Origin: Rhodobacterales bacterium
Lineage (GTDB): Bacteria > Pseudomonadota > Alphaproteobacteria > Rhodobacterales > Rhodobacteraceae
Reading direction: 5' to 3'
Assembly: GCA_002748265.1 (NCBI GenBank)
Contig: PDRY01000012.1
Location: forward strand, 434,001-498,000
DNA length: 64,000 bases
The notes under the pieces: model-generated
Databases searched by the model: none
What the model was told of the DNA's origin: nothing
The model's input: only the letters and a program-made list of their open reading frames with translations
Translations under genes and position numbers: made by a program
Part shown: in pieces, positions 1-64,000 of the stretch
Layout of the letters: every line of letters begins with the position of its first letter
Position numbering within the stretch: position 1 is the first letter of the stretch

Positions 1-1
1 T

Positions 2-559
2 CTGCTGATGGACTCGGTAACACGGTTCGCGGAAGCACACCGCGAACTGGCCATTGCAGGCGGCGAACCCGCGAACTTGCGAGGCTTTCCGCCCTCGACC
101 GGTCCCGCAATCGCCGCCCTGTGCGAACGGGCTGGCCCCGGCCCGGAGGGCGGCGGAGACATAACCGCTGTCTTCACTGTTTTGGTCGCGGGCTCTGACA
201 TGGAAGAGCCCGTGGCCGACATGCTCCGCGGCGTCCTGGACGGTCACACGGTCCTCGACCGCGAAATCGCAGAGCGCGGCCGGTTTCCGGCAGTCAACCT
301 GCTCCGGTCCGTTTCCCGGGCGCTGCCACAAGCAGCGACCGAGGGCGAAAATGCCCTTCTGACGGAGGCGCGCCGGCTCGTCGGGGTTTACGACCGCGCC
401 GAGATGATGATCCAAGCGGGCCTATACACCGAAGGCAGCGATCCCGAGATTGACCGGGCCATGGCACTGCACCCCGTGATCGAGCGGTTCATGTCCTTGC
501 GCGAGCCGAAGGGCGTTCCCGCGAGCTTTGCGGCACTACGAACCCTGCTCCATACGTGA
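2..559 (+). CDS. fliI: Flagellum-specific ATPase FliI, C-terminal part (5' end outside window)
   Basis: The reading frame is open from the first bases and ends in TGA at 559, so this is the C-terminal part (about 185 residues) of a longer protein. The start has MDSVTRFAEAHRE, followed by GSDMEEPVADMLRGVLDGH and DREIAERGRFPAV, which are hallmarks of the flagellar/type III secretion ATPase family related to F1-beta. FliI powers export of flagellar subunits at the cytoplasmic face of the basal body. The adjacent flagellin block supports the flagellar rather than the injectisome paralogue. The missing N-terminal part would carry the P-loop. It faces the DUF1217 gene tail to tail across about 130 bp in which I see no gene. 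Confidence 0.87.
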   Translation: MLMDSVTRFAEAHRELAIAGGEPANLRGFPPSTGPAIAALCERAGPGPEGGGDITAVFTVLVAGSDMEEPVADMLRGVLDGHTVLDREIAERGRFPAVNLLRSVSRALPQAATEGENALLTEARRLVGVYDRAEMMIQAGLYTEGSDPEIDRAMALHPVIERFMSLREPKGVPASFAALRTLLHT

Positions 560-690
560 CGCTCTGCTGAAGATTTTGAGTCAGCGCCAAGTACAAAGCG
601 CGCGGAATTCAGGAACAGATCTGACACTCCTTTGAAGTCTCAAATGTCACAGGGGGGGACGCGTTGACGCTGTCACGCCTGAACGGACAA

Positions 691-1506
691 CTATCCCGTT
701 TTCCAAGGGTTCCCCATTGACGAGAGCAGTGCCAACGCAACCTGGCCCGATGATGATCGGGCGCTGAACTGGTCAGCCTCCCGGCGGATCAGGAAGGTTT
801 GAATCAACTTCTCCTGCAACGCAGGATCTTTCAGATCCGCGAACGTGTCGGAGCCCAGAACAGCTTCGCTGCGCTTACGGAACTGATCCAACTGCTGATC
901 GATATCGAGCGATCCAAAGCCCGATGGGAACCCAAACGCGGTTTCGAACACTTCACGCAAAGGAGGGGTGCCCATCATTGTGAACCAATGCGAGCGATCA
1001 GTTCCACCCTTCTTGAACATGTCATTCAACTCGCCCGAAACATTCATGGCGAGCCGCAGATCGTTATTCTGTGCACCAACCGCGCTTTCAAATTCCTTTG
1101 CGCGGAACCTCTCGGTGATCTCTTCCGCCAGAACGGAAAATTGGGTGCGTGGACCCAAGGCTGAATCAAAACCAAATGCCTTGGAGAACGCCGCGTATCT
1201 CTTGTCAGCAAGCTTGTTCGCAAGCGCCGCACGATCCGTTGTCCCTTCGGCGAGAACGCGCTCCACAAAGTAGCGACTGTCCAGATCACGCTCGAGCCCA
1301 AACGCGCTGAGCGCCACGTTGAGCATACGGCGATCCGACGTCAGATCCTGAGCGGTCCGCACTTTCCCGATGTTTTCGCGGAAGTAGTCGACGTCACGCT
1401 TGATCGTCGGATCGGCAAGAAAGGCCGCTTTCTGACCCGCCATCGTCCTTTGCAAAAAACGCCAGCCCGTATACCCGCCGATCGGAATGGCGGGCTGGAA
1501 GCTCAT
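691..1506 (-). CDS. DUF1217 flagellar-region protein
   Basis: A 271-residue protein without signal peptide or membrane segment. The N-terminus (IPIGGYTGWRFLQRTM) and the alternating helical pattern with FGLERDLDS and FSKAFGFDSA are typical of DUF1217, a family found in alphaproteobacterial flagellar clusters and thought to be an export-related or structural flagellar protein. Its start overlaps the flbT stop by 4 bp, so it is very probably the last gene of a flagellin-flaF-flbT-DUF1217 unit. The exact function is not established. Confidence 0.8.
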   Translation of the reverse strand: MSFQPAIPIGGYTGWRFLQRTMAGQKAAFLADPTIKRDVDYFRENIGKVRTAQDLTSDRRMLNVALSAFGLERDLDSRYFVERVLAEGTTDRAALANKLADKRYAAFSKAFGFDSALGPRTQFSVLAEEITERFRAKEFESAVGAQNNDLRLAMNVSGELNDMFKKGGTDRSHWFTMMGTPPLREVFETAFGFPSGFGSLDIDQQLDQFRKRSEAVLGSDTFADLKDPALQEKLIQTFLIRREADQFSARSSSGQVALALLSSMGNPWKTG

Positions 1507-1913
1507 ACGACGGCCCCTGAATAGCCGAGCAGGCGTTGCTCCCGATCCAGCAACCCGCGTAGCGTCTTCAGTGCCCGATAGGCATCGCCATTGAGCACCG
1601 CCGCGCTTGCGTCCGCCAGGCTGCTGCGGCTGTCGCTGTCTCGCAGGGCCTGACTGAGCTGCTCAATACCCGTAAGAAGCTGAGGACGCGCGTCATCCAC
1701 AGTCATGTCGCCAGACAGCACCAGTTGAGCCAGATAGCACACCCGCCGGACCGGCGTGTTTGCCTCGTCGGGGCGAAGGGCGTCCCGCAGGCGCAGGATG
1801 TTGGCGTTCGGGGTCTTGATCGACAGACGCGAACGGCGATCCCCATTTTCAATAACCGCGCCATTGATCAGAACGCGCTCACGGGGGCCGAGCTTGAGGA
1901 CGAGACCACTCAT
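1503..1913 (-). CDS. flbT: Flagellar biosynthesis repressor FlbT
   Basis: A 136-residue protein beginning MSGLVLKLGPRERVLINGAV, matching FlbT. In Caulobacter FlbT acts after transcription on flagellin mRNA through its 5' untranslated region, together with FlaF. The gene overlaps flaF upstream and the DUF1217 gene downstream by 4 bp each, showing translational coupling. Length and start agree with the family. The flagellin gene lies just upstream of flaF. Confidence 0.9.
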   Translation of the reverse strand: MSGLVLKLGPRERVLINGAVIENGDRRSRLSIKTPNANILRLRDALRPDEANTPVRRVCYLAQLVLSGDMTVDDARPQLLTGIEQLSQALRDSDSRSSLADASAAVLNGDAYRALKTLRGLLDREQRLLGYSGAVV

Positions 1914-2290
1914 TCGGACTGTCCCTTCATGGGCTGCAGGCCGCGCATGACCGCTTTGTTGATATCGATCAGAGACGCGGGATCGGCGCCATCACGCAGC
2001 ACCTTGCCGCTCTGATGTTCGACGAACTCGTAAAGATAAAAAATCTGCGCGCGCAGCGGCTGAGGAAGGGCGTTATCGGGATGCGCGACATCAACGGCCA
2101 GGCGGTTCCAGAACCGGCGATTTTCACCAAGCACCTCGACAAGGTTCCGAAATGCGGCGGGTCCGTTACGCGAAGCCTGACCAAGTCGGGCGGTGATACG
2201 GGCAAGAAGATCAAATTCCGTTCCGCGATCGCTGCGCACTGTGGCGAGCGTTGCACCATAGGCCATTTGAGCCTGAGACTGTGCTTGCAC
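1910..2290 (-). CDS. flaF: Flagellar biosynthesis regulator FlaF
   Basis: A 126-residue protein whose central part (LVEVLGENRRFWNRLAVDVA, then LPQPLRAQIFYLYEFVE) matches FlaF, the partner that promotes flagellin translation or stability and opposes FlbT. It follows the flagellin gene by about 90 bp, an interval that holds a strong hairpin, and overlaps flbT by 4 bp. This flagellin-flaF-flbT order is conserved in Rhodobacterales. Confidence 0.9.
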   Translation of the reverse strand: MQAQSQAQMAYGATLATVRSDRGTEFDLLARITARLGQASRNGPAAFRNLVEVLGENRRFWNRLAVDVAHPDNALPQPLRAQIFYLYEFVEHQSGKVLRDGADPASLIDINKAVMRGLQPMKGQSE

Positions 2291-2347
2291 GTTGCTATCC
2301 TTTCAGGATGAGAGGGAGGTCACGGAGCTTTGCCGTGGTGGTGTCGA

Positions 2348-2368
2348 GGGCGCCCAAAACGGGCGCCC
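2348..2368 (-). terminator. Hairpin between flagellin and flaF
   Basis: The octamer GGGCGCCC, itself a palindrome, occurs twice with the 5-base spacer AAAAC, forming an 8-bp all-GC stem about 13 bp after the flagellin stop codon. No T-run follows on the minus strand, so it is more likely a partial terminator or an mRNA 3'-end stabiliser that makes flagellin transcript exceed flaF/flbT transcript. Confidence 0.55.
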
Positions 2369-2380
2369 CACCCTGATCGG

Positions 2381-3613
2381 TTAGCGGAACAGCGACAACA
2401 GAGCCTGCGGCGCCTGGTTCGCAATCGACAGCGACTGCGTGCCCAGCTGCTGCTGCACCTGAAGCGCCTGAAGGCGGGCGGACGTCTCTTCCATGTTGGC
2501 GTCCACCATGGAGCCGATCCCGGACTTCAGGCTGTCCGTCAGTTTCCCGACGAAGTCAGACTGAATTTCGATCCGCTTTTCGGCGGAACCGAAGGATGCG
2601 GCCGTATCGATGGAAGACTGGATCATCCCCTCGATGGCTTCGAGTGCAGCCGAAGCGCCTTCGTCCGACACAACATCGATCGCTGACAGCTTGCCCATGT
2701 CACCGCGTACGGCATCGGACTTCACAGTCACCTGCTCAGTGGCGAGACTGGAGATTTCGATGTCATCGCCGCCACCGCCAGCCACGATCGTGATCGCGCT
2801 GCTGATCCCGGCGTCGGTTGCTGCAGCACTCAAGCCCGAAATCACGTTGGCCAGAGCATCACCCTCAGCAATCGTGTAGGAGACATCCTTGCCTTCCAAC
2901 TGCAAGCTGACAGTGTCGCCCGCCAGAAGGCCAGCGGCTTGGGCTCCGGCGTTGAGATCATCTTTGCTGATCGCCGTGCCGCCCGATGCGCCCGCGCCGG
3001 TTGCGTCGGCGAACAGGAAATCGCCCAGGCTCTGGGTAACGGCGGTAGAGCCGTCACTGGCGATCATGTTCGTCTCGGCGACAGCGGTATAGCCAGACAC
3101 GAGTTCCGAACGCATATCGGCGGTCGCCACGTCGATGGACGAGGCTTTGACCCCATCAGCCGAGCGATCCAGCGAGGACAGCACCGACACGGGGTTCTCA
3201 GACGAGCCATTCACCAGGTTCAGGCCATTGAACTGGGCAGAGCCCACGACGGATTTGATCTGGTCGGTCAGGGCTTCGATGTCGGTCTGCAGCTTGGCCC
3301 GGTCGACGTTCTCTTCCTGAGCGGAGACGATTTTGCCCTTCACCTCCTTGAGGAGGTCGGTGATGCCTTCGGCGGCGTTACGCCCCACCGCGACGGTGGA
3401 TTCGCCCAGGGCAAGGCTGTCAGAGATACCTTCGAAGCCTTTGACATCGGATTCCATCACCTTGGAGATGGCCCAAACGGCGGCGTTGTCCTTCGCGGAG
3501 GCCACCGATTTACCGGTGGAAATCTCGCTCTGGGTTTTGGCCATGCTGGCGTTGATGCCCTTGAGGGTTTGCAGCGCCACCATGGCGCCATTGTTGGTCA
3601 GAATACTGGACAT
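2381..3613 (-). CDS. Flagellin
   Basis: A 410-residue flagellin. The conserved N-terminal D0/D1 region has MSSILTNNGAMVALQTLKGI and TGKSVASAKDNAAVWAISK. The C-terminal D0/D1 region has DANMEETSARLQALQVQQQL and SIANQAPQALLSLF. The middle (about residues 150-310) is the variable surface domain. The start at 3613 is preferred over an upstream in-frame ATG because AAGGGACC lies just before it and the family begins at this Met. It is exported by the FliI-powered apparatus and forms the filament. Its leader contains two hairpins (separate entry), and flaF/flbT follow. Confidence 0.93.
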   Translation of the reverse strand: MSSILTNNGAMVALQTLKGINASMAKTQSEISTGKSVASAKDNAAVWAISKVMESDVKGFEGISDSLALGESTVAVGRNAAEGITDLLKEVKGKIVSAQEENVDRAKLQTDIEALTDQIKSVVGSAQFNGLNLVNGSSENPVSVLSSLDRSADGVKASSIDVATADMRSELVSGYTAVAETNMIASDGSTAVTQSLGDFLFADATGAGASGGTAISKDDLNAGAQAAGLLAGDTVSLQLEGKDVSYTIAEGDALANVISGLSAAATDAGISSAITIVAGGGGDDIEISSLATEQVTVKSDAVRGDMGKLSAIDVVSDEGASAALEAIEGMIQSSIDTAASFGSAEKRIEIQSDFVGKLTDSLKSGIGSMVDANMEETSARLQALQVQQQLGTQSLSIANQAPQALLSLFR

Positions 3614-3721
3614 AGCTGTCGGTCCCTTGCGTGAGGGGCGCATTTTGCGCCGGGAGTTTCAGGATGCCGCGACGCAAAGGCCGAGGCAGGGAAAGCCCTT
3701 CTGACTGAGCAGCAAGACGCC

Positions 3722-3778
3722 GCTGTCCGTTTTGGACAGCCCAGCAATGCACCGTCAGGCGTGAAGAAAGCCTGAACG
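3722..3778 (-). promoter_or_regulatory. Two hairpins in the flagellin leader region
   Basis: Upstream of the flagellin start are two inverted repeats: GCTGTCC/GGACAGC with a short loop at 3722-3740, and TCAGGC/GCCTGA with a 9-base loop at 3755-3775. If transcription starts upstream of them, both lie in the 5' untranslated region where FlbT-type control is known to act in Caulobacter. The promoter itself was not identified. Confidence 0.4.
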
Positions 3779-3816
3779 GCGCACCGCCAGTTGATCGCAA
3801 TTTTATCTAATCGGGG

Positions 3817-4338
3817 TCAGGGCAGGATTCGCGCAGCATGGTCGGACAGATAGATCCTCAGCCAAGGCGTGAACCGCTCCGGCGTTTGCGCGATTTCCTC
3901 TCGCAGGGTGTCCAAGGTGACCCACCGCGTCCCTGCGACTTCATCGGGGTTCAACGTGATCACGGGAGCAACCACAGGGCTGGCCCGGAAGAGCCGGACA
4001 TGTTCGTGCTCCACCATGCCGTTTCCGACATCGGCGCGGTATTCCACCTCTCCGAGATCTTCCAGATCGAGCCCCCCGATCCCGAGCTCTTCGTCCAGAC
4101 GCCGTTCGGCGCAGGCCAGATCGGGCTCTCCCCAGATCGGGTGGGTGCAACAGGTGTTCGCCCAGAGCCCCGGCGTGTGGTACTTGCCGACGGCCCGCTG
4201 CTGGATCAACAGCGCCCCGTCGTGAAAAACGAAAACACTGACCGCCCGGTGCGGAAGGCCCTCAAGATGCACCTGCATCTTGTCAACGGGGCTCAGAACG
4301 CCATCGCGCCAGGCTGGGATCAAGCTCGGATCAGTCAT
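3817..4338 (-). CDS. idi: Isopentenyl-diphosphate delta-isomerase, type I
   Basis: A 173-residue Nudix-fold isomerase that interconverts isopentenyl and dimethylallyl diphosphate for isoprenoid synthesis. NTCCTHP at residues 61-67 contains the catalytic Cys. The segment around ERRLDEELGI is the Nudix-like helix, and VEHEHVRLF contains the metal and catalytic acidic/His cluster. Length fits type I Idi. In Rhodobacterales idi often sits near carotenoid or photosynthesis genes, but none is visible here. It reads convergently into nothing and is followed by the flagellin leader. Confidence 0.92.
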   Translation of the reverse strand: MTDPSLIPAWRDGVLSPVDKMQVHLEGLPHRAVSVFVFHDGALLIQQRAVGKYHTPGLWANTCCTHPIWGEPDLACAERRLDEELGIGGLDLEDLGEVEYRADVGNGMVEHEHVRLFRASPVVAPVITLNPDEVAGTRWVTLDTLREEIAQTPERFTPWLRIYLSDHAARILP

Positions 4339-4371
4339 GCGCCCGGCGATAGCGCAGCCCAGGCCAAGGCG

Positions 4372-5346
4372 CTAGCCCGAGCCGATCAGAACGCCCGCCG
4401 CGAAAACGAGCGCCCCGCCCAGAACCACCTGGAACGCGGCACGCAGAAACGGGGTTTCCATCCACTTGTTCTGTATCCACGCGATCGCCCAGAGCTCTGC
4501 AAAGACCACGAAGAAGGCGATGATCGTAGCAGTCCAGAAATCGGGGATCAGGTAGGGCAAAGCGTGGCCCAGCCCGCCCACGGCAGTCATCACGCCCGAC
4601 GCAATGCCGCGCTTGATCGGGCTGCCGCGCCCGGAGATCGAGCCGTCATCCGACGCGGCTTCGGTGAACCCCATGGAGATCCCGGCCCCGACCGACGCCG
4701 CCAGCCCGACCAAAAAGGTCGTCCAGGTGTCTTGCGTGGCAAAGGCCGTCGCAAAGATCGGCGCAAGGGTCGACACCGACCCATCCATCAGCCCGGCCAG
4801 ACCCGGTTGCACCCAGGTCAGCACGAACTGCCGGTGCGCCTTGGCGTCTTCATGTTCGACCGCCTCCGCGCTCATGCCCTCTCCGAGCGCCTCTGCCGAA
4901 ACCTCGTGCCCCGCCTCGGCGGCTGCCAGATCGCCCAAAAGCTTGCGAGTACCCGCATCGGACGTGGCCTGCGCGGCGCGCGTGTAGAACGCGTGGGCCT
5001 CGCGCTCCATCTGGGCGGCTTCCTCGCGCATCCGCTCCAGGCTCAGGTTTTCGACAAGCCAGACCGGGCGGCGCGCATAGAAGCCCGACACGTGCTCACG
5101 CCGGATCAGAGGGATCGTTTCCCCAAAGCGCGCGCGGTGCATGTCGATCAGGGCGGTGCGGTGGATGTCCTCTTCCTCTGCCATGCTGTCGAACACATGG
5201 GCGCTTTCGGGATAATCGCCGCGCAGCCTCTCCGCATAGAGCCTGTAAATGCGCGCGTCGTCTTCTTCCGAAGAGATCGCAAGCGCCAGAACCTCCTGTT
5301 CGCTCAAATCAGCGAACCGGCGACGCTGTGAAAAACCGGGGATCAT
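4372..5346 (-). CDS. mbfA: MbfA-type ferritin-like/VIT1 iron exporter
   Basis: A 324-residue fusion. The N-terminal half (about 1-165) is a rubrerythrin-like domain with repeated acidic/His signatures (SSEEDDARIY, MAEEEDIHRT, EREAHAFY, EAGHE) that form a di-iron site. The C-terminal half is a VIT1/CCC1-type membrane domain with about five hydrophobic helices. MbfA proteins in rhizobia export iron and protect against peroxide. The start at 5346 has AAAGGAG at good spacing. The longer in-frame ORF upstream lacks such a site and its extra residues do not look like the family. A perfect palindrome overlaps the upstream edge of the ribosome-binding site (separate entry). Confidence 0.88.
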   Translation of the reverse strand: MIPGFSQRRRFADLSEQEVLALAISSEEDDARIYRLYAERLRGDYPESAHVFDSMAEEEDIHRTALIDMHRARFGETIPLIRREHVSGFYARRPVWLVENLSLERMREEAAQMEREAHAFYTRAAQATSDAGTRKLLGDLAAAEAGHEVSAEALGEGMSAEAVEHEDAKAHRQFVLTWVQPGLAGLMDGSVSTLAPIFATAFATQDTWTTFLVGLAASVGAGISMGFTEAASDDGSISGRGSPIKRGIASGVMTAVGGLGHALPYLIPDFWTATIIAFFVVFAELWAIAWIQNKWMETPFLRAAFQVVLGGALVFAAGVLIGSG

Positions 5347-5357
5347 GTCAGGCTCCT

Positions 5358-5374
5358 TTTGGAATGATTCCAAA
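5358..5374. promoter_or_regulatory. Irr/ICE-like operator of mbfA
   Basis: TTTGGAATGATTCCAAA is a perfect 17-bp palindrome around the central base, 12 bp upstream of the mbfA start and touching its Shine-Dalgarno. It resembles the iron control element bound by Irr (TTTAGAA-type half sites), which represses mbfA in rhizobia under low iron. Direct evidence is the symmetry and position; the regulator is inferred. Confidence 0.6.
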
Positions 5375-5443
5375 TTAATGCAGGCCGCCGGGCACTGCAA
5401 CCGTAGGCTTGCCAGACCGCCGCGTCGGAGGCATGACTCGCTT

Positions 5444-5752
5444 ATGAAACGCTTCACCCTCCCGATCATGCTGATTGCCGCCGCGTGCTCTGGCCCGACA
5501 GGCAAAGCGACCAATGCGCCGGAGTGGCATTCTCCGATCTCCCCTATCGCCGCCGCGACGGGGGACGAATGTGGCGCCGCGCCGCATGAGAGCCTGACGG
5601 GGCAGGACGCGACCGTTCTGGAACGGGTTCTGATCCTTGGGCAGGTGCGCGTGATCCGGCCTGGTCGTCCCTATACGGAAGACCACCGGCCAAAGCGGCT
5701 GAACTTCGAGGTGGACGCCATGGGCCACATCGCGCGGGTCTTCTGCGGATAA
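5444..5752 (+). CDS. I78-family peptidase inhibitor lipoprotein
   Basis: A 102-residue secreted protein. The start chosen is MKRFTLPIMLIAAACSG, a short lipoprotein signal with Cys near residue 15. A longer ORF begins inside mbfA on the other strand and was not used. The mature part ends RLNFEVDAMGHIARVFCG and contains RVIRPGRPYTEDHRP, the signature of peptidase inhibitor family I78, with conserved Cys near each end (DECG and FCG). It probably acts in the periplasm against serine proteases. Divergent from mbfA. Confidence 0.75.
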   Translation: MKRFTLPIMLIAAACSGPTGKATNAPEWHSPISPIAAATGDECGAAPHESLTGQDATVLERVLILGQVRVIRPGRPYTEDHRPKRLNFEVDAMGHIARVFCG

Positions 5753-5820
5753 AGCTCGACTTCGGGGGAGGCATTGGTCAGATTGGCAAGCAACTTCCGC
5801 GTGACCACTCCGGAGCATCC

Positions 5821-6027
5821 ATGGCCCTGATCCGCTTTCTTCCGATTATCGCGCTGCTGGCCGCCTGCGCCCAGCCCATGAAGACCTATCAAGACGCCTG
5901 TTTTGAGCCTGCGACGCCCCGAGCCAATGGCACCCAGCTCTTCGGCGGGCCGAAGCGTGCTCCGGAATACGATCCGGTTTTGACGGTGCAGCAGCAAGGG
6001 GGACGGACACTGGTCTACTGCCAGTGA
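5821..6027 (+). CDS. Small lipoprotein, unknown function
   Basis: A 68-residue protein with a clear lipoprotein signal (MALIRFLPIIALLAACAQP). The short mature part has Cys at DACFEP and at the C-terminus (LVYCQ), which may pair. It follows the I78 inhibitor by about 70 bp in the same direction, and could be a shortened relative, but the I78 signature itself is absent. Function not recognised. Confidence 0.6.
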   Translation: MALIRFLPIIALLAACAQPMKTYQDACFEPATPRANGTQLFGGPKRAPEYDPVLTVQQQGGRTLVYCQ

Positions 6028-6220
6028 GTTCGACGAAGACCTCGAAGCGGCATCTGTGTGGGGGCTGAAGTAGACGCTGCCCCGAAGCCTTCGTCATGAA
6101 GACCAGATGCCCGGACGCTGCGGCGCCGGTTTGAAGCTTCTGCGGTTCTTTGGGGGAAAAATCGTGGCACGAATGGGGCGCCCCTTGATTTGAAGCGCCA
6201 CGCGCGGAAGAGTTGAAGCG

Positions 6221-6559
6221 ATGTTGCAAACGCCCCTGACCGCCTCCACCCCGCCCGGCGACGCCGTTGCGTTCCACCGCACGGAACTTGCGCCGATCCT
6301 GTCTCTCTATGGCCGCATGGTCGCCGCCGGAGAATGGCGCGATTACGGGATCTCATGCCTGCGCGACATGGCGGTGTTCTCTGTCTTTCGCCGCACGGCG
6401 GAACAACCGCTCTACCGGATCGAGAAACGGCCCAAGCTGCGGCTGCGTCAGGGGCAGTATTGCGTGATCGGAATGGATGGCCGGATCCTGAAGCGCGGTG
6501 ACGATCTGCGGCAAGTGCTGCGCGTTCTGGAGCGCAAGCTCATCCGCTCGGTCGAGTGA
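6221..6559 (+). CDS. DUF2794 protein
   Basis: A 112-residue soluble protein. FHRTELAPILSLYGRMVAAG and LYRIEKRPKLRLRQGQY match DUF2794, a small alphaproteobacterial family of unknown function. No signal peptide or membrane helix. Its 3' end overlaps the convergent NlpC/P60 gene by about 20 bp. Confidence 0.8.
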   Translation: MLQTPLTASTPPGDAVAFHRTELAPILSLYGRMVAAGEWRDYGISCLRDMAVFSVFRRTAEQPLYRIEKRPKLRLRQGQYCVIGMDGRILKRGDDLRQVLRVLERKLIRSVE

Positions 6560-7379
6560 TCCGGCGCCGCGATGTGACCGGACCATCCCCCTGATCCGCA
6601 ATCCGCTGGCACGCCCCGGCAAAATCTTCGCGCGCAACGGCCATCGCATGGGCATTCGCGTGAAGCAGCGTCCGGTCATCCTCCATGATCCCGACATGAC
6701 CACGCCAGAACACAATGTCTCCGCGCTGCAAAGGTGCCCCGTCGGGCAGGCGCTCCCCCAGTTCCGCCTCCTGCATATCACTGTCGCCGGGACATGAAAT
6801 GCCACATGCGCGACACGCAGCCTGCACCAGCCCGGAGCAGTCGATCCCCCAGATGGAGTTGCCACCCCACAAATAGGGAGTGCCCAGATACAGCAAAGCA
6901 ACCTCGACCGGATCGGAGGCGCGATGCGCGAGGGGCACGAGATGCGACACCGGAACATGTCCCATCGGCGTCGCGGCCCAGGTGTCATTGATCCCCTCAA
7001 CGGCAAGGCGGGCACCGTGCGGCAGCGCGGCGCGTTCGTGGCTTTTGAGATCGGGTGCAGTGTAGGCATGAGTCGCAGCGGTTGCGACGGTGTGGGTCGG
7101 CTGCTGGATCGCCGCCCCCAGAGAATCCGCCGAAACGTAGCCGACATAGTCGTCTTCCGCCTGCACAAAGCTCCAGCCCTCATAGGTCTCGTAGACCGTC
7201 AGCGGCGCCCCCAGAAGCAACTGGCGATCACGCGCCCCCCCCGGCGCTCGAAGGAGGTCTGTGACCGGCACATGCACCTGCGCGGCGGAACCGTCGACGA
7301 AGCGGGGTGCATCAATCTGCCCCCGCAGATGGCTTGCGGCTACGCGGTCATTGGCAGCAAGGCGGCGCCGGTCAGTCAT
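6540..7379 (-). CDS. NlpC/P60 (C40) cell-wall hydrolase with SH3-like domains
   Basis: A 279-residue protein. The N-terminal half contains bacterial SH3-like folds (LTVYETYEGWSFVQAEDDY is typical). The C-terminal half is an NlpC/P60 papain-like peptidase: WGIDCSGLVQAA carries the catalytic Cys, and GDIVFWRGHVGI the His. Such enzymes cut D-Glu/diaminopimelate bonds in peptidoglycan peptides. There is no evident signal peptide, so it may act on recycled muropeptides in the cytoplasm. The start at 7379 overlaps the stop of the aminopeptidase gene, suggesting a peptide-recycling operon. Confidence 0.85.
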   Translation of the reverse strand: MTDRRRLAANDRVAASHLRGQIDAPRFVDGSAAQVHVPVTDLLRAPGGARDRQLLLGAPLTVYETYEGWSFVQAEDDYVGYVSADSLGAAIQQPTHTVATAATHAYTAPDLKSHERAALPHGARLAVEGINDTWAATPMGHVPVSHLVPLAHRASDPVEVALLYLGTPYLWGGNSIWGIDCSGLVQAACRACGISCPGDSDMQEAELGERLPDGAPLQRGDIVFWRGHVGIMEDDRTLLHANAHAMAVAREDFAGACQRIADQGDGPVTSRRRITRPSG

Positions 7380-8776
7380 CACAGCACCTCTGGCAGCGCG
7401 TCGAACAGGGCGCGCCAGCCCTGCCCCGTTCCGCCAGCCAGCCGACCGGGTGCAGCCGTCGGCATCCAGGCATAGATGTCGAAATGGGTATAGGGCGCGT
7501 CGCCCGCAAAGCGGCGCAAGAACAGCGCCGCAGTGATCGAGCCCGCCATGCCGCCCTTCGGAGCATTGTCCAGATCGGCAATGGCTGGCTCAATCATGGG
7601 CTCGTAGGGTGCATGAAACGGCATCCGCCAGACCGGGTCCGCAGCGCGCTCCGCCGCAGCGGTGATCGCCCCCGCGACACGGTCCTGATCGGTGTAAAAC
7701 GGCGCGATATCCGGCCCGACCGCAACCCGCGCCGCCCCCGTCAGGGTCGCCATGGATACAAGCTGATCAGGCCGATCCTCGGCAGCAAGGGCGAGCGCAT
7801 CGGCGAGCACCAAGCGCCCTTCGGCATCGGTGTTATTGACCTCAACGGTCAGACCATTGCGCGCGGTCAGAACGTCGCCGGGCCGGAACGCATTGGACGC
7901 CACGCTGTTTTCCACGGCGGGGATCAGGACCCGAAGCGACACAGGCCAGTTGCTGCCCATGATGGCCTGCGCAAGCGCCAGCACATTCGCAGCACCGCCC
8001 ATGTCTTTCTTCATCAACCCCATCGACGCTCCAGGCTTGAGATTGAGCCCACCCGTGTCGAACGCCACGCCCTTGCCGACGAGGGTCAACGCGGGACCGC
8101 TGCCCCAACGCATGTCGATCAAGCGCGGCGCCTGGGGCCCCGCGCGTCCGACCGCATGGATCAGCGGCAGGTTCGCCGCCAGAAGATCGTCGCCCGTGGT
8201 GACCTCGACCCGGGCTCCGTGATCGTCGGCCAGTCGCCGCACCGCCTCTTCGATCTGATCGGGGCCCATATCCGCCGCCGGGGTATTCACCAGATCCCGC
8301 GCGAGGCGCTCCGCGTTGGCAATACGCTCCAGCCGCGCGGCATCGACGCCCTCAGGTGCGACGAGCCGCGCTTTAGGATCTTCGGCTGGTTTGTAACGCG
8401 CGTAGCGGTAGCTCTCCATCAGCCAGCCCAGGGCGAACTGATCGGGGAGAGTGTCGCCGCTCGTGGCAACCCGGTAGCACCCCTCCGGCAATCGCGATGC
8501 GGCAATGCTTGGCGCGAAACGCTGCCGCGCGCGCGCGCCGGGCGCACCTTCTCCGACCAGGACCGCCGCGAGAGCACCGGTCGCGTCCGGAAGGCACAGG
8601 CATTCTCCGATGGCGCCAGAAGCGCCGTGCGTGCGGGCCCAGGTCCGAGCCGTCTCAGGCAAACCGCTCAGAACATGATCCAGCGACGCGGGCGACACGA
8701 TATGGATCGGAATCGCACCGGGATCATCGGGGGCGAAAGAGAGCGGAGCGGAGGCGAAAGCAGTCTGATCTGTCAT
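7379..8776 (-). CDS. Leucyl aminopeptidase family (M17) protein
   Basis: A 465-residue cytosolic metallo-aminopeptidase. Signatures in order are GLNLKPGASMGLMKKDMGGA (metal-binding Lys/Asp), NNTDAEGRLVLADAL (metal ligands), and a C-terminal SITAALFLRRF segment. Family M17 uses two metal ions to remove N-terminal residues. Translationally coupled to the NlpC/P60 gene downstream. Confidence 0.9.
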   Translation of the reverse strand: MTDQTAFASAPLSFAPDDPGAIPIHIVSPASLDHVLSGLPETARTWARTHGASGAIGECLCLPDATGALAAVLVGEGAPGARARQRFAPSIAASRLPEGCYRVATSGDTLPDQFALGWLMESYRYARYKPAEDPKARLVAPEGVDAARLERIANAERLARDLVNTPAADMGPDQIEEAVRRLADDHGARVEVTTGDDLLAANLPLIHAVGRAGPQAPRLIDMRWGSGPALTLVGKGVAFDTGGLNLKPGASMGLMKKDMGGAANVLALAQAIMGSNWPVSLRVLIPAVENSVASNAFRPGDVLTARNGLTVEVNNTDAEGRLVLADALALAAEDRPDQLVSMATLTGAARVAVGPDIAPFYTDQDRVAGAITAAAERAADPVWRMPFHAPYEPMIEPAIADLDNAPKGGMAGSITAALFLRRFAGDAPYTHFDIYAWMPTAAPGRLAGGTGQGWRALFDALPEVL

Positions 8777-8822
8777 ATCGCGACCCTATCGCCACGCCGC
8801 GCCATGGCAAGCCCTGCGGCAC

Positions 8823-9221
8823 CTAAGTGCCCGCGAATACAGCGGCACCCGCGTCCCCCAAACGAAGCAGCCGCGCGATAGTTGCCGCGAGAGCGGCATC
8901 ATCACCGCCTGAAAGCACCTGCGCGACATCGCGCGCGACATGGAGGGCCATGTCCATGCCAAGCGCCCTGAAGTCCGGCTCCAGGATGGTTAGGGCCGCC
9001 GCGATGCCCGGCCCATCGTCACGGGCCCACGCATCGGCCATCTGCGAAAGCGCCCCGTTTAGCCGATCAACCGTCTGCCAGACGCTCTCCCGCGCCGCGT
9101 CACGCCCCAGTTCGATCGTCAACCGGGCAAGAACGTCACAGTCGATCCGCGCGTTCTCTTGGGGCGTCAGCCAAAGGATATCGACGTCGGGGTCACGAAT
9201 GTAGCTGAGCGCGGTTTCCAT
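8823..9221 (-). CDS. Hypothetical helical protein
   Basis: About 132 residues from the METALSYIRD start, which has only a weak ribosome-binding site. An upstream in-frame start at 9311 would give 162 residues. The protein is alpha-helical and Ala/Asp/Arg rich, without signal peptide or known motif. It ends 47 bp before the aminopeptidase start, so it may belong to the same transcription unit. Not recognised. Confidence 0.55.
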   Translation of the reverse strand: METALSYIRDPDVDILWLTPQENARIDCDVLARLTIELGRDAARESVWQTVDRLNGALSQMADAWARDDGPGIAAALTILEPDFRALGMDMALHVARDVAQVLSGGDDAALAATIARLLRLGDAGAAVFAGT

Positions 9222-9339
9222 TCCTGGATCCTGCCCGCCAAGAAACTGCCATGGGGTTACCGAAACCGACGAAAGCCTCTCGAAATTTCGGAAAACTGGA
9301 CTTAGTTTCATCCGAACGCGATCAGGAAGGAGACCCCCG

Positions 9340-9987
9340 ATGGACCACGCCCGCCCGCTGCCCGACTATCTGGCCCGCCGCTATCATGGCTGGAAGGCCA
9401 CGAATTACGCCGAGAACGAGAGCTGGTATCGCCATCTGGCCGATATGGGGCAACGTCCGCGCGCGATGATCATCTCGTGCTGCGACTCGCGGGTTCATGT
9501 CACGTCGATCTTCGGCGCCGACCAGGGTGAGTTCTTCATTCACCGCAATATTGCCAACCTGGTTCCGCCCCATGCCCCCGATGGGCAGCAGCACGGCACC
9601 TCGGCCGCAGTGGAATATGCGGTGACAGCCCTTCGGGTCGCGCATCTGATCGTGATCGGCCATTCCTCCTGCGGCGGCGTCGCCGGGTGCTACGACATGT
9701 GCCGCGGCGAAGCGCCCGAGCTGGAGGAGAAATCCTCCTTCGTGGGCCGCTGGATGGACATCCTGCGCCCGGCCTATGATGACCTTCCCGAAGGGGACGA
9801 CTCCAAGCGGCTCGCCGCGTTCGAGAAGAGCGCCGTGCTCGTGTCGCTCGACAATCTGATGACCTTCCCCTTCGTGCGCGAAGCGGTGGAAGAAGGTCGC
9901 CTGAGCCTGCATGGCGTCTGGAACGACATCGGTAGCGGCGGGCTGGAATGCTACGACCCGGACGAAGGCGCCTTCGTCCAGGTCTGA
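9340..9987 (+). CDS. Beta-class carbonic anhydrase
   Basis: A 215-residue enzyme catalysing CO2 hydration. SCCDSRV around residues 46-52 gives the zinc Cys and the Asp-Arg dyad. IGHSSCGG around 107-113 gives the other two zinc ligands, His108 and Cys111. GAFF-type residues (IHRNIANLV) complete the family pattern. A purine-rich ribosome-binding site (AGGAAGGAG) precedes the start. Monocistronic between two minus-strand genes. Confidence 0.93.
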   Translation: MDHARPLPDYLARRYHGWKATNYAENESWYRHLADMGQRPRAMIISCCDSRVHVTSIFGADQGEFFIHRNIANLVPPHAPDGQQHGTSAAVEYAVTALRVAHLIVIGHSSCGGVAGCYDMCRGEAPELEEKSSFVGRWMDILRPAYDDLPEGDDSKRLAAFEKSAVLVSLDNLMTFPFVREAVEEGRLSLHGVWNDIGSGGLECYDPDEGAFVQV

Positions 9988-10002
9988 TTGCAGCCCACGG
10001 GC

Positions 10003-11628
10003 TTAACGAATCAGGATTTGATCCCGCGGCCAGCGGAGCGTGTAGTCCACGGTAATCTCTTGAGAGGCCCCCGGCGCCAGCGTCGGGTGCCACTCCAGCA
10101 GCCCGCGTTTGCCCTCGGGATCGGTCACGTCCGGCTGTGGCTGCGTCGACCAATCCACCGTCAGATCCTCCTGAGTAGAGACCGGAACCCGCGCGCTCAG
10201 GCGCAGATCCCACGGATCGCGGGTCAGGTTGCGGATCGTATAGGCGGTCTTGGACTGCTCCGCATTCTGGCGCGAGATGATGCCGGCCCCGCCCTCAAGA
10301 TGCTCCAGCTCGCGGCGCGTGATCTCGATCCCCTCGATAGGGCCAAAGGCCAGCTCCGCATCCGATCCGGCCACCATGGTGTCGATCCAGCGGCGCCCGA
10401 CGAAACCGCCTTCGAAATAGAACCCGGCATCGGCTGGCAGGAGGATCATGTCGTCGGGCAAGGTCAGCCGGGCCATGGCATAGGCCACGTCATCATGCGG
10501 AAGCGCCGCCCGTGCAAAAGCCTCGGCGTCCAGATCGCGCTCCGCCAGCGTGACGCGGACCTGCCCGACGCCGGATGGCATGTTGACCGGAACGGTCAGA
10601 TCCCGCTCCATGCGCACGCCCGAAAAGTTGCGGATTTCCGCAACGACGGGAGCTGCGGCATCCATCGCCATTTCGGCCGGGGCCATCGACTTGGGGCTGC
10701 GCAGGGCCTCTCCGTAGGTGGTGACCGCAGGGTGTGGCTCTTCGATCCGGGGCATCCAGGAGGACAGGGTCGTCGGCTGCGACCGGCCCGAGGGGCGCGT
10801 GGTGGAGAGCGTGACCGACACACCCTCCCAGGCCTCACCGGTATTTTGATAGAGCAGCGCGGCCTCTTCGACGCGGAGCCGCGCGCCGCCCTCATCGCGG
10901 GTCAGATAGAAATCATACTGCGGCGCCCAACCGGCGGTGAGCACGGGATAGACCAACCGCAGCACACCCGTCGCGGGCGCATCGCTCTGGATCGCGACGG
11001 TGGCGAATGCGCGGTCTCCCTGCGGCTGAAGCAACGCCGCAAGCCGCTGACGTGCGTCGTTCAGATCGTCTTCCAAATCGTTCCGCTCACGCCCCAAAGC
11101 CGCAGCATCCCGCCGCGCGATCAGGGCCTCCCGCTCTGCGGTCAGGGTGTTTTCCGCGATCATGGAGGCAATCGCCCGCAAACTGTCGGCATCCTGCGCC
11201 ATACCCTCCAAGGGCAACTTGTCGAGAAACCCCGTCTGCGCCCGCGCCGCCGTTTCCCGCAGCAGGATTTCCTGGCGCCGATGCTCCAGATCTTGAAGCG
11301 CATCCTTCAGCCGCTCGACCTCCGCTTGGGCGGCCCGCACAGCCTCCGTTTCCGGGGCCTCGTTCGGCGGCAATTGCTCTCCGCGTAGCGAAACAGCCCC
11401 CAATGCGGCACCCTCGACCGAGATGCGCAGCTGATCGAGCGGCACCGAAGGCGGCAGGTCGGATATGGTGATCCGGTGCTGCCCCGGCGGCAGATCGAAA
11501 GGTATTTCGCGAGTCAGGCTCGCGCCGTCGGGGAACAAAACTCCGGACGCAACATGGCTGGGAAGCTGCACATCATCCGCATGGGCGGTGCTGGCGATCA
11601 GGGCGGCAAGGGCAAGAAGCGGGCGCAT
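10003..11628 (-). CDS. DUF4139 (mucoidy inhibitor MuiA-like) secreted protein
   Basis: About 541 residues from MRPLLALAALIASTAHADD, a clean signal peptide. After it come a beta-rich N-terminal domain, a coiled coil (about residues 115-240, with EVERLKDALQDLEHRRQE), and the large beta-rich DUF4139 domain (WAPQYDFYLTRDEGGARL, then ALLYQNTGEAWEGVSVTLST). Family members are periplasmic or surface proteins of unclear function. The upstream in-frame extension lacks a signal and was not used. Confidence 0.82.
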   Translation of the reverse strand: MRPLLALAALIASTAHADDVQLPSHVASGVLFPDGASLTREIPFDLPPGQHRITISDLPPSVPLDQLRISVEGAALGAVSLRGEQLPPNEAPETEAVRAAQAEVERLKDALQDLEHRRQEILLRETAARAQTGFLDKLPLEGMAQDADSLRAIASMIAENTLTAEREALIARRDAAALGRERNDLEDDLNDARQRLAALLQPQGDRAFATVAIQSDAPATGVLRLVYPVLTAGWAPQYDFYLTRDEGGARLRVEEAALLYQNTGEAWEGVSVTLSTTRPSGRSQPTTLSSWMPRIEEPHPAVTTYGEALRSPKSMAPAEMAMDAAAPVVAEIRNFSGVRMERDLTVPVNMPSGVGQVRVTLAERDLDAEAFARAALPHDDVAYAMARLTLPDDMILLPADAGFYFEGGFVGRRWIDTMVAGSDAELAFGPIEGIEITRRELEHLEGGAGIISRQNAEQSKTAYTIRNLTRDPWDLRLSARVPVSTQEDLTVDWSTQPQPDVTDPEGKRGLLEWHPTLAPGASQEITVDYTLRWPRDQILIR

Positions 11629-11783
11629 CGTGTTCGGGCTCCGTTGGACGCTAGATATCTGCGCCCATCGTGCCGCCCCAAGATGCGGAGCAACAGCGAT
11701 TTTCAATCTCTTACATCAGATCGGCGGTTTTCCGAGCGGGCCTGCCGCGCGCGTCCCGCCATCGCAGAGCCCAACCGCTTCCA

Positions 11784-11814
11784 AAGAAAAAGGGCCGGCG
11801 ATCACGCCGGCCCC
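11784..11814 (-). terminator. Rho-independent terminator of asd
   Basis: Read on the minus strand, GGGCCGGCGTGATCGCCGGC forms a GC-rich stem followed by TTTTTCTTT, about 22 bp after the asd stop codon. This is the strongest classical terminator in the core part of the window. Confidence 0.85.
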
Positions 11815-11836
11815 CCACATGTCTTCAGGCGTTGGA

Positions 11837-12859
11837 TCAGCCCTTCTTGAGACAGCGCTGACCGAGCGTCTCCGCGATCTGAACCGCGTTCAGGGCCGCG
11901 CCCTTGCGCAGGTTGTCGGAGACGCACCACAGGTTCAGACCGTTTTCGATGGTGCTGTCCTGGCGGATCCGGCTGATGAAGGTGGCGTAATCGCCCACGC
12001 ATTCGACCGGCGTGACGTAGCCGCCATCTTCGCGCTTGTCGATCACCATGACGCCGGGCGCTTCCCGCAGGATGTCACGGGCTTCGTCTTCGTCGAGGAA
12101 CTCCTCGAACTCGACGTTCACCGCCTCCGAATGGCCGACAAAGACCGGCACGCGCACGCAGGTCGCGGTGACCTTGATGGCCGGATCGACGATCTTCTTC
12201 GTCTCGGCGACCATCTTCCACTCTTCCTTGGTGGAGCCGTCTTCCATGAACACGTCGATATGCGGGATCACGTTGAACGCGATCTGCTTGGTGAACTTCG
12301 TGGCCGGTTTGTCATCGGTCGGGTTGTAGATCGACTTGGTCTGATCCCACAGCTCGTCGATGCCCTCTTTGCCCGCGCCGGACACGGACTGATAGGTCGA
12401 CACCACCACGCGCTTGATCTTCGCGCGGTCGTGCAGCGGCTTGAGCGCCACGACCATCTGCGCGGTCGAACAGTTCGGGTTCGCGATGATGTTCTTCTTG
12501 GTGTAGCCGTCCACGGCCTCGGGGTTGCACTCCGGCACAACCAGCGGAACGTCGGGATCGTAGCGATAGAGGCTGGAATTGTCGATCACGACACAGCCCG
12601 CCGCAGCCGCCTTGGGCGCATAGACCTTGGTCGCGTCCGAGCCGATGGCGAACAGAGCAATGTCCCAGCCGGAGAAGTCGAACTCCTCCAGGTCCTTGGT
12701 TGTCAGGGTCTTGTCGCCAAAGCTCACCTCAGTGCCAAGGCTCCGGCGCGAAGCCAGAGCCACAACCTCATCAGCAGGAAACTGGCGCTCGGCCAGGATA
12801 TTGAGCATCTCGCGGCCCACGTTGCCCGTGGCACCGACAACGGCGACTTTATAGCCCAT
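11837..12859 (-). CDS. asd: Aspartate-semialdehyde dehydrogenase
   Basis: A 340-residue enzyme making aspartate semialdehyde from aspartyl phosphate for the lysine/diaminopimelate, threonine and methionine pathway. MGYKVAVVGATGNVGREML at the N-terminus is the NADP-binding glycine motif, and NPNCSTAQM around Cys130 holds the catalytic Cys. The start at 12859 follows GGAGGT. A longer ORF upstream was rejected. It is the last core gene before the tRNA-Arg integration site. Confidence 0.95.
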   Translation of the reverse strand: MGYKVAVVGATGNVGREMLNILAERQFPADEVVALASRRSLGTEVSFGDKTLTTKDLEEFDFSGWDIALFAIGSDATKVYAPKAAAAGCVVIDNSSLYRYDPDVPLVVPECNPEAVDGYTKKNIIANPNCSTAQMVVALKPLHDRAKIKRVVVSTYQSVSGAGKEGIDELWDQTKSIYNPTDDKPATKFTKQIAFNVIPHIDVFMEDGSTKEEWKMVAETKKIVDPAIKVTATCVRVPVFVGHSEAVNVEFEEFLDEDEARDILREAPGVMVIDKREDGGYVTPVECVGDYATFISRIRQDSTIENGLNLWCVSDNLRKGAALNAVQIAETLGQRCLKKG

Positions 12860-12995
12860 CGGGGACCTCCGTTTTTCAAACGTGCGAGCCTTACCGCGCA
12901 AAGGTCTCTGATGAAAGGGTTGATCGCGCCGCTTGCCCGGAATGTGACATAAGTCACCGCCGAGCAGCGCCCGACGGGGCAGGAAAATCGGACAA

Positions 12996-13045
12996 TGGCG
13001 ACCCCGGCAGGATTCGAACCTGCAACCTGCCCCTTAGGAGGGGAA
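12996..13045 (-). pseudogene. 3' half of tRNA-Arg(CCT), split by integration
   Basis: On the minus strand the anticodon loop CTCCTAA, a GGGG stem half, the T arm GCAGGTTCGAATCCTGC, the 3' acceptor strand CGGGGTC and an encoded CCA are present. Upstream of the anticodon arm no D arm or matching 5' acceptor strand follows. The break coincides with the start of the 330-bp repeat at 13033. The rest of the gene is presumably at the far right end of the inserted DNA, beyond this window. Confidence 0.8.
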
Positions 13046-13362
13046 AGCCGCATGATTTCAGGGGGTTTCAAGAGGGTGCTGGAAGTTCGGAAAAGTCCTT
13101 TTCTTTTAGCATGTTACAGTTTTAACTAGGATCAGGTGGTTTCATGCGGGATCACCGGAACCCGGTCATTTTGAAACCCCAGTGAAACCCCAAATGCAGA
13201 AGCGCCTCACCGAAGCTGCCGTCGCCAAGATCAAGCCCGAGCCGGGCAAACGCCTGGAAGTGCACGACCTCGCCATGTCCGGTTTGACACTTCAGATCTC
13301 GCCCACCGGCAAGCGGTCTTGATCCTTAATGTATCGAGTCGCGGGCGAGGCAGACGATGGCG
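13033..13362 (+). repeat. Left copy of 330-bp direct repeat (attachment core plus integrase start)
   Basis: Matches 43503-43832 with a constant offset of 30470 bp and no indels; by eye about fifteen substitutions. It spans the anticodon-arm core of tRNA-Arg, about 160 bp of attachment region, and the first 56 codons of the integrase gene. Confidence 0.9.
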
Positions 13363-13370
13363 TCTAACTA
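13194..13370 (+). pseudogene. Truncated tyrosine-recombinase gene
   Basis: Starts MQKRLTEAAVAKIKPEPGKR, identical to the intact integrase at 43664. The Trp codon TGG has become TGA (about codon 43), and homology ends at 13362 where unrelated sequence begins. None of the catalytic domain is present. This is the remnant integrase of element 1. From here to 13561 I see no other gene. Confidence 0.88.
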
Positions 13371-13561
13371 ACTCGATGCACTTCCGAAAGGTTGCGCTTC
13401 GTTTTAGAACGTTTGAGCGGCTGACAGTTTGAATTTCACCGTGCTGCCACAATCTGCGGCGGCCGTTGTCGCAAGCCAACATGTCCCAGTATTCTGTTCT
13501 GAGAGGAATTTCATTTTGCCCGCTATTCGGGAAATTAGATCTCTCCCGATGGCAATACTGC

Positions 13562-15739
13562 CTACCACCGGAGGCCCTCAAGGATCTGTGCTGCTGCGAT
13601 GGGAAGCGATGCGACATCTAGGTGCGATGCTTTGACGTCCTCAATGAGCAGGTCTTGTGTAAGCCACCTATGATACTTGCCAAATTCCGATCCGACGAGG
13701 ACCTCGAAGAGCTTGGGTGTATCATTTTCCACCAGACGAGTTAGAACATCGGTGACAGAAGGGCTCGTTGGGCCGGGCTCGAGCCGGAGTAGCCCGGTTT
13801 CCGCAATTGCTGTATAGCCGTGGGCGCGGAACTCCAACGCAAGTGTGGCGGTCTTGACGGTGCCGAGACGGGTCAGCAGCACCTTAGGGCCGCCATTCAG
13901 GGCAGAAGAACGATAGTCAGCGCGGAAGGTCTGAAAATGATCGCGCGCCTCACGAAGCAGTTCTGATGCCACCTGATCGATCCAAGCAATGTCCGTTTGC
14001 CGATCCAACAACGCAAACATGCGATCCACTACGGTGTCATGAATGGCGCCCGGCGTGCCTTGGAAGTCCGGGGGGCGGCATGCTTTGGACGGGGTGACAT
14101 ACAGGACGCGTTTGTCTTCGTCGATTCCCGACACTTCCCAACGCCGTCCAGCAAAGGTGAACGGCATGCCGAGGTCCGTCAGTGAGCAGAAGGGGAGTGT
14201 TCCCAGCGTCAGCCCGTCCGAGACGATACGGTATTCGTTGGAAGTGTCGAACACTGCGAAAAAGTCATAATGTGCAACAAGCCGCTCCCCATTTTCACCA
14301 AGCAGGAGCAGCCCGTCCGGCGCAGGCTCAATCAGGGCGGAATCAGGCGCCATGATGGCGTTCACCAGCGCATTGAACATGCCCTTTGATACCGTGCGGA
14401 ACGGACCTCTCTGACAAAGCGTTTCATAGAGGGCCCCCATTCGCGCCCCTCCGGAGCCGGCGATGATCGACAGGATCTGTTGAACGAGTGTCGACAAGTG
14501 CAATGCCTGCGGCGCGGGAGGCTCGCACCATCCCTCGAGCAACAGTTCGATCATCGCGATCGCCTGCACCAGTTCGAGGCGAAGCCGTGCGGTGACGGGT
14601 GCATCGGGCTTGGGCGTGGCGGTCACAACATATTGCCGCAAAATCGCGGGTTGCCCCGGTTGCCTTCCAGATCGACCGAGCCGCTGCCGCAATGAGGCGA
14701 CAGAATAGGGCGCTCCGATAAGCGCAACACTTCGCACGTCTCCGATATCAATCCCAAGTTCGAGGGTGGACGTGCAAATGGCCGTGGTTGGGGCGCGGTC
14801 GCTTTTCAGGCGCGCTTCCACGTCTTGTCGATGGTGCTGCGAGAGGTTCGCGTAATGGGCATGGAATTCATGAGGCACTCCAGCCAGATCGGAGAGCTGG
14901 TGCAGCAGGTCGGTATAGACTTCCGTCTGCTTGCGCGAGCCCGCAAAGACCAGATTGTTCGTGCCGCGCAACTGCGCGAACAGCTCGGCGGCAATGAGCT
15001 TCTGCGCCGGTGGGCGTGTGGTGTCCTCTGGATCTGAAACAACCGCGCGCAGGCGCAGCAGCAGCTTGGTCTGGTCGCTATTGGCTTCGATGAGAGAAAC
15101 GCGCTCGGGGTCGTCAGGGCGAAGAAAACTGCGGGTTTGATCCATGTCTCCCAATGTGGCCGAAAGACCGACGCGCCGGAGAGGTGCGCCGCGCGCTTCT
15201 TCCAAACGGGTCAGGAGCGCATTGAGTTGAACGCCGCGTTCAGTTCCCAAAAAGCTGTGCAGTTCGTCGATGACAACAGCGCGTGTCGAGCGGAACAAGT
15301 CGGGGATTCTGGAGGCTTTCAGGACGAACATGGCTTCGAGCGCTTCGGGTGTGATCAATAGTACGCCACCTGGCTCGGACAGAGCGCGTTTCTTAACGGA
15401 CTGTATGACGTCCCCGTGCCATGGGAAGACGGCGAGCCCGGCGCCGTCGCACATGTCGTCCAGCCGGGTTTTCTGATCCGAGATCAGGGCCTTCAGCGGG
15501 GCGACATAGAGCATGTCAAACCCGCCCCCTTCCGCAGGCATCTGACAAATCTGGGACAAAAGCGGCAGGAAGGCTGCTTCGGATTTGCCTCCTGCTGTCG
15601 GGGCCGAGATGATCACATCGTCCTTACCGTCCAAGATCCGATGGATCGCGCGATCCTGGATCTCATGCAGCTGTGACCATCCCTGATTGCGGATCCAATT
15701 GCGGATCGGCGGAGCCAGCTTGTCAAATGCCTGCGTCAT
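13562..15739 (-). CDS. sngC: Shango helicase SngC (DEAD/DEAH-type)
   Basis: A 725-residue superfamily 2 helicase. SAPTAGGKSEAAF around residue 45 is Walker A, VVIDELHSFLG is the DEAH-like Walker B, SATLGD is motif III, and LGRSGRQPG is motif VI. The remaining C-terminal part resembles Lhr-like helicases. In the Shango anti-phage system this gene follows a TerB-domain gene and a DUF2791-type ATPase gene, exactly as here. It starts 14 bp after the sngB stop. Last gene of the operon. Confidence 0.85.
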   Translation of the reverse strand: MTQAFDKLAPPIRNWIRNQGWSQLHEIQDRAIHRILDGKDDVIISAPTAGGKSEAAFLPLLSQICQMPAEGGGFDMLYVAPLKALISDQKTRLDDMCDGAGLAVFPWHGDVIQSVKKRALSEPGGVLLITPEALEAMFVLKASRIPDLFRSTRAVVIDELHSFLGTERGVQLNALLTRLEEARGAPLRRVGLSATLGDMDQTRSFLRPDDPERVSLIEANSDQTKLLLRLRAVVSDPEDTTRPPAQKLIAAELFAQLRGTNNLVFAGSRKQTEVYTDLLHQLSDLAGVPHEFHAHYANLSQHHRQDVEARLKSDRAPTTAICTSTLELGIDIGDVRSVALIGAPYSVASLRQRLGRSGRQPGQPAILRQYVVTATPKPDAPVTARLRLELVQAIAMIELLLEGWCEPPAPQALHLSTLVQQILSIIAGSGGARMGALYETLCQRGPFRTVSKGMFNALVNAIMAPDSALIEPAPDGLLLLGENGERLVAHYDFFAVFDTSNEYRIVSDGLTLGTLPFCSLTDLGMPFTFAGRRWEVSGIDEDKRVLYVTPSKACRPPDFQGTPGAIHDTVVDRMFALLDRQTDIAWIDQVASELLREARDHFQTFRADYRSSALNGGPKVLLTRLGTVKTATLALEFRAHGYTAIAETGLLRLEPGPTSPSVTDVLTRLVENDTPKLFEVLVGSEFGKYHRWLTQDLLIEDVKASHLDVASLPIAAAQILEGLRW

Positions 15740-15753
15740 GGTGCTTCCCTCGC

Positions 15754-17103
15754 TTAGATGCGGACTTCGACAAGTGCGCTGTCGTTGCTCAGCGGGCTGT
15801 CATGGTCGTTGCTGGTCGATGTGCCCCGAAGCGCGATGCTTGGCGGGTTTGTGCAACCGAGTTGCGGGTCATCTTCTTGGTCGGGAGCGACCTCCACCCG
15901 ATCAATGAGATCGGTCCATGCAATGTCCGGGTTTTGCTCCAGCACGGACAGCAAGTTGACGAAGGCCGTCACGGTATTGCGGGGCGTTCGGAAATACGCT
16001 TCCCCGATGCGATTGGAACAATGCGCCATGAATGCGTGAAGCGCCTCGTCTGGCAGGGCCGTCTCGCTGTCCTGCATCACGTTGCGGACATTTCCAAGAA
16101 GCACGAAAAGATCCTCAGGGGTAAGGTTCTCCAAGCGGATAATCGGACCACTCAGATCGACCAGCCCCTCGCGCGCAAAGCTGTTTTCCGCGAGCCGCGA
16201 CTGCAGTGCATCATAGCTAAACAATCCCCGGCGGCGATCGGCGAGAAATTCTGGTGTCCCACCCAAAACGAAGCCAAGATGAGCGGCACTGCCCTGAAGC
16301 ACATCATTCAGCATCCGCAGGATTTGTTCGTAATTGGCGGTGCGGGCGCCGGGCGAGGTGAGTTTGTAGAGGTTCACCATCTCATCAAGGCCAACGAGAA
16401 GCCCGGCATAGCCGGCCTCACGAACAAAGACCGACATAAGCTTCAGATGATCGTAGACATTTGTGTCATCGACAATCGTCCGCAGACCCAGCGCCTTGCG
16501 TGCGTCGGTGCGGGTGGCGAATTCACCGCGCAGCCAACGCATCGCCGAGGTAATCAGGTCTTCGTCTGCGGTCTCGTGGCCCTCCCAATAGAGCTGGATG
16601 ACGCGGGCGAACTCAAAGCCACCGGTCAGCTCCTGGAAATGAGCCAACCGCTCTTGAATGACCGCGTCGGTCGATATGGAGCGCGCGTCTGCCTCTTGCT
16701 GCGCGCGCGTCAGAAAGCGCTCCACGACACTGGGGAGTGCGCCGCCATCAGCTTTGCTCCGGGTCGACAGATTTCGGGCCAATTCGGCATAGAGCCCGCG
16801 CGCCTGCCCCGCCGATGCATGCAGGCGACGGTCCGGCGCGAGGTCGGCAAACATCGTCACCAGACCTTTTTGATGTGCAATCAGGCGGAGCAGATTCATG
16901 AAGAATGTCTTGCCCGATCCATAATCGCCGATGACGAAGCGCATCGCAGCGCCCCCTTCACGGATACGATCCATATCGCGGATCATTTCTTCGATCTCAC
17001 GGACACGTCCGACCTGAATGTGCTGAAGCCCGCGCTTTGGTACGACACCGGCACGAAGGGATTGGATGATTGCGTCTCGCTCTTGGGGTGTTGGGACTGA
17101 CAT
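15754..17103 (-). CDS. sngB: Shango ATPase SngB (DUF2791/BrxD-like)
   Basis: A 449-residue P-loop ATPase. GDYGSGKTFFMNLLRL near residue 60 is Walker A, and GLLVGLDEMVNL is Walker B. The protein resembles the DUF2791/BrxD ATPases that pair with Lhr-like helicases in BREX and Shango systems. It begins 2 bp after the sngA stop, indicating coupling. It probably drives or regulates the helicase on phage DNA. Confidence 0.85.
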   Translation of the reverse strand: MSVPTPQERDAIIQSLRAGVVPKRGLQHIQVGRVREIEEMIRDMDRIREGGAAMRFVIGDYGSGKTFFMNLLRLIAHQKGLVTMFADLAPDRRLHASAGQARGLYAELARNLSTRSKADGGALPSVVERFLTRAQQEADARSISTDAVIQERLAHFQELTGGFEFARVIQLYWEGHETADEDLITSAMRWLRGEFATRTDARKALGLRTIVDDTNVYDHLKLMSVFVREAGYAGLLVGLDEMVNLYKLTSPGARTANYEQILRMLNDVLQGSAAHLGFVLGGTPEFLADRRRGLFSYDALQSRLAENSFAREGLVDLSGPIIRLENLTPEDLFVLLGNVRNVMQDSETALPDEALHAFMAHCSNRIGEAYFRTPRNTVTAFVNLLSVLEQNPDIAWTDLIDRVEVAPDQEDDPQLGCTNPPSIALRGTSTSNDHDSPLSNDSALVEVRI

Positions 17104-17105
17104 GG

Positions 17106-19364
17106 TTAAGCCTTTCTGTGTATGTCCTTAAGGATGGCTGCTGCCACGGCGGCATCTACGGGATAGTCGGGAGCATCTCCGATCAGCTGCGCGCCGTATT
17201 GTTCGAAGCTCCAGTCGTTGATGGCTTCCATCGCGCCAAGGGCAAGGCGCCCATGAGTTTCTGCCTCCTGGGAAAAATCCCCGGGGTTTCCTGATCGAAA
17301 ACCTATTGTTTTCATGAGGATAGAGGAAAGGGCTTCATCGAGCCCCGCCGGGTCACTGGATGCAGCTTGCTTCGAAGGCTGTTCGGGGACCGCGTCATGG
17401 AAAACCGACGCAAGAACTTTGGACACCTGATCGGTATCTGACTGGATTTGAGCAATTCGGATGCTGTCCAGCTTTGGACAGGCTGGGGCACGCGCTGAGG
17501 TGAGGGAACGGCGCGCCAATTCCGGATCAAGTCCGCCTGCGCGATAGACTCTCTCTATCGCGTCAGCCCGTGATGAGGTTGGGCGCTGCTTCACAAAGAC
17601 GTCTAGGATTGACTGCAAGCGTTCATGATCGGTTGTCGAACTTGCCCCTAGGCGACGCCTTAAGAGACGCCACTCGATTGGCACCGCAATGAGCCATTCC
17701 AGTTCGGCGCGGAGTCGCGGGCGTTCTTGATCTGATGGGATGGTTTCCTGATCCGCAATGGTGCGCAGCGCTATCGCGTCTCGCTCACTGATCTGTCCAT
17801 CAGACCGAGCGATGTAAGTCCCCGCTGCCAAACCGAGAATGAAAGAACGAATGTCAGGACAGGCGGGGGCCTGCGGAGCTTCGGGTGGCGTTTCTAGACG
17901 ATACAGCGCGACAGGCTCGTCGCTTCGTGCACCACGCAAAGCGAAACGCGGATCGGGTGCCATGCCAATATTGATCCGAGCCAGTGCCGTTACAGCTTCG
18001 GTGATTTGGCGCTTGTTGAGCTTGTCCGGGGCGGCGCCATTCAAGCGCGTGAAAACGTCGCTGGCCGGAGCAAAACCGCCTTCAACAATGAGGTCCGACG
18101 CCCAAGCTTTCAACGACGCCATAACCGGATTGGGAAACGCCACCCATAGCTCTGGGGGCAGCAAAGCATGAGCCTGGGCAGAGGCACGCCCATCGGGGGA
18201 GCGACCAAGAAAGCGGCTCAACTTGTCCAGATCGTCGGCCACATCGTCTGAGATTTCCTGAGCAATTTCTACGGGCTGGCGCAAGCCAGAGATGTCGGGA
18301 ACAGGCGTTCCCTTGTGTTCAGGCGTCATCGAAACGGAAAATGACCCGGATGCGGACTTGTAGTGCACTTTGAATAGCTTTCGCGGGCGCTTGAGCGTCA
18401 ACCCGTCTGGGAAACGTGCATCGAAGCGAAGCTTGAACAGCGCCTCGAATTCTTCTGCGCAGCGCAGCGCAGGGGTACGCAGGCGGCGTTCTGGGTGGTT
18501 CATGAACCAGATGAACAAGTCTTCGGCCCGCAGAGGGCGCCCGTCAGCAAGTTGAGCACCAAATCTGAATTTCAGGACAGCGGGCAGGTCAGGCAGATCT
18601 GTGAGACCGGGGGAGATCTCTTCGGAGCCATATTTCAACGACACGGCATCGAGGAACCGGGAAAATATGCGCTGGACGACGTGCTTTGCCGGGTAGAGAT
18701 TTTGGAGCCGATTGACTTCGTCAAGGATAATCCCCGCGTCATCGTCCGCCTCGTCGATGAGCAATCTGCGCTCCAGGCCGGAGAAGTAAAGCAGCATGTA
18801 TTTGGGATCGACCGAGATGTCGTTCCGTCCTGTTGCCAGCCAATTCAAATAGGTCGCGCGCGCGCTCGGGGACATCGAAGCGTAGTCCAGCAGCCTATTA
18901 AGGCGTGGTGTCGGGTCCGCTTTTGATGCGACCGGGCTGGTGGGATCAATGGCCTCAGGTATGCGAAGCTCTTGCGACTGGTTCCCCGTGTCCGTTGCAA
19001 GATATGTCATGCCGCCGATCCGAAGCCCGGCCACGCGCACGTTTCTGGTTGGCGGCACCCAAATTTCGGGAGCGCGACTTAGCGTCGCAATCCGCCGAGC
19101 TCCGCGCAGCAGCTTAACACGAAGGCGCGCCGAAGCAGATCTATGCTGAGAGCCGGGCGGTTTTGCCTTCGTCTGTTTCGAGCGGGGCAGATCCGGCTTT
19201 TCACGCAAGCTTAGGATCCGCAGGAGACAGATACATGCGCCCGAGATCAGATACGCTGCGATGGCCTTTGGAGGTGGCCCATCGACCTGTGTTCCCAGCA
19301 TTGCCACAGAGACGCACAGGACAAGCAATGTGATCTTTCGCTGCGCAAATCCAAGCTCGGGCAT
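17106..19364 (-). CDS. sngA: Shango TerB-domain protein SngA
   Basis: A 752-residue protein. The N-terminus has two hydrophobic segments (KITLLVLCVSVAMLGTQ and AYLISGACICLLRIL), so it is probably membrane-anchored. A TerB-N-like region follows (SPSARATYLNWLATGRND and YFSGLERRLL are typical), then a central TerB domain (ILGLAAGTYIARSDGQIS) and a TerB-C-like end. With sngB and sngC it makes a complete Shango operon. A GAAAGGAC ribosome-binding site precedes the start, and a conserved CATCCCGTAG element lies 44 bp upstream. Confidence 0.8.
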   Translation of the reverse strand: MPELGFAQRKITLLVLCVSVAMLGTQVDGPPPKAIAAYLISGACICLLRILSLREKPDLPRSKQTKAKPPGSQHRSASARLRVKLLRGARRIATLSRAPEIWVPPTRNVRVAGLRIGGMTYLATDTGNQSQELRIPEAIDPTSPVASKADPTPRLNRLLDYASMSPSARATYLNWLATGRNDISVDPKYMLLYFSGLERRLLIDEADDDAGIILDEVNRLQNLYPAKHVVQRIFSRFLDAVSLKYGSEEISPGLTDLPDLPAVLKFRFGAQLADGRPLRAEDLFIWFMNHPERRLRTPALRCAEEFEALFKLRFDARFPDGLTLKRPRKLFKVHYKSASGSFSVSMTPEHKGTPVPDISGLRQPVEIAQEISDDVADDLDKLSRFLGRSPDGRASAQAHALLPPELWVAFPNPVMASLKAWASDLIVEGGFAPASDVFTRLNGAAPDKLNKRQITEAVTALARINIGMAPDPRFALRGARSDEPVALYRLETPPEAPQAPACPDIRSFILGLAAGTYIARSDGQISERDAIALRTIADQETIPSDQERPRLRAELEWLIAVPIEWRLLRRRLGASSTTDHERLQSILDVFVKQRPTSSRADAIERVYRAGGLDPELARRSLTSARAPACPKLDSIRIAQIQSDTDQVSKVLASVFHDAVPEQPSKQAASSDPAGLDEALSSILMKTIGFRSGNPGDFSQEAETHGRLALGAMEAINDWSFEQYGAQLIGDAPDYPVDAAVAAAILKDIHRKA

Positions 19365-19407
19365 GGGGTGTCCTTTCTCCTCGACGCAGACCGTCCTGCA
19401 GGGTGGT

Positions 19408-19417
19408 CTACGGGATG
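19408..19417 (-). promoter_or_regulatory. Conserved CATCCCGTAG element upstream of sngA
   Basis: On the minus strand CATCCCGTAG, 44 bp before the sngA start. The extended form GGACCATCCCGTAG is identical to the copy at 27639. It lies in the divergent region between sngA and the first caspase gene. Confidence 0.6.
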
Positions 19418-19487
19418 GTCCGCGCCTAATGTGTGCGCGAGGACATTGCCGTCAGGGACATGCGACAGCGGGGAGAAGGAATTTGTG

Positions 19488-21626
19488 ATGACGAAGCGCG
19501 GTTTTCCGATGTGGGCAATTGGGGTGATTGTCACGATTTTGGCCTGTGTGCCGTTGGCGGTGCATGCGGAAAAATACGCGCTCATCATTGCCAATCAGAG
19601 TTACGAGAATGTCGAGTCGCTAGAAAACACGCGGGCAGACGCACGCGCCTATCGCGATATGTTGGAAAACTTCGGGTATGACACGCGTGAGTTCCATCTG
19701 AATCTTGGTCAAAGCCAGATGCTGGACATGATCGACCGTGTCGCAGAGCGGATCGATTCTGGCGACGAAGTTGTGTTTGTTTATTCCGGCCATGGTTGGA
19801 GCGACGGCGCGGAGAATTTTCTGGTTCCCGTGGATGCGCCCAAATCAGGGCGCGAAAGCTTTTTGGCTGCCCGATCCGTTTCTCTGGAAAATCAGGTTTT
19901 GAGAAGCTTCAAGAGAGCGGGCGCCAGACTGACCGTTGCGATCATCGACGCGTGCCGTAACAATCCCTTCACACCGGCGCGCGGCAGCAAGTCCGTCGGC
20001 ATCGCCCGAGGGCTTGCACTTAGCCCTGGTCCAGAGGGTAGTTTTACCATCTTTTCGGCAGGCCGAGGCGAAGAGGCGCTTGACAGGCTGCCTGATGATA
20101 GTGCCGACACCACGCTCTCTGTGTTCTCACGAGTGTTCATCCCGCTAGTAGAGGCGAAACTGCCGCTGGAAATTGCGATGAGCCGGGCCCAACTGGAAAC
20201 GCGGGATCTGGCGATCAGCTATGGTGGCCATGCCCAGAACCCAGCCTATTCCGATGAAACTCCGGGATTCACCTGCCTCGCCGATAGATGCAGCACTCAG
20301 ATGCCCGTCGCAGACGCGGTCGGGGGGACCTGCGACCAACTTCATGCAGCGGCGGAGCGCGCTGACAGGTGCTACGCATGGGAGGCTTTTGTCGATCAAT
20401 GTCCGGCCCATCCGTTATTTCCTGCCGGACGGCGCTATGTCCGTAAGCATTGTGAGGAAGATGTGCCTCTGATTGTGGGGGAAGAAGAAGACCCGATGTA
20501 TCTCGTTCCAGTGTTAGAGACCTACAGCTCATCTGAACGGCCTGCTGCGGAAGGCCTTTGCCAGAGGGAAACGGGAGCAGATGCGATCAGCGCCTGTTTG
20601 TCGTTGGGCTCTATGTACGAGTCCGATCAGGGATTGGTTCGCCAGGACTTTGAGGAGGCTGTAAAATTCTATGAACGCGCCTGTGACATCGGAATTGCAT
20701 CGGCTAGCCTTGACGGTTTGTATGGCTGCGACAGGGCTGGGTATCTGTTGCGAACTAAGATCAAGTCTGACGAACGAACGTTCGCGGTTTTGGCTCACGG
20801 GTGTCTTTATCGGACCGATAATGTGGACCGAGGTCAAGCCTGCAATGGTGCCGGTCTCGCAGCTGATCGCTCAGGTGACGCCTTTAATGTTTCTGCTGAC
20901 AGCATCGCAAAGCTATTTGTCGAAGCCTGTGAGGCGGGCTACCCTTATGGATGTGGAAATGTTACATCTGTCTACCCCCTGCCAGAGAGGGCTGATTTTT
21001 CATTCGCGCGGGTCGAAGGCCTTTTGCGGGATGGCTGCTATGGAGTTAACTTCTCCAAAAACACATTGCGAGATATTGGAGTGCAGTACAGCTGTAAGGA
21101 GCTGGGGCAATTCCTCATCTCATTCGGGCCGGACACAACTAAGAACCTCGAGGAGGCATTTGCGGCTTTTGATCGTTCATGCCTCAACGGACCAGATCGG
21201 GGTGAAAGTTGTGAACAAGCTGCGAACTATGCCGCTTCGATGATTGAACCGGCACCGCCGCATCCGTTCGAAGTGGAAAAGCTCTTGAATATGGCGTGCT
21301 CGCTTGACCGGACTGACGCCTGTTTGCGGTATCTTGATGAAAGGGACCGTGAGTATCGAGATGATATAGATCTTATCGAAGAGCCGGTTTTGGTGTTCGA
21401 TGACTACTCTGCCCCCGAATGGATGACATATCGCAAGATTATCGAGCGCTTGCTTGATCGCCAGTCGCTTGTATTTGCGCGCGGCTTACCAAATGCGGCG
21501 CGGTTTCGACTCGCAAATACTCAGGATGTTCTAAAGAGCAGGGGCCTCTATTCGGGCGCCATCGACGGTATCTGGGGGCCTGGCACGAAACGGGCTGTCG
21601 AGGCGGCCTGTGGATGCCGGATCTGA
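19488..21626 (+). CDS. Secreted caspase (C14) with Sel1-like repeats and peptidoglycan-binding domain
   Basis: A 712-residue protein from the ATG at 19488, which has GGGAGAAGGA before it; the longer ORF from 19368 lacks a signal. The order is signal peptide (1-27), caspase domain, Cys-rich Sel1-like repeats (about 340-590, e.g. FEEAVKFYERACDIG), and a peptidoglycan-binding fold at the end (LKSRGLYSGAIDGIWGPGTK). Catalytic residues are His102 in YSGHGW and Cys156 in IIDACRNN. Predicted periplasmic protease. Divergent from sngA. Its Sel1-PG-binding layout is shared with the 33541 gene and the 36507 pseudogene. Confidence 0.85.
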   Translation: MTKRGFPMWAIGVIVTILACVPLAVHAEKYALIIANQSYENVESLENTRADARAYRDMLENFGYDTREFHLNLGQSQMLDMIDRVAERIDSGDEVVFVYSGHGWSDGAENFLVPVDAPKSGRESFLAARSVSLENQVLRSFKRAGARLTVAIIDACRNNPFTPARGSKSVGIARGLALSPGPEGSFTIFSAGRGEEALDRLPDDSADTTLSVFSRVFIPLVEAKLPLEIAMSRAQLETRDLAISYGGHAQNPAYSDETPGFTCLADRCSTQMPVADAVGGTCDQLHAAAERADRCYAWEAFVDQCPAHPLFPAGRRYVRKHCEEDVPLIVGEEEDPMYLVPVLETYSSSERPAAEGLCQRETGADAISACLSLGSMYESDQGLVRQDFEEAVKFYERACDIGIASASLDGLYGCDRAGYLLRTKIKSDERTFAVLAHGCLYRTDNVDRGQACNGAGLAADRSGDAFNVSADSIAKLFVEACEAGYPYGCGNVTSVYPLPERADFSFARVEGLLRDGCYGVNFSKNTLRDIGVQYSCKELGQFLISFGPDTTKNLEEAFAAFDRSCLNGPDRGESCEQAANYAASMIEPAPPHPFEVEKLLNMACSLDRTDACLRYLDERDREYRDDIDLIEEPVLVFDDYSAPEWMTYRKIIERLLDRQSLVFARGLPNAARFRLANTQDVLKSRGLYSGAIDGIWGPGTKRAVEAACGCRI

Positions 21627-21641
21627 CGTGACCACATAAAA

Positions 21642-21669
21642 AAGCCGCCCTCACGAGGTAGGGCGGCTT
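21642..21669 (-). terminator. Terminator of the DUF4384/caspase operon
   Basis: AAGCCGCCCT and AGGGCGGCTT form a 10-bp stem with an 8-base loop. Read on the minus strand it is followed by a run of T, so it ends the operon whose last gene stops at 21690. It may also serve the plus-strand caspase gene ending at 21626. Confidence 0.8.
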
Positions 21670-21689
21670 CGATTTCGGTTTCTACGCGA

Positions 21690-22577
21690 TCACCAGACGC
21701 CGAGCAGGGACATCACGCGCGTGGTCAGATAGCCCGTCGGAGCCAGTCCGCCTGCGCCCTGCCACTTGGTCAGGGCCCGGCGGGTGTTGGGGCCAAAGAT
21801 CCCGTCCACTGCCCCTGCGCTGAACCCCCGGCTGTTGAGAGCCAGCTGCACAGCGCGTCTTTCCGCGTGCGTCAGGCCGAGGTTGCGTTCCACATCCACG
21901 GCCGTCCGGACCGGAGTTGCTTCGGCGTTGCGCGCCTCGCGGATGTTGAGCAAGAGATTGTAGCTAGACCAGTCACGCTGGTTTGCCAGCACGACTTCAA
22001 TATCCTTGGACAGCTCTTGTGCCGAGACAGTGGCGGATTTGAACGGTCCGGCCGGAGTAAAGACCGTGTTGGCGAAGATCGGATCCGGCGTATCGGTGAC
22101 GATCACCTTGACCAGCTCGATGCCCTCCGGGCCTGATGCTCTCAGGTTGTAGTCAGCACCTTCGCCGGGCACACGGACCAGCTCACCGGCCTTGATCTGA
22201 TTGCCGTTTGAGTGGGCATTGGGATAGATCTGGTGGACCTGGCCGCTTGTCCCCACGTCCAGCAGCCAGAGGTACCCATCTTGGGTTGCCCGAATGCTGA
22301 GATCAACCAGCTCGCCCGGCGCGTAGGTGTTGTTCTCCCGGCTTGTCCAGGCTGCCACGCGGAGCCCTGTTTCAGAAGGTGCAGCGGTCTGGACCCCGAG
22401 GGCGGTCGCCGGAAGAACAGTCGCCACAGCCACCTGTTCAGGGATCAGATCGCGGGTGATACCGGCCATGGCCGGAGCGGTGGCCTGAGGGGTTTCTTGC
22501 GCCGCCCCCATCATGGGGGCGGCGACGGCGAAGGTGGCCGTGGCCAAGATCGCAAAGTGTGTCATCGAAATTTTCAT
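21690..22577 (-). CDS. Secreted DUF4384 protein with peptidoglycan-binding domain
   Basis: A 295-residue protein with signal peptide MKISMTHFAILATATFAVAA. Residues about 70-165 form a DUF4384 domain (TQDGYLWLLDVGTSGQVHQI, then YPNAHSNGNQIKAGE). The C-terminus is a peptidoglycan-binding domain (LALNSRGFSAGAVDGIFGPN). No protease motif. Last gene of an operon with a caspase and another DUF4384 protein. Likely a wall-associated partner of the secreted caspases. Confidence 0.8.
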   Translation of the reverse strand: MKISMTHFAILATATFAVAAPMMGAAQETPQATAPAMAGITRDLIPEQVAVATVLPATALGVQTAAPSETGLRVAAWTSRENNTYAPGELVDLSIRATQDGYLWLLDVGTSGQVHQIYPNAHSNGNQIKAGELVRVPGEGADYNLRASGPEGIELVKVIVTDTPDPIFANTVFTPAGPFKSATVSAQELSKDIEVVLANQRDWSSYNLLLNIREARNAEATPVRTAVDVERNLGLTHAERRAVQLALNSRGFSAGAVDGIFGPNTRRALTKWQGAGGLAPTGYLTTRVMSLLGVW

Positions 22578-22602
22578 CGTTCTGTTCCTTTCAGTTTAAG
22601 AG

Positions 22603-24012
22603 TTACTTGCCGAAACGGATGTTGTTCAGCAGGCGGGTGTCGCCGGCGAGGGCAGGGTCCATGCGGCCTTGGCTCGCTTCGCGGGTCAGGCGATCGGTCT
22701 TGTCGAACAAATCCGCGAAGCTGTCGCCGGGCTGCATCTGGCCAAGGGCTGCGACCAGCTGCATGGTGAAGATGCCGCCGCCGGCCACCTCGAGCGCGTA
22801 CTGATCTTCCTGCACCGCAGCGAACGCCGTCCCTTTGATGCCGTTCAGACCGCCGCTATCGAGACCGCCGCCGATGTCAGAGCCTTGCAGCTCTTCGTCG
22901 ATCAGGCTTTTGGCCATCGGTTGCACCGCGTCGATCGCGATCGAGCTGAGCGCCTTTTGCTTGGCCCCGATGACGGAGAAGTTGAGCGCTTTCGACAGAC
23001 CGCCAGAATGGCACGCATCCATGATGGAGATGACGTTATCGGTCGGCAGCGCCGCGACGAGTTTGGACCACTCATCATCCCGGATGACGTTGGACACGCG
23101 CAGCCCACTCACTTCGGCATCCATGGGGATGAACACTTCATCGAGCAAGTCTGCTTCGTCGCCATCGTCGTCGGTGACCACACTCCCATGCCCGCTATAG
23201 TACAGCATGACCTGATCGCCGGGCTTTGCATTGTCGCGGAGCCAAGCCATCCCATCGTAGAAGTCCTTGCGATAGGTCTCCTCGCTCAGGCGGACATTGG
23301 AGGCAGGGACGTCAAAGGCCGTTTGCATCGCACGGGTGAAGTTGCGCGCATCGTCATCCGTATGGGCCAGGCCAGCGACGTTCGCGCCCATGGCAAAAAT
23401 CCAGACATTGCCGCCATCAATCCCTTCGACGGACGGGACGTTCCCCGACGTGACCGCCGACTGGTTCGGGCGGACCGATGCATTCGGGTCAACGATCTCA
23501 TAGCTGACGGTGACCGTTTCCCAATTGGAAGACGCTTCAACATGGAGATCCTTGCCCAGAGCGCGACGCATCTCGCGGTTCAGCTTAGGAAGGCTGTCGG
23601 CGGATTTGGGCTGCTGCTCCAAATGACGGGTCCAGATGAGCATCGAAGTTTCGATGCCGCCGGGACCGGTCACCCGATACTGGTAGGGCGCGCCATCGGG
23701 CCCTGCGCAGGTCTCGGTATAAGCTTCCACCCAGATCGGGTCCGTGGACGCCGTGTAGGGGAAGATGCGGTGCACAGAGCCGCTGGTGCCGAAGTTGTAC
23801 ATAGAGACGTAGCCGGACTTCGAGCTTTCGAAGCAGAAGGACATGGTGTCTCCAACCTCGACGACGCTGTCGGATGCCCGCAGAACGATCTGAACATCGG
23901 GGTTGTTGTTGGCCGGAAGGACGTCGACCACAAGATCGCGGGTCTGCGCCTCGGCGGTGGCGGTGATCATGGACGCCGCGATTGCAGCAGCGGAAAAGAT
24001 AGAGGTTTTCAT
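22603..24012 (-). CDS. Secreted DUF4384-caspase protein
   Basis: A 469-residue protein; the ATG at 24012 has GAAGGGA upstream and is preferred over a TTG 6 codons earlier. The order is signal peptide (1-22), DUF4384 domain (about 45-130: SGYVSMYNFGTSGSVHRIFP), then a caspase domain. His275 lies in YYSGHGS and Cys334 in IMDACHSGG. The acidic stretch DDDGDEADLLDE after the His resembles metacaspase-type prokaryotic caspases. It starts 4 bp after the stop of the upstream DUF4384 gene. Confidence 0.85.
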   Translation of the reverse strand: MKTSIFSAAAIAASMITATAEAQTRDLVVDVLPANNNPDVQIVLRASDSVVEVGDTMSFCFESSKSGYVSMYNFGTSGSVHRIFPYTASTDPIWVEAYTETCAGPDGAPYQYRVTGPGGIETSMLIWTRHLEQQPKSADSLPKLNREMRRALGKDLHVEASSNWETVTVSYEIVDPNASVRPNQSAVTSGNVPSVEGIDGGNVWIFAMGANVAGLAHTDDDARNFTRAMQTAFDVPASNVRLSEETYRKDFYDGMAWLRDNAKPGDQVMLYYSGHGSVVTDDDGDEADLLDEVFIPMDAEVSGLRVSNVIRDDEWSKLVAALPTDNVISIMDACHSGGLSKALNFSVIGAKQKALSSIAIDAVQPMAKSLIDEELQGSDIGGGLDSGGLNGIKGTAFAAVQEDQYALEVAGGGIFTMQLVAALGQMQPGDSFADLFDKTDRLTREASQGRMDPALAGDTRLLNNIRFGK

Positions 24013-24016
24013 TAGA

Positions 24017-25081
24017 TTAGTTCCCTTCAAAAGTTACGTTGACGCGGGCTTCGGCGGCGTAGCTGTCTGGCAAGGCAAAGAACGCCTGGCCGTCGAGATC
24101 GCTGAAAACCATTGGAGAGGTTGTCGGGATCACGCGGATTGGTTCACCGCGGAAACCCATGGCTTGGGCGTCTTCTTTGGAGATCGAAGACGGCACGCGG
24201 GTGATGATCGCGCGCAGGTCGAGCGCCTGGCTGTCCTCGGTCAGAGTGAAAGGACCGACCGCATAGATCTGGTCTTCGACCACGAAGTTCTCGACATGGC
24301 TGTCATTCGGGCGCAGACGCTCGATGAACCCCTCGTCGGTCTTCTGGAACAGCGAGAAGTAACCGTCCCGCGTCGCCGTGTAGTAGAGCTGCACCTGCGC
24401 GCCGGGTTTGATTTCGCCGCTCTCATCGAGAGACTCGACCCACATCCGCAGATCGTATTCCGGTACAGGCTCAGGCTTCAGTTCCAGCGCCGTCAGCAGG
24501 AAGTCACGGACAGGCTCTTCGAGGATGTCGATCTCATCAGGAGCAACCTTAATGCTGCGCTCCGCGATGATTTCAGCCTCGTCGTCGGTGTTGCCCTGGC
24601 TAACCATGTTCAGCAGCTTCAGCTGAACTTCGACCAGACCAGCGCCGTTACCCAAAAGACCTGCTTCGGTCAGGCTGTCCGGGATATGGACGGCCAGACG
24701 GTAAGCGCTACGCACTGCGCCGGGGTCCGCAGGGGTTTCTGCGTGGCTCGGCATGTCTTCGGGCGACAGCACCGGCTGCGCACGATTTACCAAAGCCAGC
24801 CCCGGCACACTCCGCGTCGAACGGGACAGCACAGTCAGAATCTGCTGCTTGAGTTCTGCAGTCACCTCTGCATCGCTGTCGCCGTCTTCCGGCGCCGCCT
24901 CATCGAGGCCTCCGCCAGTCAGCACAAGCTCCATAGCTTGCGTGGCCTGTTGGGTTTCATTCGCGTCTGTGGTTTCGACGGCGATGCCTTCGGCGGGGAT
25001 GAGTTCCGCTTGAGCCGGAGCGACCAGCGCCGCAATGGCCAGAGCAGAGCAGAGCCCCGTGTTGATGATGAAGGTTTTCAT
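24017..25081 (-). CDS. Secreted DUF4384-containing protein
   Basis: A 354-residue protein from MKTFIINTGLCSALAIAALV, preceded by AAAGGAGA. After the signal peptide is an acidic, low-complexity stretch (GLDEAAPEDGDSDAEV), then a helical middle part, then a C-terminal DUF4384-like domain (ATRDGYFSLFQKTDEGFIER). No catalytic motif seen. First gene of a three-gene unit with the caspase at 22603 and the DUF4384 protein at 21690. A CGTCCCGTAG element lies 37 bp upstream. Confidence 0.72.
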   Translation of the reverse strand: MKTFIINTGLCSALAIAALVAPAQAELIPAEGIAVETTDANETQQATQAMELVLTGGGLDEAAPEDGDSDAEVTAELKQQILTVLSRSTRSVPGLALVNRAQPVLSPEDMPSHAETPADPGAVRSAYRLAVHIPDSLTEAGLLGNGAGLVEVQLKLLNMVSQGNTDDEAEIIAERSIKVAPDEIDILEEPVRDFLLTALELKPEPVPEYDLRMWVESLDESGEIKPGAQVQLYYTATRDGYFSLFQKTDEGFIERLRPNDSHVENFVVEDQIYAVGPFTLTEDSQALDLRAIITRVPSSISKEDAQAMGFRGEPIRVIPTTSPMVFSDLDGQAFFALPDSYAAEARVNVTFEGN

Positions 25082-25117
25082 TGGCGTCCATCTCCTTTGC
25101 TTGTGGAACACTGATAG

Positions 25118-25127
25118 CTACGGGACG
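25118..25127 (-). promoter_or_regulatory. CGTCCCGTAG element (one mismatch) upstream of the 25081 operon
   Basis: CGTCCCGTAG on the minus strand, 37 bp before the start, nine of ten bases identical to the other four copies. GGAAC lies about 16 bases upstream of its CGTAG, a spacing seen in ECF sigma promoters, but the other copies do not share that GGAAC. Confidence 0.5.
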
Positions 25128-25213
25128 GTTTGATCCGCGTTCCGCACAGCCGGAGTGTTTTTTCAGGAGATAAACGAGATTTTTTCTCTTAAGCTATTGT
25201 TTCAAAATAAACT

Positions 25214-25810
25214 CTACTCTAAGAAAAGTTCGACAATGCACAGGGCTAGGGCATCGCGTTCTGCATTTTCGGGCGGTGCGATCAGGTCTTGAGCGGGTGC
25301 GAACTGCACGGATCCACTGATCCCCTTACGAGGTGCCTGATACTTATCCAGCTCGATCTCATGCAAATCTAAGGGGAGCTGAGTGAGGTCAACCAAGGCC
25401 CCGCCTTCAATTGTCATGCGCGCACTCTCAAGGCTGGCTAAGCCGGAAGGGGCTGTCACAAGAAGCAGAAGCGCCTGACCATATTTCATGTGGGGTGCGA
25501 ACCAACCTGCGTCCACGTCGAGCATGTCGGTCTGACGGTGCCGTTCGATCAGGAATGCATAATGTGCTTTTGAAGAGGCACGGTGCGACAGCATGATTGC
25601 CGGAGACGAAGACAAGGTAACCTTATTGACACCTCCGGCAGATAAGATGTGCAGTTTCTGTTCTTGCTCGTCATATCTTTCGATGAGCTGCCATGGGCAC
25701 GAGGGGTCGGACAGATCCGCTAGGGCTGGTGGCGCAATGGCTCCGACCAGCAGGGCAAGCGTGGTAATGAGACCGTTGCGGGACATTGTGGAGGCTACTC
25801 TTCGGTGCAT
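25214..25810 (-). CDS. Small secreted protein, unknown function
   Basis: A 198-residue protein (or 190 from an internal Met at 25786) with signal peptide NGLITTLALLVGAIAPPALA. The mature part begins with a Cys-containing segment (PSCPWQLIERYDE) and ends with another Cys (LCIVELFLE). It overlaps the end of the Lon-like gene, so it belongs to that operon. Not recognised. Being secreted and coupled to a membrane-anchored protease-like protein, it could be its substrate, inhibitor or sensor; that is inference. Confidence 0.6.
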   Translation of the reverse strand: MHRRVASTMSRNGLITTLALLVGAIAPPALADLSDPSCPWQLIERYDEQEQKLHILSAGGVNKVTLSSSPAIMLSHRASSKAHYAFLIERHRQTDMLDVDAGWFAPHMKYGQALLLLVTAPSGLASLESARMTIEGGALVDLTQLPLDLHEIELDKYQAPRKGISGSVQFAPAQDLIAPPENAERDALALCIVELFLE

Positions 25811-27141
25811 GGGCTCTTTGCGACTGAACGGTAGCGATATGCCACAAAGCCAGGATAGCGGTCACGGAGAAATGCTTCTGCCCTATTGAGCCTAGCTTCG
25901 CCCTCAAGATCCTCGATGGCCGAGTTTAGATCGTCGATTACATCGCTGGTGGATGTGTGTGTGCGCTCGGCAGTCAGAACGATCAATAGGTCCTCTGCCG
26001 GAGGACGGACGGGAATAATGGCCACATTATCCGGCCCGTTTTCTGTGCCGGTCACCCCATTAAGTCCACGAAACATCTTTTGATCGACCACGACTGGATC
26101 GCTCTGTGAACCAACACCGACAATCGATAAGGCACCGCGTTCCAACAGTGTTGCCTCTAGGTGAGCAGGGTGGATCTCAGGGTGGATGAGCAGCGTTTCG
26201 TTGATGGCGATGAGGGGTTGGCTGGTCACGCGATCTCTACAGGTGGGGCGGATGACATACTGGTTCAGTAGGTTATCATAACGCGCCCGTGTTGGTGCGC
26301 CAGCAGGAATATTGAATGTTCGAAGTCCGCCGAATGCGATGTCAATCGGTCTATTCACGCACCAAGCATTTATGCCAATTGCCGCCCAAACTAAAATGGC
26401 GAGCGTGAGGGTCAACATTCCGAACTTGAAACGGCGATCCATCCGAGGAGCCCAGCGCTTATCGGACTCCACGATCTCTTTGAAAGCATCCAAGGGCATG
26501 ACCTTGAGCGAGATCTGGTGGGGGTCGCAGAGAGACTGGATGCGCTCCAGCTCACGTTCTATGTCCTGATCACGGTCAGGGTCGTTGGGATCATAGTTCT
26601 GGCGCGGAAAGAGCACGTGAACGGAGCGTTTCTTCAGTTCATTGGCATTCGTTTCAAGGTAGTCCGAGAACAGCTCGAGCTTCTCTTTCAGGTGACCGAT
26701 TTCCTGAATAGGCAGTTTGCTGTTGCTGCTTGTATCCGTGATCACTTTACCTGTGGCAAAAACAATGTCTGCGGTATCGTAAAACTTGTGATATAAGAAA
26801 GCAGCAGCCAATCCCAGGCCCGCGCTGTCCTGATTTCCTCGACCGACGTGGCCGTTATCACTTTTCGTAAGGCGCAGGAAGCTAGGGCGCGGCTTATAAG
26901 CGAGCCGGGAGGGCCAGCCAGGGCACCGCGCATCATAAAACTGATCGGTCGCGGCGCGCACTCCCTCGGCAATGCTATCAAGCCCAACGGGGTAAAGCTC
27001 GGCGACGTCTGCCGAAAAACCGTCTAACACCGTTTCCGGCGGCGACTCTTGCGGTTGGATCGAAATAAGCGCTCCATTCCCCTTCGCGCCGGAAGCGAAG
27101 GGGATTAGAATTGTCAATTCATCCGTTTTCTCTGCGATCAT
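25795..27141 (-). CDS. Membrane-anchored Lon (S16)-like protease-fold protein
   Basis: A 448-residue protein from the ATG at 27141, which overlaps the upstream stop by 4 bp. Residues about 10-190 resemble the Lon proteolytic domain: DSAGLGLAAAFL around Ser106 corresponds to the Lon GPSAG motif, and IGHLKEKL around Lys152 to the Lon GGLKEKL motif. The Ser-Lys spacing (46) is close to E. coli Lon (43). HVLFPRQN parallels the Lon VLIPxEN strand. There is no AAA+ domain. One transmembrane helix (about 238-261) precedes a 185-residue domain that is probably periplasmic. It may sense the secreted proteases and signal by cleavage. Confidence 0.68.
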   Translation of the reverse strand: MIAEKTDELTILIPFASGAKGNGALISIQPQESPPETVLDGFSADVAELYPVGLDSIAEGVRAATDQFYDARCPGWPSRLAYKPRPSFLRLTKSDNGHVGRGNQDSAGLGLAAAFLYHKFYDTADIVFATGKVITDTSSNSKLPIQEIGHLKEKLELFSDYLETNANELKKRSVHVLFPRQNYDPNDPDRDQDIERELERIQSLCDPHQISLKVMPLDAFKEIVESDKRWAPRMDRRFKFGMLTLTLAILVWAAIGINAWCVNRPIDIAFGGLRTFNIPAGAPTRARYDNLLNQYVIRPTCRDRVTSQPLIAINETLLIHPEIHPAHLEATLLERGALSIVGVGSQSDPVVVDQKMFRGLNGVTGTENGPDNVAIIPVRPPAEDLLIVLTAERTHTSTSDVIDDLNSAIEDLEGEARLNRAEAFLRDRYPGFVAYRYRSVAKSPCTEE

Positions 27142-27605
27142 ACCGTGGCGATGTATAGGCGGAACATCTGCCACGTCGAATCCGTCCATGGATCCTCTGC
27201 TACCTCGATCTCGAGCGTGGCGGTGCCCATGTGGTCGAAATCGATGGATTCGGGCGCGCGATCCGCTTGCGGGAAAGACAGCATGCCAGACTGATCGGCA
27301 AACTGGCGCATGCCGCGCGGGCCAATGGCCTGCAACGTGAGGCGAATAGCCCGCTGCGGTTCATTTGCCATGTCTTCCATTGTGATCCGTAGCATACGAT
27401 CAGAATCCATAACGCCTTCAGTTGGAAAGCGGCGCGTTCCTGCATCGGCTGCGAGCACTTGGAAGTCGAAAGAGGCTGGAGCGTGTTCAAGCATGAACGC
27501 GTCATACTCTTTCGATGTGCGCCAGAAGTCCAATCGGCTTATAAGTTCATCCGAGACCTTGCTTATGATCCCAGCGAGTTCTTTGTTTCTTGAGTCGTCC
27601 TGCAT
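27138..27605 (-). CDS. Hypothetical protein, first gene of the Lon-like operon
   Basis: A 155-residue soluble protein with an N-terminal helical part and a beta-rich C-terminal part ending ATLEIEVAEDPWTDSTWQMF. No known motif. AGAGGATGAC precedes the start. CATCCCGTAG lies 34 bp upstream, and its stop overlaps the Lon-like start (ATGA). The tight coupling suggests a regulatory or adaptor subunit of the Lon-like protein. Not recognised. Confidence 0.6.
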   Translation of the reverse strand: MQDDSRNKELAGIISKVSDELISRLDFWRTSKEYDAFMLEHAPASFDFQVLAADAGTRRFPTEGVMDSDRMLRITMEDMANEPQRAIRLTLQAIGPRGMRQFADQSGMLSFPQADRAPESIDFDHMGTATLEIEVAEDPWTDSTWQMFRLYIATV

Positions 27606-27638
27606 GTCATCCTCTCGATTTCAGGGTGGTGCTATGAA

Positions 27639-27648
27639 CTACGGGATG
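27639..27648 (-). promoter_or_regulatory. Conserved CATCCCGTAG element upstream of the Lon-like operon
   Basis: CATCCCGTAG on the minus strand, 34 bp before the 27605 start, inside the 52-bp gap after the 27658 gene. The 14-base form GGACCATCCCGTAG is identical to the sngA copy. Confidence 0.6.
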
Positions 27649-27657
27649 GTCCATGCA

Positions 27658-28848
27658 TTAAAACTCACCTTTTTCTCTGAATTGCATCGCTTTAGCTTCT
27701 AAGGCCTCCAAAAATGCCGGTAGTGCGAAGATTATCTGCCCGGAATCTTTGGCGTTTTCTTTAACTATATCATAGGCTGCTTCAACAGCCACCTTTTCTA
27801 AGAGAAGCTCCAAAAACTCGATTTCGTGGGGGGTAAATGCATCGGCTTCTTTAGCCTTCTCCAAGAAAATACTGCGATCGGTTTCTGTGCTTTCCTCTTG
27901 GACTTCGGTCTCTTCTGAATCCTCTGACGCTTTCCAATCATCAGAGTCGTATAAGTCTGGCGCCTTTTTTTTGGGACCGTACTCCAATACCGGGTCAGGC
28001 CTTGAAATAATAGTTCTCCAGAGTTCCGAATTACAAAACTCTTCAATCGTGTACTTTGGCACCCCTGCTACGGCATCCCAGGATGATTGCATGAGGGGCA
28101 CCATTTCATCGCCAAATACATTCTCCGACGGTTGTGACGCCGCGGGTGCGCTTTTGTGCATTGCGTGAAGATCTGAAATCAGTGTTTTGATTCTTTTGAG
28201 CTGAGAATGACTTGGTTTGCCTATGTCGTCCTCAATGTCACCTGTTTTGGCCCACTCTGATGGGTTAAGCCCCATCTGCATCAAAAGCTCGACATATTGC
28301 GACCTTGTGTCCATCACTCTGAGAATGAGACGAAACGTTTCCCAGACATCATGCTCTTCGGCCTCTCGTAAATGTTCGGGGCATTTGCGAAAAATTTCTT
28401 CAAGAGAAAACGTCTTCTCCGTTATGTCGAATGGAGGTTCGGATTTTTCGACCGACAAAGCCAGAAGATGCTCCATCAGTCTTTCGGGCGTATAAGGTTT
28501 TGGTCTCTGCCGCTGGGTCTCTCGCGCAATTGCGTATTCCCAATAAAGGCCTGCAGCCTCCCTGGCGACCTCCCAATGTTCGGCTGACCACTTTGAAAGC
28601 TCAGTTCCAGTGGGTAGTAATTGCGAGTAATATGTCAAATGGCTTGCGTATTTCCTTGAGGAAAGTAACAGGAAAGCCTTTTCAAAAAACCAAGCGAACT
28701 GACGCTGCTGGAGGCTGTCTGGAATTCTAGGAAGAGCCTGCACTTCTTTATAATCTCGTGCGAGAACGCTTGGTGGGGGTGTGTTACGTTCTTGATCATG
28801 CAGCAGTCGAGCTAGGAAACCACAGAATTTTTGCCTGTATTCCTTCAT
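27658..28848 (-). CDS. Hypothetical acidic protein
   Basis: About 396 residues from MKEYRQKFCGFLARLLHDQE; a GTG start 16 codons upstream is less likely because AGGG precedes the ATG. The protein is soluble and helical, with a strongly acidic linker (SDDWKASEDSEETEVQEEST) near residue 320 and a C-terminal helical region with LLLEKVAVEAAYDIV. No catalytic motif seen. AT-richer than the core genes, consistent with acquired DNA. It precedes the Lon-like operon but a motif-bearing gap separates them. Not recognised. Confidence 0.55.
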   Translation of the reverse strand: MKEYRQKFCGFLARLLHDQERNTPPPSVLARDYKEVQALPRIPDSLQQRQFAWFFEKAFLLLSSRKYASHLTYYSQLLPTGTELSKWSAEHWEVAREAAGLYWEYAIARETQRQRPKPYTPERLMEHLLALSVEKSEPPFDITEKTFSLEEIFRKCPEHLREAEEHDVWETFRLILRVMDTRSQYVELLMQMGLNPSEWAKTGDIEDDIGKPSHSQLKRIKTLISDLHAMHKSAPAASQPSENVFGDEMVPLMQSSWDAVAGVPKYTIEEFCNSELWRTIISRPDPVLEYGPKKKAPDLYDSDDWKASEDSEETEVQEESTETDRSIFLEKAKEADAFTPHEIEFLELLLEKVAVEAAYDIVKENAKDSGQIIFALPAFLEALEAKAMQFREKGEF

Positions 28849-28957
28849 TGAGAAAACCCTATGATTTGCGCCTCGTTTGTGCCCACGCTTGACCACGGCG
28901 CCGAAGTGAGCATGTTTTACCTGCTCATATGAGCCTTAGCATTATGGGGGACATCCA

Positions 28958-29707
28958 TTGAAACGTCGACTACTTTTGAGCTTTCTGGCCGTGCTTCCGA
29001 CGGCCACCGTCGCGGACAGTTATGCGCTGGTTGTGGGTAACGCATCGTACGAGCCGCCATTTGCACCTCTTGCAAGTCCCGCGAAAGATGCCGCGCGTTT
29101 CGAGGCCGCCTTTACAGAGCTCGGGTTCTCTGTGGAAGTCTTGTTAGATGCTGATCATGCACAGTTCGACGCTGCGCTTACCGACATGCAGGGGAAAGTC
29201 GCAGAAGGGGATACCGTTGCCGTGGTTTATTCCGGGAATGGCTGGCGGGCTCAGGGTGTGGACTATCTGATGCCAATTGATGCGGGAAATGAAGCCAGCC
29301 TGTTAGAAAAGTCGATTCCCCTCCGGAATGGGGAAACAGGGGTTTTGGACCGGTTGCGCGCAACACCTGCCGATCTTGTCGTTGTGATAAGCGATGCTGG
29401 TCGTTCCGAGCTTTCGGCGCCCATGATCAAGCGCCGAATCGCGCTGCCTGATAGCTTGGCGGAGTATTTTTTGATCCAGTCGACAAGTCCCGGCGGCGGC
29501 GCCATTGATGGACAGCCCGACGATGGTGGATCACCATTCGCGCGCAGCCTTGCCCCTCTTTTGACGCAGAAAATCGGCCTGGAAGAAGCCGTTGGATTGA
29601 CGCAGACCAGCGTCGCCGCCAAAGGTTCAAAGTCCGAAGGCCAGCGACCAACCTACGAAGACGGCACCTTCGGTCTGACCTGCCTGATAGAGCAGTGCGT
29701 GGACTAA
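28958..29707 (+). CDS. Secreted pseudocaspase (catalytic His and Cys replaced)
   Basis: A 249-residue protein: signal peptide (1-19), then a complete caspase-fold domain aligned with the neighbouring caspases (SYALVVGNASYEP, AVVYSGNGWRAQGVDYLMP, FARSLAPLL). The catalytic His of SGHGW is Asn94 (SGNGW), and the Cys of DACRN is Gly148 (DAGRS). The fold is kept and the frame is intact, so this looks like a selected inactive homologue, possibly a regulator or decoy. It has no C-terminal extra domain. Followed 60 bp later by an active-type caspase gene in the same direction. Confidence 0.82.
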   Translation: MKRRLLLSFLAVLPTATVADSYALVVGNASYEPPFAPLASPAKDAARFEAAFTELGFSVEVLLDADHAQFDAALTDMQGKVAEGDTVAVVYSGNGWRAQGVDYLMPIDAGNEASLLEKSIPLRNGETGVLDRLRATPADLVVVISDAGRSELSAPMIKRRIALPDSLAEYFLIQSTSPGGGAIDGQPDDGGSPFARSLAPLLTQKIGLEEAVGLTQTSVAAKGSKSEGQRPTYEDGTFGLTCLIEQCVD

Positions 29708-29767
29708 ACTCGTGTGCTTTGCGGGCTTTGAGTGTGCTGGTAAAGCTCGTCATTTTGGAGGAGCGAA

Positions 29768-31021
29768 ATGCGCATTTTCTGCCTTATCGCCTTATTTCTT
29801 TTGCTTCCACTGAGCGTGTCCGCCGAAAGGCTCGCACTTGTGGTTGGTAACGGATCGTACGACACGCTCGATGATCTACAGAACCCGCATTTCGATGCCG
29901 AAGCTTATGCGGCAGCTTTTGATGATCTTGGCTTCCAAGTGGTGTATTATTTCGACCTGACCGGCGACGAGCTTTTGGCGGCGCTGGAGCGCTTTAAGCG
30001 CCGTGTTGCGCCCGGTGATACGGTTGCGTTCGTCTATTCCGGTCATGGGTGGAGCGATGGCCACACCAACTTTCTGGTGCCGACGGACACGCCACTGGAC
30101 GCCTCAGCTGACATGCTGCCTCAGCTTGCTGTTCCTATTCAGAATGGGCGCGATGGCGTTTTGGAGCAACTTGAAGCTGCCGGGACCGAGCTCATTGTTG
30201 CGATCATAGACGCTTGCCGCAACAACCCGTTTGGTGCGCGGATGACCGACGTCGCCGCAGGATCCCGCGTCGTTCCGTCAAATGCTCCGGGAATGCAGCG
30301 CGGGCTCGCATTGCAAAGCTCCGCACCGTCTGGCAGCTTCGTGATTTACTCCGCAGGGCGGGGTCAGACGGCGCTAGATCGGCTCCCGGATGATCCGCCA
30401 ACAGAACGCCTGTCTGTTTTTACGCGCACCTTTATCCCCATGTTGAAACAACAGATTACGCTTGAAGACGCGATCGGCATTGCTCAGGTGGAAACGGCCA
30501 AACTTGCGAGCCGTTATCCGGGGGGGCATACGCAGCATCCTGGTTATATCGATGAAACCCTGGGGGAGACTTGTCTAAACGACAGATGCAGGGAGCCCAA
30601 AGTGGGTGCAGTGGCGCGTCGGGACTGGGCCCGACTTGCATTTGAGCAACTCTCGGATTTGCGAGCGGCCGAGGGCCGGAGGCCGGTGGTGCTGGATGAC
30701 ACCAAGTCTCTCGCAGCAGAATTAATTGCGCTCAAGCTTGCGAATGGTGAAGTTGATTCTGAGTCCATTTATGACGCTGAATTTGAGGCCATGAAAAAAT
30801 ACAAAATTCGTGGTTCAGATTGCATGAAATCAATGGTTTTTTCGCATATCGACGTGCCAATTGAGTCTGCTCTAGATGGAAGCAGTTACGTAAAGGTTTT
30901 CCATGATGGAAGTCTTTGTGATCGCTTTGAGGGCGTACGCGGAACCGCAAAATCCGTTGGGATTGGTGTTGCAGAGCTGTCCAATGGAGATGCTGTCGTG
31001 GTAACCCAAGTTTATCACTGA
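29768..31021 (+). CDS. Secreted caspase with C-terminal CAP-like domain
   Basis: A 417-residue protein with GGAGGAGCGAA before the start. Signal peptide (1-19), then a caspase domain with His93 in YSGHGW and Cys150 in IIDACRNNPF, then a Cys-containing junction (GETCLNDRC). The last 130 residues resemble a degenerate CAP/SCP domain (LSDLRAAEGRRPVVLDD near its start, GIGVAELSNGDAVVVTQVY at its end). Probably co-transcribed with the pseudocaspase. The CAP call is tentative; the caspase call is firm. Confidence 0.8.
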   Translation: MRIFCLIALFLLLPLSVSAERLALVVGNGSYDTLDDLQNPHFDAEAYAAAFDDLGFQVVYYFDLTGDELLAALERFKRRVAPGDTVAFVYSGHGWSDGHTNFLVPTDTPLDASADMLPQLAVPIQNGRDGVLEQLEAAGTELIVAIIDACRNNPFGARMTDVAAGSRVVPSNAPGMQRGLALQSSAPSGSFVIYSAGRGQTALDRLPDDPPTERLSVFTRTFIPMLKQQITLEDAIGIAQVETAKLASRYPGGHTQHPGYIDETLGETCLNDRCREPKVGAVARRDWARLAFEQLSDLRAAEGRRPVVLDDTKSLAAELIALKLANGEVDSESIYDAEFEAMKKYKIRGSDCMKSMVFSHIDVPIESALDGSSYVKVFHDGSLCDRFEGVRGTAKSVGIGVAELSNGDAVVVTQVYH

Positions 31022-31027
31022 CCCCTT

Positions 31028-32131
31028 CTAGATCATCGCGAAATACGCCTCAATCACCCTTTCGCGTGTGAAATAGGCCTCGGGGATCAGCGCATGCCCC
31101 TCAAACCCATAAGGGTTATCCGAGGCCCATTCCGAGCCCCAGCTGTTGCGCACGAGATAGAGCGTAATGCCGTAGGGATTGCTTGGGTGGTCGGCGTCAA
31201 TGTAACCCACGATCACCATGGCATGGTTGTCGCTGCGGCGCTCCCCATCAAGCGGGATTGAGATCAAACCATCTTGGCCTGATGCCGCGCTGTGAAAGCT
31301 CTCATAGAGTACAAGCGAGACGCCCACGAGATTAGGGGCCATCTCGCGCGTAAGGTTCCCGGACAGGGTCGCCTTAATCAGCCGCATGAGATGCGTCATG
31401 TTCGTGGTGCTGTCCAGAAGGTCCACGCATCCGCTGATCCGGTAATCCCTGGCGCGCCGTTTGAGAGGTGCAACCGGTTTCTCAGTGATACAATCCTGCA
31501 TGGTATAGAACCGGTCTTTGACATGTCCTGTATTGCAGGCATGTTTCAGGGCGAAGTGGAACGAAGATCCTGCGCCGACGCCCTTTGGGAAATCCGGTTC
31601 AGAGCGGGACCCGGCATAGAGGTAGCAATCCGCCAAAGCGGTTTGATAGAGAAACTCGATCATTGCATCGGTCGCGAAGCCGACACAAAATGGATTGGGT
31701 CCCTGAGAACTGACTGGCTGCATTTGAGGCGCGAGGCATGCGCTCGTAGGCAGGGGGCCTAATCCATCCAAGTAGCGGGCAATCCCGCGCCCATCCCCGA
31801 TTCCTCGCGCTGTTTTAGGCGACAGCAGCTGCGTGGACACGCCGGAGGGCGCACGAGAGCCATGCAGCCTCATGGATGGGGCATCAAGGTCGGGCAGTGG
31901 ACCCAGATGGGTCACAATGATCCGGCGCATGTCTGCCGCAGAGACACGGACAATTTGAGCCACTGCATGAGGCGCGCGCAGGAACCGTTCTACAAGCTGT
32001 GCTTTGGTCACGATGCCGCGTCGGCGGAATGCACGCGTGATGCCAGGGGGGAGAGAACTATTTGCAAGGGCATGTTTTTGTGCCGTTGCGGCGCAGTTTA
32101 AGCGGTCGGCGCGTGCAAAAACATCAAACAT
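31028..32131 (-). CDS. Papain-like (C1) cysteine protease
   Basis: A 367-residue protein. An N-terminal helical region of about 110 residues is followed by a C1-type domain: VSSQGPNPFCVGFATDAM carries the oxyanion Gln143 and catalytic Cys149, SDNHAMVIVGY carries His303, and YLVRNSWGSEW carries Asn329. There is no signal peptide, so unlike the caspases it appears cytosolic, though the upstream operon gene is membranous. It overlaps the small gene before it by 8 bp. Convergent with the caspase-CAP gene, 6 bp apart. Confidence 0.85.
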   Translation of the reverse strand: MFDVFARADRLNCAATAQKHALANSSLPPGITRAFRRRGIVTKAQLVERFLRAPHAVAQIVRVSAADMRRIIVTHLGPLPDLDAPSMRLHGSRAPSGVSTQLLSPKTARGIGDGRGIARYLDGLGPLPTSACLAPQMQPVSSQGPNPFCVGFATDAMIEFLYQTALADCYLYAGSRSEPDFPKGVGAGSSFHFALKHACNTGHVKDRFYTMQDCITEKPVAPLKRRARDYRISGCVDLLDSTTNMTHLMRLIKATLSGNLTREMAPNLVGVSLVLYESFHSAASGQDGLISIPLDGERRSDNHAMVIVGYIDADHPSNPYGITLYLVRNSWGSEWASDNPYGFEGHALIPEAYFTRERVIEAYFAMI

Positions 32132-32447
32132 CTTTCGCCCCCGTGTCCGATGCCAACGGACGCAGCATCGAGGCTTTCGGGCCGCCGGTTCCGAAGTCGC
32201 TGATGTCAGGAGTGACCCGGGCGAGTATGGTTTCCGCTATCATAATGCTGATTGAGAGATCGAGATCTTCGCGGGTCAGGCCCATGTTTTCGAGCGTCTC
32301 ATCGGGCGCGTCCGAAAGCCGCGTTAGCGCTGAGGCCGCATGCGAGAGAGTGACTATTGCGTGCGCGGCAAAGAACTCAATGATGCTTTCAGGAAGTCCT
32401 GATTTTACTTCACGCAGGGGAGTGTAGTGGGGTTTCGAAAATTCCAT
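32124..32447 (-). CDS. Small protein in papain-like operon
   Basis: About 107 residues; the start is the ATG at 32447, overlapping the upstream stop, rather than a GTG one codon earlier. Helical (ESIIEFFAAHAIVTLSHAAS and DLDLSISIMIAETILARV). No known motif. It is translationally coupled on both sides, between a membrane protein and a papain-like protease. Its N-terminal helix-rich layout partly resembles the N-terminal extension of the protease (LVERFLRAPHAVAQIVRVSA), which hints at an adaptor-type helical fold, but this is only a visual impression. Confidence 0.6.
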   Translation of the reverse strand: MEFSKPHYTPLREVKSGLPESIIEFFAAHAIVTLSHAASALTRLSDAPDETLENMGLTREDLDLSISIMIAETILARVTPDISDFGTGGPKASMLRPLASDTGAKDV

Positions 32448-33397
32448 CACTTTGCCTCCTTGGTCAAAAGTGTAGCCAGTCGAATACGACCATGTTGGTC
32501 ACGGGGGAGGTCCTGGATATGGCTGCGCGACATGGGCGCGCAGATCAGGTGCTTCAAAAGCGCGCCCCCTGCCCCAACGCTCCCGGCAATTTGAGGCGAG
32601 ACGTAAACTGGTCCGATCAGCGCGACGGAGCATGCAGCGCATACGACGACGGCGATGCGAGGCATGAGGAAGGCGAGCAACAAAGCGAGGCTGAGTGTTG
32701 GTGCGTTAGTGTGATCAACACCGAACACTCCGGCTCCGGACATTGCTACAGCCACAACAGCTATCGCTGTGAAACGATCTGCGAGGATAGGCTTTGGGCT
32801 TTTGTCTGCGGAAACTGCAGGGGCAGACGCCATTAGCCCGAACCAGACCAGTTTAATGCCTGGAAGGAGTTGAGCGACCTCAGCGATCAGTGGAAAGGGC
32901 TGAGACAGGGCAGAAATGGTCGCTAGGCCGCCAACCGCTGCAATCGATGCACGCACCACCGCAAGTGCCTGAGCGCTGAAAAGCAGCGAGAAAACCCCAA
33001 CCGTCAGGACTGCAGCTTTCGAAACAGCTATGAAGTTTTCGCGTACGTCACTGAAGATTTGTAAGAATTTTAGGGCGGCGGAGGTTTTAATCTCGATGCT
33101 ATGGGTTGCTAGAAATGAGGTCGGCGAACGATCGCTAGTACGCCCGAGGGCAACAACGATGTCGCCCACTTCAAGTGGGCTGCTCACATTGAATGAGGAT
33201 CGCAGAAAATCACTCTCGGAGTGCTCGATACCTCCAATTTTGGTCACGCTGGTTGATCTTCCAAGCTGATGCTCAGCAGAGCGCACGACACCTAGAGCAA
33301 TACTGTCTGATGCTACATCGGCAACAATCATAGCCGTTCCGATGAATGTACAAATGGTCAATGCAGTGACAAGGATCGCATGGAACAAGATACGCAT
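32447..33397 (-). CDS. Multi-pass membrane protein of papain-like operon
   Basis: A 316-residue protein from MRILFHAILVTALTICTFIG at 33397, with GGGGGGA before it. A longer in-frame start at 33481 gives a basic tail and runs through the conserved CATCCCGTAG element, so it was rejected. About five to six transmembrane segments, with a periplasmic-looking loop (about 30-125) between the first and second. First gene of the operon with the 107-residue protein and the papain-like protease. Probably a membrane sensor or anchor. Family not recognised. Confidence 0.65.
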   Translation of the reverse strand: MRILFHAILVTALTICTFIGTAMIVADVASDSIALGVVRSAEHQLGRSTSVTKIGGIEHSESDFLRSSFNVSSPLEVGDIVVALGRTSDRSPTSFLATHSIEIKTSAALKFLQIFSDVRENFIAVSKAAVLTVGVFSLLFSAQALAVVRASIAAVGGLATISALSQPFPLIAEVAQLLPGIKLVWFGLMASAPAVSADKSPKPILADRFTAIAVVAVAMSGAGVFGVDHTNAPTLSLALLLAFLMPRIAVVVCAACSVALIGPVYVSPQIAGSVGAGGALLKHLICAPMSRSHIQDLPRDQHGRIRLATLLTKEAK

Positions 33398-33428
33398 AGG
33401 TCCCCCCGTTTTTTGTGTCTTGGGAGAT

Positions 33429-33438
33429 CTACGGGATG
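33429..33438 (-). promoter_or_regulatory. Conserved CATCCCGTAG element upstream of the papain-like operon
   Basis: CATCCCGTAG on the minus strand, 32 bp before the 33397 start, in the divergent region between this operon and the 975-residue caspase gene. Its position supports the shorter start for the membrane protein. Confidence 0.6.
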
Positions 33439-33540
33439 CTTTTCGGGGCTTTGGTCTGCGCCGGGAGCTTTTTCCTACCAATTTGCAATGGGGCTACTAC
33501 AATAAGACTGTCATGGCCGAATAACCTTTAAGGGGTTCGT

Positions 33541-36468
33541 ATGCGGATTTTTCTCATTTTCGCGCTTTACCTTCTGTCGTTTTGTCCGTTGTCGGCCTCA
33601 GCCAAGGACATCGCCCTGATTATTGGCAATGCCCGTTATGGTGAGTTGATAGATTTGCGGAATCCGGTCGGCGATGCTTCAGCCTTTGCCGCAGCATTCG
33701 AGAGCCTCGGGTATGACGTGCATTTGGAAAGCAATCTGTCCCGGCGCGGGATGATCCGGGCGATGGATAGACTGACCCGATTAATCGAGGAAGGAGATCG
33801 CGTTGCTTTCGTCTACTCTGGGCATGGCTGGAGCGATGGCGGGGAGAACTTTCTTGTTCCAACTGATGCACCTGCGCGTGGGGGGGGATCGTTGCTGCGT
33901 CAGGAATCGGTTGCACTTGAAAGCTACGTTTTAAGTGAGATCCGCGCAGCAGGGGCCAAGTTGACCTTTGCGATCATTGACGCATGTCGCAATAATCCGT
34001 TCGAGCTGCCTGAAGGCGCCAAGTCGGTGGATGGGACCGGAGGCAAAGGGCTGACCATTGCTCCTGGTCCAAGGGGCAGCTTCATTGTCTATTCAGCGAG
34101 TCGGGGCCAGATCTCTTATGACCGTCTACCCGATGATCCTCGCGAGCAAAGACTGTCCGTATTTGCCCGTTCACTTGTGCCGCTTTTGGAGACACATGAG
34201 CCGTTGCAGACTTCGGTCAAGCGCGCACAACGTATGACACGTGATCTGGTCGCAACGATCAACAAAGAGCAAGTTCCCTCATATGTAGACGAAGTCGAGG
34301 GATTGGCGTGCCTCACGGATCGGTGCCAAAGCCTGCAGGCCCCGGCGTTTCAGGCCTGCGAGCGCCGCCTGAGCACGGCGCGCGGACGATTGGCCCTGTG
34401 TGATCCCGGCTGGCAAGAACACCTAGAGGCCTGCCCCGACCATCAAGCGGCGCGCATTCTGCGTTTGGACCGGGAATCTCTCTGCTCTGCGAGCGGTGCG
34501 GCGCTCACCAGCCGCGAGAAAATTCTGGCCTGTGATCGGGCGGCGGGGTCCGAATTCTTCGAGAGCGAGCTGCCGAGCGGAGTTCTCTCGGTTGATTTTT
34601 CGGATATCGCACCCGCGGAAGCCATCGCGGCATGTCGTGCAGCCTTCGATGCGGCACCTTCGAATTTGCGGGTTGGCTATCAGCTTGCGCGCAGCCTGCG
34701 CGCTGAAGGGGGAGAGGCGAATAATTCTGAGGCAGAAGGCATTTATCTAACCGCATGCCAGCGCCACAATAATCCAGCAGCGTGTTTCGGCGCCGGAAAA
34801 GCCCTAGCTTCGTCAGACCCAGACCGCGCAGCTGCTTTGTTGGACCAATCCTGCAAGTTGAAAGATGGGCGCGCGAGTGCTTTGGCCTGCACGAATTTGG
34901 CTTACTTGTATCGCGATGGCGCAGGGTCACTTGACGAAGATTTGGACACAGCAATCGATCTCTTCATCGAAGCCTGCGACTTGGGAGAACCGTGGGGCTG
35001 CAACGGGGCAGCATATCAACTCAGCGAAGCAGAGGGACAAACGGATTTTGATTTGCCCCAGTCTTTGGCGAAACGTGGCTGCGATATGCATTATGGGCGC
35101 GGTAGCGCCGCATCCTGCAACACACTGGGAGTTGCATATGAAGAGGGAGAAGGGAAACTAGAACCCGACAACCCCACGGCTATCGATTACTATCAGCAGG
35201 CCTGTGAATTGGGCAGTGCATATGGGTGTAACAATTGGGGCGATATACTTGCATTGGAGGGGCCGCTTCAAAGTGCTGAGCGGGCTGCTCGTCTGTTCGA
35301 GAGGATTTGCGAGCAGGGAGATGGTCTTACAAGTGCCTACTCTTGTTATGATCTTGGCAGTCTATACGCGAACGGCACGGGTGAATTTGAAGAGGACTAT
35401 GACCGTGCGGCTCCATTCTATGCCCAAGCTTGTGAGCTGGGCTATGTTTGGGGATGCGAAAATGCCGGTGCGCATTGGAGAGATTCTTCAGAACCTGAGT
35501 TGCGTGATCGTGCGATGGAGTTGTTGCGCAAAGGGTGCGATATGAAAGAGGGCTTTGGGAGTGGGCGCTCTTGTAACAAGCTTGCTATGGCGCTCGAACG
35601 CCCTGCAACAAAAGATGAATTCTCGCCCGAAACGTTCAATGAAATTTTGGACCTGTACGAACAAGGATGCGAACTAGGACCATCCTTTATCTGTAGCAAC
35701 CCTTTGTATGCCTTGTGGGACTACGAGGAGACTCGAGACCCGCAGCGCGCTCTTCGCCTTATGAAGATCGGTTGTGAGTCGGAGATGATAGATGACACGT
35801 CTTGCGTAGTTTGGGCAGAGGCATATCGAGATGGCACTGCTCCTGTTGAAAAAAACCCCGCTCGGGCATCCGAGTTGTTGCGGAGAGCATGCACGACGAA
35901 ATATCCGTCCGCATCTGCAGGCATTGCATTGTTTGAGCTGGAGGCAGTTCGTGGAGACAAAGAGGAAGGCCTCGCCTGCCTAGAGAAGAGTTGTGAGGGG
36001 GATGACTCTGAGGCTTGTCTCGTCCTCGGTGAGATCTATGCGGCAGGGAATGGCGTTCGTAAGAATGCGGCGACGGCATCTTCCTATTTCGAACAAGCCT
36101 GCTCGAAGTCCTACATTTCTGGCGGCGCCGGTGTTGCGATGATGTCCACCCCTGGTATCGCACCGGACGCTCAAGCGGCCTTGTCATGTCTTCAGAAAAG
36201 CTGCGACCAACTGACAGGCTACGCCTGCTTCCACATCGGGTACTTCTATGACCAAGGCTTCTCGGAGTTGATCTCGGCCGACGAGGCCGCCGAAGCCTTG
36301 GTGAAGGGCCGTGAGCTTTATGACCGGAATCTGCCCAACTTTGCCGCCAGTTTCCCGGTCGACCTGCGCCGGGCGCTGCAACGCAAGCTCAAGGAGAGGG
36401 GGCTCTATAACGGGGCGATAGACGGAGTGATCGGCGCGGGCACTCTGGCCGCTATTGAACGGCTATAG
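33541..36468 (+). CDS. Large secreted caspase with Sel1 repeats and peptidoglycan-binding domain
   Basis: A 975-residue protein. Signal peptide (1-21), caspase domain with His95 (YSGHGW) and Cys149 (IIDACRNN), a Cys-containing linker, and then a long run of Sel1-like repeats from about 390 to 920. Typical repeat units are AIDLFIEACDLGEPWGCNGA and YQQACELGSAYGCNN, with Cys pairs at regular positions. It ends in a peptidoglycan-binding fold (LKERGLYNGAIDGVIGAGTL). Predicted periplasmic and wall-bound. Convergent with a degraded sister gene that ends 39 bp away. Confidence 0.87.
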   Translation: MRIFLIFALYLLSFCPLSASAKDIALIIGNARYGELIDLRNPVGDASAFAAAFESLGYDVHLESNLSRRGMIRAMDRLTRLIEEGDRVAFVYSGHGWSDGGENFLVPTDAPARGGGSLLRQESVALESYVLSEIRAAGAKLTFAIIDACRNNPFELPEGAKSVDGTGGKGLTIAPGPRGSFIVYSASRGQISYDRLPDDPREQRLSVFARSLVPLLETHEPLQTSVKRAQRMTRDLVATINKEQVPSYVDEVEGLACLTDRCQSLQAPAFQACERRLSTARGRLALCDPGWQEHLEACPDHQAARILRLDRESLCSASGAALTSREKILACDRAAGSEFFESELPSGVLSVDFSDIAPAEAIAACRAAFDAAPSNLRVGYQLARSLRAEGGEANNSEAEGIYLTACQRHNNPAACFGAGKALASSDPDRAAALLDQSCKLKDGRASALACTNLAYLYRDGAGSLDEDLDTAIDLFIEACDLGEPWGCNGAAYQLSEAEGQTDFDLPQSLAKRGCDMHYGRGSAASCNTLGVAYEEGEGKLEPDNPTAIDYYQQACELGSAYGCNNWGDILALEGPLQSAERAARLFERICEQGDGLTSAYSCYDLGSLYANGTGEFEEDYDRAAPFYAQACELGYVWGCENAGAHWRDSSEPELRDRAMELLRKGCDMKEGFGSGRSCNKLAMALERPATKDEFSPETFNEILDLYEQGCELGPSFICSNPLYALWDYEETRDPQRALRLMKIGCESEMIDDTSCVVWAEAYRDGTAPVEKNPARASELLRRACTTKYPSASAGIALFELEAVRGDKEEGLACLEKSCEGDDSEACLVLGEIYAAGNGVRKNAATASSYFEQACSKSYISGGAGVAMMSTPGIAPDAQAALSCLQKSCDQLTGYACFHIGYFYDQGFSELISADEAAEALVKGRELYDRNLPNFAASFPVDLRRALQRKLKERGLYNGAIDGVIGAGTLAAIERL

Positions 36469-36506
36469 GTCAGCACCTGGCTTGTTGATTTGGGCTGTGG
36501 TCTGGA

Positions 36507-39357
36507 TTACGAGCAGGATGACACCTGTCGTAAGCCTGCGAGCGTGCCTGGCCCGTAGTCTCCATCAATTGCCTTGTCGTACACACCCTTTGCCTGCAGT
36601 GCCGCTTGAACGGCTCGAATAGCTGATTTGGATGCAAATGACATAACGGAGCTTCTTCATCAAGGTCCGCGCAGGAACTCGAATCGAAGTTTGACAGTCC
36701 TTCCATGAAGCTTGTCGCCATGTCCGCGAGGTCGGTTCCTGAAAAGCGTTCTGAGCCTTCCTCCTGATCGAACAGCCATTCACAGCTATATAGTGAACCG
36801 AGTGCGCATCCTTTGCTGAACGACCGATAGGCGTCTGCGCGCGCGCCTTCATCAGCCTGATATCTCCCCAATTGAGCGCAAGAATCTCCACTGTCTTCTC
36901 CGCGCTCCAGATCGCACCCCCGAGAGGCCATCGTCTTGGCGCCCGCGAGATCCCCCAATCCTTCAAGGGTGACGCTGGCGTTGAAACAAGCCCACTCGTA
37001 CTCCAGTTCGCAAGACTTCATGTGCAGCTCGCTAGCACGGCGCGGGTCATTTCTGAAAGCTCCTTCCCCCTCGTCACGCATACGGGCGAGATGATAGCAC
37101 GCGCGTCCGGCTCCGCGGCTTCTGTCCATGTCACAGGCCTTGGCGAGAACCTCTGCTGCGCGGGCGAAATCCTGGTGTGGCTTGTCTGATCGAAGGTTTG
37201 AGCCGACATTCGAACAAGACCACGCATTGCCCAGATCACATCCTTGCTGGTAGTATTCTATCGCAGTTGCGAGATCCTGATCGAGCTGACCCTCACCGTA
37301 TCTATGCATAACTCCCAGACTTAGGCAGGCATCGGCACTGCCCTCCCCATCTTTCAAATCACAGCCCTTTTCGAAATACACGGCGGCCTGATCAAGATCC
37401 TGAATGCTCTTAATGTCCCTCAGGTTACCTGCAGCATTTGAGCACCCCAAGGCTCACCCAATTCGCAAGCGCGGATGTATAGGTCATTTGCAGTTGCAAG
37501 ACTGGCTTCAAATGGCCCCTCACCGCGCCTGTTCATAATGCCCAGATTATTGCACGCGGAGCCGCTTGCTTTGCCGGCATCCATCTCGCACCCTTTTTCA
37601 AGAAACACTGCAGCCTTTTCATAGTCACGGACGGTGGGATCGGTACGCAGTTGGTGTCCAGCAGCGCCGCAGCCATTGGCATTGCCAAGATCGCAGGCTT
37701 TCAGGTACAATTCTGTCGCAGCAGGAATACTGAGTTGCAAATCAGCTTCACCATTCGCATGCATGCGCCCCAATCGGAAGCATGACTTGCCGCTTCCAGC
37801 ACTATCACCCATCTCGCACCCTTTCTCGAGAATTTGGAGTGCCTGCGTTTCGTTGCGGAGGCCTTCATTTGTTCGATAGAGAAGCCCCGCGTTACTACAC
37901 CCCCAAGCTACGCCTAGCGAACATGCTTCGGTGTAAAACTTGATCGCGCGGGCAGCGCTACGCGGAAAGCCGTCCGTTCCAGTGTCGTAGTCGTACCCTA
38001 GCATATTGCAGGCAAATCCACTCCCGCGGCCTTCGGACATGTTACAGGCTTTTTAGAGCAGCTCAGTTGCTTGATCTGGATCGTCGCCCTGTAAGATCGC
38101 TCCTGCAGAGCGACATGCCGCTGCCTTGTTCTGTTCTTGGCAGAGGGACTTATAGATTTCCAGTGCTGCATCGAGTTGGCTTTCCTCGCCGCCCGCGTGC
38201 AACGCCCGCGCCAGTTGATAGGCGACACGTTCCGACGCTGGCGCGGCATTCAGTGCTGCGCGGCAGGCAGGAATGGCGGCATCTGTGTCGATCTTTTCAA
38301 ATGGCACCAAGGAAATACGCGACGCATACTCAGCTTGATAGTATTCCGAAGCGGCAAGTCGGTCGCACGCCAACACCTGCTCGGCCGGAGTGAGGCGGTC
38401 CCCATCGTTGCCACAGTTGGAGACCCGGTTGCGGAGAAGGGACTGGGCAAGCTTATGTTAGCCGCAGCTCTCCAAGTAAGGCTCCCAGTCAAGGCTGCAC
38501 CAATCAGTGAGCTCTGACAGGGCCGCTTCCAATTGCCTGCCGCATTGCAGGTAGGTGATGTCTTCGCGGACTTCGCAGGCTGCGGTCAGACATGCGCCGC
38601 CCGCATATGCGATCCGTATCGCAGGGACTTGGTCGTGCTCCACGGACTTGGCGAGCCGGGTTGTCTGGACCTGAGCCTCTTCGAATGTATCCTGTAGGCT
38701 TATTTCTTCTTCCAATGCCGGGATCAAGAAGCGAGCAAAAACGGAAAGCTCCCCATCGTTGGGAGCTTCACCAGGAAGATAATCGAGCGCGGTCTGACCT
38801 TGGCGGGCGGAATAGACGACGACGCTACCGTCGCCGCCGCGCGACAGCTTGAGCCCGCGCGTTGGCAGCCCGGACCGATCCGTGTCAGGCAGATCAAAGG
38901 GATTGTTCCGGCAGGCGTCGATCACCGCAAAGGTCAGCTTTGCCTTGGCTGATTCAATCGGGCGCAGAACGGCCTCATCCACACGGATCGACTCACTGGC
39001 GAGGAAATTCTGGGATCCGCGCGCAGCGGCGTCCACGGGGATCAGGTAATTTCGGGTGCCGTCGCTCCAGCCATGCCCGGAATAGACAACCACGACCCTG
39101 TCGCCCTCTTCGATCTGGCGGTGAAAATGGTCCAAAGTTTGGTAGAAGGTTGCTTTGTCGACGTCGACAGCAAGCTGCACACTATACCCTAGTGTTTGAA
39201 GCAGTTCGCGATAGGCTTCTGCGTCTTGTTTCGGACTGCGGAGCGAGGTGATGTTGTCATAGGAACCATTGCCAATCACCAATGCGATATTCTCCGCGCG
39301 CACCGTTTTGGGTAGCCACATGAAAAGGCAAAGGACTGACATAATAAGTCGAAACAT
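36507..39357 (-). pseudogene. Degraded copy of the caspase-Sel1-peptidoglycan-binding gene
   Basis: One ancestral gene of about 950 codons, now broken at four places. The signal peptide and caspase domain (His95, Cys149 intact) run to an in-frame TAA at 38458. Sel1 repeats continue in the same frame to a second TAA at 38053-38055 (ELL-stop-KACNMSEG). At about 37440 a one-base loss shifts the frame (EPWG continues as CSNAAGN in the next frame). Near 36650 another shift moves the peptidoglycan-binding end (LQAKGVYDKAIDGDYGPGTL, ending at 36507) to a third frame. The first 299 codons could still make a secreted caspase without its wall-binding tail. Confidence 0.85.
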
Positions 39358-39479
39358 TGCTACGAATTCCTCCTGAAAACGGATAAAATCCGCTATCTAG
39401 CCTCTCGTCTCGTTGACGGTTTGTTGCAATTCTCTGTCGTGTGCACTCGCATTTTGGATCAATGGGTTGGTACGACGCC

Positions 39480-40907
39480 TTATCTTGAAATCACGTAGTC
39501 GACACTCGCTAGTGACCAATGCACGGCGCGGTTGGTATCGGCTTCGTGCCAGACAGACATCAGATGATGCGCCAGTTCAGAGAGGTAGGTCTCTTCATTG
39601 GGCATGACCGAAAGGTCTCGGGTACGGCTCAGCAGGTCATCGAGCGGTAGGTTGTCGCGTGTCACGATGGCAACCAGTTTGCCAGTGCCGACCTCTTCGG
39701 CAAAGAACTCACAACCGTAACCTGCAGCGGGAATGGTCAGGCTGGCGCCTGGCTGAATCTTGCGGGAGTTATGCTCACACACGCTGGGGAAAAGCTGCAC
39801 CACACCACCGTTGTTTCGAACGTCAAGCAGGATGAGATACCCGCCATCAGGTGCCGTTACCCGCGCGCGCCATACATCTCCGACACGCATGTTTTTTCGA
39901 GGAAGCAGGTCAAGGAAGACATTCGATGGTTGTTGCTGCGGCAACAAATCCGAAGGGCTGACGTCATTTGGGCCAGAGGGCGTTTCAGAAAATCCAGCCC
40001 AAGACAGCAGGTCTAGCCCCATGGACCCCGTCGGCGCTTCAAGTGTCGGGGTCATAGAGCCTGAGGCGCAGGGCGCGTGTCGGCAGTATTCTGCTGAACT
40101 CGCTCGGAGATGCCCAAAAAGCTCGGCCACTGAAATCTTGCCATTTCCGTTTACATCCGCCGCGCCTTCCAGACCTTCGGCGAAGCGACGCGTGAACACG
40201 CCCTGTGCGGCATTTTCGGGGGTGGTTTCATCCACATGTGCGACTTCCTGCGCCGTCACTGCTGTCCATGCCATCACGTTCGAGAAGGATTCGAACGGGG
40301 TGGTCTCGAGGCGGTGAGCGATGGCGACTTGCGCACCTGGATAGGTGTCTGCCGGGTTCGGGACATAGCGACCTGGAATCGAGGCAGGATTCAGGTCGCG
40401 GGTCATTGTTCCTGAGTTGCAGGAGTCCAACACGAGCATAACCGATCGTCCATTCAGACGGGAGAGCAGGTTATGCATTTGGTCGTCTGTCACGATGTTG
40501 CTGATGCCGGTCTTTGTGAGTGTTGCGTCGAATGGGACAAGAACTTCATCGCGCTGATCTGCCTCGTCGCCGTCTTCATCGAGGATTTGCGCACCATGCC
40601 CGGAGTAAGAAATGAGCACGCGATCGCCGACTGATGTACCTTCGATCAGAAAACTCTCAATTGTCGCGACGATTCCCTGGGCCGTCGCCTCGCCATCCAC
40701 AAGTGTTCTGACAGATGAAATGTTGAACACGTCGCGGGCAACGCGCTCCATTGTTTTCGCATCATTGGCGGAGCCGATCAGTTGTAAGGATTCGGCAAGA
40801 TGGGGATACTTGTCGACGCCAATAATAAGGGCGCGGTCTTCGGCTGCAGTCGGAGCGGCTAGGAACGGCAATACGCCAATGCTTAGCGTGGTCAAGAGCG
40901 GTTTCAC
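39480..40907 (-). CDS. Secreted caspase with C-terminal DUF4384 domain
   Basis: A 475-residue protein. Signal peptide (1-22), caspase domain with His104 (YSGHGAQ), the acidic DEDGDEADQRDE stretch, and Cys163 (VLDSCNSG). The C-terminal part (about 325-440) is DUF4384-like (PDGGYLILLDVRNNGGVVQL). Thus it is the reverse domain order of the 22603 protein. It overlaps the upstream caspase gene by 4 bp. Last gene of an OmpA-caspase-caspase operon. Confidence 0.86.
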   Translation of the reverse strand: MKPLLTTLSIGVLPFLAAPTAAEDRALIIGVDKYPHLAESLQLIGSANDAKTMERVARDVFNISSVRTLVDGEATAQGIVATIESFLIEGTSVGDRVLISYSGHGAQILDEDGDEADQRDEVLVPFDATLTKTGISNIVTDDQMHNLLSRLNGRSVMLVLDSCNSGTMTRDLNPASIPGRYVPNPADTYPGAQVAIAHRLETTPFESFSNVMAWTAVTAQEVAHVDETTPENAAQGVFTRRFAEGLEGAADVNGNGKISVAELFGHLRASSAEYCRHAPCASGSMTPTLEAPTGSMGLDLLSWAGFSETPSGPNDVSPSDLLPQQQPSNVFLDLLPRKNMRVGDVWRARVTAPDGGYLILLDVRNNGGVVQLFPSVCEHNSRKIQPGASLTIPAAGYGCEFFAEEVGTGKLVAIVTRDNLPLDDLLSRTRDLSVMPNEETYLSELAHHLMSVWHEADTNRAVHWSLASVDYVISR

Positions 40908-42427
40908 TTTGCCTCCGTAGTGTAAAGTTCTTGGAGGCCAATTTTTGCTTTTCCTGCAAGGAGGATGTCCAGCTGCTCCGATAAATTCTGGGCCGTGTTC
41001 GTTGGCGAAAGTAGGTCCTGCATTGCGTTTCCAAGCGGCGACTTTGACAGGATCCCAACAACATGATCTGCACCAAAAGGCGGTGTGACGATCAGGTCTG
41101 CCACCACGACGCTTTTGGATCCGGTGAATGCCTTATCTATGAAAAGTGGTTGGATCTCCGATCCAGAAGAAAGATTAAATAGCGTCAGGTAGGGGAAGTC
41201 TGGATCAGGCGTCAGGCGCAGCTGGAGATTATTGCCCCGACGATGGATCGTTCGGGTGGGGACAATCTCCATAGAGACGGGTTCGTAGCGCATAGCAAGC
41301 GATTTGAGTTCGGTCAGAGTGTGCCATTTATTGACTACGGCCTGAAGACCAAGCGGCGCGACGTGCTCCGCAGCGACATCGCCAAGCTGTGTGGTCACAG
41401 TGCGAGACTCTGCATCGTATGTCAAAAGAGCGACTTCGCCAGGATTGGGGCGTCGCGCATATTGGAGGTTATTCCAGACTACAGCGCTCTGATCATGGAC
41501 TACATCCAAAACGATCTTTGGTCCCACTTCGATCGGGACATTGGTGTCGAAGCGATCAAAAACCGTGGTGTCAAACAGCTCCGATGATATCGAAATGGAC
41601 GGGATCTGCCGCCCTTCTGTCTGCGTCCTGACGGCTGTTTGAACGAAGCTGCCAATTTCCCGAAACGACGCTCCATTATGATTAAGGTCGCCCGCACCTT
41701 CGAGTGCTCTGGCAAACGCCCAACTCAAGGCGCCTCGCATCATACCGTCAATAGGGACTTCCACGGCGACATTATTGTCGGAGGCGGCCCCAAGCACTGC
41801 GATGCCACTATAGGTTAGTAACTCGTCTGGAATTTCGGCGACGTCCGCCTCTTGCGTGATCGCAGGTGGAGCGTATTCCGTTGCGTATCTTGCGCCATAA
41901 GGTTCACCTCCAAGATAGGCGCGGATCGGCGTACCTGAGTGACAGGAATCGGCCACGTAGATTACGTTAGCTCCACGCTGTGCCGCTGCGTTGAGCCACA
42001 TCCCGATTTCGTCGTCCAGAATTCGTTCTGTACCGTTTGAAAGGCGATCATAGCCGCTAAGGATAAGAACTTCGTCGGAGCCATCACGCTCAGACCCAGC
42101 CACTTTTTCAGGCTCTTGCGCGCCATGTCCCGCAAAACTCAGTATGATCGTATCACCGTCGTCCAACTGCGCGACAAGGTCGAACCAAGACTGTCGGATC
42201 GCGTCCGCTGTTGCTTTTTTGTCTAGCAACAGGACCGTCTTCGTTGCTCCGAGTGCATCGAGCGTTGAGGCAATGTCCCGTGCATCATTCACCGCCCCAC
42301 GCAGATCTGTGAACGACTGGTACTGGTTCACCCCGATTGACAGGCCATAAACGTCCTGCGCCAACAGTGATGAAGAAAGAGAAGAAAACAAGAAGGCTGT
42401 CGTGGCTGCCACGATTCGCTTTTTCAT
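40904..42427 (-). CDS. Secreted caspase with DUF4384-like C-terminal region
   Basis: A 507-residue protein. Signal peptide (1-23), caspase domain with His101 (SFAGHGAQE) and Cys162 (VADSCHSG). The C-terminal half contains a diverged DUF4384-like segment (FPYLTLFNLSSGSEIQPLF). The sequence differs enough from the 39480 caspase to suggest different specificity. It starts 13 bp after the OmpA-domain gene and overlaps the following caspase gene by 4 bp. Confidence 0.84.
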   Translation of the reverse strand: MKKRIVAATTAFLFSSLSSSLLAQDVYGLSIGVNQYQSFTDLRGAVNDARDIASTLDALGATKTVLLLDKKATADAIRQSWFDLVAQLDDGDTIILSFAGHGAQEPEKVAGSERDGSDEVLILSGYDRLSNGTERILDDEIGMWLNAAAQRGANVIYVADSCHSGTPIRAYLGGEPYGARYATEYAPPAITQEADVAEIPDELLTYSGIAVLGAASDNNVAVEVPIDGMMRGALSWAFARALEGAGDLNHNGASFREIGSFVQTAVRTQTEGRQIPSISISSELFDTTVFDRFDTNVPIEVGPKIVLDVVHDQSAVVWNNLQYARRPNPGEVALLTYDAESRTVTTQLGDVAAEHVAPLGLQAVVNKWHTLTELKSLAMRYEPVSMEIVPTRTIHRRGNNLQLRLTPDPDFPYLTLFNLSSGSEIQPLFIDKAFTGSKSVVVADLIVTPPFGADHVVGILSKSPLGNAMQDLLSPTNTAQNLSEQLDILLAGKAKIGLQELYTTEAK

Positions 42428-42440
42428 AGGAGCATCACAA

Positions 42441-43346
42441 TCAGTTATCGATCACGAGTTCGACGCGGCGGCGCAACTGATGAATTTCGTCAATCGAGTA
42501 GAGGTCTGGGTCGTCCAACGCCACTGTGACCTGCTCGCCTCTCCCGTCGGTTTGGACATCTCCGAGATAGCCTCGTTTGATCAAAAAGTCTCTCACGGCC
42601 TCGGCGCGTTTGAGTGATAGCGACAAGTTGTAGGCGTCGGGGCCTTGGGGATCTGTATGGCCGATAAGGGTGATGTTCGGACTTCCTTGCCGCTCCAGTG
42701 TCGTCAGCATATCCTCAGCGGCCTCAATTCCGAAATCTTCAAGCTCCGCTGAGTTGTAGGTAAAACGCACAGGGATCGCGCGGCGCCTCACCCCATGCCC
42801 TCGAATGCTAAGGCGGCCCAAGCCGCCAACCTCTCCGCGGGCGCGCGTTGCGACGATATAGTCTGGCGCAAGCGAGCGAGCGATTGTGGCATCAGCAAAA
42901 ATCTTTCTGATCACCTCGATGCTCGGCGCTTCCGCGACCGAGGCAACTTCGATGTCATCAATCGCCTCTTGAAACAGATGAACAGCGCTCGAGTAATCTT
43001 TCTTCGCAAGCTTTATTTCGGCCAAAGATGCTGTAACTTGCCATGGTCGTCCATACTGAAGCGCTTGATCTAGCAGCTGTTCCGCAGTTTCCGTATCCAC
43101 ACGAGGGCTTCGTGCGGCTGATAAGTGAGCGTAGGCTGTCCATCGGCCCAAGGAGGCCAAAGACCCGCTTGAACAACCGGGATCAGTTTCTCCTTGTGAA
43201 AAGAGTCTAATAGAGCCGTCAGCATCCCCTCGCTCAGCCATCGCTTTCATGCGCGATTCTAGGTCATTGCAATCTGCAAATAGTGGTGAAGCGGCAAATG
43301 CCGATACGATCCAGACGGGCCGCAATGCGAAAGTTCCAAACATCAT
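42441..43346 (-). CDS. OmpA-domain envelope protein
   Basis: About 301 residues from an ATG at 43346 with GAGAGG upstream; a TTG six codons earlier is less likely. Signal peptide (FALRPVWIVSAFAASPLFAD), a helical repeat-like middle, and a C-terminal OmpA/MotB peptidoglycan-binding domain (NITLIGHTDPQGPDAYNLSL, then SLKRAEAVRDFLIKRGY). First gene of the operon with two caspases, so it probably tethers or organises them at the cell wall. Last gene of element 1. Confidence 0.82.
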   Translation of the reverse strand: MMFGTFALRPVWIVSAFAASPLFADCNDLESRMKAMAERGDADGSIRLFSQGETDPGCSSGSLASLGRWTAYAHLSAARSPRVDTETAEQLLDQALQYGRPWQVTASLAEIKLAKKDYSSAVHLFQEAIDDIEVASVAEAPSIEVIRKIFADATIARSLAPDYIVATRARGEVGGLGRLSIRGHGVRRRAIPVRFTYNSAELEDFGIEAAEDMLTTLERQGSPNITLIGHTDPQGPDAYNLSLSLKRAEAVRDFLIKRGYLGDVQTDGRGEQVTVALDDPDLYSIDEIHQLRRRVELVIDN

Positions 43347-43391
43347 CCAAAGCCTCTCAGTCAAGTCGGGGCGGTATCGCTTTGGACCAAC

Positions 43392-43401
43392 CTACGGGAT
43401 G
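43392..43401 (-). promoter_or_regulatory. Conserved CATCCCGTAG element upstream of the OmpA-caspase operon
   Basis: CATCCCGTAG on the minus strand, 46 bp before the chosen start of the OmpA-domain gene (28 bp before the alternative TTG). The fifth copy in element 1. Confidence 0.6.
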
Positions 43402-43502
43402 ATCGGTCACGATTCTTTGCGTGACAAGGGAGGAAATGAAGAAAGATTGCGAAGTCTATGGATAGACCCAGAAGAAGATCAGCGGCAAAAAAGATCGCCA
43501 CA

Positions 43503-43832
43503 CTTAGGAGGGGAAAGCCGCATGATTTCAGGGGGTTTCAGGAGAGTGCTGGAAGTTCGGAAAAGTCCTTTTCTTTTAGCATGTTACAGTTTTAACTAGG
43601 ATCAGGTGGTTTCATGCGAGATCACCGAAACCCGGTCATTTTGAAACCCCAGTGAAACCCCAAATGCAGAAGCGCCTCACCGAAGCCGCCGTCGCCAAGA
43701 TCAAGCCCGAGCCGGGCAAACGCCTGGAAGTGCACGACCTCGCCATGTCCGGTTTGCGGCTTCGGGTCTCGCCCACCGGCAAGCGGTCTTGGTCCTTTAT
43801 GTATCGGGTCGCGGGTGAGGCGGACGATGGCG
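43503..43832 (+). repeat. Right copy of 330-bp direct repeat
   Basis: Partner of 13033-13362. The sequence before 43503 (GATCGCCACA) is unrelated to the tRNA, so this is the internal junction between the two elements rather than a host boundary. Confidence 0.9.
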
Positions 43833-44836
43833 GGAGGGGCAAGAACCGGCGCATGACTCTGGGGGCCTATCCGTTGGTGAGCCTCAAGCGCGCACGCGAG
43901 CTGGCCTCGGAGGCGCAAGAGCTGGCGGACCGGGGCATCGACCCCGTGGACAAGCGTAACGCCGCAGTGGCCGAGCGCGTGAGCCGCAAGATCGACAAGC
44001 TGATCCCGAAGTTCATCGAACTCTATGCGCGGCCCAACACCAAGAAGTGGCGGGGGACCGAGCAGCTTTTGACCTCGACCGTTGGCGTCATCTGGAAAGG
44101 GCGAGACGTGACCAAGATCACGCGGGCCCAGGTCCATGCGCTGTTGGACGAGGTCTCAGAGCGCGAGGGGGCTGCCAAGGCTCGCGAGGTGCGCAAACAG
44201 CTTTCGGTGATGCTCAACTGGGCGGTGGATCGCGGTATCTGCCCGTTCAACCCAATGGCGGGGATGAAGCGCAAAGATCTACGCTATGTACCACGCTCCC
44301 GGTTTTTGGAAATCGACGAGCTACGGGCGATCTGGGATGCGGCGGAAGCTATGGGCTATCCGTTTGGCCCGATCACCCAGCTATTGATGCTCAGCGGCCA
44401 GCGTCGGTCAGAGATCGCGAACATCCGTCGCACGTGGCTGATGGACGGGATGATCGAGATCCCTGCGGAATTTTATAAGACCCGCCGGGCACACGTGGTG
44501 CCACTGACGAACCGCATGTCCGAGATCATCGACAGTCAGCCGATCTGGAACGAGGGTGACTTTGTGTTCTCGACCACGGGAGGTCGGACGCCTTCGAGTG
44601 GCTTCAGCCAAGCCAAGCAGATTTTGGACCGGCGAAGCGAGGTTGAGGCATGGACATTCCACGACCTGCGGCGGTCCGTAGCGACCCACATGGCCCGCGC
44701 TGGGGTTATGCAGGAGCACATCGAGCAGGTTCTGGGGCATGTGATCCCGGGCGTTGCTGGGACCTATAACAGGTATAGCTATCTGGAGGAGAGGCTGGCG
44801 GCGCTGAGGGCTTGGGATGAGATGTTGTTTGGATAG
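43664..44836 (+). CDS. Tyrosine recombinase/integrase (DUF4102 type)
   Basis: A 390-residue integrase. The N-terminal DUF4102 arm-binding domain (KRLEVHDLAMSGLRLRVSPT) is followed by a SAM-like core-binding domain and the catalytic domain: LSGQRRSEIANI holds the first Arg, FHDLRRSVATHMARAG the His-x-x-Arg, LGHVIPG the His, and TYNRYSY the nucleophile Tyr. An alternative GTG lies 4 codons upstream. It sits beside the attachment core and is of the P4-like type that targets tRNA genes. Confidence 0.93.
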   Translation: MQKRLTEAAVAKIKPEPGKRLEVHDLAMSGLRLRVSPTGKRSWSFMYRVAGEADDGGRGKNRRMTLGAYPLVSLKRARELASEAQELADRGIDPVDKRNAAVAERVSRKIDKLIPKFIELYARPNTKKWRGTEQLLTSTVGVIWKGRDVTKITRAQVHALLDEVSEREGAAKAREVRKQLSVMLNWAVDRGICPFNPMAGMKRKDLRYVPRSRFLEIDELRAIWDAAEAMGYPFGPITQLLMLSGQRRSEIANIRRTWLMDGMIEIPAEFYKTRRAHVVPLTNRMSEIIDSQPIWNEGDFVFSTTGGRTPSSGFSQAKQILDRRSEVEAWTFHDLRRSVATHMARAGVMQEHIEQVLGHVIPGVAGTYNRYSYLEERLAALRAWDEMLFG

Positions 44837-44931
44837 TCCGGGCGGGAAGCAGCCATTCGCTGCATGTGCATTGAGAGTACTCTGTGATCTTCAAAGCCGA
44901 CATTAACTTCCGAGAGAGTTCTAGTGATCAG

Positions 44932-45609
44932 CTAGGTGTAGCTGGATAATGAGGTTTGCAATTTCAGCAGTTTCAAACCAACTTCGTTTTGAGTATCGGA
45001 AAAATATGATGTGTATTCGTCAATCGAGCTGATGTCGCCGCATCTTCGAGAGAAACCGAACTCATCCAAGAAGGCTACGAAATCTGTGAGTGATTTCTCA
45101 GATAAACGTTCTTCGTCTTTCTGTCCGACCAGTGATACGATGTTTGGGTAGTCTAGTGTTTCTGCGAGAGCTTGAGCCGAGAAGGCTGGCCTCCGTGAAC
45201 CTGCCGCGTGCGCTATCGCTATAGTCCTCACACTCCAAGCAAGTTTTTTGTTGATTGAAGCGGCGCTCAGCTCCCCCCAAAGGGATGCAATCGCCCATCC
45301 GACTTCTGATCCTTTCAGTATCTGACTTTCGTAGTTTTGCGAAAATCGAAACTCATTCTGCAGTTCTGGAAGAACATCGTTCGGATCAAAAACTGCCAGT
45401 GCTTCGGTTACGATGTGCCAAATAAACAGATCGCCCTGCCTTGCTTTTGAAAGCAACCATTCGGAATTGTAGTGGTAGAGAGTTGCAGGGCCCGCCCCTG
45501 TAACCATGGGCTCCGAAACGTTACTTACGGCTAGAAGATCAATGTCGGAGCCTGCTGAATTATCCCCACGAGCTCTACTACCAAAGAGAAAAAGGGCGGA
45601 CACGCTCAT
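44932..45609 (-). CDS. MNT-type nucleotidyltransferase protein
   Basis: A 225-residue protein starting almost directly with the nucleotidyltransferase motif FLFGSRARGDNSAGSDIDLL (Gly-Ser and Asp-x-Asp). After the ~90-residue catalytic domain comes a helical C-terminal part (SINKKLAWSVRTIAIAHAAG) that could be HEPN-like. It overlaps the stop of the WYL regulator gene by 4 bp. Stand-alone MNT proteins often act as antitoxins or AMPylating regulators. Here its coupling to the CBASS repressor suggests a control role. Partner and target unknown. Confidence 0.7.
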   Translation of the reverse strand: MSVSALFLFGSRARGDNSAGSDIDLLAVSNVSEPMVTGAGPATLYHYNSEWLLSKARQGDLFIWHIVTEALAVFDPNDVLPELQNEFRFSQNYESQILKGSEVGWAIASLWGELSAASINKKLAWSVRTIAIAHAAGSRRPAFSAQALAETLDYPNIVSLVGQKDEERLSEKSLTDFVAFLDEFGFSRRCGDISSIDEYTSYFSDTQNEVGLKLLKLQTSLSSYT

Positions 45610-46538
45610 GGGTCTGTAACGTCTGCGTAGCGCTTCAGTGCGTCTTTAGAGAGTTTTCTAGCGACTTCTCTGGCTTGGACAACATCCTCAGCATTCCTCA
45701 GAACAATCTGTTGTTTGGCAGGGGATAGGACTCCTTCACCAACATCGAGGTTGTGCTCACTCATCAAATAAAAGCTGACCGACAGGCGGCAGTTAATCCT
45801 TAGGCAGCCGTCGACCATCTCGTATTCATATTCAACGGCTGCTTGCTTCTCATCTGGTAGATTGGGATTCGGAACGATTTCCAAGTCTATGGAGTGGTGC
45901 CATTGAAAGTCCAGCGAGCGGTCCACTGCAGCGGGCTTGCCCTGTTTCGCTTCATGAATTCGGTTGAGATTGTAATCGCGGAAATCGTTGTGCTCACTCG
46001 ACCAAGCCCGTACGTACCACCGGCCAGAATTATAGCTTAGTGCGTGAGGTTCGACCAAGCGCGTCGATGCGGTCGATCCGGTCATCGATCGATACCCCAT
46101 GTCAAGCTGGCGTTCATTGCGGATCGCATCCAAAACGTTCATTAAAACATCGGTATCCGCTCTCTTCTTAGTGAGCGTGGTAACCTCGACCGCCTGTCTT
46201 TCCCCAAACCAAGTTTCGTCATGGTCAAGCCAGCCGCTCTCGATAGCAACAAGTTGCAACAAGTATCTCTGGGTTGATGCCCCGATGAATGTTGGAACGA
46301 AGTCCTCTGATCGGAAGTACGATTTCTGTCCGGCATCGTAGCTCAGGTTTTTGGGCGCAATCTGTTCATATGTTGAGATGTCCGCCGAAGCCTGTTGCGC
46401 AGAAATGCCAAACGTGTCGATCAGGTCTTTGCGATTTAGCCGCTCAGCCCAGAACAACCGGAACTCAATGAACTCCAAGCGTTTCTGAACATTCCATTTT
46501 GCCTTTTTTTTGGATGCTTGATCGTTGGATTCGACCAT
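45606..46538 (-). CDS. capW: WYL-domain transcriptional regulator (CapW-like)
   Basis: About 310 residues from the ATG at 46538, which has AAGGCGG upstream; earlier starts at 46583 and 46592 lack a ribosome-binding site. N-terminal winged helix-turn-helix (LNRKDLIDTFGISAQQASAD), a central WYL domain (MGYRSMTGSTASTRLVEPHA and YNSGRWYVRAW), and a C-terminal dimerisation region. WYL repressors of this type (CapW/BrxR) sit divergent to CBASS or BREX operons and repress them until a signal arrives. Divergent to the CD-NTase gene, 128 bp between starts. Confidence 0.8.
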   Translation of the reverse strand: MVESNDQASKKKAKWNVQKRLEFIEFRLFWAERLNRKDLIDTFGISAQQASADISTYEQIAPKNLSYDAGQKSYFRSEDFVPTFIGASTQRYLLQLVAIESGWLDHDETWFGERQAVEVTTLTKKRADTDVLMNVLDAIRNERQLDMGYRSMTGSTASTRLVEPHALSYNSGRWYVRAWSSEHNDFRDYNLNRIHEAKQGKPAAVDRSLDFQWHHSIDLEIVPNPNLPDEKQAAVEYEYEMVDGCLRINCRLSVSFYLMSEHNLDVGEGVLSPAKQQIVLRNAEDVVQAREVARKLSKDALKRYADVTDP

Positions 46539-46578
46539 AAAATCCGCCTTTTCGATTTCAGTTCGTCTACTTTCTTGA

Positions 46579-46611
46579 CGCATAAGCGCCAAACACTTAA
46601 AATAATATGCG
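46579..46611. promoter_or_regulatory. Candidate operator between capW and the CBASS operon
   Basis: An inverted repeat CGCATA...TATGCG with a 21-base AT-rich spacer lies in the divergent region, upstream of both chosen starts. Its position fits a dimeric repressor site for the WYL protein. The half sites are only 6 bases, so chance is possible. Confidence 0.35.
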
Positions 46612-46666
46612 AAATAGAGCGACTCGGGTCAACACGCGGTTGCGCTCAACGACGAGGCGAAGGCAG

Positions 46667-47998
46667 ATGAACATCAGAACAAATTTTGAAGACTTCGCGC
46701 GGAGCCTGCATATCGATCCCGTTGAAGCCGCGCTAATGGATGTGGCTCGGGCCATCCAGATCACCGTGACTATGCACCGCGAGGCAGAAGCTCACTATCG
46801 CGGATTGGCCAGCCATGTAGATCGGCCGGGAAGCCCGTTTGAAGACCTTGTCCACGAGATTTACGCGTCCGGCAGCTTTGCCATTCACGCACCGACGCGA
46901 TCTCGTCTTAAGCGAGATCAGCATGATGTCGACGCTGTCATTGAACTGAACGTGCTACCAGGCAGTGACCCTGAATGGGTTCTGACCACGCTCTACAAGG
47001 CAATCAAGGGCGATCCGGGCAGCAAGTACCACAGCTATCTGATCGAAAAGAACAGCCGCTGTGTGACAGTGACATATCCGGATGGCGTGACCGTGGATCT
47101 GATGCCGGTTGTCCGTTTGGCTGGCACCCCGGATCGCGTCGCGACCTTGTTCCACCACAAGCCGGAAACGGGCACTTGCTACCACAAGGAAGTGAACCCA
47201 AAGGGGTTTGCCGACCACTTCAATGGCCATATCGAAACTAGCGCAGTCTTCCAGGATCGGTTTGATGCGCGGCGTTTCCTCGTAGACGGCGAAACCTACG
47301 AAACTATGGCAAAACGCATGACGCCTGATGGCAGCATGATCAAGGCCGATACCCAACCGATGCCTGTCCATGTCCCGCTCGACCAAAAGTCTCCGCGCGT
47401 CGTTGCTCTGCAATTGATCAAGCGGTTTCGTGACAAGCGTTTCCGCAAACATGATGACCACCGCGGCAAACGGAAACCTCCCTCGATCATCATGGCTGCG
47501 ATCGCGTTGGAAGCTGGTCCCGTGCAAGACAGTCTCGTTGACGAGGTCATTGCACTGGCAACACGTATGCGCCGCCGAATCCAGGATGCCGAAAGCTGCC
47601 TGCGATTGTTGAAAGTTCGCAATCCGGCTCATACACCCGATATCTTCACCGACCGGTGGCCTGAACAACGAAGCGACCAGCAACTCTGGGCCCGTGATCT
47701 CCAGACACTCATTGACCGCCTGAAAACCCTGCAACGGGTTGGTTTCAACCCAGCGGTAATTCAGTCAACCTTCGACGATCTCTTCGGTGAGAAAGCCGGT
47801 GAAACTGCACTGCAGGCGTTTCACCAGGCACGGATGGTTCAGCTTGAGCACGGCACGATTGGAATGAAACCGGGCGGAGAGTTCAAGCCTGCAGCCCCTG
47901 CTTTGGGGGCAGGTGTCGCGGCTGCGAGCGGTCTGATTTCGCCCGCCCGAGCCAATACCAACATGGGGGGCGTCGTGCCCGATGATAACTGTTGGTAG
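46667..47998 (+). CDS. CBASS cyclic-oligonucleotide synthase (CD-NTase)
   Basis: A 443-residue enzyme from the ATG at 46667; an upstream TTG/GTG-type extension is basic and unlike the family. EIYASGSFAIHAPTR gives the Gly-Ser of the nucleotidyltransferase core. QHDVDAVIEL gives Asp87 and Asp89, and YPDGVTVDLMP gives the third Asp (144). It would make a cyclic nucleotide alarm on phage infection. The C-terminus (PDDNCW) has no terminal Gly, which is odd for a protein expected to be conjugated by the E2-like partner. Its end overlaps the E2 gene by 17 bp. Confidence 0.88.
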   Translation: MNIRTNFEDFARSLHIDPVEAALMDVARAIQITVTMHREAEAHYRGLASHVDRPGSPFEDLVHEIYASGSFAIHAPTRSRLKRDQHDVDAVIELNVLPGSDPEWVLTTLYKAIKGDPGSKYHSYLIEKNSRCVTVTYPDGVTVDLMPVVRLAGTPDRVATLFHHKPETGTCYHKEVNPKGFADHFNGHIETSAVFQDRFDARRFLVDGETYETMAKRMTPDGSMIKADTQPMPVHVPLDQKSPRVVALQLIKRFRDKRFRKHDDHRGKRKPPSIIMAAIALEAGPVQDSLVDEVIALATRMRRRIQDAESCLRLLKVRNPAHTPDIFTDRWPEQRSDQQLWARDLQTLIDRLKTLQRVGFNPAVIQSTFDDLFGEKAGETALQAFHQARMVQLEHGTIGMKPGGEFKPAAPALGAGVAAASGLISPARANTNMGGVVPDDNCW

Positions 47999-48527
47999 CC
48001 AGATCGCGGATATGCGCGCTATTCTCCCGACCTGGTCGTGCAATCAGCCGGACAAACGGACTGCCATTTGGCATGGCACGCTCACACCCCACAAAACGAC
48101 TTATGAGTTGCGGGTAGAATACACCGAACCACTGTTGCTCGAGGGGCGGTCAAATCTCTATCTTCAGCCGCTGGTAGAGGTGTTAAGTCCAACGCTGACC
48201 CGGAGATTTGGAAATGCGGAAGGCTCGCTCCCGCATGTCTACATCGAACATCCGCGAACGCAGCGGATCGGACCCTTTCTTTGTCTCTTTGATGATGAAG
48301 CCGGCGAATGGTCACCAGATGATCGCATTAGCGATACCACCATCCCGTGGGCTTCAAACTGGCTAAGCTGCTATGAGTGCTGGCTGTTAACGGGCAAGTG
48401 GTTCGGCACCGGCAAGCACATCAGATCAGAAACAGATAGCCGCAATCCAGTCGCGGCAGCATTGGAACGCTACTATGGAACAACCTCAGTCGCGGCGGTC
48501 ACACGGCACGATTTTTCATCGGCGTGA
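47982..48527 (+). CDS. CBASS E2-like protein
   Basis: A 181-residue protein of the prokaryotic E2 family found in short type II CBASS operons that lack an E1/JAB pair. VYIEHPRTQRIGPFLCLFDD carries the HP motif and the probable catalytic Cys101. IPWASNWLSCYECWLLTGKW and GTGKH are the other conserved signatures. In such systems E2 forms a covalent link with the CD-NTase C-terminus and tunes its activity. Overlaps both the CD-NTase and patatin genes, so the three are tightly coupled. Confidence 0.83.
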   Translation: MITVGSQIADMRAILPTWSCNQPDKRTAIWHGTLTPHKTTYELRVEYTEPLLLEGRSNLYLQPLVEVLSPTLTRRFGNAEGSLPHVYIEHPRTQRIGPFLCLFDDEAGEWSPDDRISDTTIPWASNWLSCYECWLLTGKWFGTGKHIRSETDSRNPVAAALERYYGTTSVAAVTRHDFSSA

Positions 48528-49533
48528 ACAACTCGAATGGACGGCCGACGCCTTCCGCATCCTCTCGATCGATGGTGGCGGAATTAAAGGCATATTGCCT
48601 GCCGCCGTGCTGGCCGAATGCGAGCGGCGATTTCTGAAAGGCGGGTCAGCAGCGGCCTATTTCGATTTGCTAGCAGGGACGTCAACCGGTGGCATAATCG
48701 CGCTTGGTCTGAGCGCTGGTATGCGTGCAGCAGAGGTTCTTGACATCTACCTTACACACGGAGGGAAGATCTTCCCTAAAGACTGGACTCCTCCGTTTGC
48801 TTTGGGTCGGGCGGCAAAATCCGTCTACGGATTTGCACGCAACATGGCCGTCTACCGCTATGACCGAGAGCCTCTCGAGCGCGCCCTTAGGGACTGTTTC
48901 GGCAACAGAACTCTTGGGACGGTGGATCGACGGTTAAACATTCCAACCTTTGATGGTTTCAACGAGGTCACTGTCCTAAAGACTCCGCATCACCCTGATT
49001 TTCGCTTGGACTGGCAGGAGGAGATCGTCACGGCCGCCCTCGCGACCTCCGCTGCTCCTACCTTCTTTTCGACTTACCGAAACGGCACGCGTCACTTTGC
49101 CGATGGAGGTGTTTGGGCAAACAATCCAGCCATGGTTGCGCTGGTTGATGCCCTTTCGTGTTTCGACCTCGACCGACATACCGTCGACATTCTATCTCTC
49201 GGATGTGGCGAACAGGATTTGCGCATGTCAGCCTCGCAGATCAAGTGGGGCGGGATGTTTCACTGGCGAACGATCATTGAGACAGCCATGCATCTGCAAA
49301 GCCAAAACGCAGTCGGTCAGGCCGGTCTGCTTATAGGGCGAGACAGGTTGCTGCGAGTAACGACTGCACCTTCATTGGCTCCAATAGCGATGGACGACTT
49401 TGAAAGAGCACGTGATGAGCTTCCCGGGCAAGCCCGGCGGCTTGTAGAAGAAAATGCGGAGCGGCTTGAGATGTTCTTCGATGGAGCGAGGGCATCGGTG
49501 ACTTTCTATCACGGGAAGCACGAAGTGAGGTAG
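48475..49533 (+). CDS. capV: CBASS patatin-like phospholipase effector (CapV)
   Basis: A 352-residue patatin-family phospholipase. SIDGGGIKGI (residues 31-40) is the oxyanion glycine motif, LAGTSTGGI carries nucleophile Ser70, and FADGGVWANN carries Asp210. In CBASS, CapV is activated by the cyclic nucleotide and degrades the inner membrane, killing the infected cell. The start overlaps the E2 gene by 53 bp. Confidence 0.9.
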   Translation: MEQPQSRRSHGTIFHRREQLEWTADAFRILSIDGGGIKGILPAAVLAECERRFLKGGSAAAYFDLLAGTSTGGIIALGLSAGMRAAEVLDIYLTHGGKIFPKDWTPPFALGRAAKSVYGFARNMAVYRYDREPLERALRDCFGNRTLGTVDRRLNIPTFDGFNEVTVLKTPHHPDFRLDWQEEIVTAALATSAAPTFFSTYRNGTRHFADGGVWANNPAMVALVDALSCFDLDRHTVDILSLGCGEQDLRMSASQIKWGGMFHWRTIIETAMHLQSQNAVGQAGLLIGRDRLLRVTTAPSLAPIAMDDFERARDELPGQARRLVEENAERLEMFFDGARASVTFYHGKHEVR

Positions 49534-49535
49534 CA

Positions 49536-52500
49536 ATGACGATTGATGAAACGGCAATACGCCAATGGGCCGACCGGCACGAATGCCGCAGCAACCTACC
49601 AATTCTGGTTCGGCGATTGATCCGTGAAACAACGAGCTCGCTCGTTTCACTTCGGTTTCCTGGCAACGAAGCAGTTGATTTATCTGGTCTCGATGGTCAG
49701 GCAGAATGCGAGGATGCGACCACTTGGGTTCCTGCGGGTCGAAGTGTTTGGGAAATGGGCTGCAATCAGGATCCACGGGCCAAAGCAGATGCCGACTATA
49801 TCAAGCGGACTGGCGAGACGCCTCAACCAGACCGGCAATCCACTGGTTACTTGTTTGTCACTCCTAGAAGATGGAATGGCAAAGAAGCTTGGTTGACTGA
49901 AAAACGTGCAGAGGGAGATTGGGCCGCAGTTGAGGCATACGATGCGATTGATCTTGAAACATGGTTAGAGGAAGCACCTGCGACGGCGCGATGGCTCAGT
50001 GAGAAACTGGGTATTGGAACGCCTGGACTTAAATCACCGCAAGAGTGGTGGAATAGCTGGACAACGGCATCGCAACCCCCGCTGTCCATAAAACTTGTGT
50101 CGACACGCCGACATAACGAACAAGCAGTTCTATTGGAAAAACTACGCGGGAATGAGCACACCATACCCGTTCAGGCAGACGATCGCGGTGAGGCAGTCGC
50201 ATTTGTTATCGCCACGCTGATCGAAACAAACGCGCTCGATTTACTCGACAGAACACTCGTTGCAACCTCACCTGGTGTCCGCATTCCGACAAGCTCCAAT
50301 CGTCTCGTTGTCGTAGCAGATGTTGAGGAAGGCGCCGATCTCGATCTTGGTGATCGCACAAATCTGACGGTTGTTCGCCCATACCCCAAGGGTCGATTAG
50401 ACGTGCGCGAGCCTTTATTGCTCTCACATGTTCCTGCCGATGCATTTAGATCTGGGCTTCAAGAAATGGGCCTAGCTGCCGATGATGCCGAGGGCTTGGC
50501 TCTAAAAGTCGGCCACTCCATTCCTGTTTTGCGTCGACACTTGTCTAGCGACCCTGATGTCAGAAGGCCATCGTGGGCGAGGAATCGCGTATCGGCGAAG
50601 CGGTTGCTGCCCTTTGCTTTGGCTGGGTCATGGGTTGAGCGCGAGAATATGGAAGACGGGACAATTCTCCAATTGCTCGGTGAATTCCAAGATGGCGAAA
50701 TCGAACGGATTCGAGATGAGTTACTAACACTCGATGACGCACCTATTGCGCGCTATGGCCACGTCAATATCGTTGTTTCTCAACTGGATGCGCTCTTTGC
50801 GGCCGGGCAGTATATCGAAAGGGAGGATCTAGATCGCTTCTTTCAGCTCGTTCCTGAATTGCTAGGCGATCGCGATCCCGCTTTAGATCTTCCACAGGAT
50901 CAGTGGTACATGGCGAATGTTCTTGGCCATGCTCGCAGCTTCTCTGGGGCATTGCTGTCTGGGCTGGGCGATGCGCTGTGTATTCTCTCCGTCCATGGAG
51001 CCGAAATCTGTGGGAACAGGCTTAGAATGGATTTGTCAGTTCGTGCCGGACAAGTTGTGCGCTCACTTATGCAGGATGCAAACGAAGAGCGCTGGCTTTC
51101 AATCCGCGGACACTTGCGGGCGTTAGCTGAGGCTTCTCCATCCACATTTCTTGATTGCTTAGAAACGGAGCTTCGCAAACCAGAACCTGCTATCAGGGCA
51201 ATCATGGGGACAACCGACGGTGTCATGAGCGGAGAGTGTCTCAGGACAAACCTGCTTTGGGCTCTTGAGCTTTTGGCTTGGCATCCCGCCTACTTTTCTC
51301 GAGTGGCGGAAGTTGTTTTCCGCCTGCGAGGCTTTGAGGTCGAAGACAACTGGTCGAACTCTCCGAGAAACACAGCAAGGTCTTTGTTCCTGCCATGGTT
51401 GCCTGCCACCACGCTTCGGGTTGAAGAGAAAATGGAAATCCTGCGTCGGCTTTCTAACGACTTTAGGCGCCCCGCGATGGACGTTTGCATCTCCCTCCTG
51501 CCGGGCGGTGGTCCGGGCTTTGCCTCAAGAACAGCGCGTCCACAGTGGCGAGCACTTGAAGCCGAAGTGCCTGATCCCACAAACCTGGATGTTCATGAAG
51601 CTGCGATTGAGGCCAGTCGTCTACTCATTGATCTGGCACCGTTTGATAAAGCCGAGTTCGATGACCTGTTTGAGGTTGCAACGCGCCTGCATCCCGATGA
51701 TCTGAAACGAATGGTAGTTGAGGTAGAGCGTTGGTCAGAAAACGCGTCGGATGAGGACAAAGCAGAACTTCGGAATAGCCTAAGACGTCGTGACGTTATG
51801 AGGGCGTATCAGGAGAGCGAAGAAGACGAGCAGCTCGTCACAGCGCTCCGCCGTCTTGAATTGGCGCTGGAACCAGAATCCGCAGTATCTCGACATAAAT
51901 GGCTGTTTGAAAACTCGCATGTCGAGTGGCGCTCTCTCGTCGAAGACGAGGGAGAAGGTCGTCTTTCATGGGAAGAACGCAGCGCACTGGTACAACAAAC
52001 TCGCCGAACAGCACTGGAAGAAATCAGAGAAGAACTGGGCGATGAAGCTCTGCTGTCGTTCGCGTTGTGCGTGAAGCAGCCAGAAATCGTGGCACAAGTT
52101 CTGCTTCCACAGGAGGCCGGTGTGGATGCGGCAGTGCAATGGTCGCGCGATGCATTGCTCGCAGAAGAGAGTGAGAAGTCGGATGTGTTTCTAGGACAGG
52201 TATTATGGAGCGCGAGTTGGATAGATTTGCACGGTGTGATCAAAGGTCTCGATCAGCAAGGCCACCTGAATACTGCAAATGCGAGGTCTCGATTGGCAAA
52301 GCACCTTCCCGGCCGGCCAATCGGATGGGAAGTGGCTGAAGCACTCGGCGATGACGTTGCTTCCGTGTTTTGGGAGTCGACCCAAATAAGAGTTTGGGAT
52401 GAAACGCCCGTTGAACAAGTTGAATACGCCGTTGCTAAGCTTCTTGCCGCGCAAAGGCCTCGATCCGCGTTTTCAGCCGTTCAATTCATTGGCGATAGAC

Positions 52501-53327
52501 TACCTGCGGCGCTTTGGATCGATGTTATTCAAGCGGTTTCCAGAGGCGAAGAACCAGACGGTCCATTTCCAGACGCTTACAGATTGGACGAAGTGTTCAA
52601 GTACCTTGACGCAGCCGACGATGTAACTGACGAGCAGATTGCGAACCTAGAACTTCCGTTCGTTCCACTGCTCTGCCGGTATGGCCACCGCAACCACGAG
52701 AGGACTCTGGCAGTGCATCGACAATTGACCAAAGAACCGAGCCTTTTTGTTGAACTGCTTCGTTGGCATTATCGGCGGCGAGACGGAACTGATGAGCCCG
52801 ACCGGCAAGAAATTCCGGAAGACAGGCGTAAGTTCCTGGCAGAGCTGGCCTATCATGCGCTGGAGGGCTGGAACATAGTCCCGGGCGATGATGCAAGTGG
52901 CATCGTAAATCAGGACGATTTCAACACATGGGCGGACGCGGCCTTGGCGGATGCAGGAGAGGCAGATCGTAAGGAGGTCGCCGAAACGCATCTTGGGGCG
53001 TTGCTTGCGCGATTTGCTCGCCGCCGGCCTTGGGACGACTGGTTGCCTGTCTGTATATTGGACTACCTTGAACGCCCTGAAAATGACGGTCTCCGAGAGA
53101 AGTTTGATCTTGGCGTGCGAAATGCCAGAGGCGTCACGACGCGCGGCCCGTACGATGGTGGCGAACAAGAAAGGCGACTTGCCGAGCGATATCGCAATCT
53201 GGCCGGACGTTTTGACAACTCGCACCCGAGAGTCGGACAAATGCTAGTTCGCATCGCTGAAGGGTACGAATGGGATGGACGTCGACAAGATGAGCAAGCG
53301 GCGGTTGGGGAGCGCTGGCATCCTTAA
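49536..53327 (+). CDS. Large unknown protein with possible nuclease-like N-terminus, downstream of CapV
   Basis: A 1263-residue soluble protein starting 2 bp after the capV stop. The N-terminal ~180 residues contain GLDGQAECED (Asp53), WVPAGRSVWEMG (Glu73) and AKADADYIKRT (Lys83), a pattern I associate with variant PD-(D/E)XK-like domains at the front of large defence proteins. The next part (VSTRRHNEQAVLLEKLRG, then VQADDRGEAVAFVIATLIE) resembles a STAND-like NTPase region, but I see no Walker A motif. The remaining ~900 residues are helical and repeat-like, suitable for recognition. Probably an extra defence gene in the CBASS operon. Function not known. Confidence 0.6.
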   Translation: MTIDETAIRQWADRHECRSNLPILVRRLIRETTSSLVSLRFPGNEAVDLSGLDGQAECEDATTWVPAGRSVWEMGCNQDPRAKADADYIKRTGETPQPDRQSTGYLFVTPRRWNGKEAWLTEKRAEGDWAAVEAYDAIDLETWLEEAPATARWLSEKLGIGTPGLKSPQEWWNSWTTASQPPLSIKLVSTRRHNEQAVLLEKLRGNEHTIPVQADDRGEAVAFVIATLIETNALDLLDRTLVATSPGVRIPTSSNRLVVVADVEEGADLDLGDRTNLTVVRPYPKGRLDVREPLLLSHVPADAFRSGLQEMGLAADDAEGLALKVGHSIPVLRRHLSSDPDVRRPSWARNRVSAKRLLPFALAGSWVERENMEDGTILQLLGEFQDGEIERIRDELLTLDDAPIARYGHVNIVVSQLDALFAAGQYIEREDLDRFFQLVPELLGDRDPALDLPQDQWYMANVLGHARSFSGALLSGLGDALCILSVHGAEICGNRLRMDLSVRAGQVVRSLMQDANEERWLSIRGHLRALAEASPSTFLDCLETELRKPEPAIRAIMGTTDGVMSGECLRTNLLWALELLAWHPAYFSRVAEVVFRLRGFEVEDNWSNSPRNTARSLFLPWLPATTLRVEEKMEILRRLSNDFRRPAMDVCISLLPGGGPGFASRTARPQWRALEAEVPDPTNLDVHEAAIEASRLLIDLAPFDKAEFDDLFEVATRLHPDDLKRMVVEVERWSENASDEDKAELRNSLRRRDVMRAYQESEEDEQLVTALRRLELALEPESAVSRHKWLFENSHVEWRSLVEDEGEGRLSWEERSALVQQTRRTALEEIREELGDEALLSFALCVKQPEIVAQVLLPQEAGVDAAVQWSRDALLAEESEKSDVFLGQVLWSASWIDLHGVIKGLDQQGHLNTANARSRLAKHLPGRPIGWEVAEALGDDVASVFWESTQIRVWDETPVEQVEYAVAKLLAAQRPRSAFSAVQFIGDRLPAALWIDVIQAVSRGEEPDGPFPDAYRLDEVFKYLDAADDVTDEQIANLELPFVPLLCRYGHRNHERTLAVHRQLTKEPSLFVELLRWHYRRRDGTDEPDRQEIPEDRRKFLAELAYHALEGWNIVPGDDASGIVNQDDFNTWADAALADAGEADRKEVAETHLGALLARFARRRPWDDWLPVCILDYLERPENDGLREKFDLGVRNARGVTTRGPYDGGEQERRLAERYRNLAGRFDNSHPRVGQMLVRIAEGYEWDGRRQDEQAAVGERWHP

Positions 53328-53726
53328 GCATGTCGAATTAGGCAACTAATTCGGTTGGCAGATCGACGGTCTTTCTATTCTTCCAGGAGCGCAGTAGTCG
53401 GACAAAGAACTACTAGGGGCGGTTCACTGGCCGATGCGAATGGCAGCTAAGCGGATTGCAACCGCAGCATTCGGAAGAGGTGCTGAGAGTCCGCTCTGGG
53501 CCGGGAGCGAGCAGTTCTAGCGTCGACGCCAATTGCCTCAGTAGACGAGGCTTGACCAGTCCGCGTCGATCTGCCAGTTGCTCGCTCAGGTGCCGGGCAC
53601 CTGCCGCCTGCGGACGCAAGTCACGGTGAAGCCCGGAGAACGACGACACCTCACCCTCGAAGCATTTCGCAGGTGGGTAATGCAGGCACCCTCCCGATCC
53701 GAAATGCCTCCATGGAGGAGTGAGCG
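53328..53726. other. 399-bp interval without recognisable gene
   Basis: Between the large ORF and the MATE gene. Short open frames here lack ribosome-binding sites and family features. GC-rich with several small inverted repeats. I see no terminator or tRNA. GGAGGAGTGAGCG just before 53727 is the MATE ribosome-binding site. Confidence 0.5.
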
Positions 53727-55130
53727 ATGTCTGTTCGTCGCGCAATCAATGCCCCGTCCGCAGTGGGCGTGAATTCCTTTCTGACCGGGCCCATCGGTCG
53801 GGTTTTCCTGTCAAACGCCGTGCCCATGGCGGTGGTGATGTCCACCGGCGGGCTCTTGAATGTCGTCGATGGCATTTTCGTGGGACGGTTCGTTGGCGCG
53901 GATGCCTTGGCGGCGATCAGCCTGGCCTTTCCGATTGTCATGGTGCTGACCGCACTCACCACACTGGTCGGCGGCGGTATGGCGAGCCTGTTCACGCGGC
54001 ACCTTGGCGCGACAAACCGAGAGGCGGCGGGTGCGGTCTTCGCGGGCGCACATGGGCTTGTCCTTGCAGTGAGCGCCTGTTTGGCCGTCGGTGCCTATGC
54101 CTTCGGGGACATGGCGCTGGCTTGGCTATCGACGGGCAATCGGGATGTCGCCGGACTCGCCCGTGACTATCTGGCGATCCTGCTGCTCGGGGCGCCGATC
54201 CAGTTTGCCCTTGGCCTGCATGGGGACGCGCTGCGCAGTGAGGGCAAAGCCGGGGTGATCGCGCTGCTGTCGGTGCTGGTGAACTTCTTCAACATCGCTG
54301 CCAACTATGTCGCCATTGTTGTGTTCGACCTCGGCATTGCGGGTTCTGCCATCGGGACCGTCGCCGCCCAAGCCCTCGGCTTTGGACTGGCGCTGATGGT
54401 CCGTGGCCGCAGCCCGTCGCTTCTGCCCCTACGCCTGATCCTCAGCACTAGCTGGTTGCGACACTGGCGCCAGATCCTTGGTCTGGGTTTGCCGCTCTGC
54501 CTCAGCTTTGTCGGCATGGCGCTGGTCTCGACCATCGTTCTGCGGGCCATCGGGACGCAGAGCGCCGACCCCGCCACCGATGTCGCGGGGTATGGCGTGG
54601 TGACGCGGATCTTGGGCTTCGCGTTCCTGCCGCAATTGGCGTTTGCCCTCACGGTCCAGACGATCACGGGCACCAATGTCGGCGCCGGGCTACCGGACCG
54701 CGCCCTTGCGGCGCTGAAGCTTGGGATGGGGTGCGCATTCCTCTGGTGTCTCGGCGTGACCCTTGCCGGGGTCGTGGCGGGGGAGGCCATCGGCGCGCTC
54801 TTCAGCGATGATCTGGCTGTTGCCCAAGCGACCGGGCGGATCATGACGATCATCACGCTGCTTTACGCGGCCAACGGGCCGATCTTGGTTCTGGCCATGC
54901 ACTTTCAGGCCATGGGGCACCCGGTGCGCACGGCTGTTCTGACACTTGCCAAGCCTTGGTTGCTTACACCAGCGCTGATCGCCGCTTTGTCGGCGCGTTT
55001 TGGCGCTGACGGGATCTGGGCAGCCTTTCCATGTGCCGATGCGGTGCTTCTTGCGCTGGCTCTGACCATCGGGTTTCGCGGCGACCTCGCTCCCGCGCAG
55101 AACTCAGCCACCATAGGAGAGACCAAATGA
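53727..55130 (+). CDS. MATE-family multidrug efflux transporter
   Basis: A 467-residue membrane protein with about twelve hydrophobic helices. VPMAVVMSTGGLLNVVDGIF in the first helices and the pseudo-symmetric second half (LPLCLSFVGMALVSTIVLRA) fit the MATE family of Na+- or H+-coupled drug exporters. GC-rich like the core genes, unlike the neighbouring defence genes, so it may be separate cargo. It overlaps the next gene by 4 bp (ATGA). Confidence 0.87.
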   Translation: MSVRRAINAPSAVGVNSFLTGPIGRVFLSNAVPMAVVMSTGGLLNVVDGIFVGRFVGADALAAISLAFPIVMVLTALTTLVGGGMASLFTRHLGATNREAAGAVFAGAHGLVLAVSACLAVGAYAFGDMALAWLSTGNRDVAGLARDYLAILLLGAPIQFALGLHGDALRSEGKAGVIALLSVLVNFFNIAANYVAIVVFDLGIAGSAIGTVAAQALGFGLALMVRGRSPSLLPLRLILSTSWLRHWRQILGLGLPLCLSFVGMALVSTIVLRAIGTQSADPATDVAGYGVVTRILGFAFLPQLAFALTVQTITGTNVGAGLPDRALAALKLGMGCAFLWCLGVTLAGVVAGEAIGALFSDDLAVAQATGRIMTIITLLYAANGPILVLAMHFQAMGHPVRTAVLTLAKPWLLTPALIAALSARFGADGIWAAFPCADAVLLALALTIGFRGDLAPAQNSATIGETK

Positions 55131-55558
55131 CCGATCTGACACTGGACGCCGCGAAGGCGCAGGCGAAGGCCCTGCGGCAAGCGCTGGCGGCAAACAATTC
55201 CCCCGTCAGCCACGCTCAGGCGCTGGAGCTTGTCGCCCAGCAGCATGGCGCGCGCGATTGGAACACGCTTCACGCGCGGCTCACACGTCGCAACGTACCG
55301 CCAGAACTGGCGCTTGGGGATCGCGTGACAGGCACCTATCTTGGCCAGTCCTATCGCGGGAAGATCATTGCGATTTCGGGCCCCCCCGATCACCGACATG
55401 TCGAGATCCGGCTGGATGAGCCGGTCGACACGGTGACGTTTGCAAGCTTTTCCAACTGGCGGCGCCAGATCAGGGGGACGCTTGACGCGCAAGGGCGAAG
55501 CTATCGAAAGACCTCCGATGGCGTGCCTCAGCTGGTTGTTGAGAAAGGCGAAACGTAA
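55127..55558 (+). CDS. Glyoxalase-related-domain protein
   Basis: A 143-residue soluble protein from the ATG at 55127, with AGGAGAG before it and overlapping the MATE stop. The N-terminal 60 residues (AKALRQALAANNSPVSHAQA, then LELVAQQHGARDWNTLHARL) match the small 'glyoxalase-related' helical domain found alone or fused in alphaproteobacteria. The rest is beta-rich (GDRVTGTYLGQSYRGKIIAI). Function unknown; coupling suggests a link to the transporter. Confidence 0.7.
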   Translation: MTDLTLDAAKAQAKALRQALAANNSPVSHAQALELVAQQHGARDWNTLHARLTRRNVPPELALGDRVTGTYLGQSYRGKIIAISGPPDHRHVEIRLDEPVDTVTFASFSNWRRQIRGTLDAQGRSYRKTSDGVPQLVVEKGET

Positions 55559-55900
55559 GCCCGGTCAGCTTCGCTCGGAATCCAGACAGTCCATCTGCCT
55601 TACGCATAGAGGGCGCAGGCAAATGGTCCCGCACCGATATTCATCGATGCTTGCCTAGGAGAGCGAGCTTCTTCAGAACGCACATCGGATGTCTCCTTTG
55701 GGCCGTTCGTAAGTTTGACCCTGCCCTCGAAACACGAGGAGTGAATAAGCCGGTTGACGTAGGTGCGAAGAAACCTGCCATGGTCGGAGAAGTCGTACCT
55801 TCTCCGAACTTGAGGCAAATGGAAGCCTACGCCGCGTCCTTTCCGGTGCCCGACCTTCTGAGAGATTATCACCTCACTATATGGCAAGGAGGCTGACTGT
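55559..55900. other. 342-bp interval with no firm gene
   Basis: An 81-codon plus-strand frame ending at 55896 is open, but it starts at a TTG without a ribosome-binding site and resembles nothing I know. Its end provides the GGAGG for the next gene. Treated as probably non-coding. Confidence 0.45.
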
Positions 55901-56416
55901 ATGAGCCGCCGGTATTTTTGGACTAAGACTTGGGGTGCTCCCGGCTTTCCGGAGCATGAGGCTCTGGCGCTGAGCGAAGAATCTACACGTCAGCGCATCC
56001 TAAAATACATCCAGCCCGGTGACATCGTTGTTTACCTAACGAGCAAACAGAAGGAAGCCGATCCCAAGCGAAGCGGGCGAATCGCTGGTGCCGTCGAGAT
56101 CGCACATCCTCTTCGGGAGGTAGATGTTGAGCCTCTGTCGGACGGGAGCCGACCGCCGGAGGACTATAGGGAGAGAGATGGGCGATTCCGTTGGCCCTAT
56201 GGTATAGCTGTGTCGCGGACATGGTCTTTCATTGAGCAAGAAAGCAACGATACACTGATCCCGGACCACGCTGGGAAAGGAATACAGGGCGCAAAAGACA
56301 TTCATGAGATGCGACCAGAAGAGATCGACCGCCTTATGCCGTTGAGCGCCATAGAGCTAGTGAAGGGCAAAGCGTCCCAAGAGCTATCATTCGAAGACTC
56401 ACTTCATCGCCCTTGA
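55901..56416 (+). CDS. EVE/PUA-like domain protein
   Basis: A 171-residue protein with GGAGG upstream. YFWTKTWGAPGF at the start, then IQPGDIVVYLTSKQKEADPK and SGRIAGAVEIAHPLREVDV, fit the EVE (PUA-like) fold. EVE domains bind modified bases and commonly sit with restriction or McrBC-type systems. Here it lies between a small unknown gene and a broken nuclease gene. The role in sensing modified DNA is inferred. Confidence 0.55.
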   Translation: MSRRYFWTKTWGAPGFPEHEALALSEESTRQRILKYIQPGDIVVYLTSKQKEADPKRSGRIAGAVEIAHPLREVDVEPLSDGSRPPEDYRERDGRFRWPYGIAVSRTWSFIEQESNDTLIPDHAGKGIQGAKDIHEMRPEEIDRLMPLSAIELVKGKASQELSFEDSLHRP

Positions 56417-56431
56417 CACCAAAAGATCGGG

Positions 56432-56776
56432 GTGGGCACAGCGCAGAATTCAGATCCAGCCACACATCTTTATATTGCACAGACCTATGATGATGCCCGT
56501 GGACTGACCTTCAAGGTCAGCGTAGGGACAGCCGCAGAAGGGGTTGAAGACCTAAATCGCTATTGTCGTTTGGCCGAGGGACAATCGAGGTGGTCCGAGA
56601 GATCAGCGAGCCAGTTCGCCACAGTCGCTGGCGCAAAGGCTGCCAAGGATTCTATTCTGCGCGAAGCAAGGAATGCAGGGTACGGGTCCAGTGATCATTC
56701 CGAACTTCTGGTCGGCATCTCGACTCGCGATCTGGATACGCTTTTTCGAAGGCCCGAGCTATTGGTTTTAGTGTAG
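56432..56776 (+). CDS. Hypothetical protein
   Basis: A 114-residue frame starting at GTG, 16 bp after the EVE-like gene. THLYIAQTYDDARGLTFKVS and GISTRDLDTLFRRPELL suggest a small alpha/beta domain; the opening resembles GIY-YIG or T5orf172-like nuclease starts (HLYIAQ) but lacks a clear catalytic set. Operon position supports it being real. Not recognised. Confidence 0.45.
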   Translation: MGTAQNSDPATHLYIAQTYDDARGLTFKVSVGTAAEGVEDLNRYCRLAEGQSRWSERSASQFATVAGAKAAKDSILREARNAGYGSSDHSELLVGISTRDLDTLFRRPELLVLV

Positions 56777-56902
56777 ATGGCGAAGGAGGGCCGATCGAAC
56801 CCAGCTGAAAATCAGTTTATGATGTGCTCTGTTAGAGCCACATCGATTTGCTGGGCGTTTGAGCGTTGGGATGCAGTTCAGTTCACTCCGAGTTTGCAAA
56901 GC

Positions 56903-58319
56903 CTACGGCTCATACTCATGCGAATCCTCGGAGATTGCCTCGATAGCAACATCCTCCGCCGAAGATCGATCTACTCGGATCTTTGGGGCAGCCTTTTTCC
57001 ACGCGACCAGATGTGAGCCGACCTCTCGATAGAACGCGGGCACAATGTCTTCGAGGTCAGAAATGAAATTCTGCTGCTGAGTAAACCGCGCCCCCAGTTT
57101 CTTGGCGTAAAACACATAGAAACTATGGGGCGACTTGCCTTCCATACCCTGTTCGGCCAGCGCCACGTCAGCGATTAAGTCACTTACCAAATGCTGCGTT
57201 GGGTCCGCGCTACCGGGCCAAAGTAGCCGCACAAACAAGTCGTCCACGGCTTCGGTTTTGACCTGTCTAAGAAGCCAGTTCACTCGCGCCTTGGTAGAGA
57301 CCTTATCTTCGGGCGCGCGCAGTGTCATACCTACGTCAATTGCGCGGCGTGGCATGTCTGCGATAACCTCTAGCGGTGCTGCTGCATCTGGGATGTCGAG
57401 CAAAGCCGAGAGCTGTTTGTTATCTCGCAGCCTGGTTAATCCTGCCTTCTCGCGCTCTCCATGATCAGCCTTTTCCTTGCGGGACAGCTTTTCAGAAACA
57501 TTGGCTTCGGTCATGCGACTCAGAATTAGGGAAAGGTCCCTGCTTTCTTGATGCCAGGCATGGATCACCTCAACCGCATCACTTGAACGTGCAGGGATCA
57601 CACCGCCACTCGACACCAATCTATTAAGTTCGGTCCAGGCCTTCGGCATCCGGTCAAAGCCTTTCACCCCGGCACTTTCGTGGGTCAGGAAACGCCGTAG
57701 CTCGTTGAGCAAAATCCGCTGATCGATATCGTCAACGTCATCCTGACTCAGCAGCAGATCTGCCTCGGTAAGCACATGCATCCACGACCAATGATACACA
57801 GGGATCTTGGAACGGCTTTTGCGGACATCGGCCAAAGGATGCTGATCGGCGGCGGTGGCGAACTGATTGGAGATCGTAAGCACGCAGTCGATGTCATTAT
57901 CCTTGGCCAAGTGCCGGATCCTTGGCCAAGTGCCGGTATTTTTCGATCTGCTCTGTGGTTAGCTCACTACTGCCAACCTTGGCTTCGACCAAGGCGCGCC
58001 ATTCCCGTTTGCCGGTTTTCACCACGATCAACCCGTCGGGACGGTCTTTTAGATTGCTTGGGCGGTTTTTCAGTACGATTTCGGTATAGGTCTCAATCCG
58101 GCTGCGCACTCCGATCCTTTGGCCAAGGGAGCCAAGCAAATTTGCTCCGAATTCGTTTACCTTTGAAAGGCATGCCAACACGATCGATGTCGTTCGGCCT
58201 TCTTTGGACGTGGTTGACAGGACGGGGAACAGCCGCGCGGGCTCTCCTTGAACAACGGATTCGGGCAAACCTTCTTTCAAAACAATCTCCTCCAATTCCT
58301 GAAAGCATGGACTGCCCAA
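56903..58319 (-). pseudogene. PD-(D/E)XK nuclease-type gene, split by a 19-bp tandem duplication
   Basis: The N-terminal part (58319 down to about 57900) has DRPDGLIVVKTGKREWRALV, followed by EAKVG, a PD...ExK nuclease signature. EQIEKYRHLAKD then should continue as NDIDCVLTISNQFATAA, which is the start of the second frame (57910 to 56903). A 19-bp unit repeated in tandem at 57899-57936 adds one base to the frame and causes a stop soon after. Removing one unit restores a single protein of about 465 residues. Reversible slippage there could switch the gene on and off. Confidence 0.82.
57899..57936. repeat. Tandem duplication, 2 x 19 bp
   Basis: The unit ATCCTTGGCCAAGTGCCGG occurs twice with no spacer. 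Because 19 is not a multiple of three, the second copy shifts the nuclease reading frame. The two copies are identical, so the event is probably recent. Confidence 0.92.
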
Positions 58320-58470
58320 AAGTGATCAGTCAACAATATTGCTCGCCCGTTCAAAGCATCTGTCTTTGATGTGGCCGTATCTGCCTCGTCGACTTTATTG
58401 TTGCCAACGCTTGGATTGATGCAATTTCAATCAGTCTAGAAGTGACGGTGACCCGACAAACGACAGTGAT

Positions 58471-59361
58471 CTAGTCCACAATGTGCCCATGCTCCCTCGA
58501 GGTCTCCAACTCCACCGCTGTAACAGGCCGATACGAGACAAACTCGCTCCCCGAACAGGACGGCAGGCCAAGGGCCTCTATCAGCGGGGCGTCGTAGTGG
58601 CCGGACAGCAGCAACACGCCCTCACGCGCCAGAATGTCCCGTGTCCCCCTCCCGTTGTCTGACCTGATCCGGCGCATGAAGTCTTGCTGTTGGGCGACCG
58701 CCTCCACCACATCGCGCGTGATCGGAATGCCCTGCACTTCTCGGAACAGCGCCGCCATCCTCTGATTGCCCGTCTTGCCCGCGAATATCCGGGAGACCAC
58801 ATCAGGTTCCACGGTTCGCCAGAAATTCGGTGGATAGGGGTGGTCTCGCAGCAGCCAAAAGATGTTTTCGAACCCCGCTGCTGAGACGCTCTTTTTCGCA
58901 TCCTTGTTCTGACCCAGCGTCAGATAGTCCGTCTTCGACACGATCAGGCCCAGGTAGCATCGGGCGCGGGCCTCATCTGCAGCGACCAAGATACAGGGAT
59001 GGTCAAGCGCCTCCGTCGGGATCATCCAGTTGTTGCCCATGGTGTTCTTGATATCGACATCGCGCCCTAGAATCTCCGTGTCGAGCTTGCCTTTGGGCAG
59101 GTCCAACATGGCGCGCAATTCGATCTCAACGCGGGTGCCGATGTAGGTCTTCTCGGTCTTCTCCAACTCGTCGTAGGACCGCCGCCCGGTCTTGGGCGTC
59201 ATGATGACATCATCCACGCATTGCCGCAGCATGGCGGAGAACTGCTCGGCCAGCCCATCGGGGCCGCCAGCCCGCGCGGTGATGTCTTGCGCCAGAGCGG
59301 ACAGCAGCTCGTGGTCGGGGTGACCCGGCACAACAATGCTCTCAGGGATATTTTTCTTCAT
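58471..59361 (-). CDS. NaeI-like type II restriction endonuclease
   Basis: A 296-residue protein from MKKNIPESIVV (59361). YIGTRVEIELRAML, KLDTEILGRDVDIKNTMG and NNWMIPTEALDHPCILVAAD match the NaeI endonuclease domain. Asp94, Asp103 and Lys105 reproduce the NaeI Asp-x8-Asp-x-Lys catalytic spacing, with a Glu about 15 residues before. If specificity is conserved it would cut GCCGGC. It follows the cytosine methyltransferase gene by 60 bp in the same direction, forming an R-M pair. The C-terminal half is diverged. Confidence 0.78.
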   Translation of the reverse strand: MKKNIPESIVVPGHPDHELLSALAQDITARAGGPDGLAEQFSAMLRQCVDDVIMTPKTGRRSYDELEKTEKTYIGTRVEIELRAMLDLPKGKLDTEILGRDVDIKNTMGNNWMIPTEALDHPCILVAADEARARCYLGLIVSKTDYLTLGQNKDAKKSVSAAGFENIFWLLRDHPYPPNFWRTVEPDVVSRIFAGKTGNQRMAALFREVQGIPITRDVVEAVAQQQDFMRRIRSDNGRGTRDILAREGVLLLSGHYDAPLIEALGLPSCSGSEFVSYRPVTAVELETSREHGHIVD

Positions 59362-59421
59362 CCGACTCTCCGGGCAGATCAGCCACCCGGAGTGTGTCAC
59401 GCCGCGAGAGTGTGGGGAAGG

Positions 59422-60381
59422 CTAGGCGCTCACCGCATGGAGGACAGGCTTTTGAAGAGACGCCTTGATCTTGAGCGCTACAGCCTCGGCCACAGGGGGC
59501 GGGAAGGCATTGCCCACCTGCCGGTAGGCGTTGGTCTTGGCGCCGGTAAAGTGCCAGTCATCCGGGAAGCCCTGGATGCGCGCCACCATAGGCACGGTCA
59601 GGCGGGGCATCCCGCTATGAAAGGGGTCGGGGGCCTCAGGGGCAATCGTGCGCCCCTCAACGCCCAGAGCGGCCCATGCACGGCGGGCACGGGTAGGGCC
59701 AAGGTCAGGGCCTCCATGCTTCTTGGAGCCGCCGACAATCGTCGGAGCGATCTCGTCGGCTTTGTCAGCCCAGGCCTTTGCTCCCCGCCAGCCACGTTCG
59801 GCCATCAGGTCCCCCAGGGTTTCGCCCACGGTCGGTGGGTTGTGGGGGTGAGCCTCGGGCCAGTCGAACAGATCAGAGCAGGCCTTCTCAACCGCCACGA
59901 TCACAACGCGGGGCCGAAGCTGGGGCACCCCGAAATCGGAAGCATTCAGCAGCCGCCAGTCGGTGTGGTAACCCATCTTGCTCAGCTGCCGCTTGAGGCG
60001 CTCGCGGTAGTCGTGGAACACAGCGTCCAGAAACCCCCGGACATTCTCGATCATCACGGCGCGCGGGCGGGCGTCCGCGATGATGTCCAGCGCGTCGTTG
60101 AACAGGTTGCGCTCGTCCTTCTCGCCAAGCTGTTTGCCAGCGACCGAGAACGGCGGACAGGGGAGCCCCCCGGCGAGCAAGTCGATCCCGCGATAGTCTG
60201 CGGCGCGTTCCTTGAAGATGCGCATATCCTCTTCGAGCACATTCCAAGCGGGGCGGTTGTGGCGAAGCGTGTTGCAGCAATGCTTGTCGATCTCGACAAG
60301 GGCGGTGTGGTCAAAACCGGCCCGCTCAAGGCCAAGGGCTTGCCCGCCTGCACCTGCACACAACTCCACCGAAGTCAGCAT
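59422..60381 (-). CDS. DNA (cytosine-5) methyltransferase of the NaeI-like system
   Basis: A 319-residue enzyme from the ATG at 60381, with AAAGGA before it. VELCAGAGGQALGLERAGF is motif I, GGLPCPPFSVAGKQ is motif IV with catalytic Cys75, MIENVRGF is motif VI, FGVPQLRPRVVIVA is motif VIII, and YRQVGNAFPPPVAEAV is motif X. It protects the host site from the downstream endonuclease. An in-frame upstream start at 60438 has a duplicated copy of the same ribosome-binding region (see repeat entry). Confidence 0.92.
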   Translation of the reverse strand: MLTSVELCAGAGGQALGLERAGFDHTALVEIDKHCCNTLRHNRPAWNVLEEDMRIFKERAADYRGIDLLAGGLPCPPFSVAGKQLGEKDERNLFNDALDIIADARPRAVMIENVRGFLDAVFHDYRERLKRQLSKMGYHTDWRLLNASDFGVPQLRPRVVIVAVEKACSDLFDWPEAHPHNPPTVGETLGDLMAERGWRGAKAWADKADEIAPTIVGGSKKHGGPDLGPTRARRAWAALGVEGRTIAPEAPDPFHSGMPRLTVPMVARIQGFPDDWHFTGAKTNAYRQVGNAFPPPVAEAVALKIKASLQKPVLHAVSA

Positions 60382-60384
60382 AAC

Positions 60385-60456
60385 GCCCGATCCTTTGTTC
60401 TTTTTCTGATGCCTAACACGCGCGCGAGACGGCACCAATGCCCGATCCTTTGTTCT
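60385..60456 (-). repeat. Duplicated 17-bp element before the methyltransferase gene
   Basis: AGAACAAAGGATCGGGC (minus strand) occurs at 60385-60401, where it provides the ribosome-binding site, and again at 60440-60456, 55 bp upstream and 2 bp before a possible TTG start in frame. It could be an operator pair for methyltransferase autoregulation or a duplicated start region. The rest of the gap to 60762 (about 300 bp) shows no gene. Confidence 0.55.
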
Positions 60457-60762
60457 ATACTTGTTCTTCGCGCAAAATCAAACCCACAAGCCAACACGCA
60501 CCTTGCGCCTCTGCTTTTCTCCTTTCGATTTCCGTGCACTGGCAGTAACCTTCGCGTGGCGCGGAAGACGCATCCGCGTTGGGGCGTAGCAACCCCTCTA
60601 CGACTAGGCCGGGACACCGGCTGAACACCACTGACCTATGGTCGGGGTGCCTGTGTTATACAACAGGCTCCGGCTAAAGGCGCAGGGTCCGTGTCGTAGC
60701 GGATTGCTAACACCCCGATCACCATCAGGTTTGCGAGGGCGCTCGCGTACGGGGTTTGCATT

Positions 60763-61710
60763 ATGAGCGACAGCAACAAGAAGTTAAGAACCTGCCCGGC
60801 CTGCAGCAATCAGGTCAGCAAAAAGGTCAAGACCTGCCCGCATTGCGGAGAGCGGTTGAAGCGCGGTTTTTTCTACAAGCTTATGGTCGCCGTGCTGGGC
60901 CTCTTTGTCGCCTTTGTTGTTTTGCTGATGGCCCTACCAGCCCCCGACAAGGACCCCCGCTTGACCGAGGTGAATGCGGAGCCTCCGCAGTCTGAGGTCG
61001 ACGCCGACACCTGGCGGCAATGCAAAGAGAACGACGCCTATTTCGAGCAACTATGCAAAGGCAAACAGGTGGTCTGGGTCGGCGTGATCAAAGAGATGAA
61101 GAACGCGCGTGACATCAAGGTGAATGTCGCGGGGTTGGGGAACTTCCGGGTGCGAATGGCCGAGAGGATCGATGTGACAGCGACCCCGGTTGATACGGAG
61201 ATTTCATTCGTCGCAGAGGTGGTGAATGCCGATGGGGTTTTCATCAGAGGCGAATTGCGCGACGCTCGTATCCTAGAGGTGCTGCGCACGGCCAGCGAGT
61301 TTGAGGACGAGAGACGCGCGGAACAAGCCGAAGCGGCAGCACGAGAAGCCGAAGAAGAGGCGGCACGGGCGGAAGCGGAGGCGACCAGCTGTATTGGCGA
61401 TCTGACCTACTGCGAGAGCGTTGAAGACTTCGTTAAACACAACAATGCGATGGCAGCGTGGCGCTACCGCTGCGTCGAAAGGGTAGAGCAAGCCTCCCGC
61501 TATGGTGACGTGAAATGGGGCAGCAGTTTCATGAACCGCATTCAGTTCGAGTCCTATGAGCCGGGAGAGTGGGACCCTGACGCTCCCTCTGTCACGCTGA
61601 TCGACCGGGATGCCGAGGTGCCCAACGCGTTCGGGACAATGGAGCGAACAGTTTTGCGGTGCACTTTTGACCCTAAGGCGCTCGCCATCACCGAGCTCAC
61701 GGCGCAGTAG
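60763..61710 (+). CDS. Membrane protein with N-terminal zinc ribbon, unknown function
   Basis: A 315-residue protein. CPACSNQVSKKVKTCPHCGE (residues 11-30) is a double-CxxC zinc ribbon on the cytoplasmic side, followed by one transmembrane helix (about 39-60: VAVLGLFVAFVVLLMALPA). The outer part contains a beta-rich domain, a Glu/Ala coiled coil (about 185-210), and a short C-terminal domain with Cys pairs. Similar small-zinc-ribbon-plus-helix proteins occur in many mobile elements. Function not known. Confidence 0.7.
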   Translation: MSDSNKKLRTCPACSNQVSKKVKTCPHCGERLKRGFFYKLMVAVLGLFVAFVVLLMALPAPDKDPRLTEVNAEPPQSEVDADTWRQCKENDAYFEQLCKGKQVVWVGVIKEMKNARDIKVNVAGLGNFRVRMAERIDVTATPVDTEISFVAEVVNADGVFIRGELRDARILEVLRTASEFEDERRAEQAEAAAREAEEEAARAEAEATSCIGDLTYCESVEDFVKHNNAMAAWRYRCVERVEQASRYGDVKWGSSFMNRIQFESYEPGEWDPDAPSVTLIDRDAEVPNAFGTMERTVLRCTFDPKALAITELTAQ

Positions 61711-62200
61711 GCGGTCAGATACGAGCCCAGGAGTGTTTCGTGAACACCCCCTCGTCGGGCTTTCTCGTTCAGCCGGAAGAGCCAGAGACCAAAAACTGGC
61801 AAATATGGCATCTCTCGAAAAAGGAAGGGGGTGTTTCGGGAGTTGCCCGCTTGCCGCCTCCTTCCTTCTGGAAAAACGGTGCTGGACTACAAATCCGGGC
61901 CAAGGGCCAACTTTTACCCTGTTTTTGAAGATTCTTAGGAAGAACGGAGGTTGGCAGAAGAGACGCTTAGAGGTTTTGCAAATCCAATCTTTTTTGGCCC
62001 TTTGGCCCGGCGTGAGATAGAGGCCCATCCGTCAGGCAGTGATGCAATCCGACAACGCACTGTCCGAACGACAGAAAGGTTGCCAGGGGGTTCCTGCTAG
62101 TTCTGAACGGATCATGTTGGCGTGGGGCGATCGTCATGTTGCAAATGCTTTTTGTACCGTAGACACTAACCTTTGGAACGGCGATGTGTCGGAGATTTTT
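61711..62200. other. 490-bp interval without firm gene
   Basis: Contains one 62-codon frame (61740-61928) with no ribosome-binding site and no family resemblance, and the 5' extension of the next ORF, which I do not accept as coding. No terminator with T-run, RNA gene or tandem repeat seen. Confidence 0.5.
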
Positions 62201-62764
62201 ATGACCAATAGCGATGATGACTTGTCAGATCCTCTCATTGGCCCTTCGTGGGGCCCATCATTTCTAGAAAAGTTAATTACCGCCCTGGTGGACGGCCATA
62301 TGTCGCTACAGGCGGAGATGTCAAAAGAAGAACAAGCCGACATGAATGAGAAAAGTCGGGATCAAAGAATTCGCGATGCTATGTTTGCGATAAGCGGAGT
62401 ACATATCCGCGGCGGAAAAAAGACCCAAGACGATACGGACCTCCTCAGACATATGGCGCTGCTCGACTACAAAGATAAGATCCAAAAGGGGATAGGATCG
62501 ACCGCCGCAGAGGAGCAGCCGCTGTCCGCGCGCGCTCTGGCCAAATTGGCGATCAATGACACAGGCCTGATTGAACGGCACGTGACCGGTGAGGACGTGA
62601 CGATTAAGCGGCTGTCAACTAAATACAAAGAGAGCCGGACAGGCCTTTTGGGGCTCGAAATATACGATGACGACATCGTCAACTCGGTCGAGCATCAAAT
62701 CCTAACTCGCATCGGCGAAGAGCTGAAAAAAGCGGAGATCCCCTTCGAGTTCGAAGACCTTTAA
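62201..62764 (+). CDS. Hypothetical protein upstream of the AlpA-like gene
   Basis: A 187-residue soluble protein from MTNSDDDLSDPLIGP; GGAG lies at good spacing, whereas the longer frame from 62039 has no such site. Helical and charged, with a long amphipathic stretch (MSKEEQADMNEKSRDQRIRD). No known motif. Followed by a 22-bp palindrome and the AlpA-like gene. Not recognised. Confidence 0.55.
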   Translation: MTNSDDDLSDPLIGPSWGPSFLEKLITALVDGHMSLQAEMSKEEQADMNEKSRDQRIRDAMFAISGVHIRGGKKTQDDTDLLRHMALLDYKDKIQKGIGSTAAEEQPLSARALAKLAINDTGLIERHVTGEDVTIKRLSTKYKESRTGLLGLEIYDDDIVNSVEHQILTRIGEELKKAEIPFEFEDL

Positions 62765-62779
62765 GCAGTTATAAAGCAT

Positions 62780-62801
62780 GACTTTGCCCTAGGGCAAAGT
62801 C
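62780..62801. promoter_or_regulatory. 22-bp perfect palindrome upstream of the AlpA-like gene
   Basis: The half site GACTTTGCCCT is followed directly by its exact complement (AGGGCAAAGTC). As RNA it could form a 9-bp hairpin with a 4-base loop, but no T-run follows, so an operator for a dimeric repressor is more likely than a terminator. An AT-rich stretch (ATATATTTACTCAATTAAAA) after it could be the promoter. Confidence 0.6.
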
Positions 62802-62860
62802 GATATATTTACTCAATTAAAATCGTTACTTCATTCCCATCACTGCCGATGGAGAATGTC

Positions 62861-63121
62861 ATGACTGACGAAAAAAAGAAGACCCCACAACTGCGCCTTG
62901 ATGCGTTGCTAAACCAGCGAGAGGTAGCCCAGTTAACCCGCCTCAGCAAAGGCTCCCTTTACCGACTGATGCAAGCCGGAGTCTTTCCGCGCCCTGTGCG
63001 CCTGTCGGTCAACCGTGTCGCATGGCGTACACGTGACGTAATCGCGTGGATCAACAGCCTCCCAGAAGCCGACGGTGGTTCCTCGCAGCTCGCTGAATCG
63101 GGAGGTAAACATGTCGGGTAA
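62861..63121 (+). CDS. AlpA-like helix-turn-helix regulator/excisionase
   Basis: An 86-residue DNA-binding protein; the ATG at 62861 has GGAG upstream and is preferred over the ATG at 62849. LNQREVAQLTRLSKGSLYRL is the helix-turn-helix, then MQAGVFPRPVRLSVNRVAWR and DVIAWINSLPEA complete the AlpA pattern. Such proteins act as directionality factors or activators in P4-like elements that carry this kind of integrase. Overlaps the next gene by 11 bp. Confidence 0.85.
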   Translation: MTDEKKKTPQLRLDALLNQREVAQLTRLSKGSLYRLMQAGVFPRPVRLSVNRVAWRTRDVIAWINSLPEADGGSSQLAESGGKHVG

Positions 63122-64000
63122 AAAGAGAATTTCAAATGTCGATCAAATCCAGATAGTCGCAACGTACTATCGCCGTATACGCGCGGAACCATATTCGATG
63201 TTCGTCGGACGGGTCACACAGAAAATAGATGGCTATGACAAGACGGTCTGCGAGATCCAATTTGATCGCACGGGCAACATTGAGGTGTCTAATAAAGAGG
63301 TGTCTAGTAAAACCTATGAGCCGACTGATGCGGAGCGAGATGCCATCAAAATTGCATTTCAGGACTTCGAGTTTCCGAAGCATTTTCCATTGGCAGCGTT
63401 GATCAATCCACCAAAGGAGTTCGAACAGGCCTCCGAAGAAGACAAATTCGTGTATAAAACTGCATATGGCAGGATCGCGATGCTAGAGGTTCGCGTCGAT
63501 CATGACAACGGACATAAAGAGTACATTCCTTTCATCTATATGAGCGACGGCCACTGGTATCGTCAACGCCCAGAGACAGGAAACCCGATATACAATCTCG
63601 AAAAGGCTCGGGACAATCTTGTTGTCTATATCCACGAGGGTGCCAAAGCGGCGCGTAAGGCGCAGGAACTAATCGAAGGCAGCTCTCGCAAGGTTCAGAC
63701 GGACCATCCCTGGTACCAATTCCTGAGGGGGGGCGTGCATATTGGATGGAGTGGTGGGGCCTATGATGAGCACAACACGGACTGGGCGCAGCTGAAACGT
63801 ATGGGCGTCGAAAAAGCGATCATCATCGCGGACAATGATCTCGTCGGAATGCGTGCTGCCCTTCAGATCTCAAAGCGGCTTCAGATGGATACCAGGATTG
63901 TACAGTTCACCGATGAATTTCCTGCTTGTTTCGACCTGGGCGATGAGTTCCCTGACGATATGTTCAAGCCGATGCCGGAAAACTCGAAGCCGGGCGGCCC
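63111..64000 (+). CDS. Toprim/primase-like element protein, partial
   Basis: Starts MSGKKRISNVDQIQIV with GGAGGT before it and is open to the window end (296 codons seen). The N-terminal ~180 residues are a beta-rich domain I do not recognise. VVYIHEGAKAARKAQELI around residue 180 gives the toprim Glu, and KAIIIADNDLVGMRAALQIS around 245 the Asp-x-Asp, as in DnaG-type primases and the primase-helicases of satellite phages and integrative elements. The helicase part, if any, is beyond the window. Coupled to the AlpA-like gene. Confidence 0.75.
   Translation, partial: MSGKKRISNVDQIQIVATYYRRIRAEPYSMFVGRVTQKIDGYDKTVCEIQFDRTGNIEVSNKEVSSKTYEPTDAERDAIKIAFQDFEFPKHFPLAALINPPKEFEQASEEDKFVYKTAYGRIAMLEVRVDHDNGHKEYIPFIYMSDGHWYRQRPETGNPIYNLEKARDNLVVYIHEGAKAARKAQELIEGSSRKVQTDHPWYQFLRGGVHIGWSGGAYDEHNTDWAQLKRMGVEKAIIIADNDLVGMRAALQISKRLQMDTRIVQFTDEFPACFDLGDEFPDDMFKPMPENSKPGG

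Follow-up and report, generated by a model that had tools for sequence, protein, structure and literature searches.

The caspase genes clustered in the 64,000-nucleotide stretch of Rhodobacterales DNA analyzed here (the window) look like a real, putative envelope protease system, because the core of the cluster is found again, as a conserved operon, in other bacteria. The three core genes specify an OmpA-domain protein and two caspase-DUF4384 proteins, referred to as caspase-507 and caspase-DUF4384; all three products are predicted to be exported. In a second conserved cassette, X-Y-Lon-Z, X and Y lack signal peptides, the third gene product is a Lon-like membrane protein, and Z is predicted to be exported. 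The features of the window are as follows.

12995..13043, no strand: attL-like island end, a 49-bp exact copy of the tRNA-Arg(CCT) 3' end (blastn, 100% over 49 bp to L098:3255-3303)
13033..13362, + strand: 330-bp direct repeat, copy 1, with a truncated integrase 5' end (95.5% to 43503-43832)
13562..19364, - strand: Shango antiphage system, SngC, SngB, and SngA, on the same mobile element as the caspases (PADLOC E 6e-236, 3e-170, and 2e-51)
19488..21626, + strand: exported caspase; one Sel1-like repeat and, at the C-terminus, a weak PG_binding_1 (C14 5e-20; Sel1 and PG_binding_1 just under cut-off)
21690..22577, - strand: exported DUF4384 plus PG_binding_1 protein (Pfam 1.5e-20 and 8e-13)
22603..24030, - strand: exported DUF4384-caspase (Pfam C14 2.5e-16, DUF4384 1e-10)
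24017..25111, - strand: exported DUF4384 protein (Pfam 6e-7, over cut-off)
25214..25810, - strand: cassette protein Z, exported, 198 aa (no Pfam match; positional homologue in L106)
25795..27189, - strand: cassette Lon-like protein, with an N-terminal Lon-like domain, one hydrophobic helix at residues ~255-277, and a C-terminal domain (profile similarity to Lon)
27138..27605, - strand: cassette protein Y, 155 aa, without a signal peptide (homologue in L089; alignment of four)
27658..28896, - strand: cassette protein X, 412 aa, without a signal peptide (same position in four loci)
28958..29707, + strand: exported pseudocaspase with GNG and DAG (Pfam C14 7e-18; sequence read)
29768..31021, + strand: exported caspase; C-terminal extension without a Pfam match (Pfam C14 2e-24)
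31028..33481, - strand: three-gene set encoding a 344-aa hydrophobic protein, a 108-aa protein, and a papain-like protease at 31028 (Peptidase_C1 9e-5, over cut-off)
33541..36468, + strand: exported caspase with Sel1 repeats and a weak PG_binding_1 (Pfam C14 2e-25, Sel1 3e-32)
36470..39357, - strand: caspase-Sel1 gene, broken; its caspase part is open at 38458-39357 and its Sel1 part is spread over several frames (translations and Pfam)
39480..40907, - strand: core gene 3, exported caspase-DUF4384 (Pfam C14 1.6e-16, DUF4384 1.8e-8; 33 homologous ORFs in relative loci)
40904..42427, - strand: core gene 2, exported caspase-507, whose C-terminus holds a diverged DUF4384 domain (Pfam C14 4e-18; hhalign to DUF4384 region E 4e-12)
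42441..43364, - strand: core gene 1, exported protein with a C-terminal OmpA domain (Pfam OmpA 6e-11)
43503..43832, + strand: 330-bp direct repeat, copy 2, integrase upstream region and 5' end (95.5% to copy 1)
43652..44836, + strand: tyrosine integrase of the neighboring tandem element (Pfam Phage_integrase 8e-18, Arm-DNA-bind_3 1e-20)

The initial annotation, made from the letters alone, had described eight exported caspase-fold reading frames, seven of them with His and Cys, and this description holds. All eight match Pfam Peptidase_C14 over cut-off and pass a signal-peptide heuristic, and seven of the eight translations retain the GHG and DxC motifs; in the frame at 28958-29707, GNG and DAG replace both catalytic motifs, making it a pseudocaspase. 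Pfam likewise matched the two extra DUF4384 proteins (21690 and 24017), the OmpA protein (42441), and the papain-like protease (31028) named there. ORFs were called by our own simple rules, and the signal-peptide calls come from our own simple heuristic with hand-chosen start codons, placed near the aligned start for homologues. Both extra DUF4384 proteins, the OmpA protein, and the 198-aa and 344-aa proteins also passed; the Lon-like, 155-aa, 412-aa, papain-like, and 108-aa proteins failed. The proposed periplasmic, wall-associated location fits these predicted export signals together with the OmpA and PG_binding_1 domains. A genome-wide search returned eight C14 and four DUF4384 matches, all of them inside the cluster (8/8 and 4/4), although the assembly is 88% complete and further genes of either type could therefore be missing from the count. 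The 20 cluster proteins or pieces scanned gave no Pfam match to AAA or vWA domains or to a nuclease domain, for which a very diverged example would escape.

Relatives of the core were collected as the best 80 of 139 caspase-507 relatives, retrieved via two exact peptide patterns, plus four plasmid loci; these 84 loci are not an unbiased sample and contain near-copies among Stappiaceae and Azospirillum. The three-gene core recurs among them in the order OmpA, caspase-507, caspase-DUF4384, with sequence identities of roughly 25-45%. OmpA adjoins caspase-507 in 34/84 loci, caspase-DUF4384 does so in 28/84, and both do in 25/84. An OmpA homologue is present in 38 loci and adjacent in 34 of these, versus 2.7 expected by random placement under an overlap rule slightly stricter than that of the observed count. 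Caspase-507 can stand without either partner next to it, as it does in 47/84 loci, although contig ends truncate some of these. The His and Cys of caspase-507 are kept in 84/84, every locus examined, and caspase-DUF4384 often loses the dyad (both residues kept in 22 of 33 homologues); the search pattern behind these counts partly selects the His and does not select the Cys. An export signal was called by the heuristic in 82/84 caspase-507 homologues. The window caspase-507 itself has a long branch in the tree (1.94) and falls in none of the well supported sets.

In the class-wide sample, where only the best candidates per genome were scored, caspase-507 was found in 4/385 genomes at E 1e-40: the window genome, G055, G230, and G435. 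OmpA is directly adjacent in G055 and G230 and in the same locus but nonadjacent in G435, which is apparently the same contig as one of the 84 loci (L026) and hence not independent. The partners are also joined within single proteins. A Rhizobium operon (L013) encodes DUF4384 and OmpA in one protein and trypsin, caspase, and DUF4384 in another, and this caspase-DUF4384 partner carries Gln in place of the His. Serpin or trypsin genes occur in 7/84 loci and both occur in 5/84; no serpin was found in the window genome (88% complete). Viral contigs yielded two partial caspase matches and no Lon-like relative. The DUF4384-caspase at 22603-24030 has a homologue on an Azospirillum TSA2s plasmid (34% over 489 aa).

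Four genomes are known to carry the Lon-like cassette, and the window genome, G008, and G017 among them belong to one family; in the three besides the window genome its genes (~410 aa, ~150 aa, the Lon-like membrane protein, and an exported protein) always lie beside caspases. Locus L107 carries everything in a single seven-gene operon (OmpA, caspase-507, caspase-DUF4384, 428 aa, 146 aa, Lon-like, 272 aa), which is followed by a Sel1-like caspase. In L106 the cassette stands beside a caspase. L106 and L107 were found by the Lon profile alone and L089 through its caspase. The initial annotation had proposed that recurrence of caspases, DUF4384, Lon-like, and OmpA genes would support a unit. This set is complete in L107 and partial elsewhere: L089 combines caspase-507, caspase-DUF4384, a DUF4384 protein, and the cassette, with no OmpA in the examined stretch, and L015 has OmpA, a DUF4384-PG_binding protein, and five caspases but no Lon-like gene. 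Only 1/84 caspase-507 loci contains a Lon-like gene.

A chance accumulation of paralogues through tandem duplication and island shuffling is accordingly very improbable. Five of the window caspases are mutually 33-47% identical, as tandem duplication would have it, and multicaspase genomes are not unusual in the family (C14 match in 72/149 genomes, maximum of 17 per genome). The eight are nonetheless not close copies, as the remaining three share 27-36% identity with each other over only 105-254 residues, and the conserved gene order of the core and the full operon of L107 largely refute such a pile-up for the core and the Lon cassette. It may yet account for the papain-like set and for single Sel1-type caspases. 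The three-gene papain-like set had no convincing relative in the 84 loci, nor did the papain-like protein in plasmids, and the pseudocaspase and broken caspase of the window had no clear counterpart among relatives.

Similarity of the cassette membrane protein to Lon appears at the profile level. Its four-sequence profile scored 46 (E 3e-6) against 25 Lon domains in hhalign, versus at most 23 for 30 column shuffles. Residues S122 and K170 are invariant in all four homologues and align with the SAG and KEK motifs of Lon; which Lys of KEK is catalytic is our assumption. Pfam, Lon_C, and PDB profile searches gave no match, and a pairwise comparison to the genome's own Lon scored 38 against a shuffled mean of 35, a score reached by 567/2000 shuffles. 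The Lon-like label of the initial annotation has the profile and the Ser-Lys pair in its favor and Pfam and the pairwise comparison against it. No match to an AAA+ ATPase domain was found in the protein, which is at most Lon-like. Membrane-bound Lon-type proteases without an AAA+ domain exist; Bacillus subtilis YlbL has a Lon-like peptidase domain and a membrane helix and no ATPase. The window protein differs from YlbL-type proteases in domain order and, presumably, in membrane side. The basic flank before its helix would, by the positive-inside rule, place the Lon domain in the cytoplasm. A single-sequence structure prediction was unusable (pLDDT 38), and the best PDB hit, myelin regulatory factor, reached only E 0.046 and was taken as chance.

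Homologues of the Lon-like protein are sparse. The window sequence alone retrieved none from 384 other class genomes, the genome contigs, or plasmids. The first homologue was a phmmer match in L089, and the resulting two-sequence profile located two more in the 393 other genomes of the family. The four-sequence profile returned the window genome only over 250 class genomes, and the L106 and L107 proteins as queries retrieved nothing from plasmids. Among the other cassette proteins, Y is clearly similar to its L089 homologue (score 64, shuffled mean 29, reached by 0/5000 shuffles) and X weakly so (30/2000 shuffles reach the score). Z is not above shuffles against its L089 counterpart and is 33% identical to its L106 homologue in alignment; the window 364-aa DUF4384 protein is likewise not above shuffles against its L089 counterpart. 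Pfam matched none of X, Y, and Z, and a PDB profile search with X gave nothing convincing. A 407-aa/151-aa protein pair beside a tubulin-like gene in Azospirillum TSA2s resembles X and Y in size only (no blastp match at E 0.01) and was rejected.

The caspase cluster is carried by an integrative element (A) at tRNA-Arg(CCT), identified by an integrase, the 49-bp tRNA-Arg repeat, and the 330-bp repeat. The target tRNA lies outside the window at ~67256-67332 (ARAGORN, tRNA-Arg(cct) at L098:3256-3332). Shango is, among the ORFs listed, the sole other system on element A, and CBASS and a NaeI-like system lie on its tandem neighbor (element B). In PADLOC terms the caspases sit among defense genes; some relatives are on plasmids. 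This island suggests a defense role, but the surroundings of the relatives do not repeat it. Of the 37 core-type loci, three were omitted as near-copies, and the other 34 had 203 candidate ORFs within a distance of 6 kb. Taking the nearest five per locus gave 150, of which 117 were scanned and 33 were dropped as judged spurious or too long. PADLOC at E 1e-20 matched 21 families with one matching member each, a figure that counts families and not distinct member proteins. Little known defense is nearby, and the recurrence beside defense genes that the initial annotation had set as a test was not observed among these neighbors.

These neighborhoods bear on the alternatives. An antiphage abortive system, in which cytoplasmic X-Y-Lon senses infection and unleashes periplasmic caspases to lyse the cell, would suit the Shango, CBASS, and NaeI-like neighbors and the cytoplasmic placement of the Lon domain. 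We consider it improbable given how rarely core relatives have known defense neighbors and given the flanks of L089, L106, and L107, which by eye look like transport or ordinary genes. Envelope housekeeping or maturation is doubtful but deserves greater weight: here exported caspases would process surface or secretion-system proteins, e.g., of type VI secretion or pili, and the placement in a defense island would be incidental. TssG, TssM, or TssL genes are present in 27/84 loci, 26 of them within two well supported clades, and genes for T2SSE, FGE-sulfatase, and type IV leader peptidase lie near the core in several Rhodobacteraceae-labeled loci; known defense genes are few among the neighbors. 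Housekeeping is harder to reconcile with the patchy class-wide distribution of caspase-507, the mobile settings on island and plasmids, and the lack of a TssG match in the window genome (88% complete). The same type VI neighbors, with the diverged paralogue family and its pseudocaspase, would accommodate attack or kin recognition, with caspases acting on neighboring cells and the pseudocaspase and paralogues serving as immunity or specificity factors. This is a slim prospect, as Pfam recognized no delivery domain on window proteins, the genome has no TssG match, and the wall-binding domains argue for retention.

To our knowledge, the caspase systems Canu, type III CRISPR, gasdermin/CARD, NLR, and Thoeris all work inside the cell. 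Antiphage roles have been shown for these five, according to the parts of the Canu report covered here (PMC12799240). In the same parts, CanA is described as a caspase whose C-terminal Ig-like fold resembles that of MALT1; a Foldseek search with the caspase-507 model (pLDDT 85.5) also ranked MALT1 caspase-Ig3 high, but the rmsd across the two domains was close to 20. Canu includes a gated nuclease, whereas the window cluster has no Pfam nuclease domain and its caspases have predicted export signals. The ternary conflict systems with iSTAND or VMAP combine caspase, trypsin, FGE-like, OmpA, and Sel1 domains near membrane or wall, as here, but are defined, in the sections of that study available to us, by MoxR and vWA proteins plus VMAP or iSTAND (PMC7159879), and the cluster has no AAA or vWA match.

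The closest precedents are genomic. The full module of core plus Lon-like cassette was not found in the literature searched, in line with the initial claim that no system of this composition had been described, but OmpA-metacaspase operons were reported in 2012. Asplund-Samuelsson et al. recorded, in the text available, OmpA in 14 metacaspase operons, a conserved protease and protease-inhibition operon in four Rhizobium strains, and some metacaspases with likely signal peptides and a wall-binding domain (PMC3501461). The operons in that text have no defined gene set, no Lon-like cassette, and at most three metacaspases each, and the string "duf" is absent from the main text. The trypsin-p20-DUF4384 "QC" pseudo-orthocaspases of Rhizobiales are the protein type of the L013 partner; the parts of that paper covered here treat them as single proteins, and "OmpA" is absent from its text (PMC6426788).

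We tentatively favor, at somewhat below even chances, a multiprotein protease relay located in the cell envelope, which would answer envelope damage or invasion and whose genes are accessory cargo of mobile DNA. OmpA and PG_binding_1 domains would hold the caspases at peptidoglycan, and DUF4384, which is beta-rich and adjoins the caspase fold, would be a contact or activation domain. Caspase-DUF4384 may regulate caspase-507 as activator or decoy, Sel1-type caspases may be further effectors, and the Lon-like protein could link the cytoplasm with a periplasmic event, in either direction. A phage or rival that damages or penetrates the envelope would be the likely trigger, and self-limited growth or lysis would be the output. 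Judged from sequence, what appears to speak for the relay is the concentration of the genome's whole C14/DUF4384 set in one cluster, the OmpA adjacency, the kept caspase-507 dyad, the L107 operon, the invariant Lon Ser-Lys pair (4/4), the Rhizobium domain fusions, the loci with both serpin and trypsin, and the Shango/CBASS island. Against it stand the type VI secretion genes, which suggest another role in some lineages, as well as the few known defense neighbors, the loci without adjacent partners, the rarity of the Lon-like gene, the Pfam-less X, Y, and Z, the long branch of the window caspase-507, and the window genes for which relatives offer no clear counterpart (the papain-like set, the pseudocaspase, and the broken caspase). 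A more elaborate form, possible although rather unlikely, would make wall-tethered initiator, decoy, and effector caspases a counterpart of extracellular proteolytic cascades, which would sense envelope breach, report via the Lon-like protein to the cytoplasm, include trypsin and serpin in some lineages, and spread on mobile defense islands.

If true, the relay would represent regulated, possibly cascading proteolysis located in the periplasm and carried out by exported caspases with wall-binding partners. It would also give DUF4384, a domain without an assigned function, a testable role, for which the seven-gene operon of L107 is compact and transferable to a laboratory strain.

The genes proposed in the initial annotation, namely eight caspase homologues, two extra DUF4384 proteins, an OmpA-domain protein, and a papain-like protein, were all confirmed at their positions within 19488 to 43346. 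Reading the translations also bore out its claim that seven of the caspases retain His and Cys motifs, with GHG and DxC present; the product of 28958-29707 has GNG and DAG in their place. In the gene at 36470-39357, the caspase part (38458-39357) is open and the Sel1 part is split over several frames. Across the whole genome (assembly 88% complete), every match to Peptidase_C14 (n = 8) and DUF4384 (n = 4) lies within the cluster, where G+C is 0.557 versus 0.625 to 0.662 for four 20-kb segments from this contig. A simple heuristic predicted signal peptides for each of the eight caspases, the two extra DUF4384 proteins, the OmpA-domain protein, and the 198- and 344-amino-acid (aa) proteins. It predicted none for the Lon-like, 155-aa, 412-aa, papain-like, or 108-aa protein or for eight tested Shango, integrase, and CBASS-region proteins. 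Overlapping genes at 31028-33481 encode the papain-like protease, the 108-aa protein, and the hydrophobic 344-aa protein, and relatives of this set were not found in the loci searched.

The caspases form two groups, one with mutual identities of 33 to 47% (19488, 28958, 29768, 33541, and 38458) and one of 27 to 36% over 105 to 254 residues (22603, 39480, and 40904). DUF4384 is present in every member of the second group: Pfam identifies it in two, and in caspase-507 (40904) it emerges when a profile of the C terminus is compared with the DUF4384 region of caspase-DUF4384 (39480) (hhalign E value of 4e-12, score of 70; 20 column shuffles scored 15 or less). On the minus strand, OmpA (42441-43364), caspase-507 (40904-42427), and caspase-DUF4384 (39480-40907) follow one another, and the same order is found on an Azospirillum plasmid (L011; NZ_CP039644.1) encoding full-length homologues of OmpA and the three group-two caspases at 34 to 36% identity. 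The plasmid core is flanked by a tubulin-like gene (Tubulin_2 plus GYF_2) and conjugation type IV secretion genes.

Among 84 caspase-507 loci (the best 80 of 139 relatives from a genome scan plus four plasmid loci, a sample biased to sequences with two exact peptides), the same-strand neighbors include OmpA in 34, caspase-DUF4384 in 28, both in 25, and either in 37. OmpA homologues occur in 38 loci and adjoin caspase-507 in 34, with 2.7 expected under random placement in the same loci. In a separate sample, 4 of 385 genomes of the class, window included, encode caspase-507; OmpA adjoins it in two of the three nonwindow genomes (G055 and G230) and is present in the caspase-507 locus of G435, whose contig is probably that of locus L026. 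G055, from another genus of the family, provides a second example of a caspase cluster (L095, L096): OmpA followed by caspase-507 and six more caspases lie within approximately 25 kb. Genes that resemble transposases by eye are also present there, as is a relative of the CHASE2-cyclase cluster. Going by record titles, Alpha- and Gammaproteobacteria carry the full core, and the OmpA/caspase-507 pair also occurs in a Desulfobulbaceae bin, where the contig ends. The OmpA/caspase-DUF4384 context is scattered over many branches of the caspase-507 tree and is missing from two large clades of 20 (nearly all Stappiaceae) and 10 (Azospirillum) entries; the window sequence sits on a long branch of unsure placement. 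OmpA has been described in 14 metacaspase operons (PMC3501461).

His and Cys are present in all 84 caspase-507 homologues, the His being partly fixed by the search pattern and the Cys independent of it, and both are present in 22 of 33 caspase-DUF4384 partners. Because caspase-507 keeps its active-site residues throughout while its partner repeatedly loses its active site, these sequences suggest that the two may act as a regulatory pair. Pseudo-orthocaspases of the trypsin-p20-DUF4384 type have been described (PMC6426788). The caspase-507 model (41 sequences; mean pLDDT of 85.5) had GSU0716, the MALT1 caspase-Ig3 region, and metacaspase 4 as its top Foldseek PDB matches. Since the MALT1 matches over both domains have an rmsd near 20, they support the predicted domain types and not the domain arrangement.

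The cluster lies within a 54-kb composite island in tRNA-Arg(CCT) (12995-67303, the right end being outside the window), apparently made up of two tandem elements. The tRNA gene lies right of the window (approximately 67256-67332), and a 49-bp exact copy of its 3' end is found at 12995-13043. A 330-bp repeat (95.5% identity; 13033-13362 and 43503-43832) spans the integrase upstream region and 5' end, the first copy being a truncated integrase remnant. The main features are as follows:

~13.0-43.5 kb, element A: Shango and the entire caspase cluster
~43.5-67.3 kb, element B: integrase, CBASS genes (cyclase, E2, patatin), MATE, glyoxalase-like, and NaeI-like restriction-modification genes
46607-53327, CBASS-like operon: cyclase, E2, patatin effector, then a 1,263-aa protein
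58471-60438, NaeI-like restriction endonuclease adjoining a C5 cytosine methylase

The 1,263-aa protein had no Pfam match and a weak PADLOC match (PD-Lambda-4_A). A perfect 19-nucleotide tandem duplication is present at 57899-57936.

The main rival to a defense role is envelope processing or control of secretion, and the relatives lend defense no support. TssG, TssM, or TssL occurs in 27 of the 84 loci, 26 of them in the two clades without the core context (Azospirillum L012, L014, L030, L048, L053, L056, and L093, and 19 Stappiaceae-clade loci with TssG). In Stappiaceae, the neighborhood also includes a CHASE2 cyclase and M23 peptidase; CHASE2-cyclase homologues are found in 25/84 loci overall, 20 of them in the Stappiaceae clade. 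Serpin and trypsin homologues each occur in 6/84 loci and together in the core locus in five (L013, L026, L054, L067, and L079), and a Rhizobium protease/inhibitor operon has been described (PMC3501461). In Rhizobium, OmpA lies within a protein annotated as DUF4384, and trypsin is fused to the caspase-DUF4384 partner. Less frequent recurring accessory genes are those for FGE, kinases, and WD40 proteins. A scan of 117 of 203 neighbor ORFs from 34 core-type loci returned, as raw counts, DUF4384 (5), serpin (4), TPR (4), and type IV leader peptidase (4) as the top Pfam families and, with PADLOC at 1e-20, 21 families of one member each, including PycC (a Pycsar cyclase model). iSTAND systems near the membrane and wall have caspase, OmpA, and Sel1 domains (PMC7159879), and Canu is described in PMC12799240; among the matches listed in the literature searched, mostly outside subscription journals, no publication on the full module was found.

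Gene content and order, predicted export, conserved active-site residues, and mobile context are established here, and defense is the simplest reading of the island in the window. OmpA and PG_binding_1 domains would tether the caspases at the wall, active and degenerate caspases may pair through DUF4384, and the Lon-like protein could couple events across the inner membrane. An envelope breach would presumably act as the trigger, with lysis, arrest, or repair as the presumed output.
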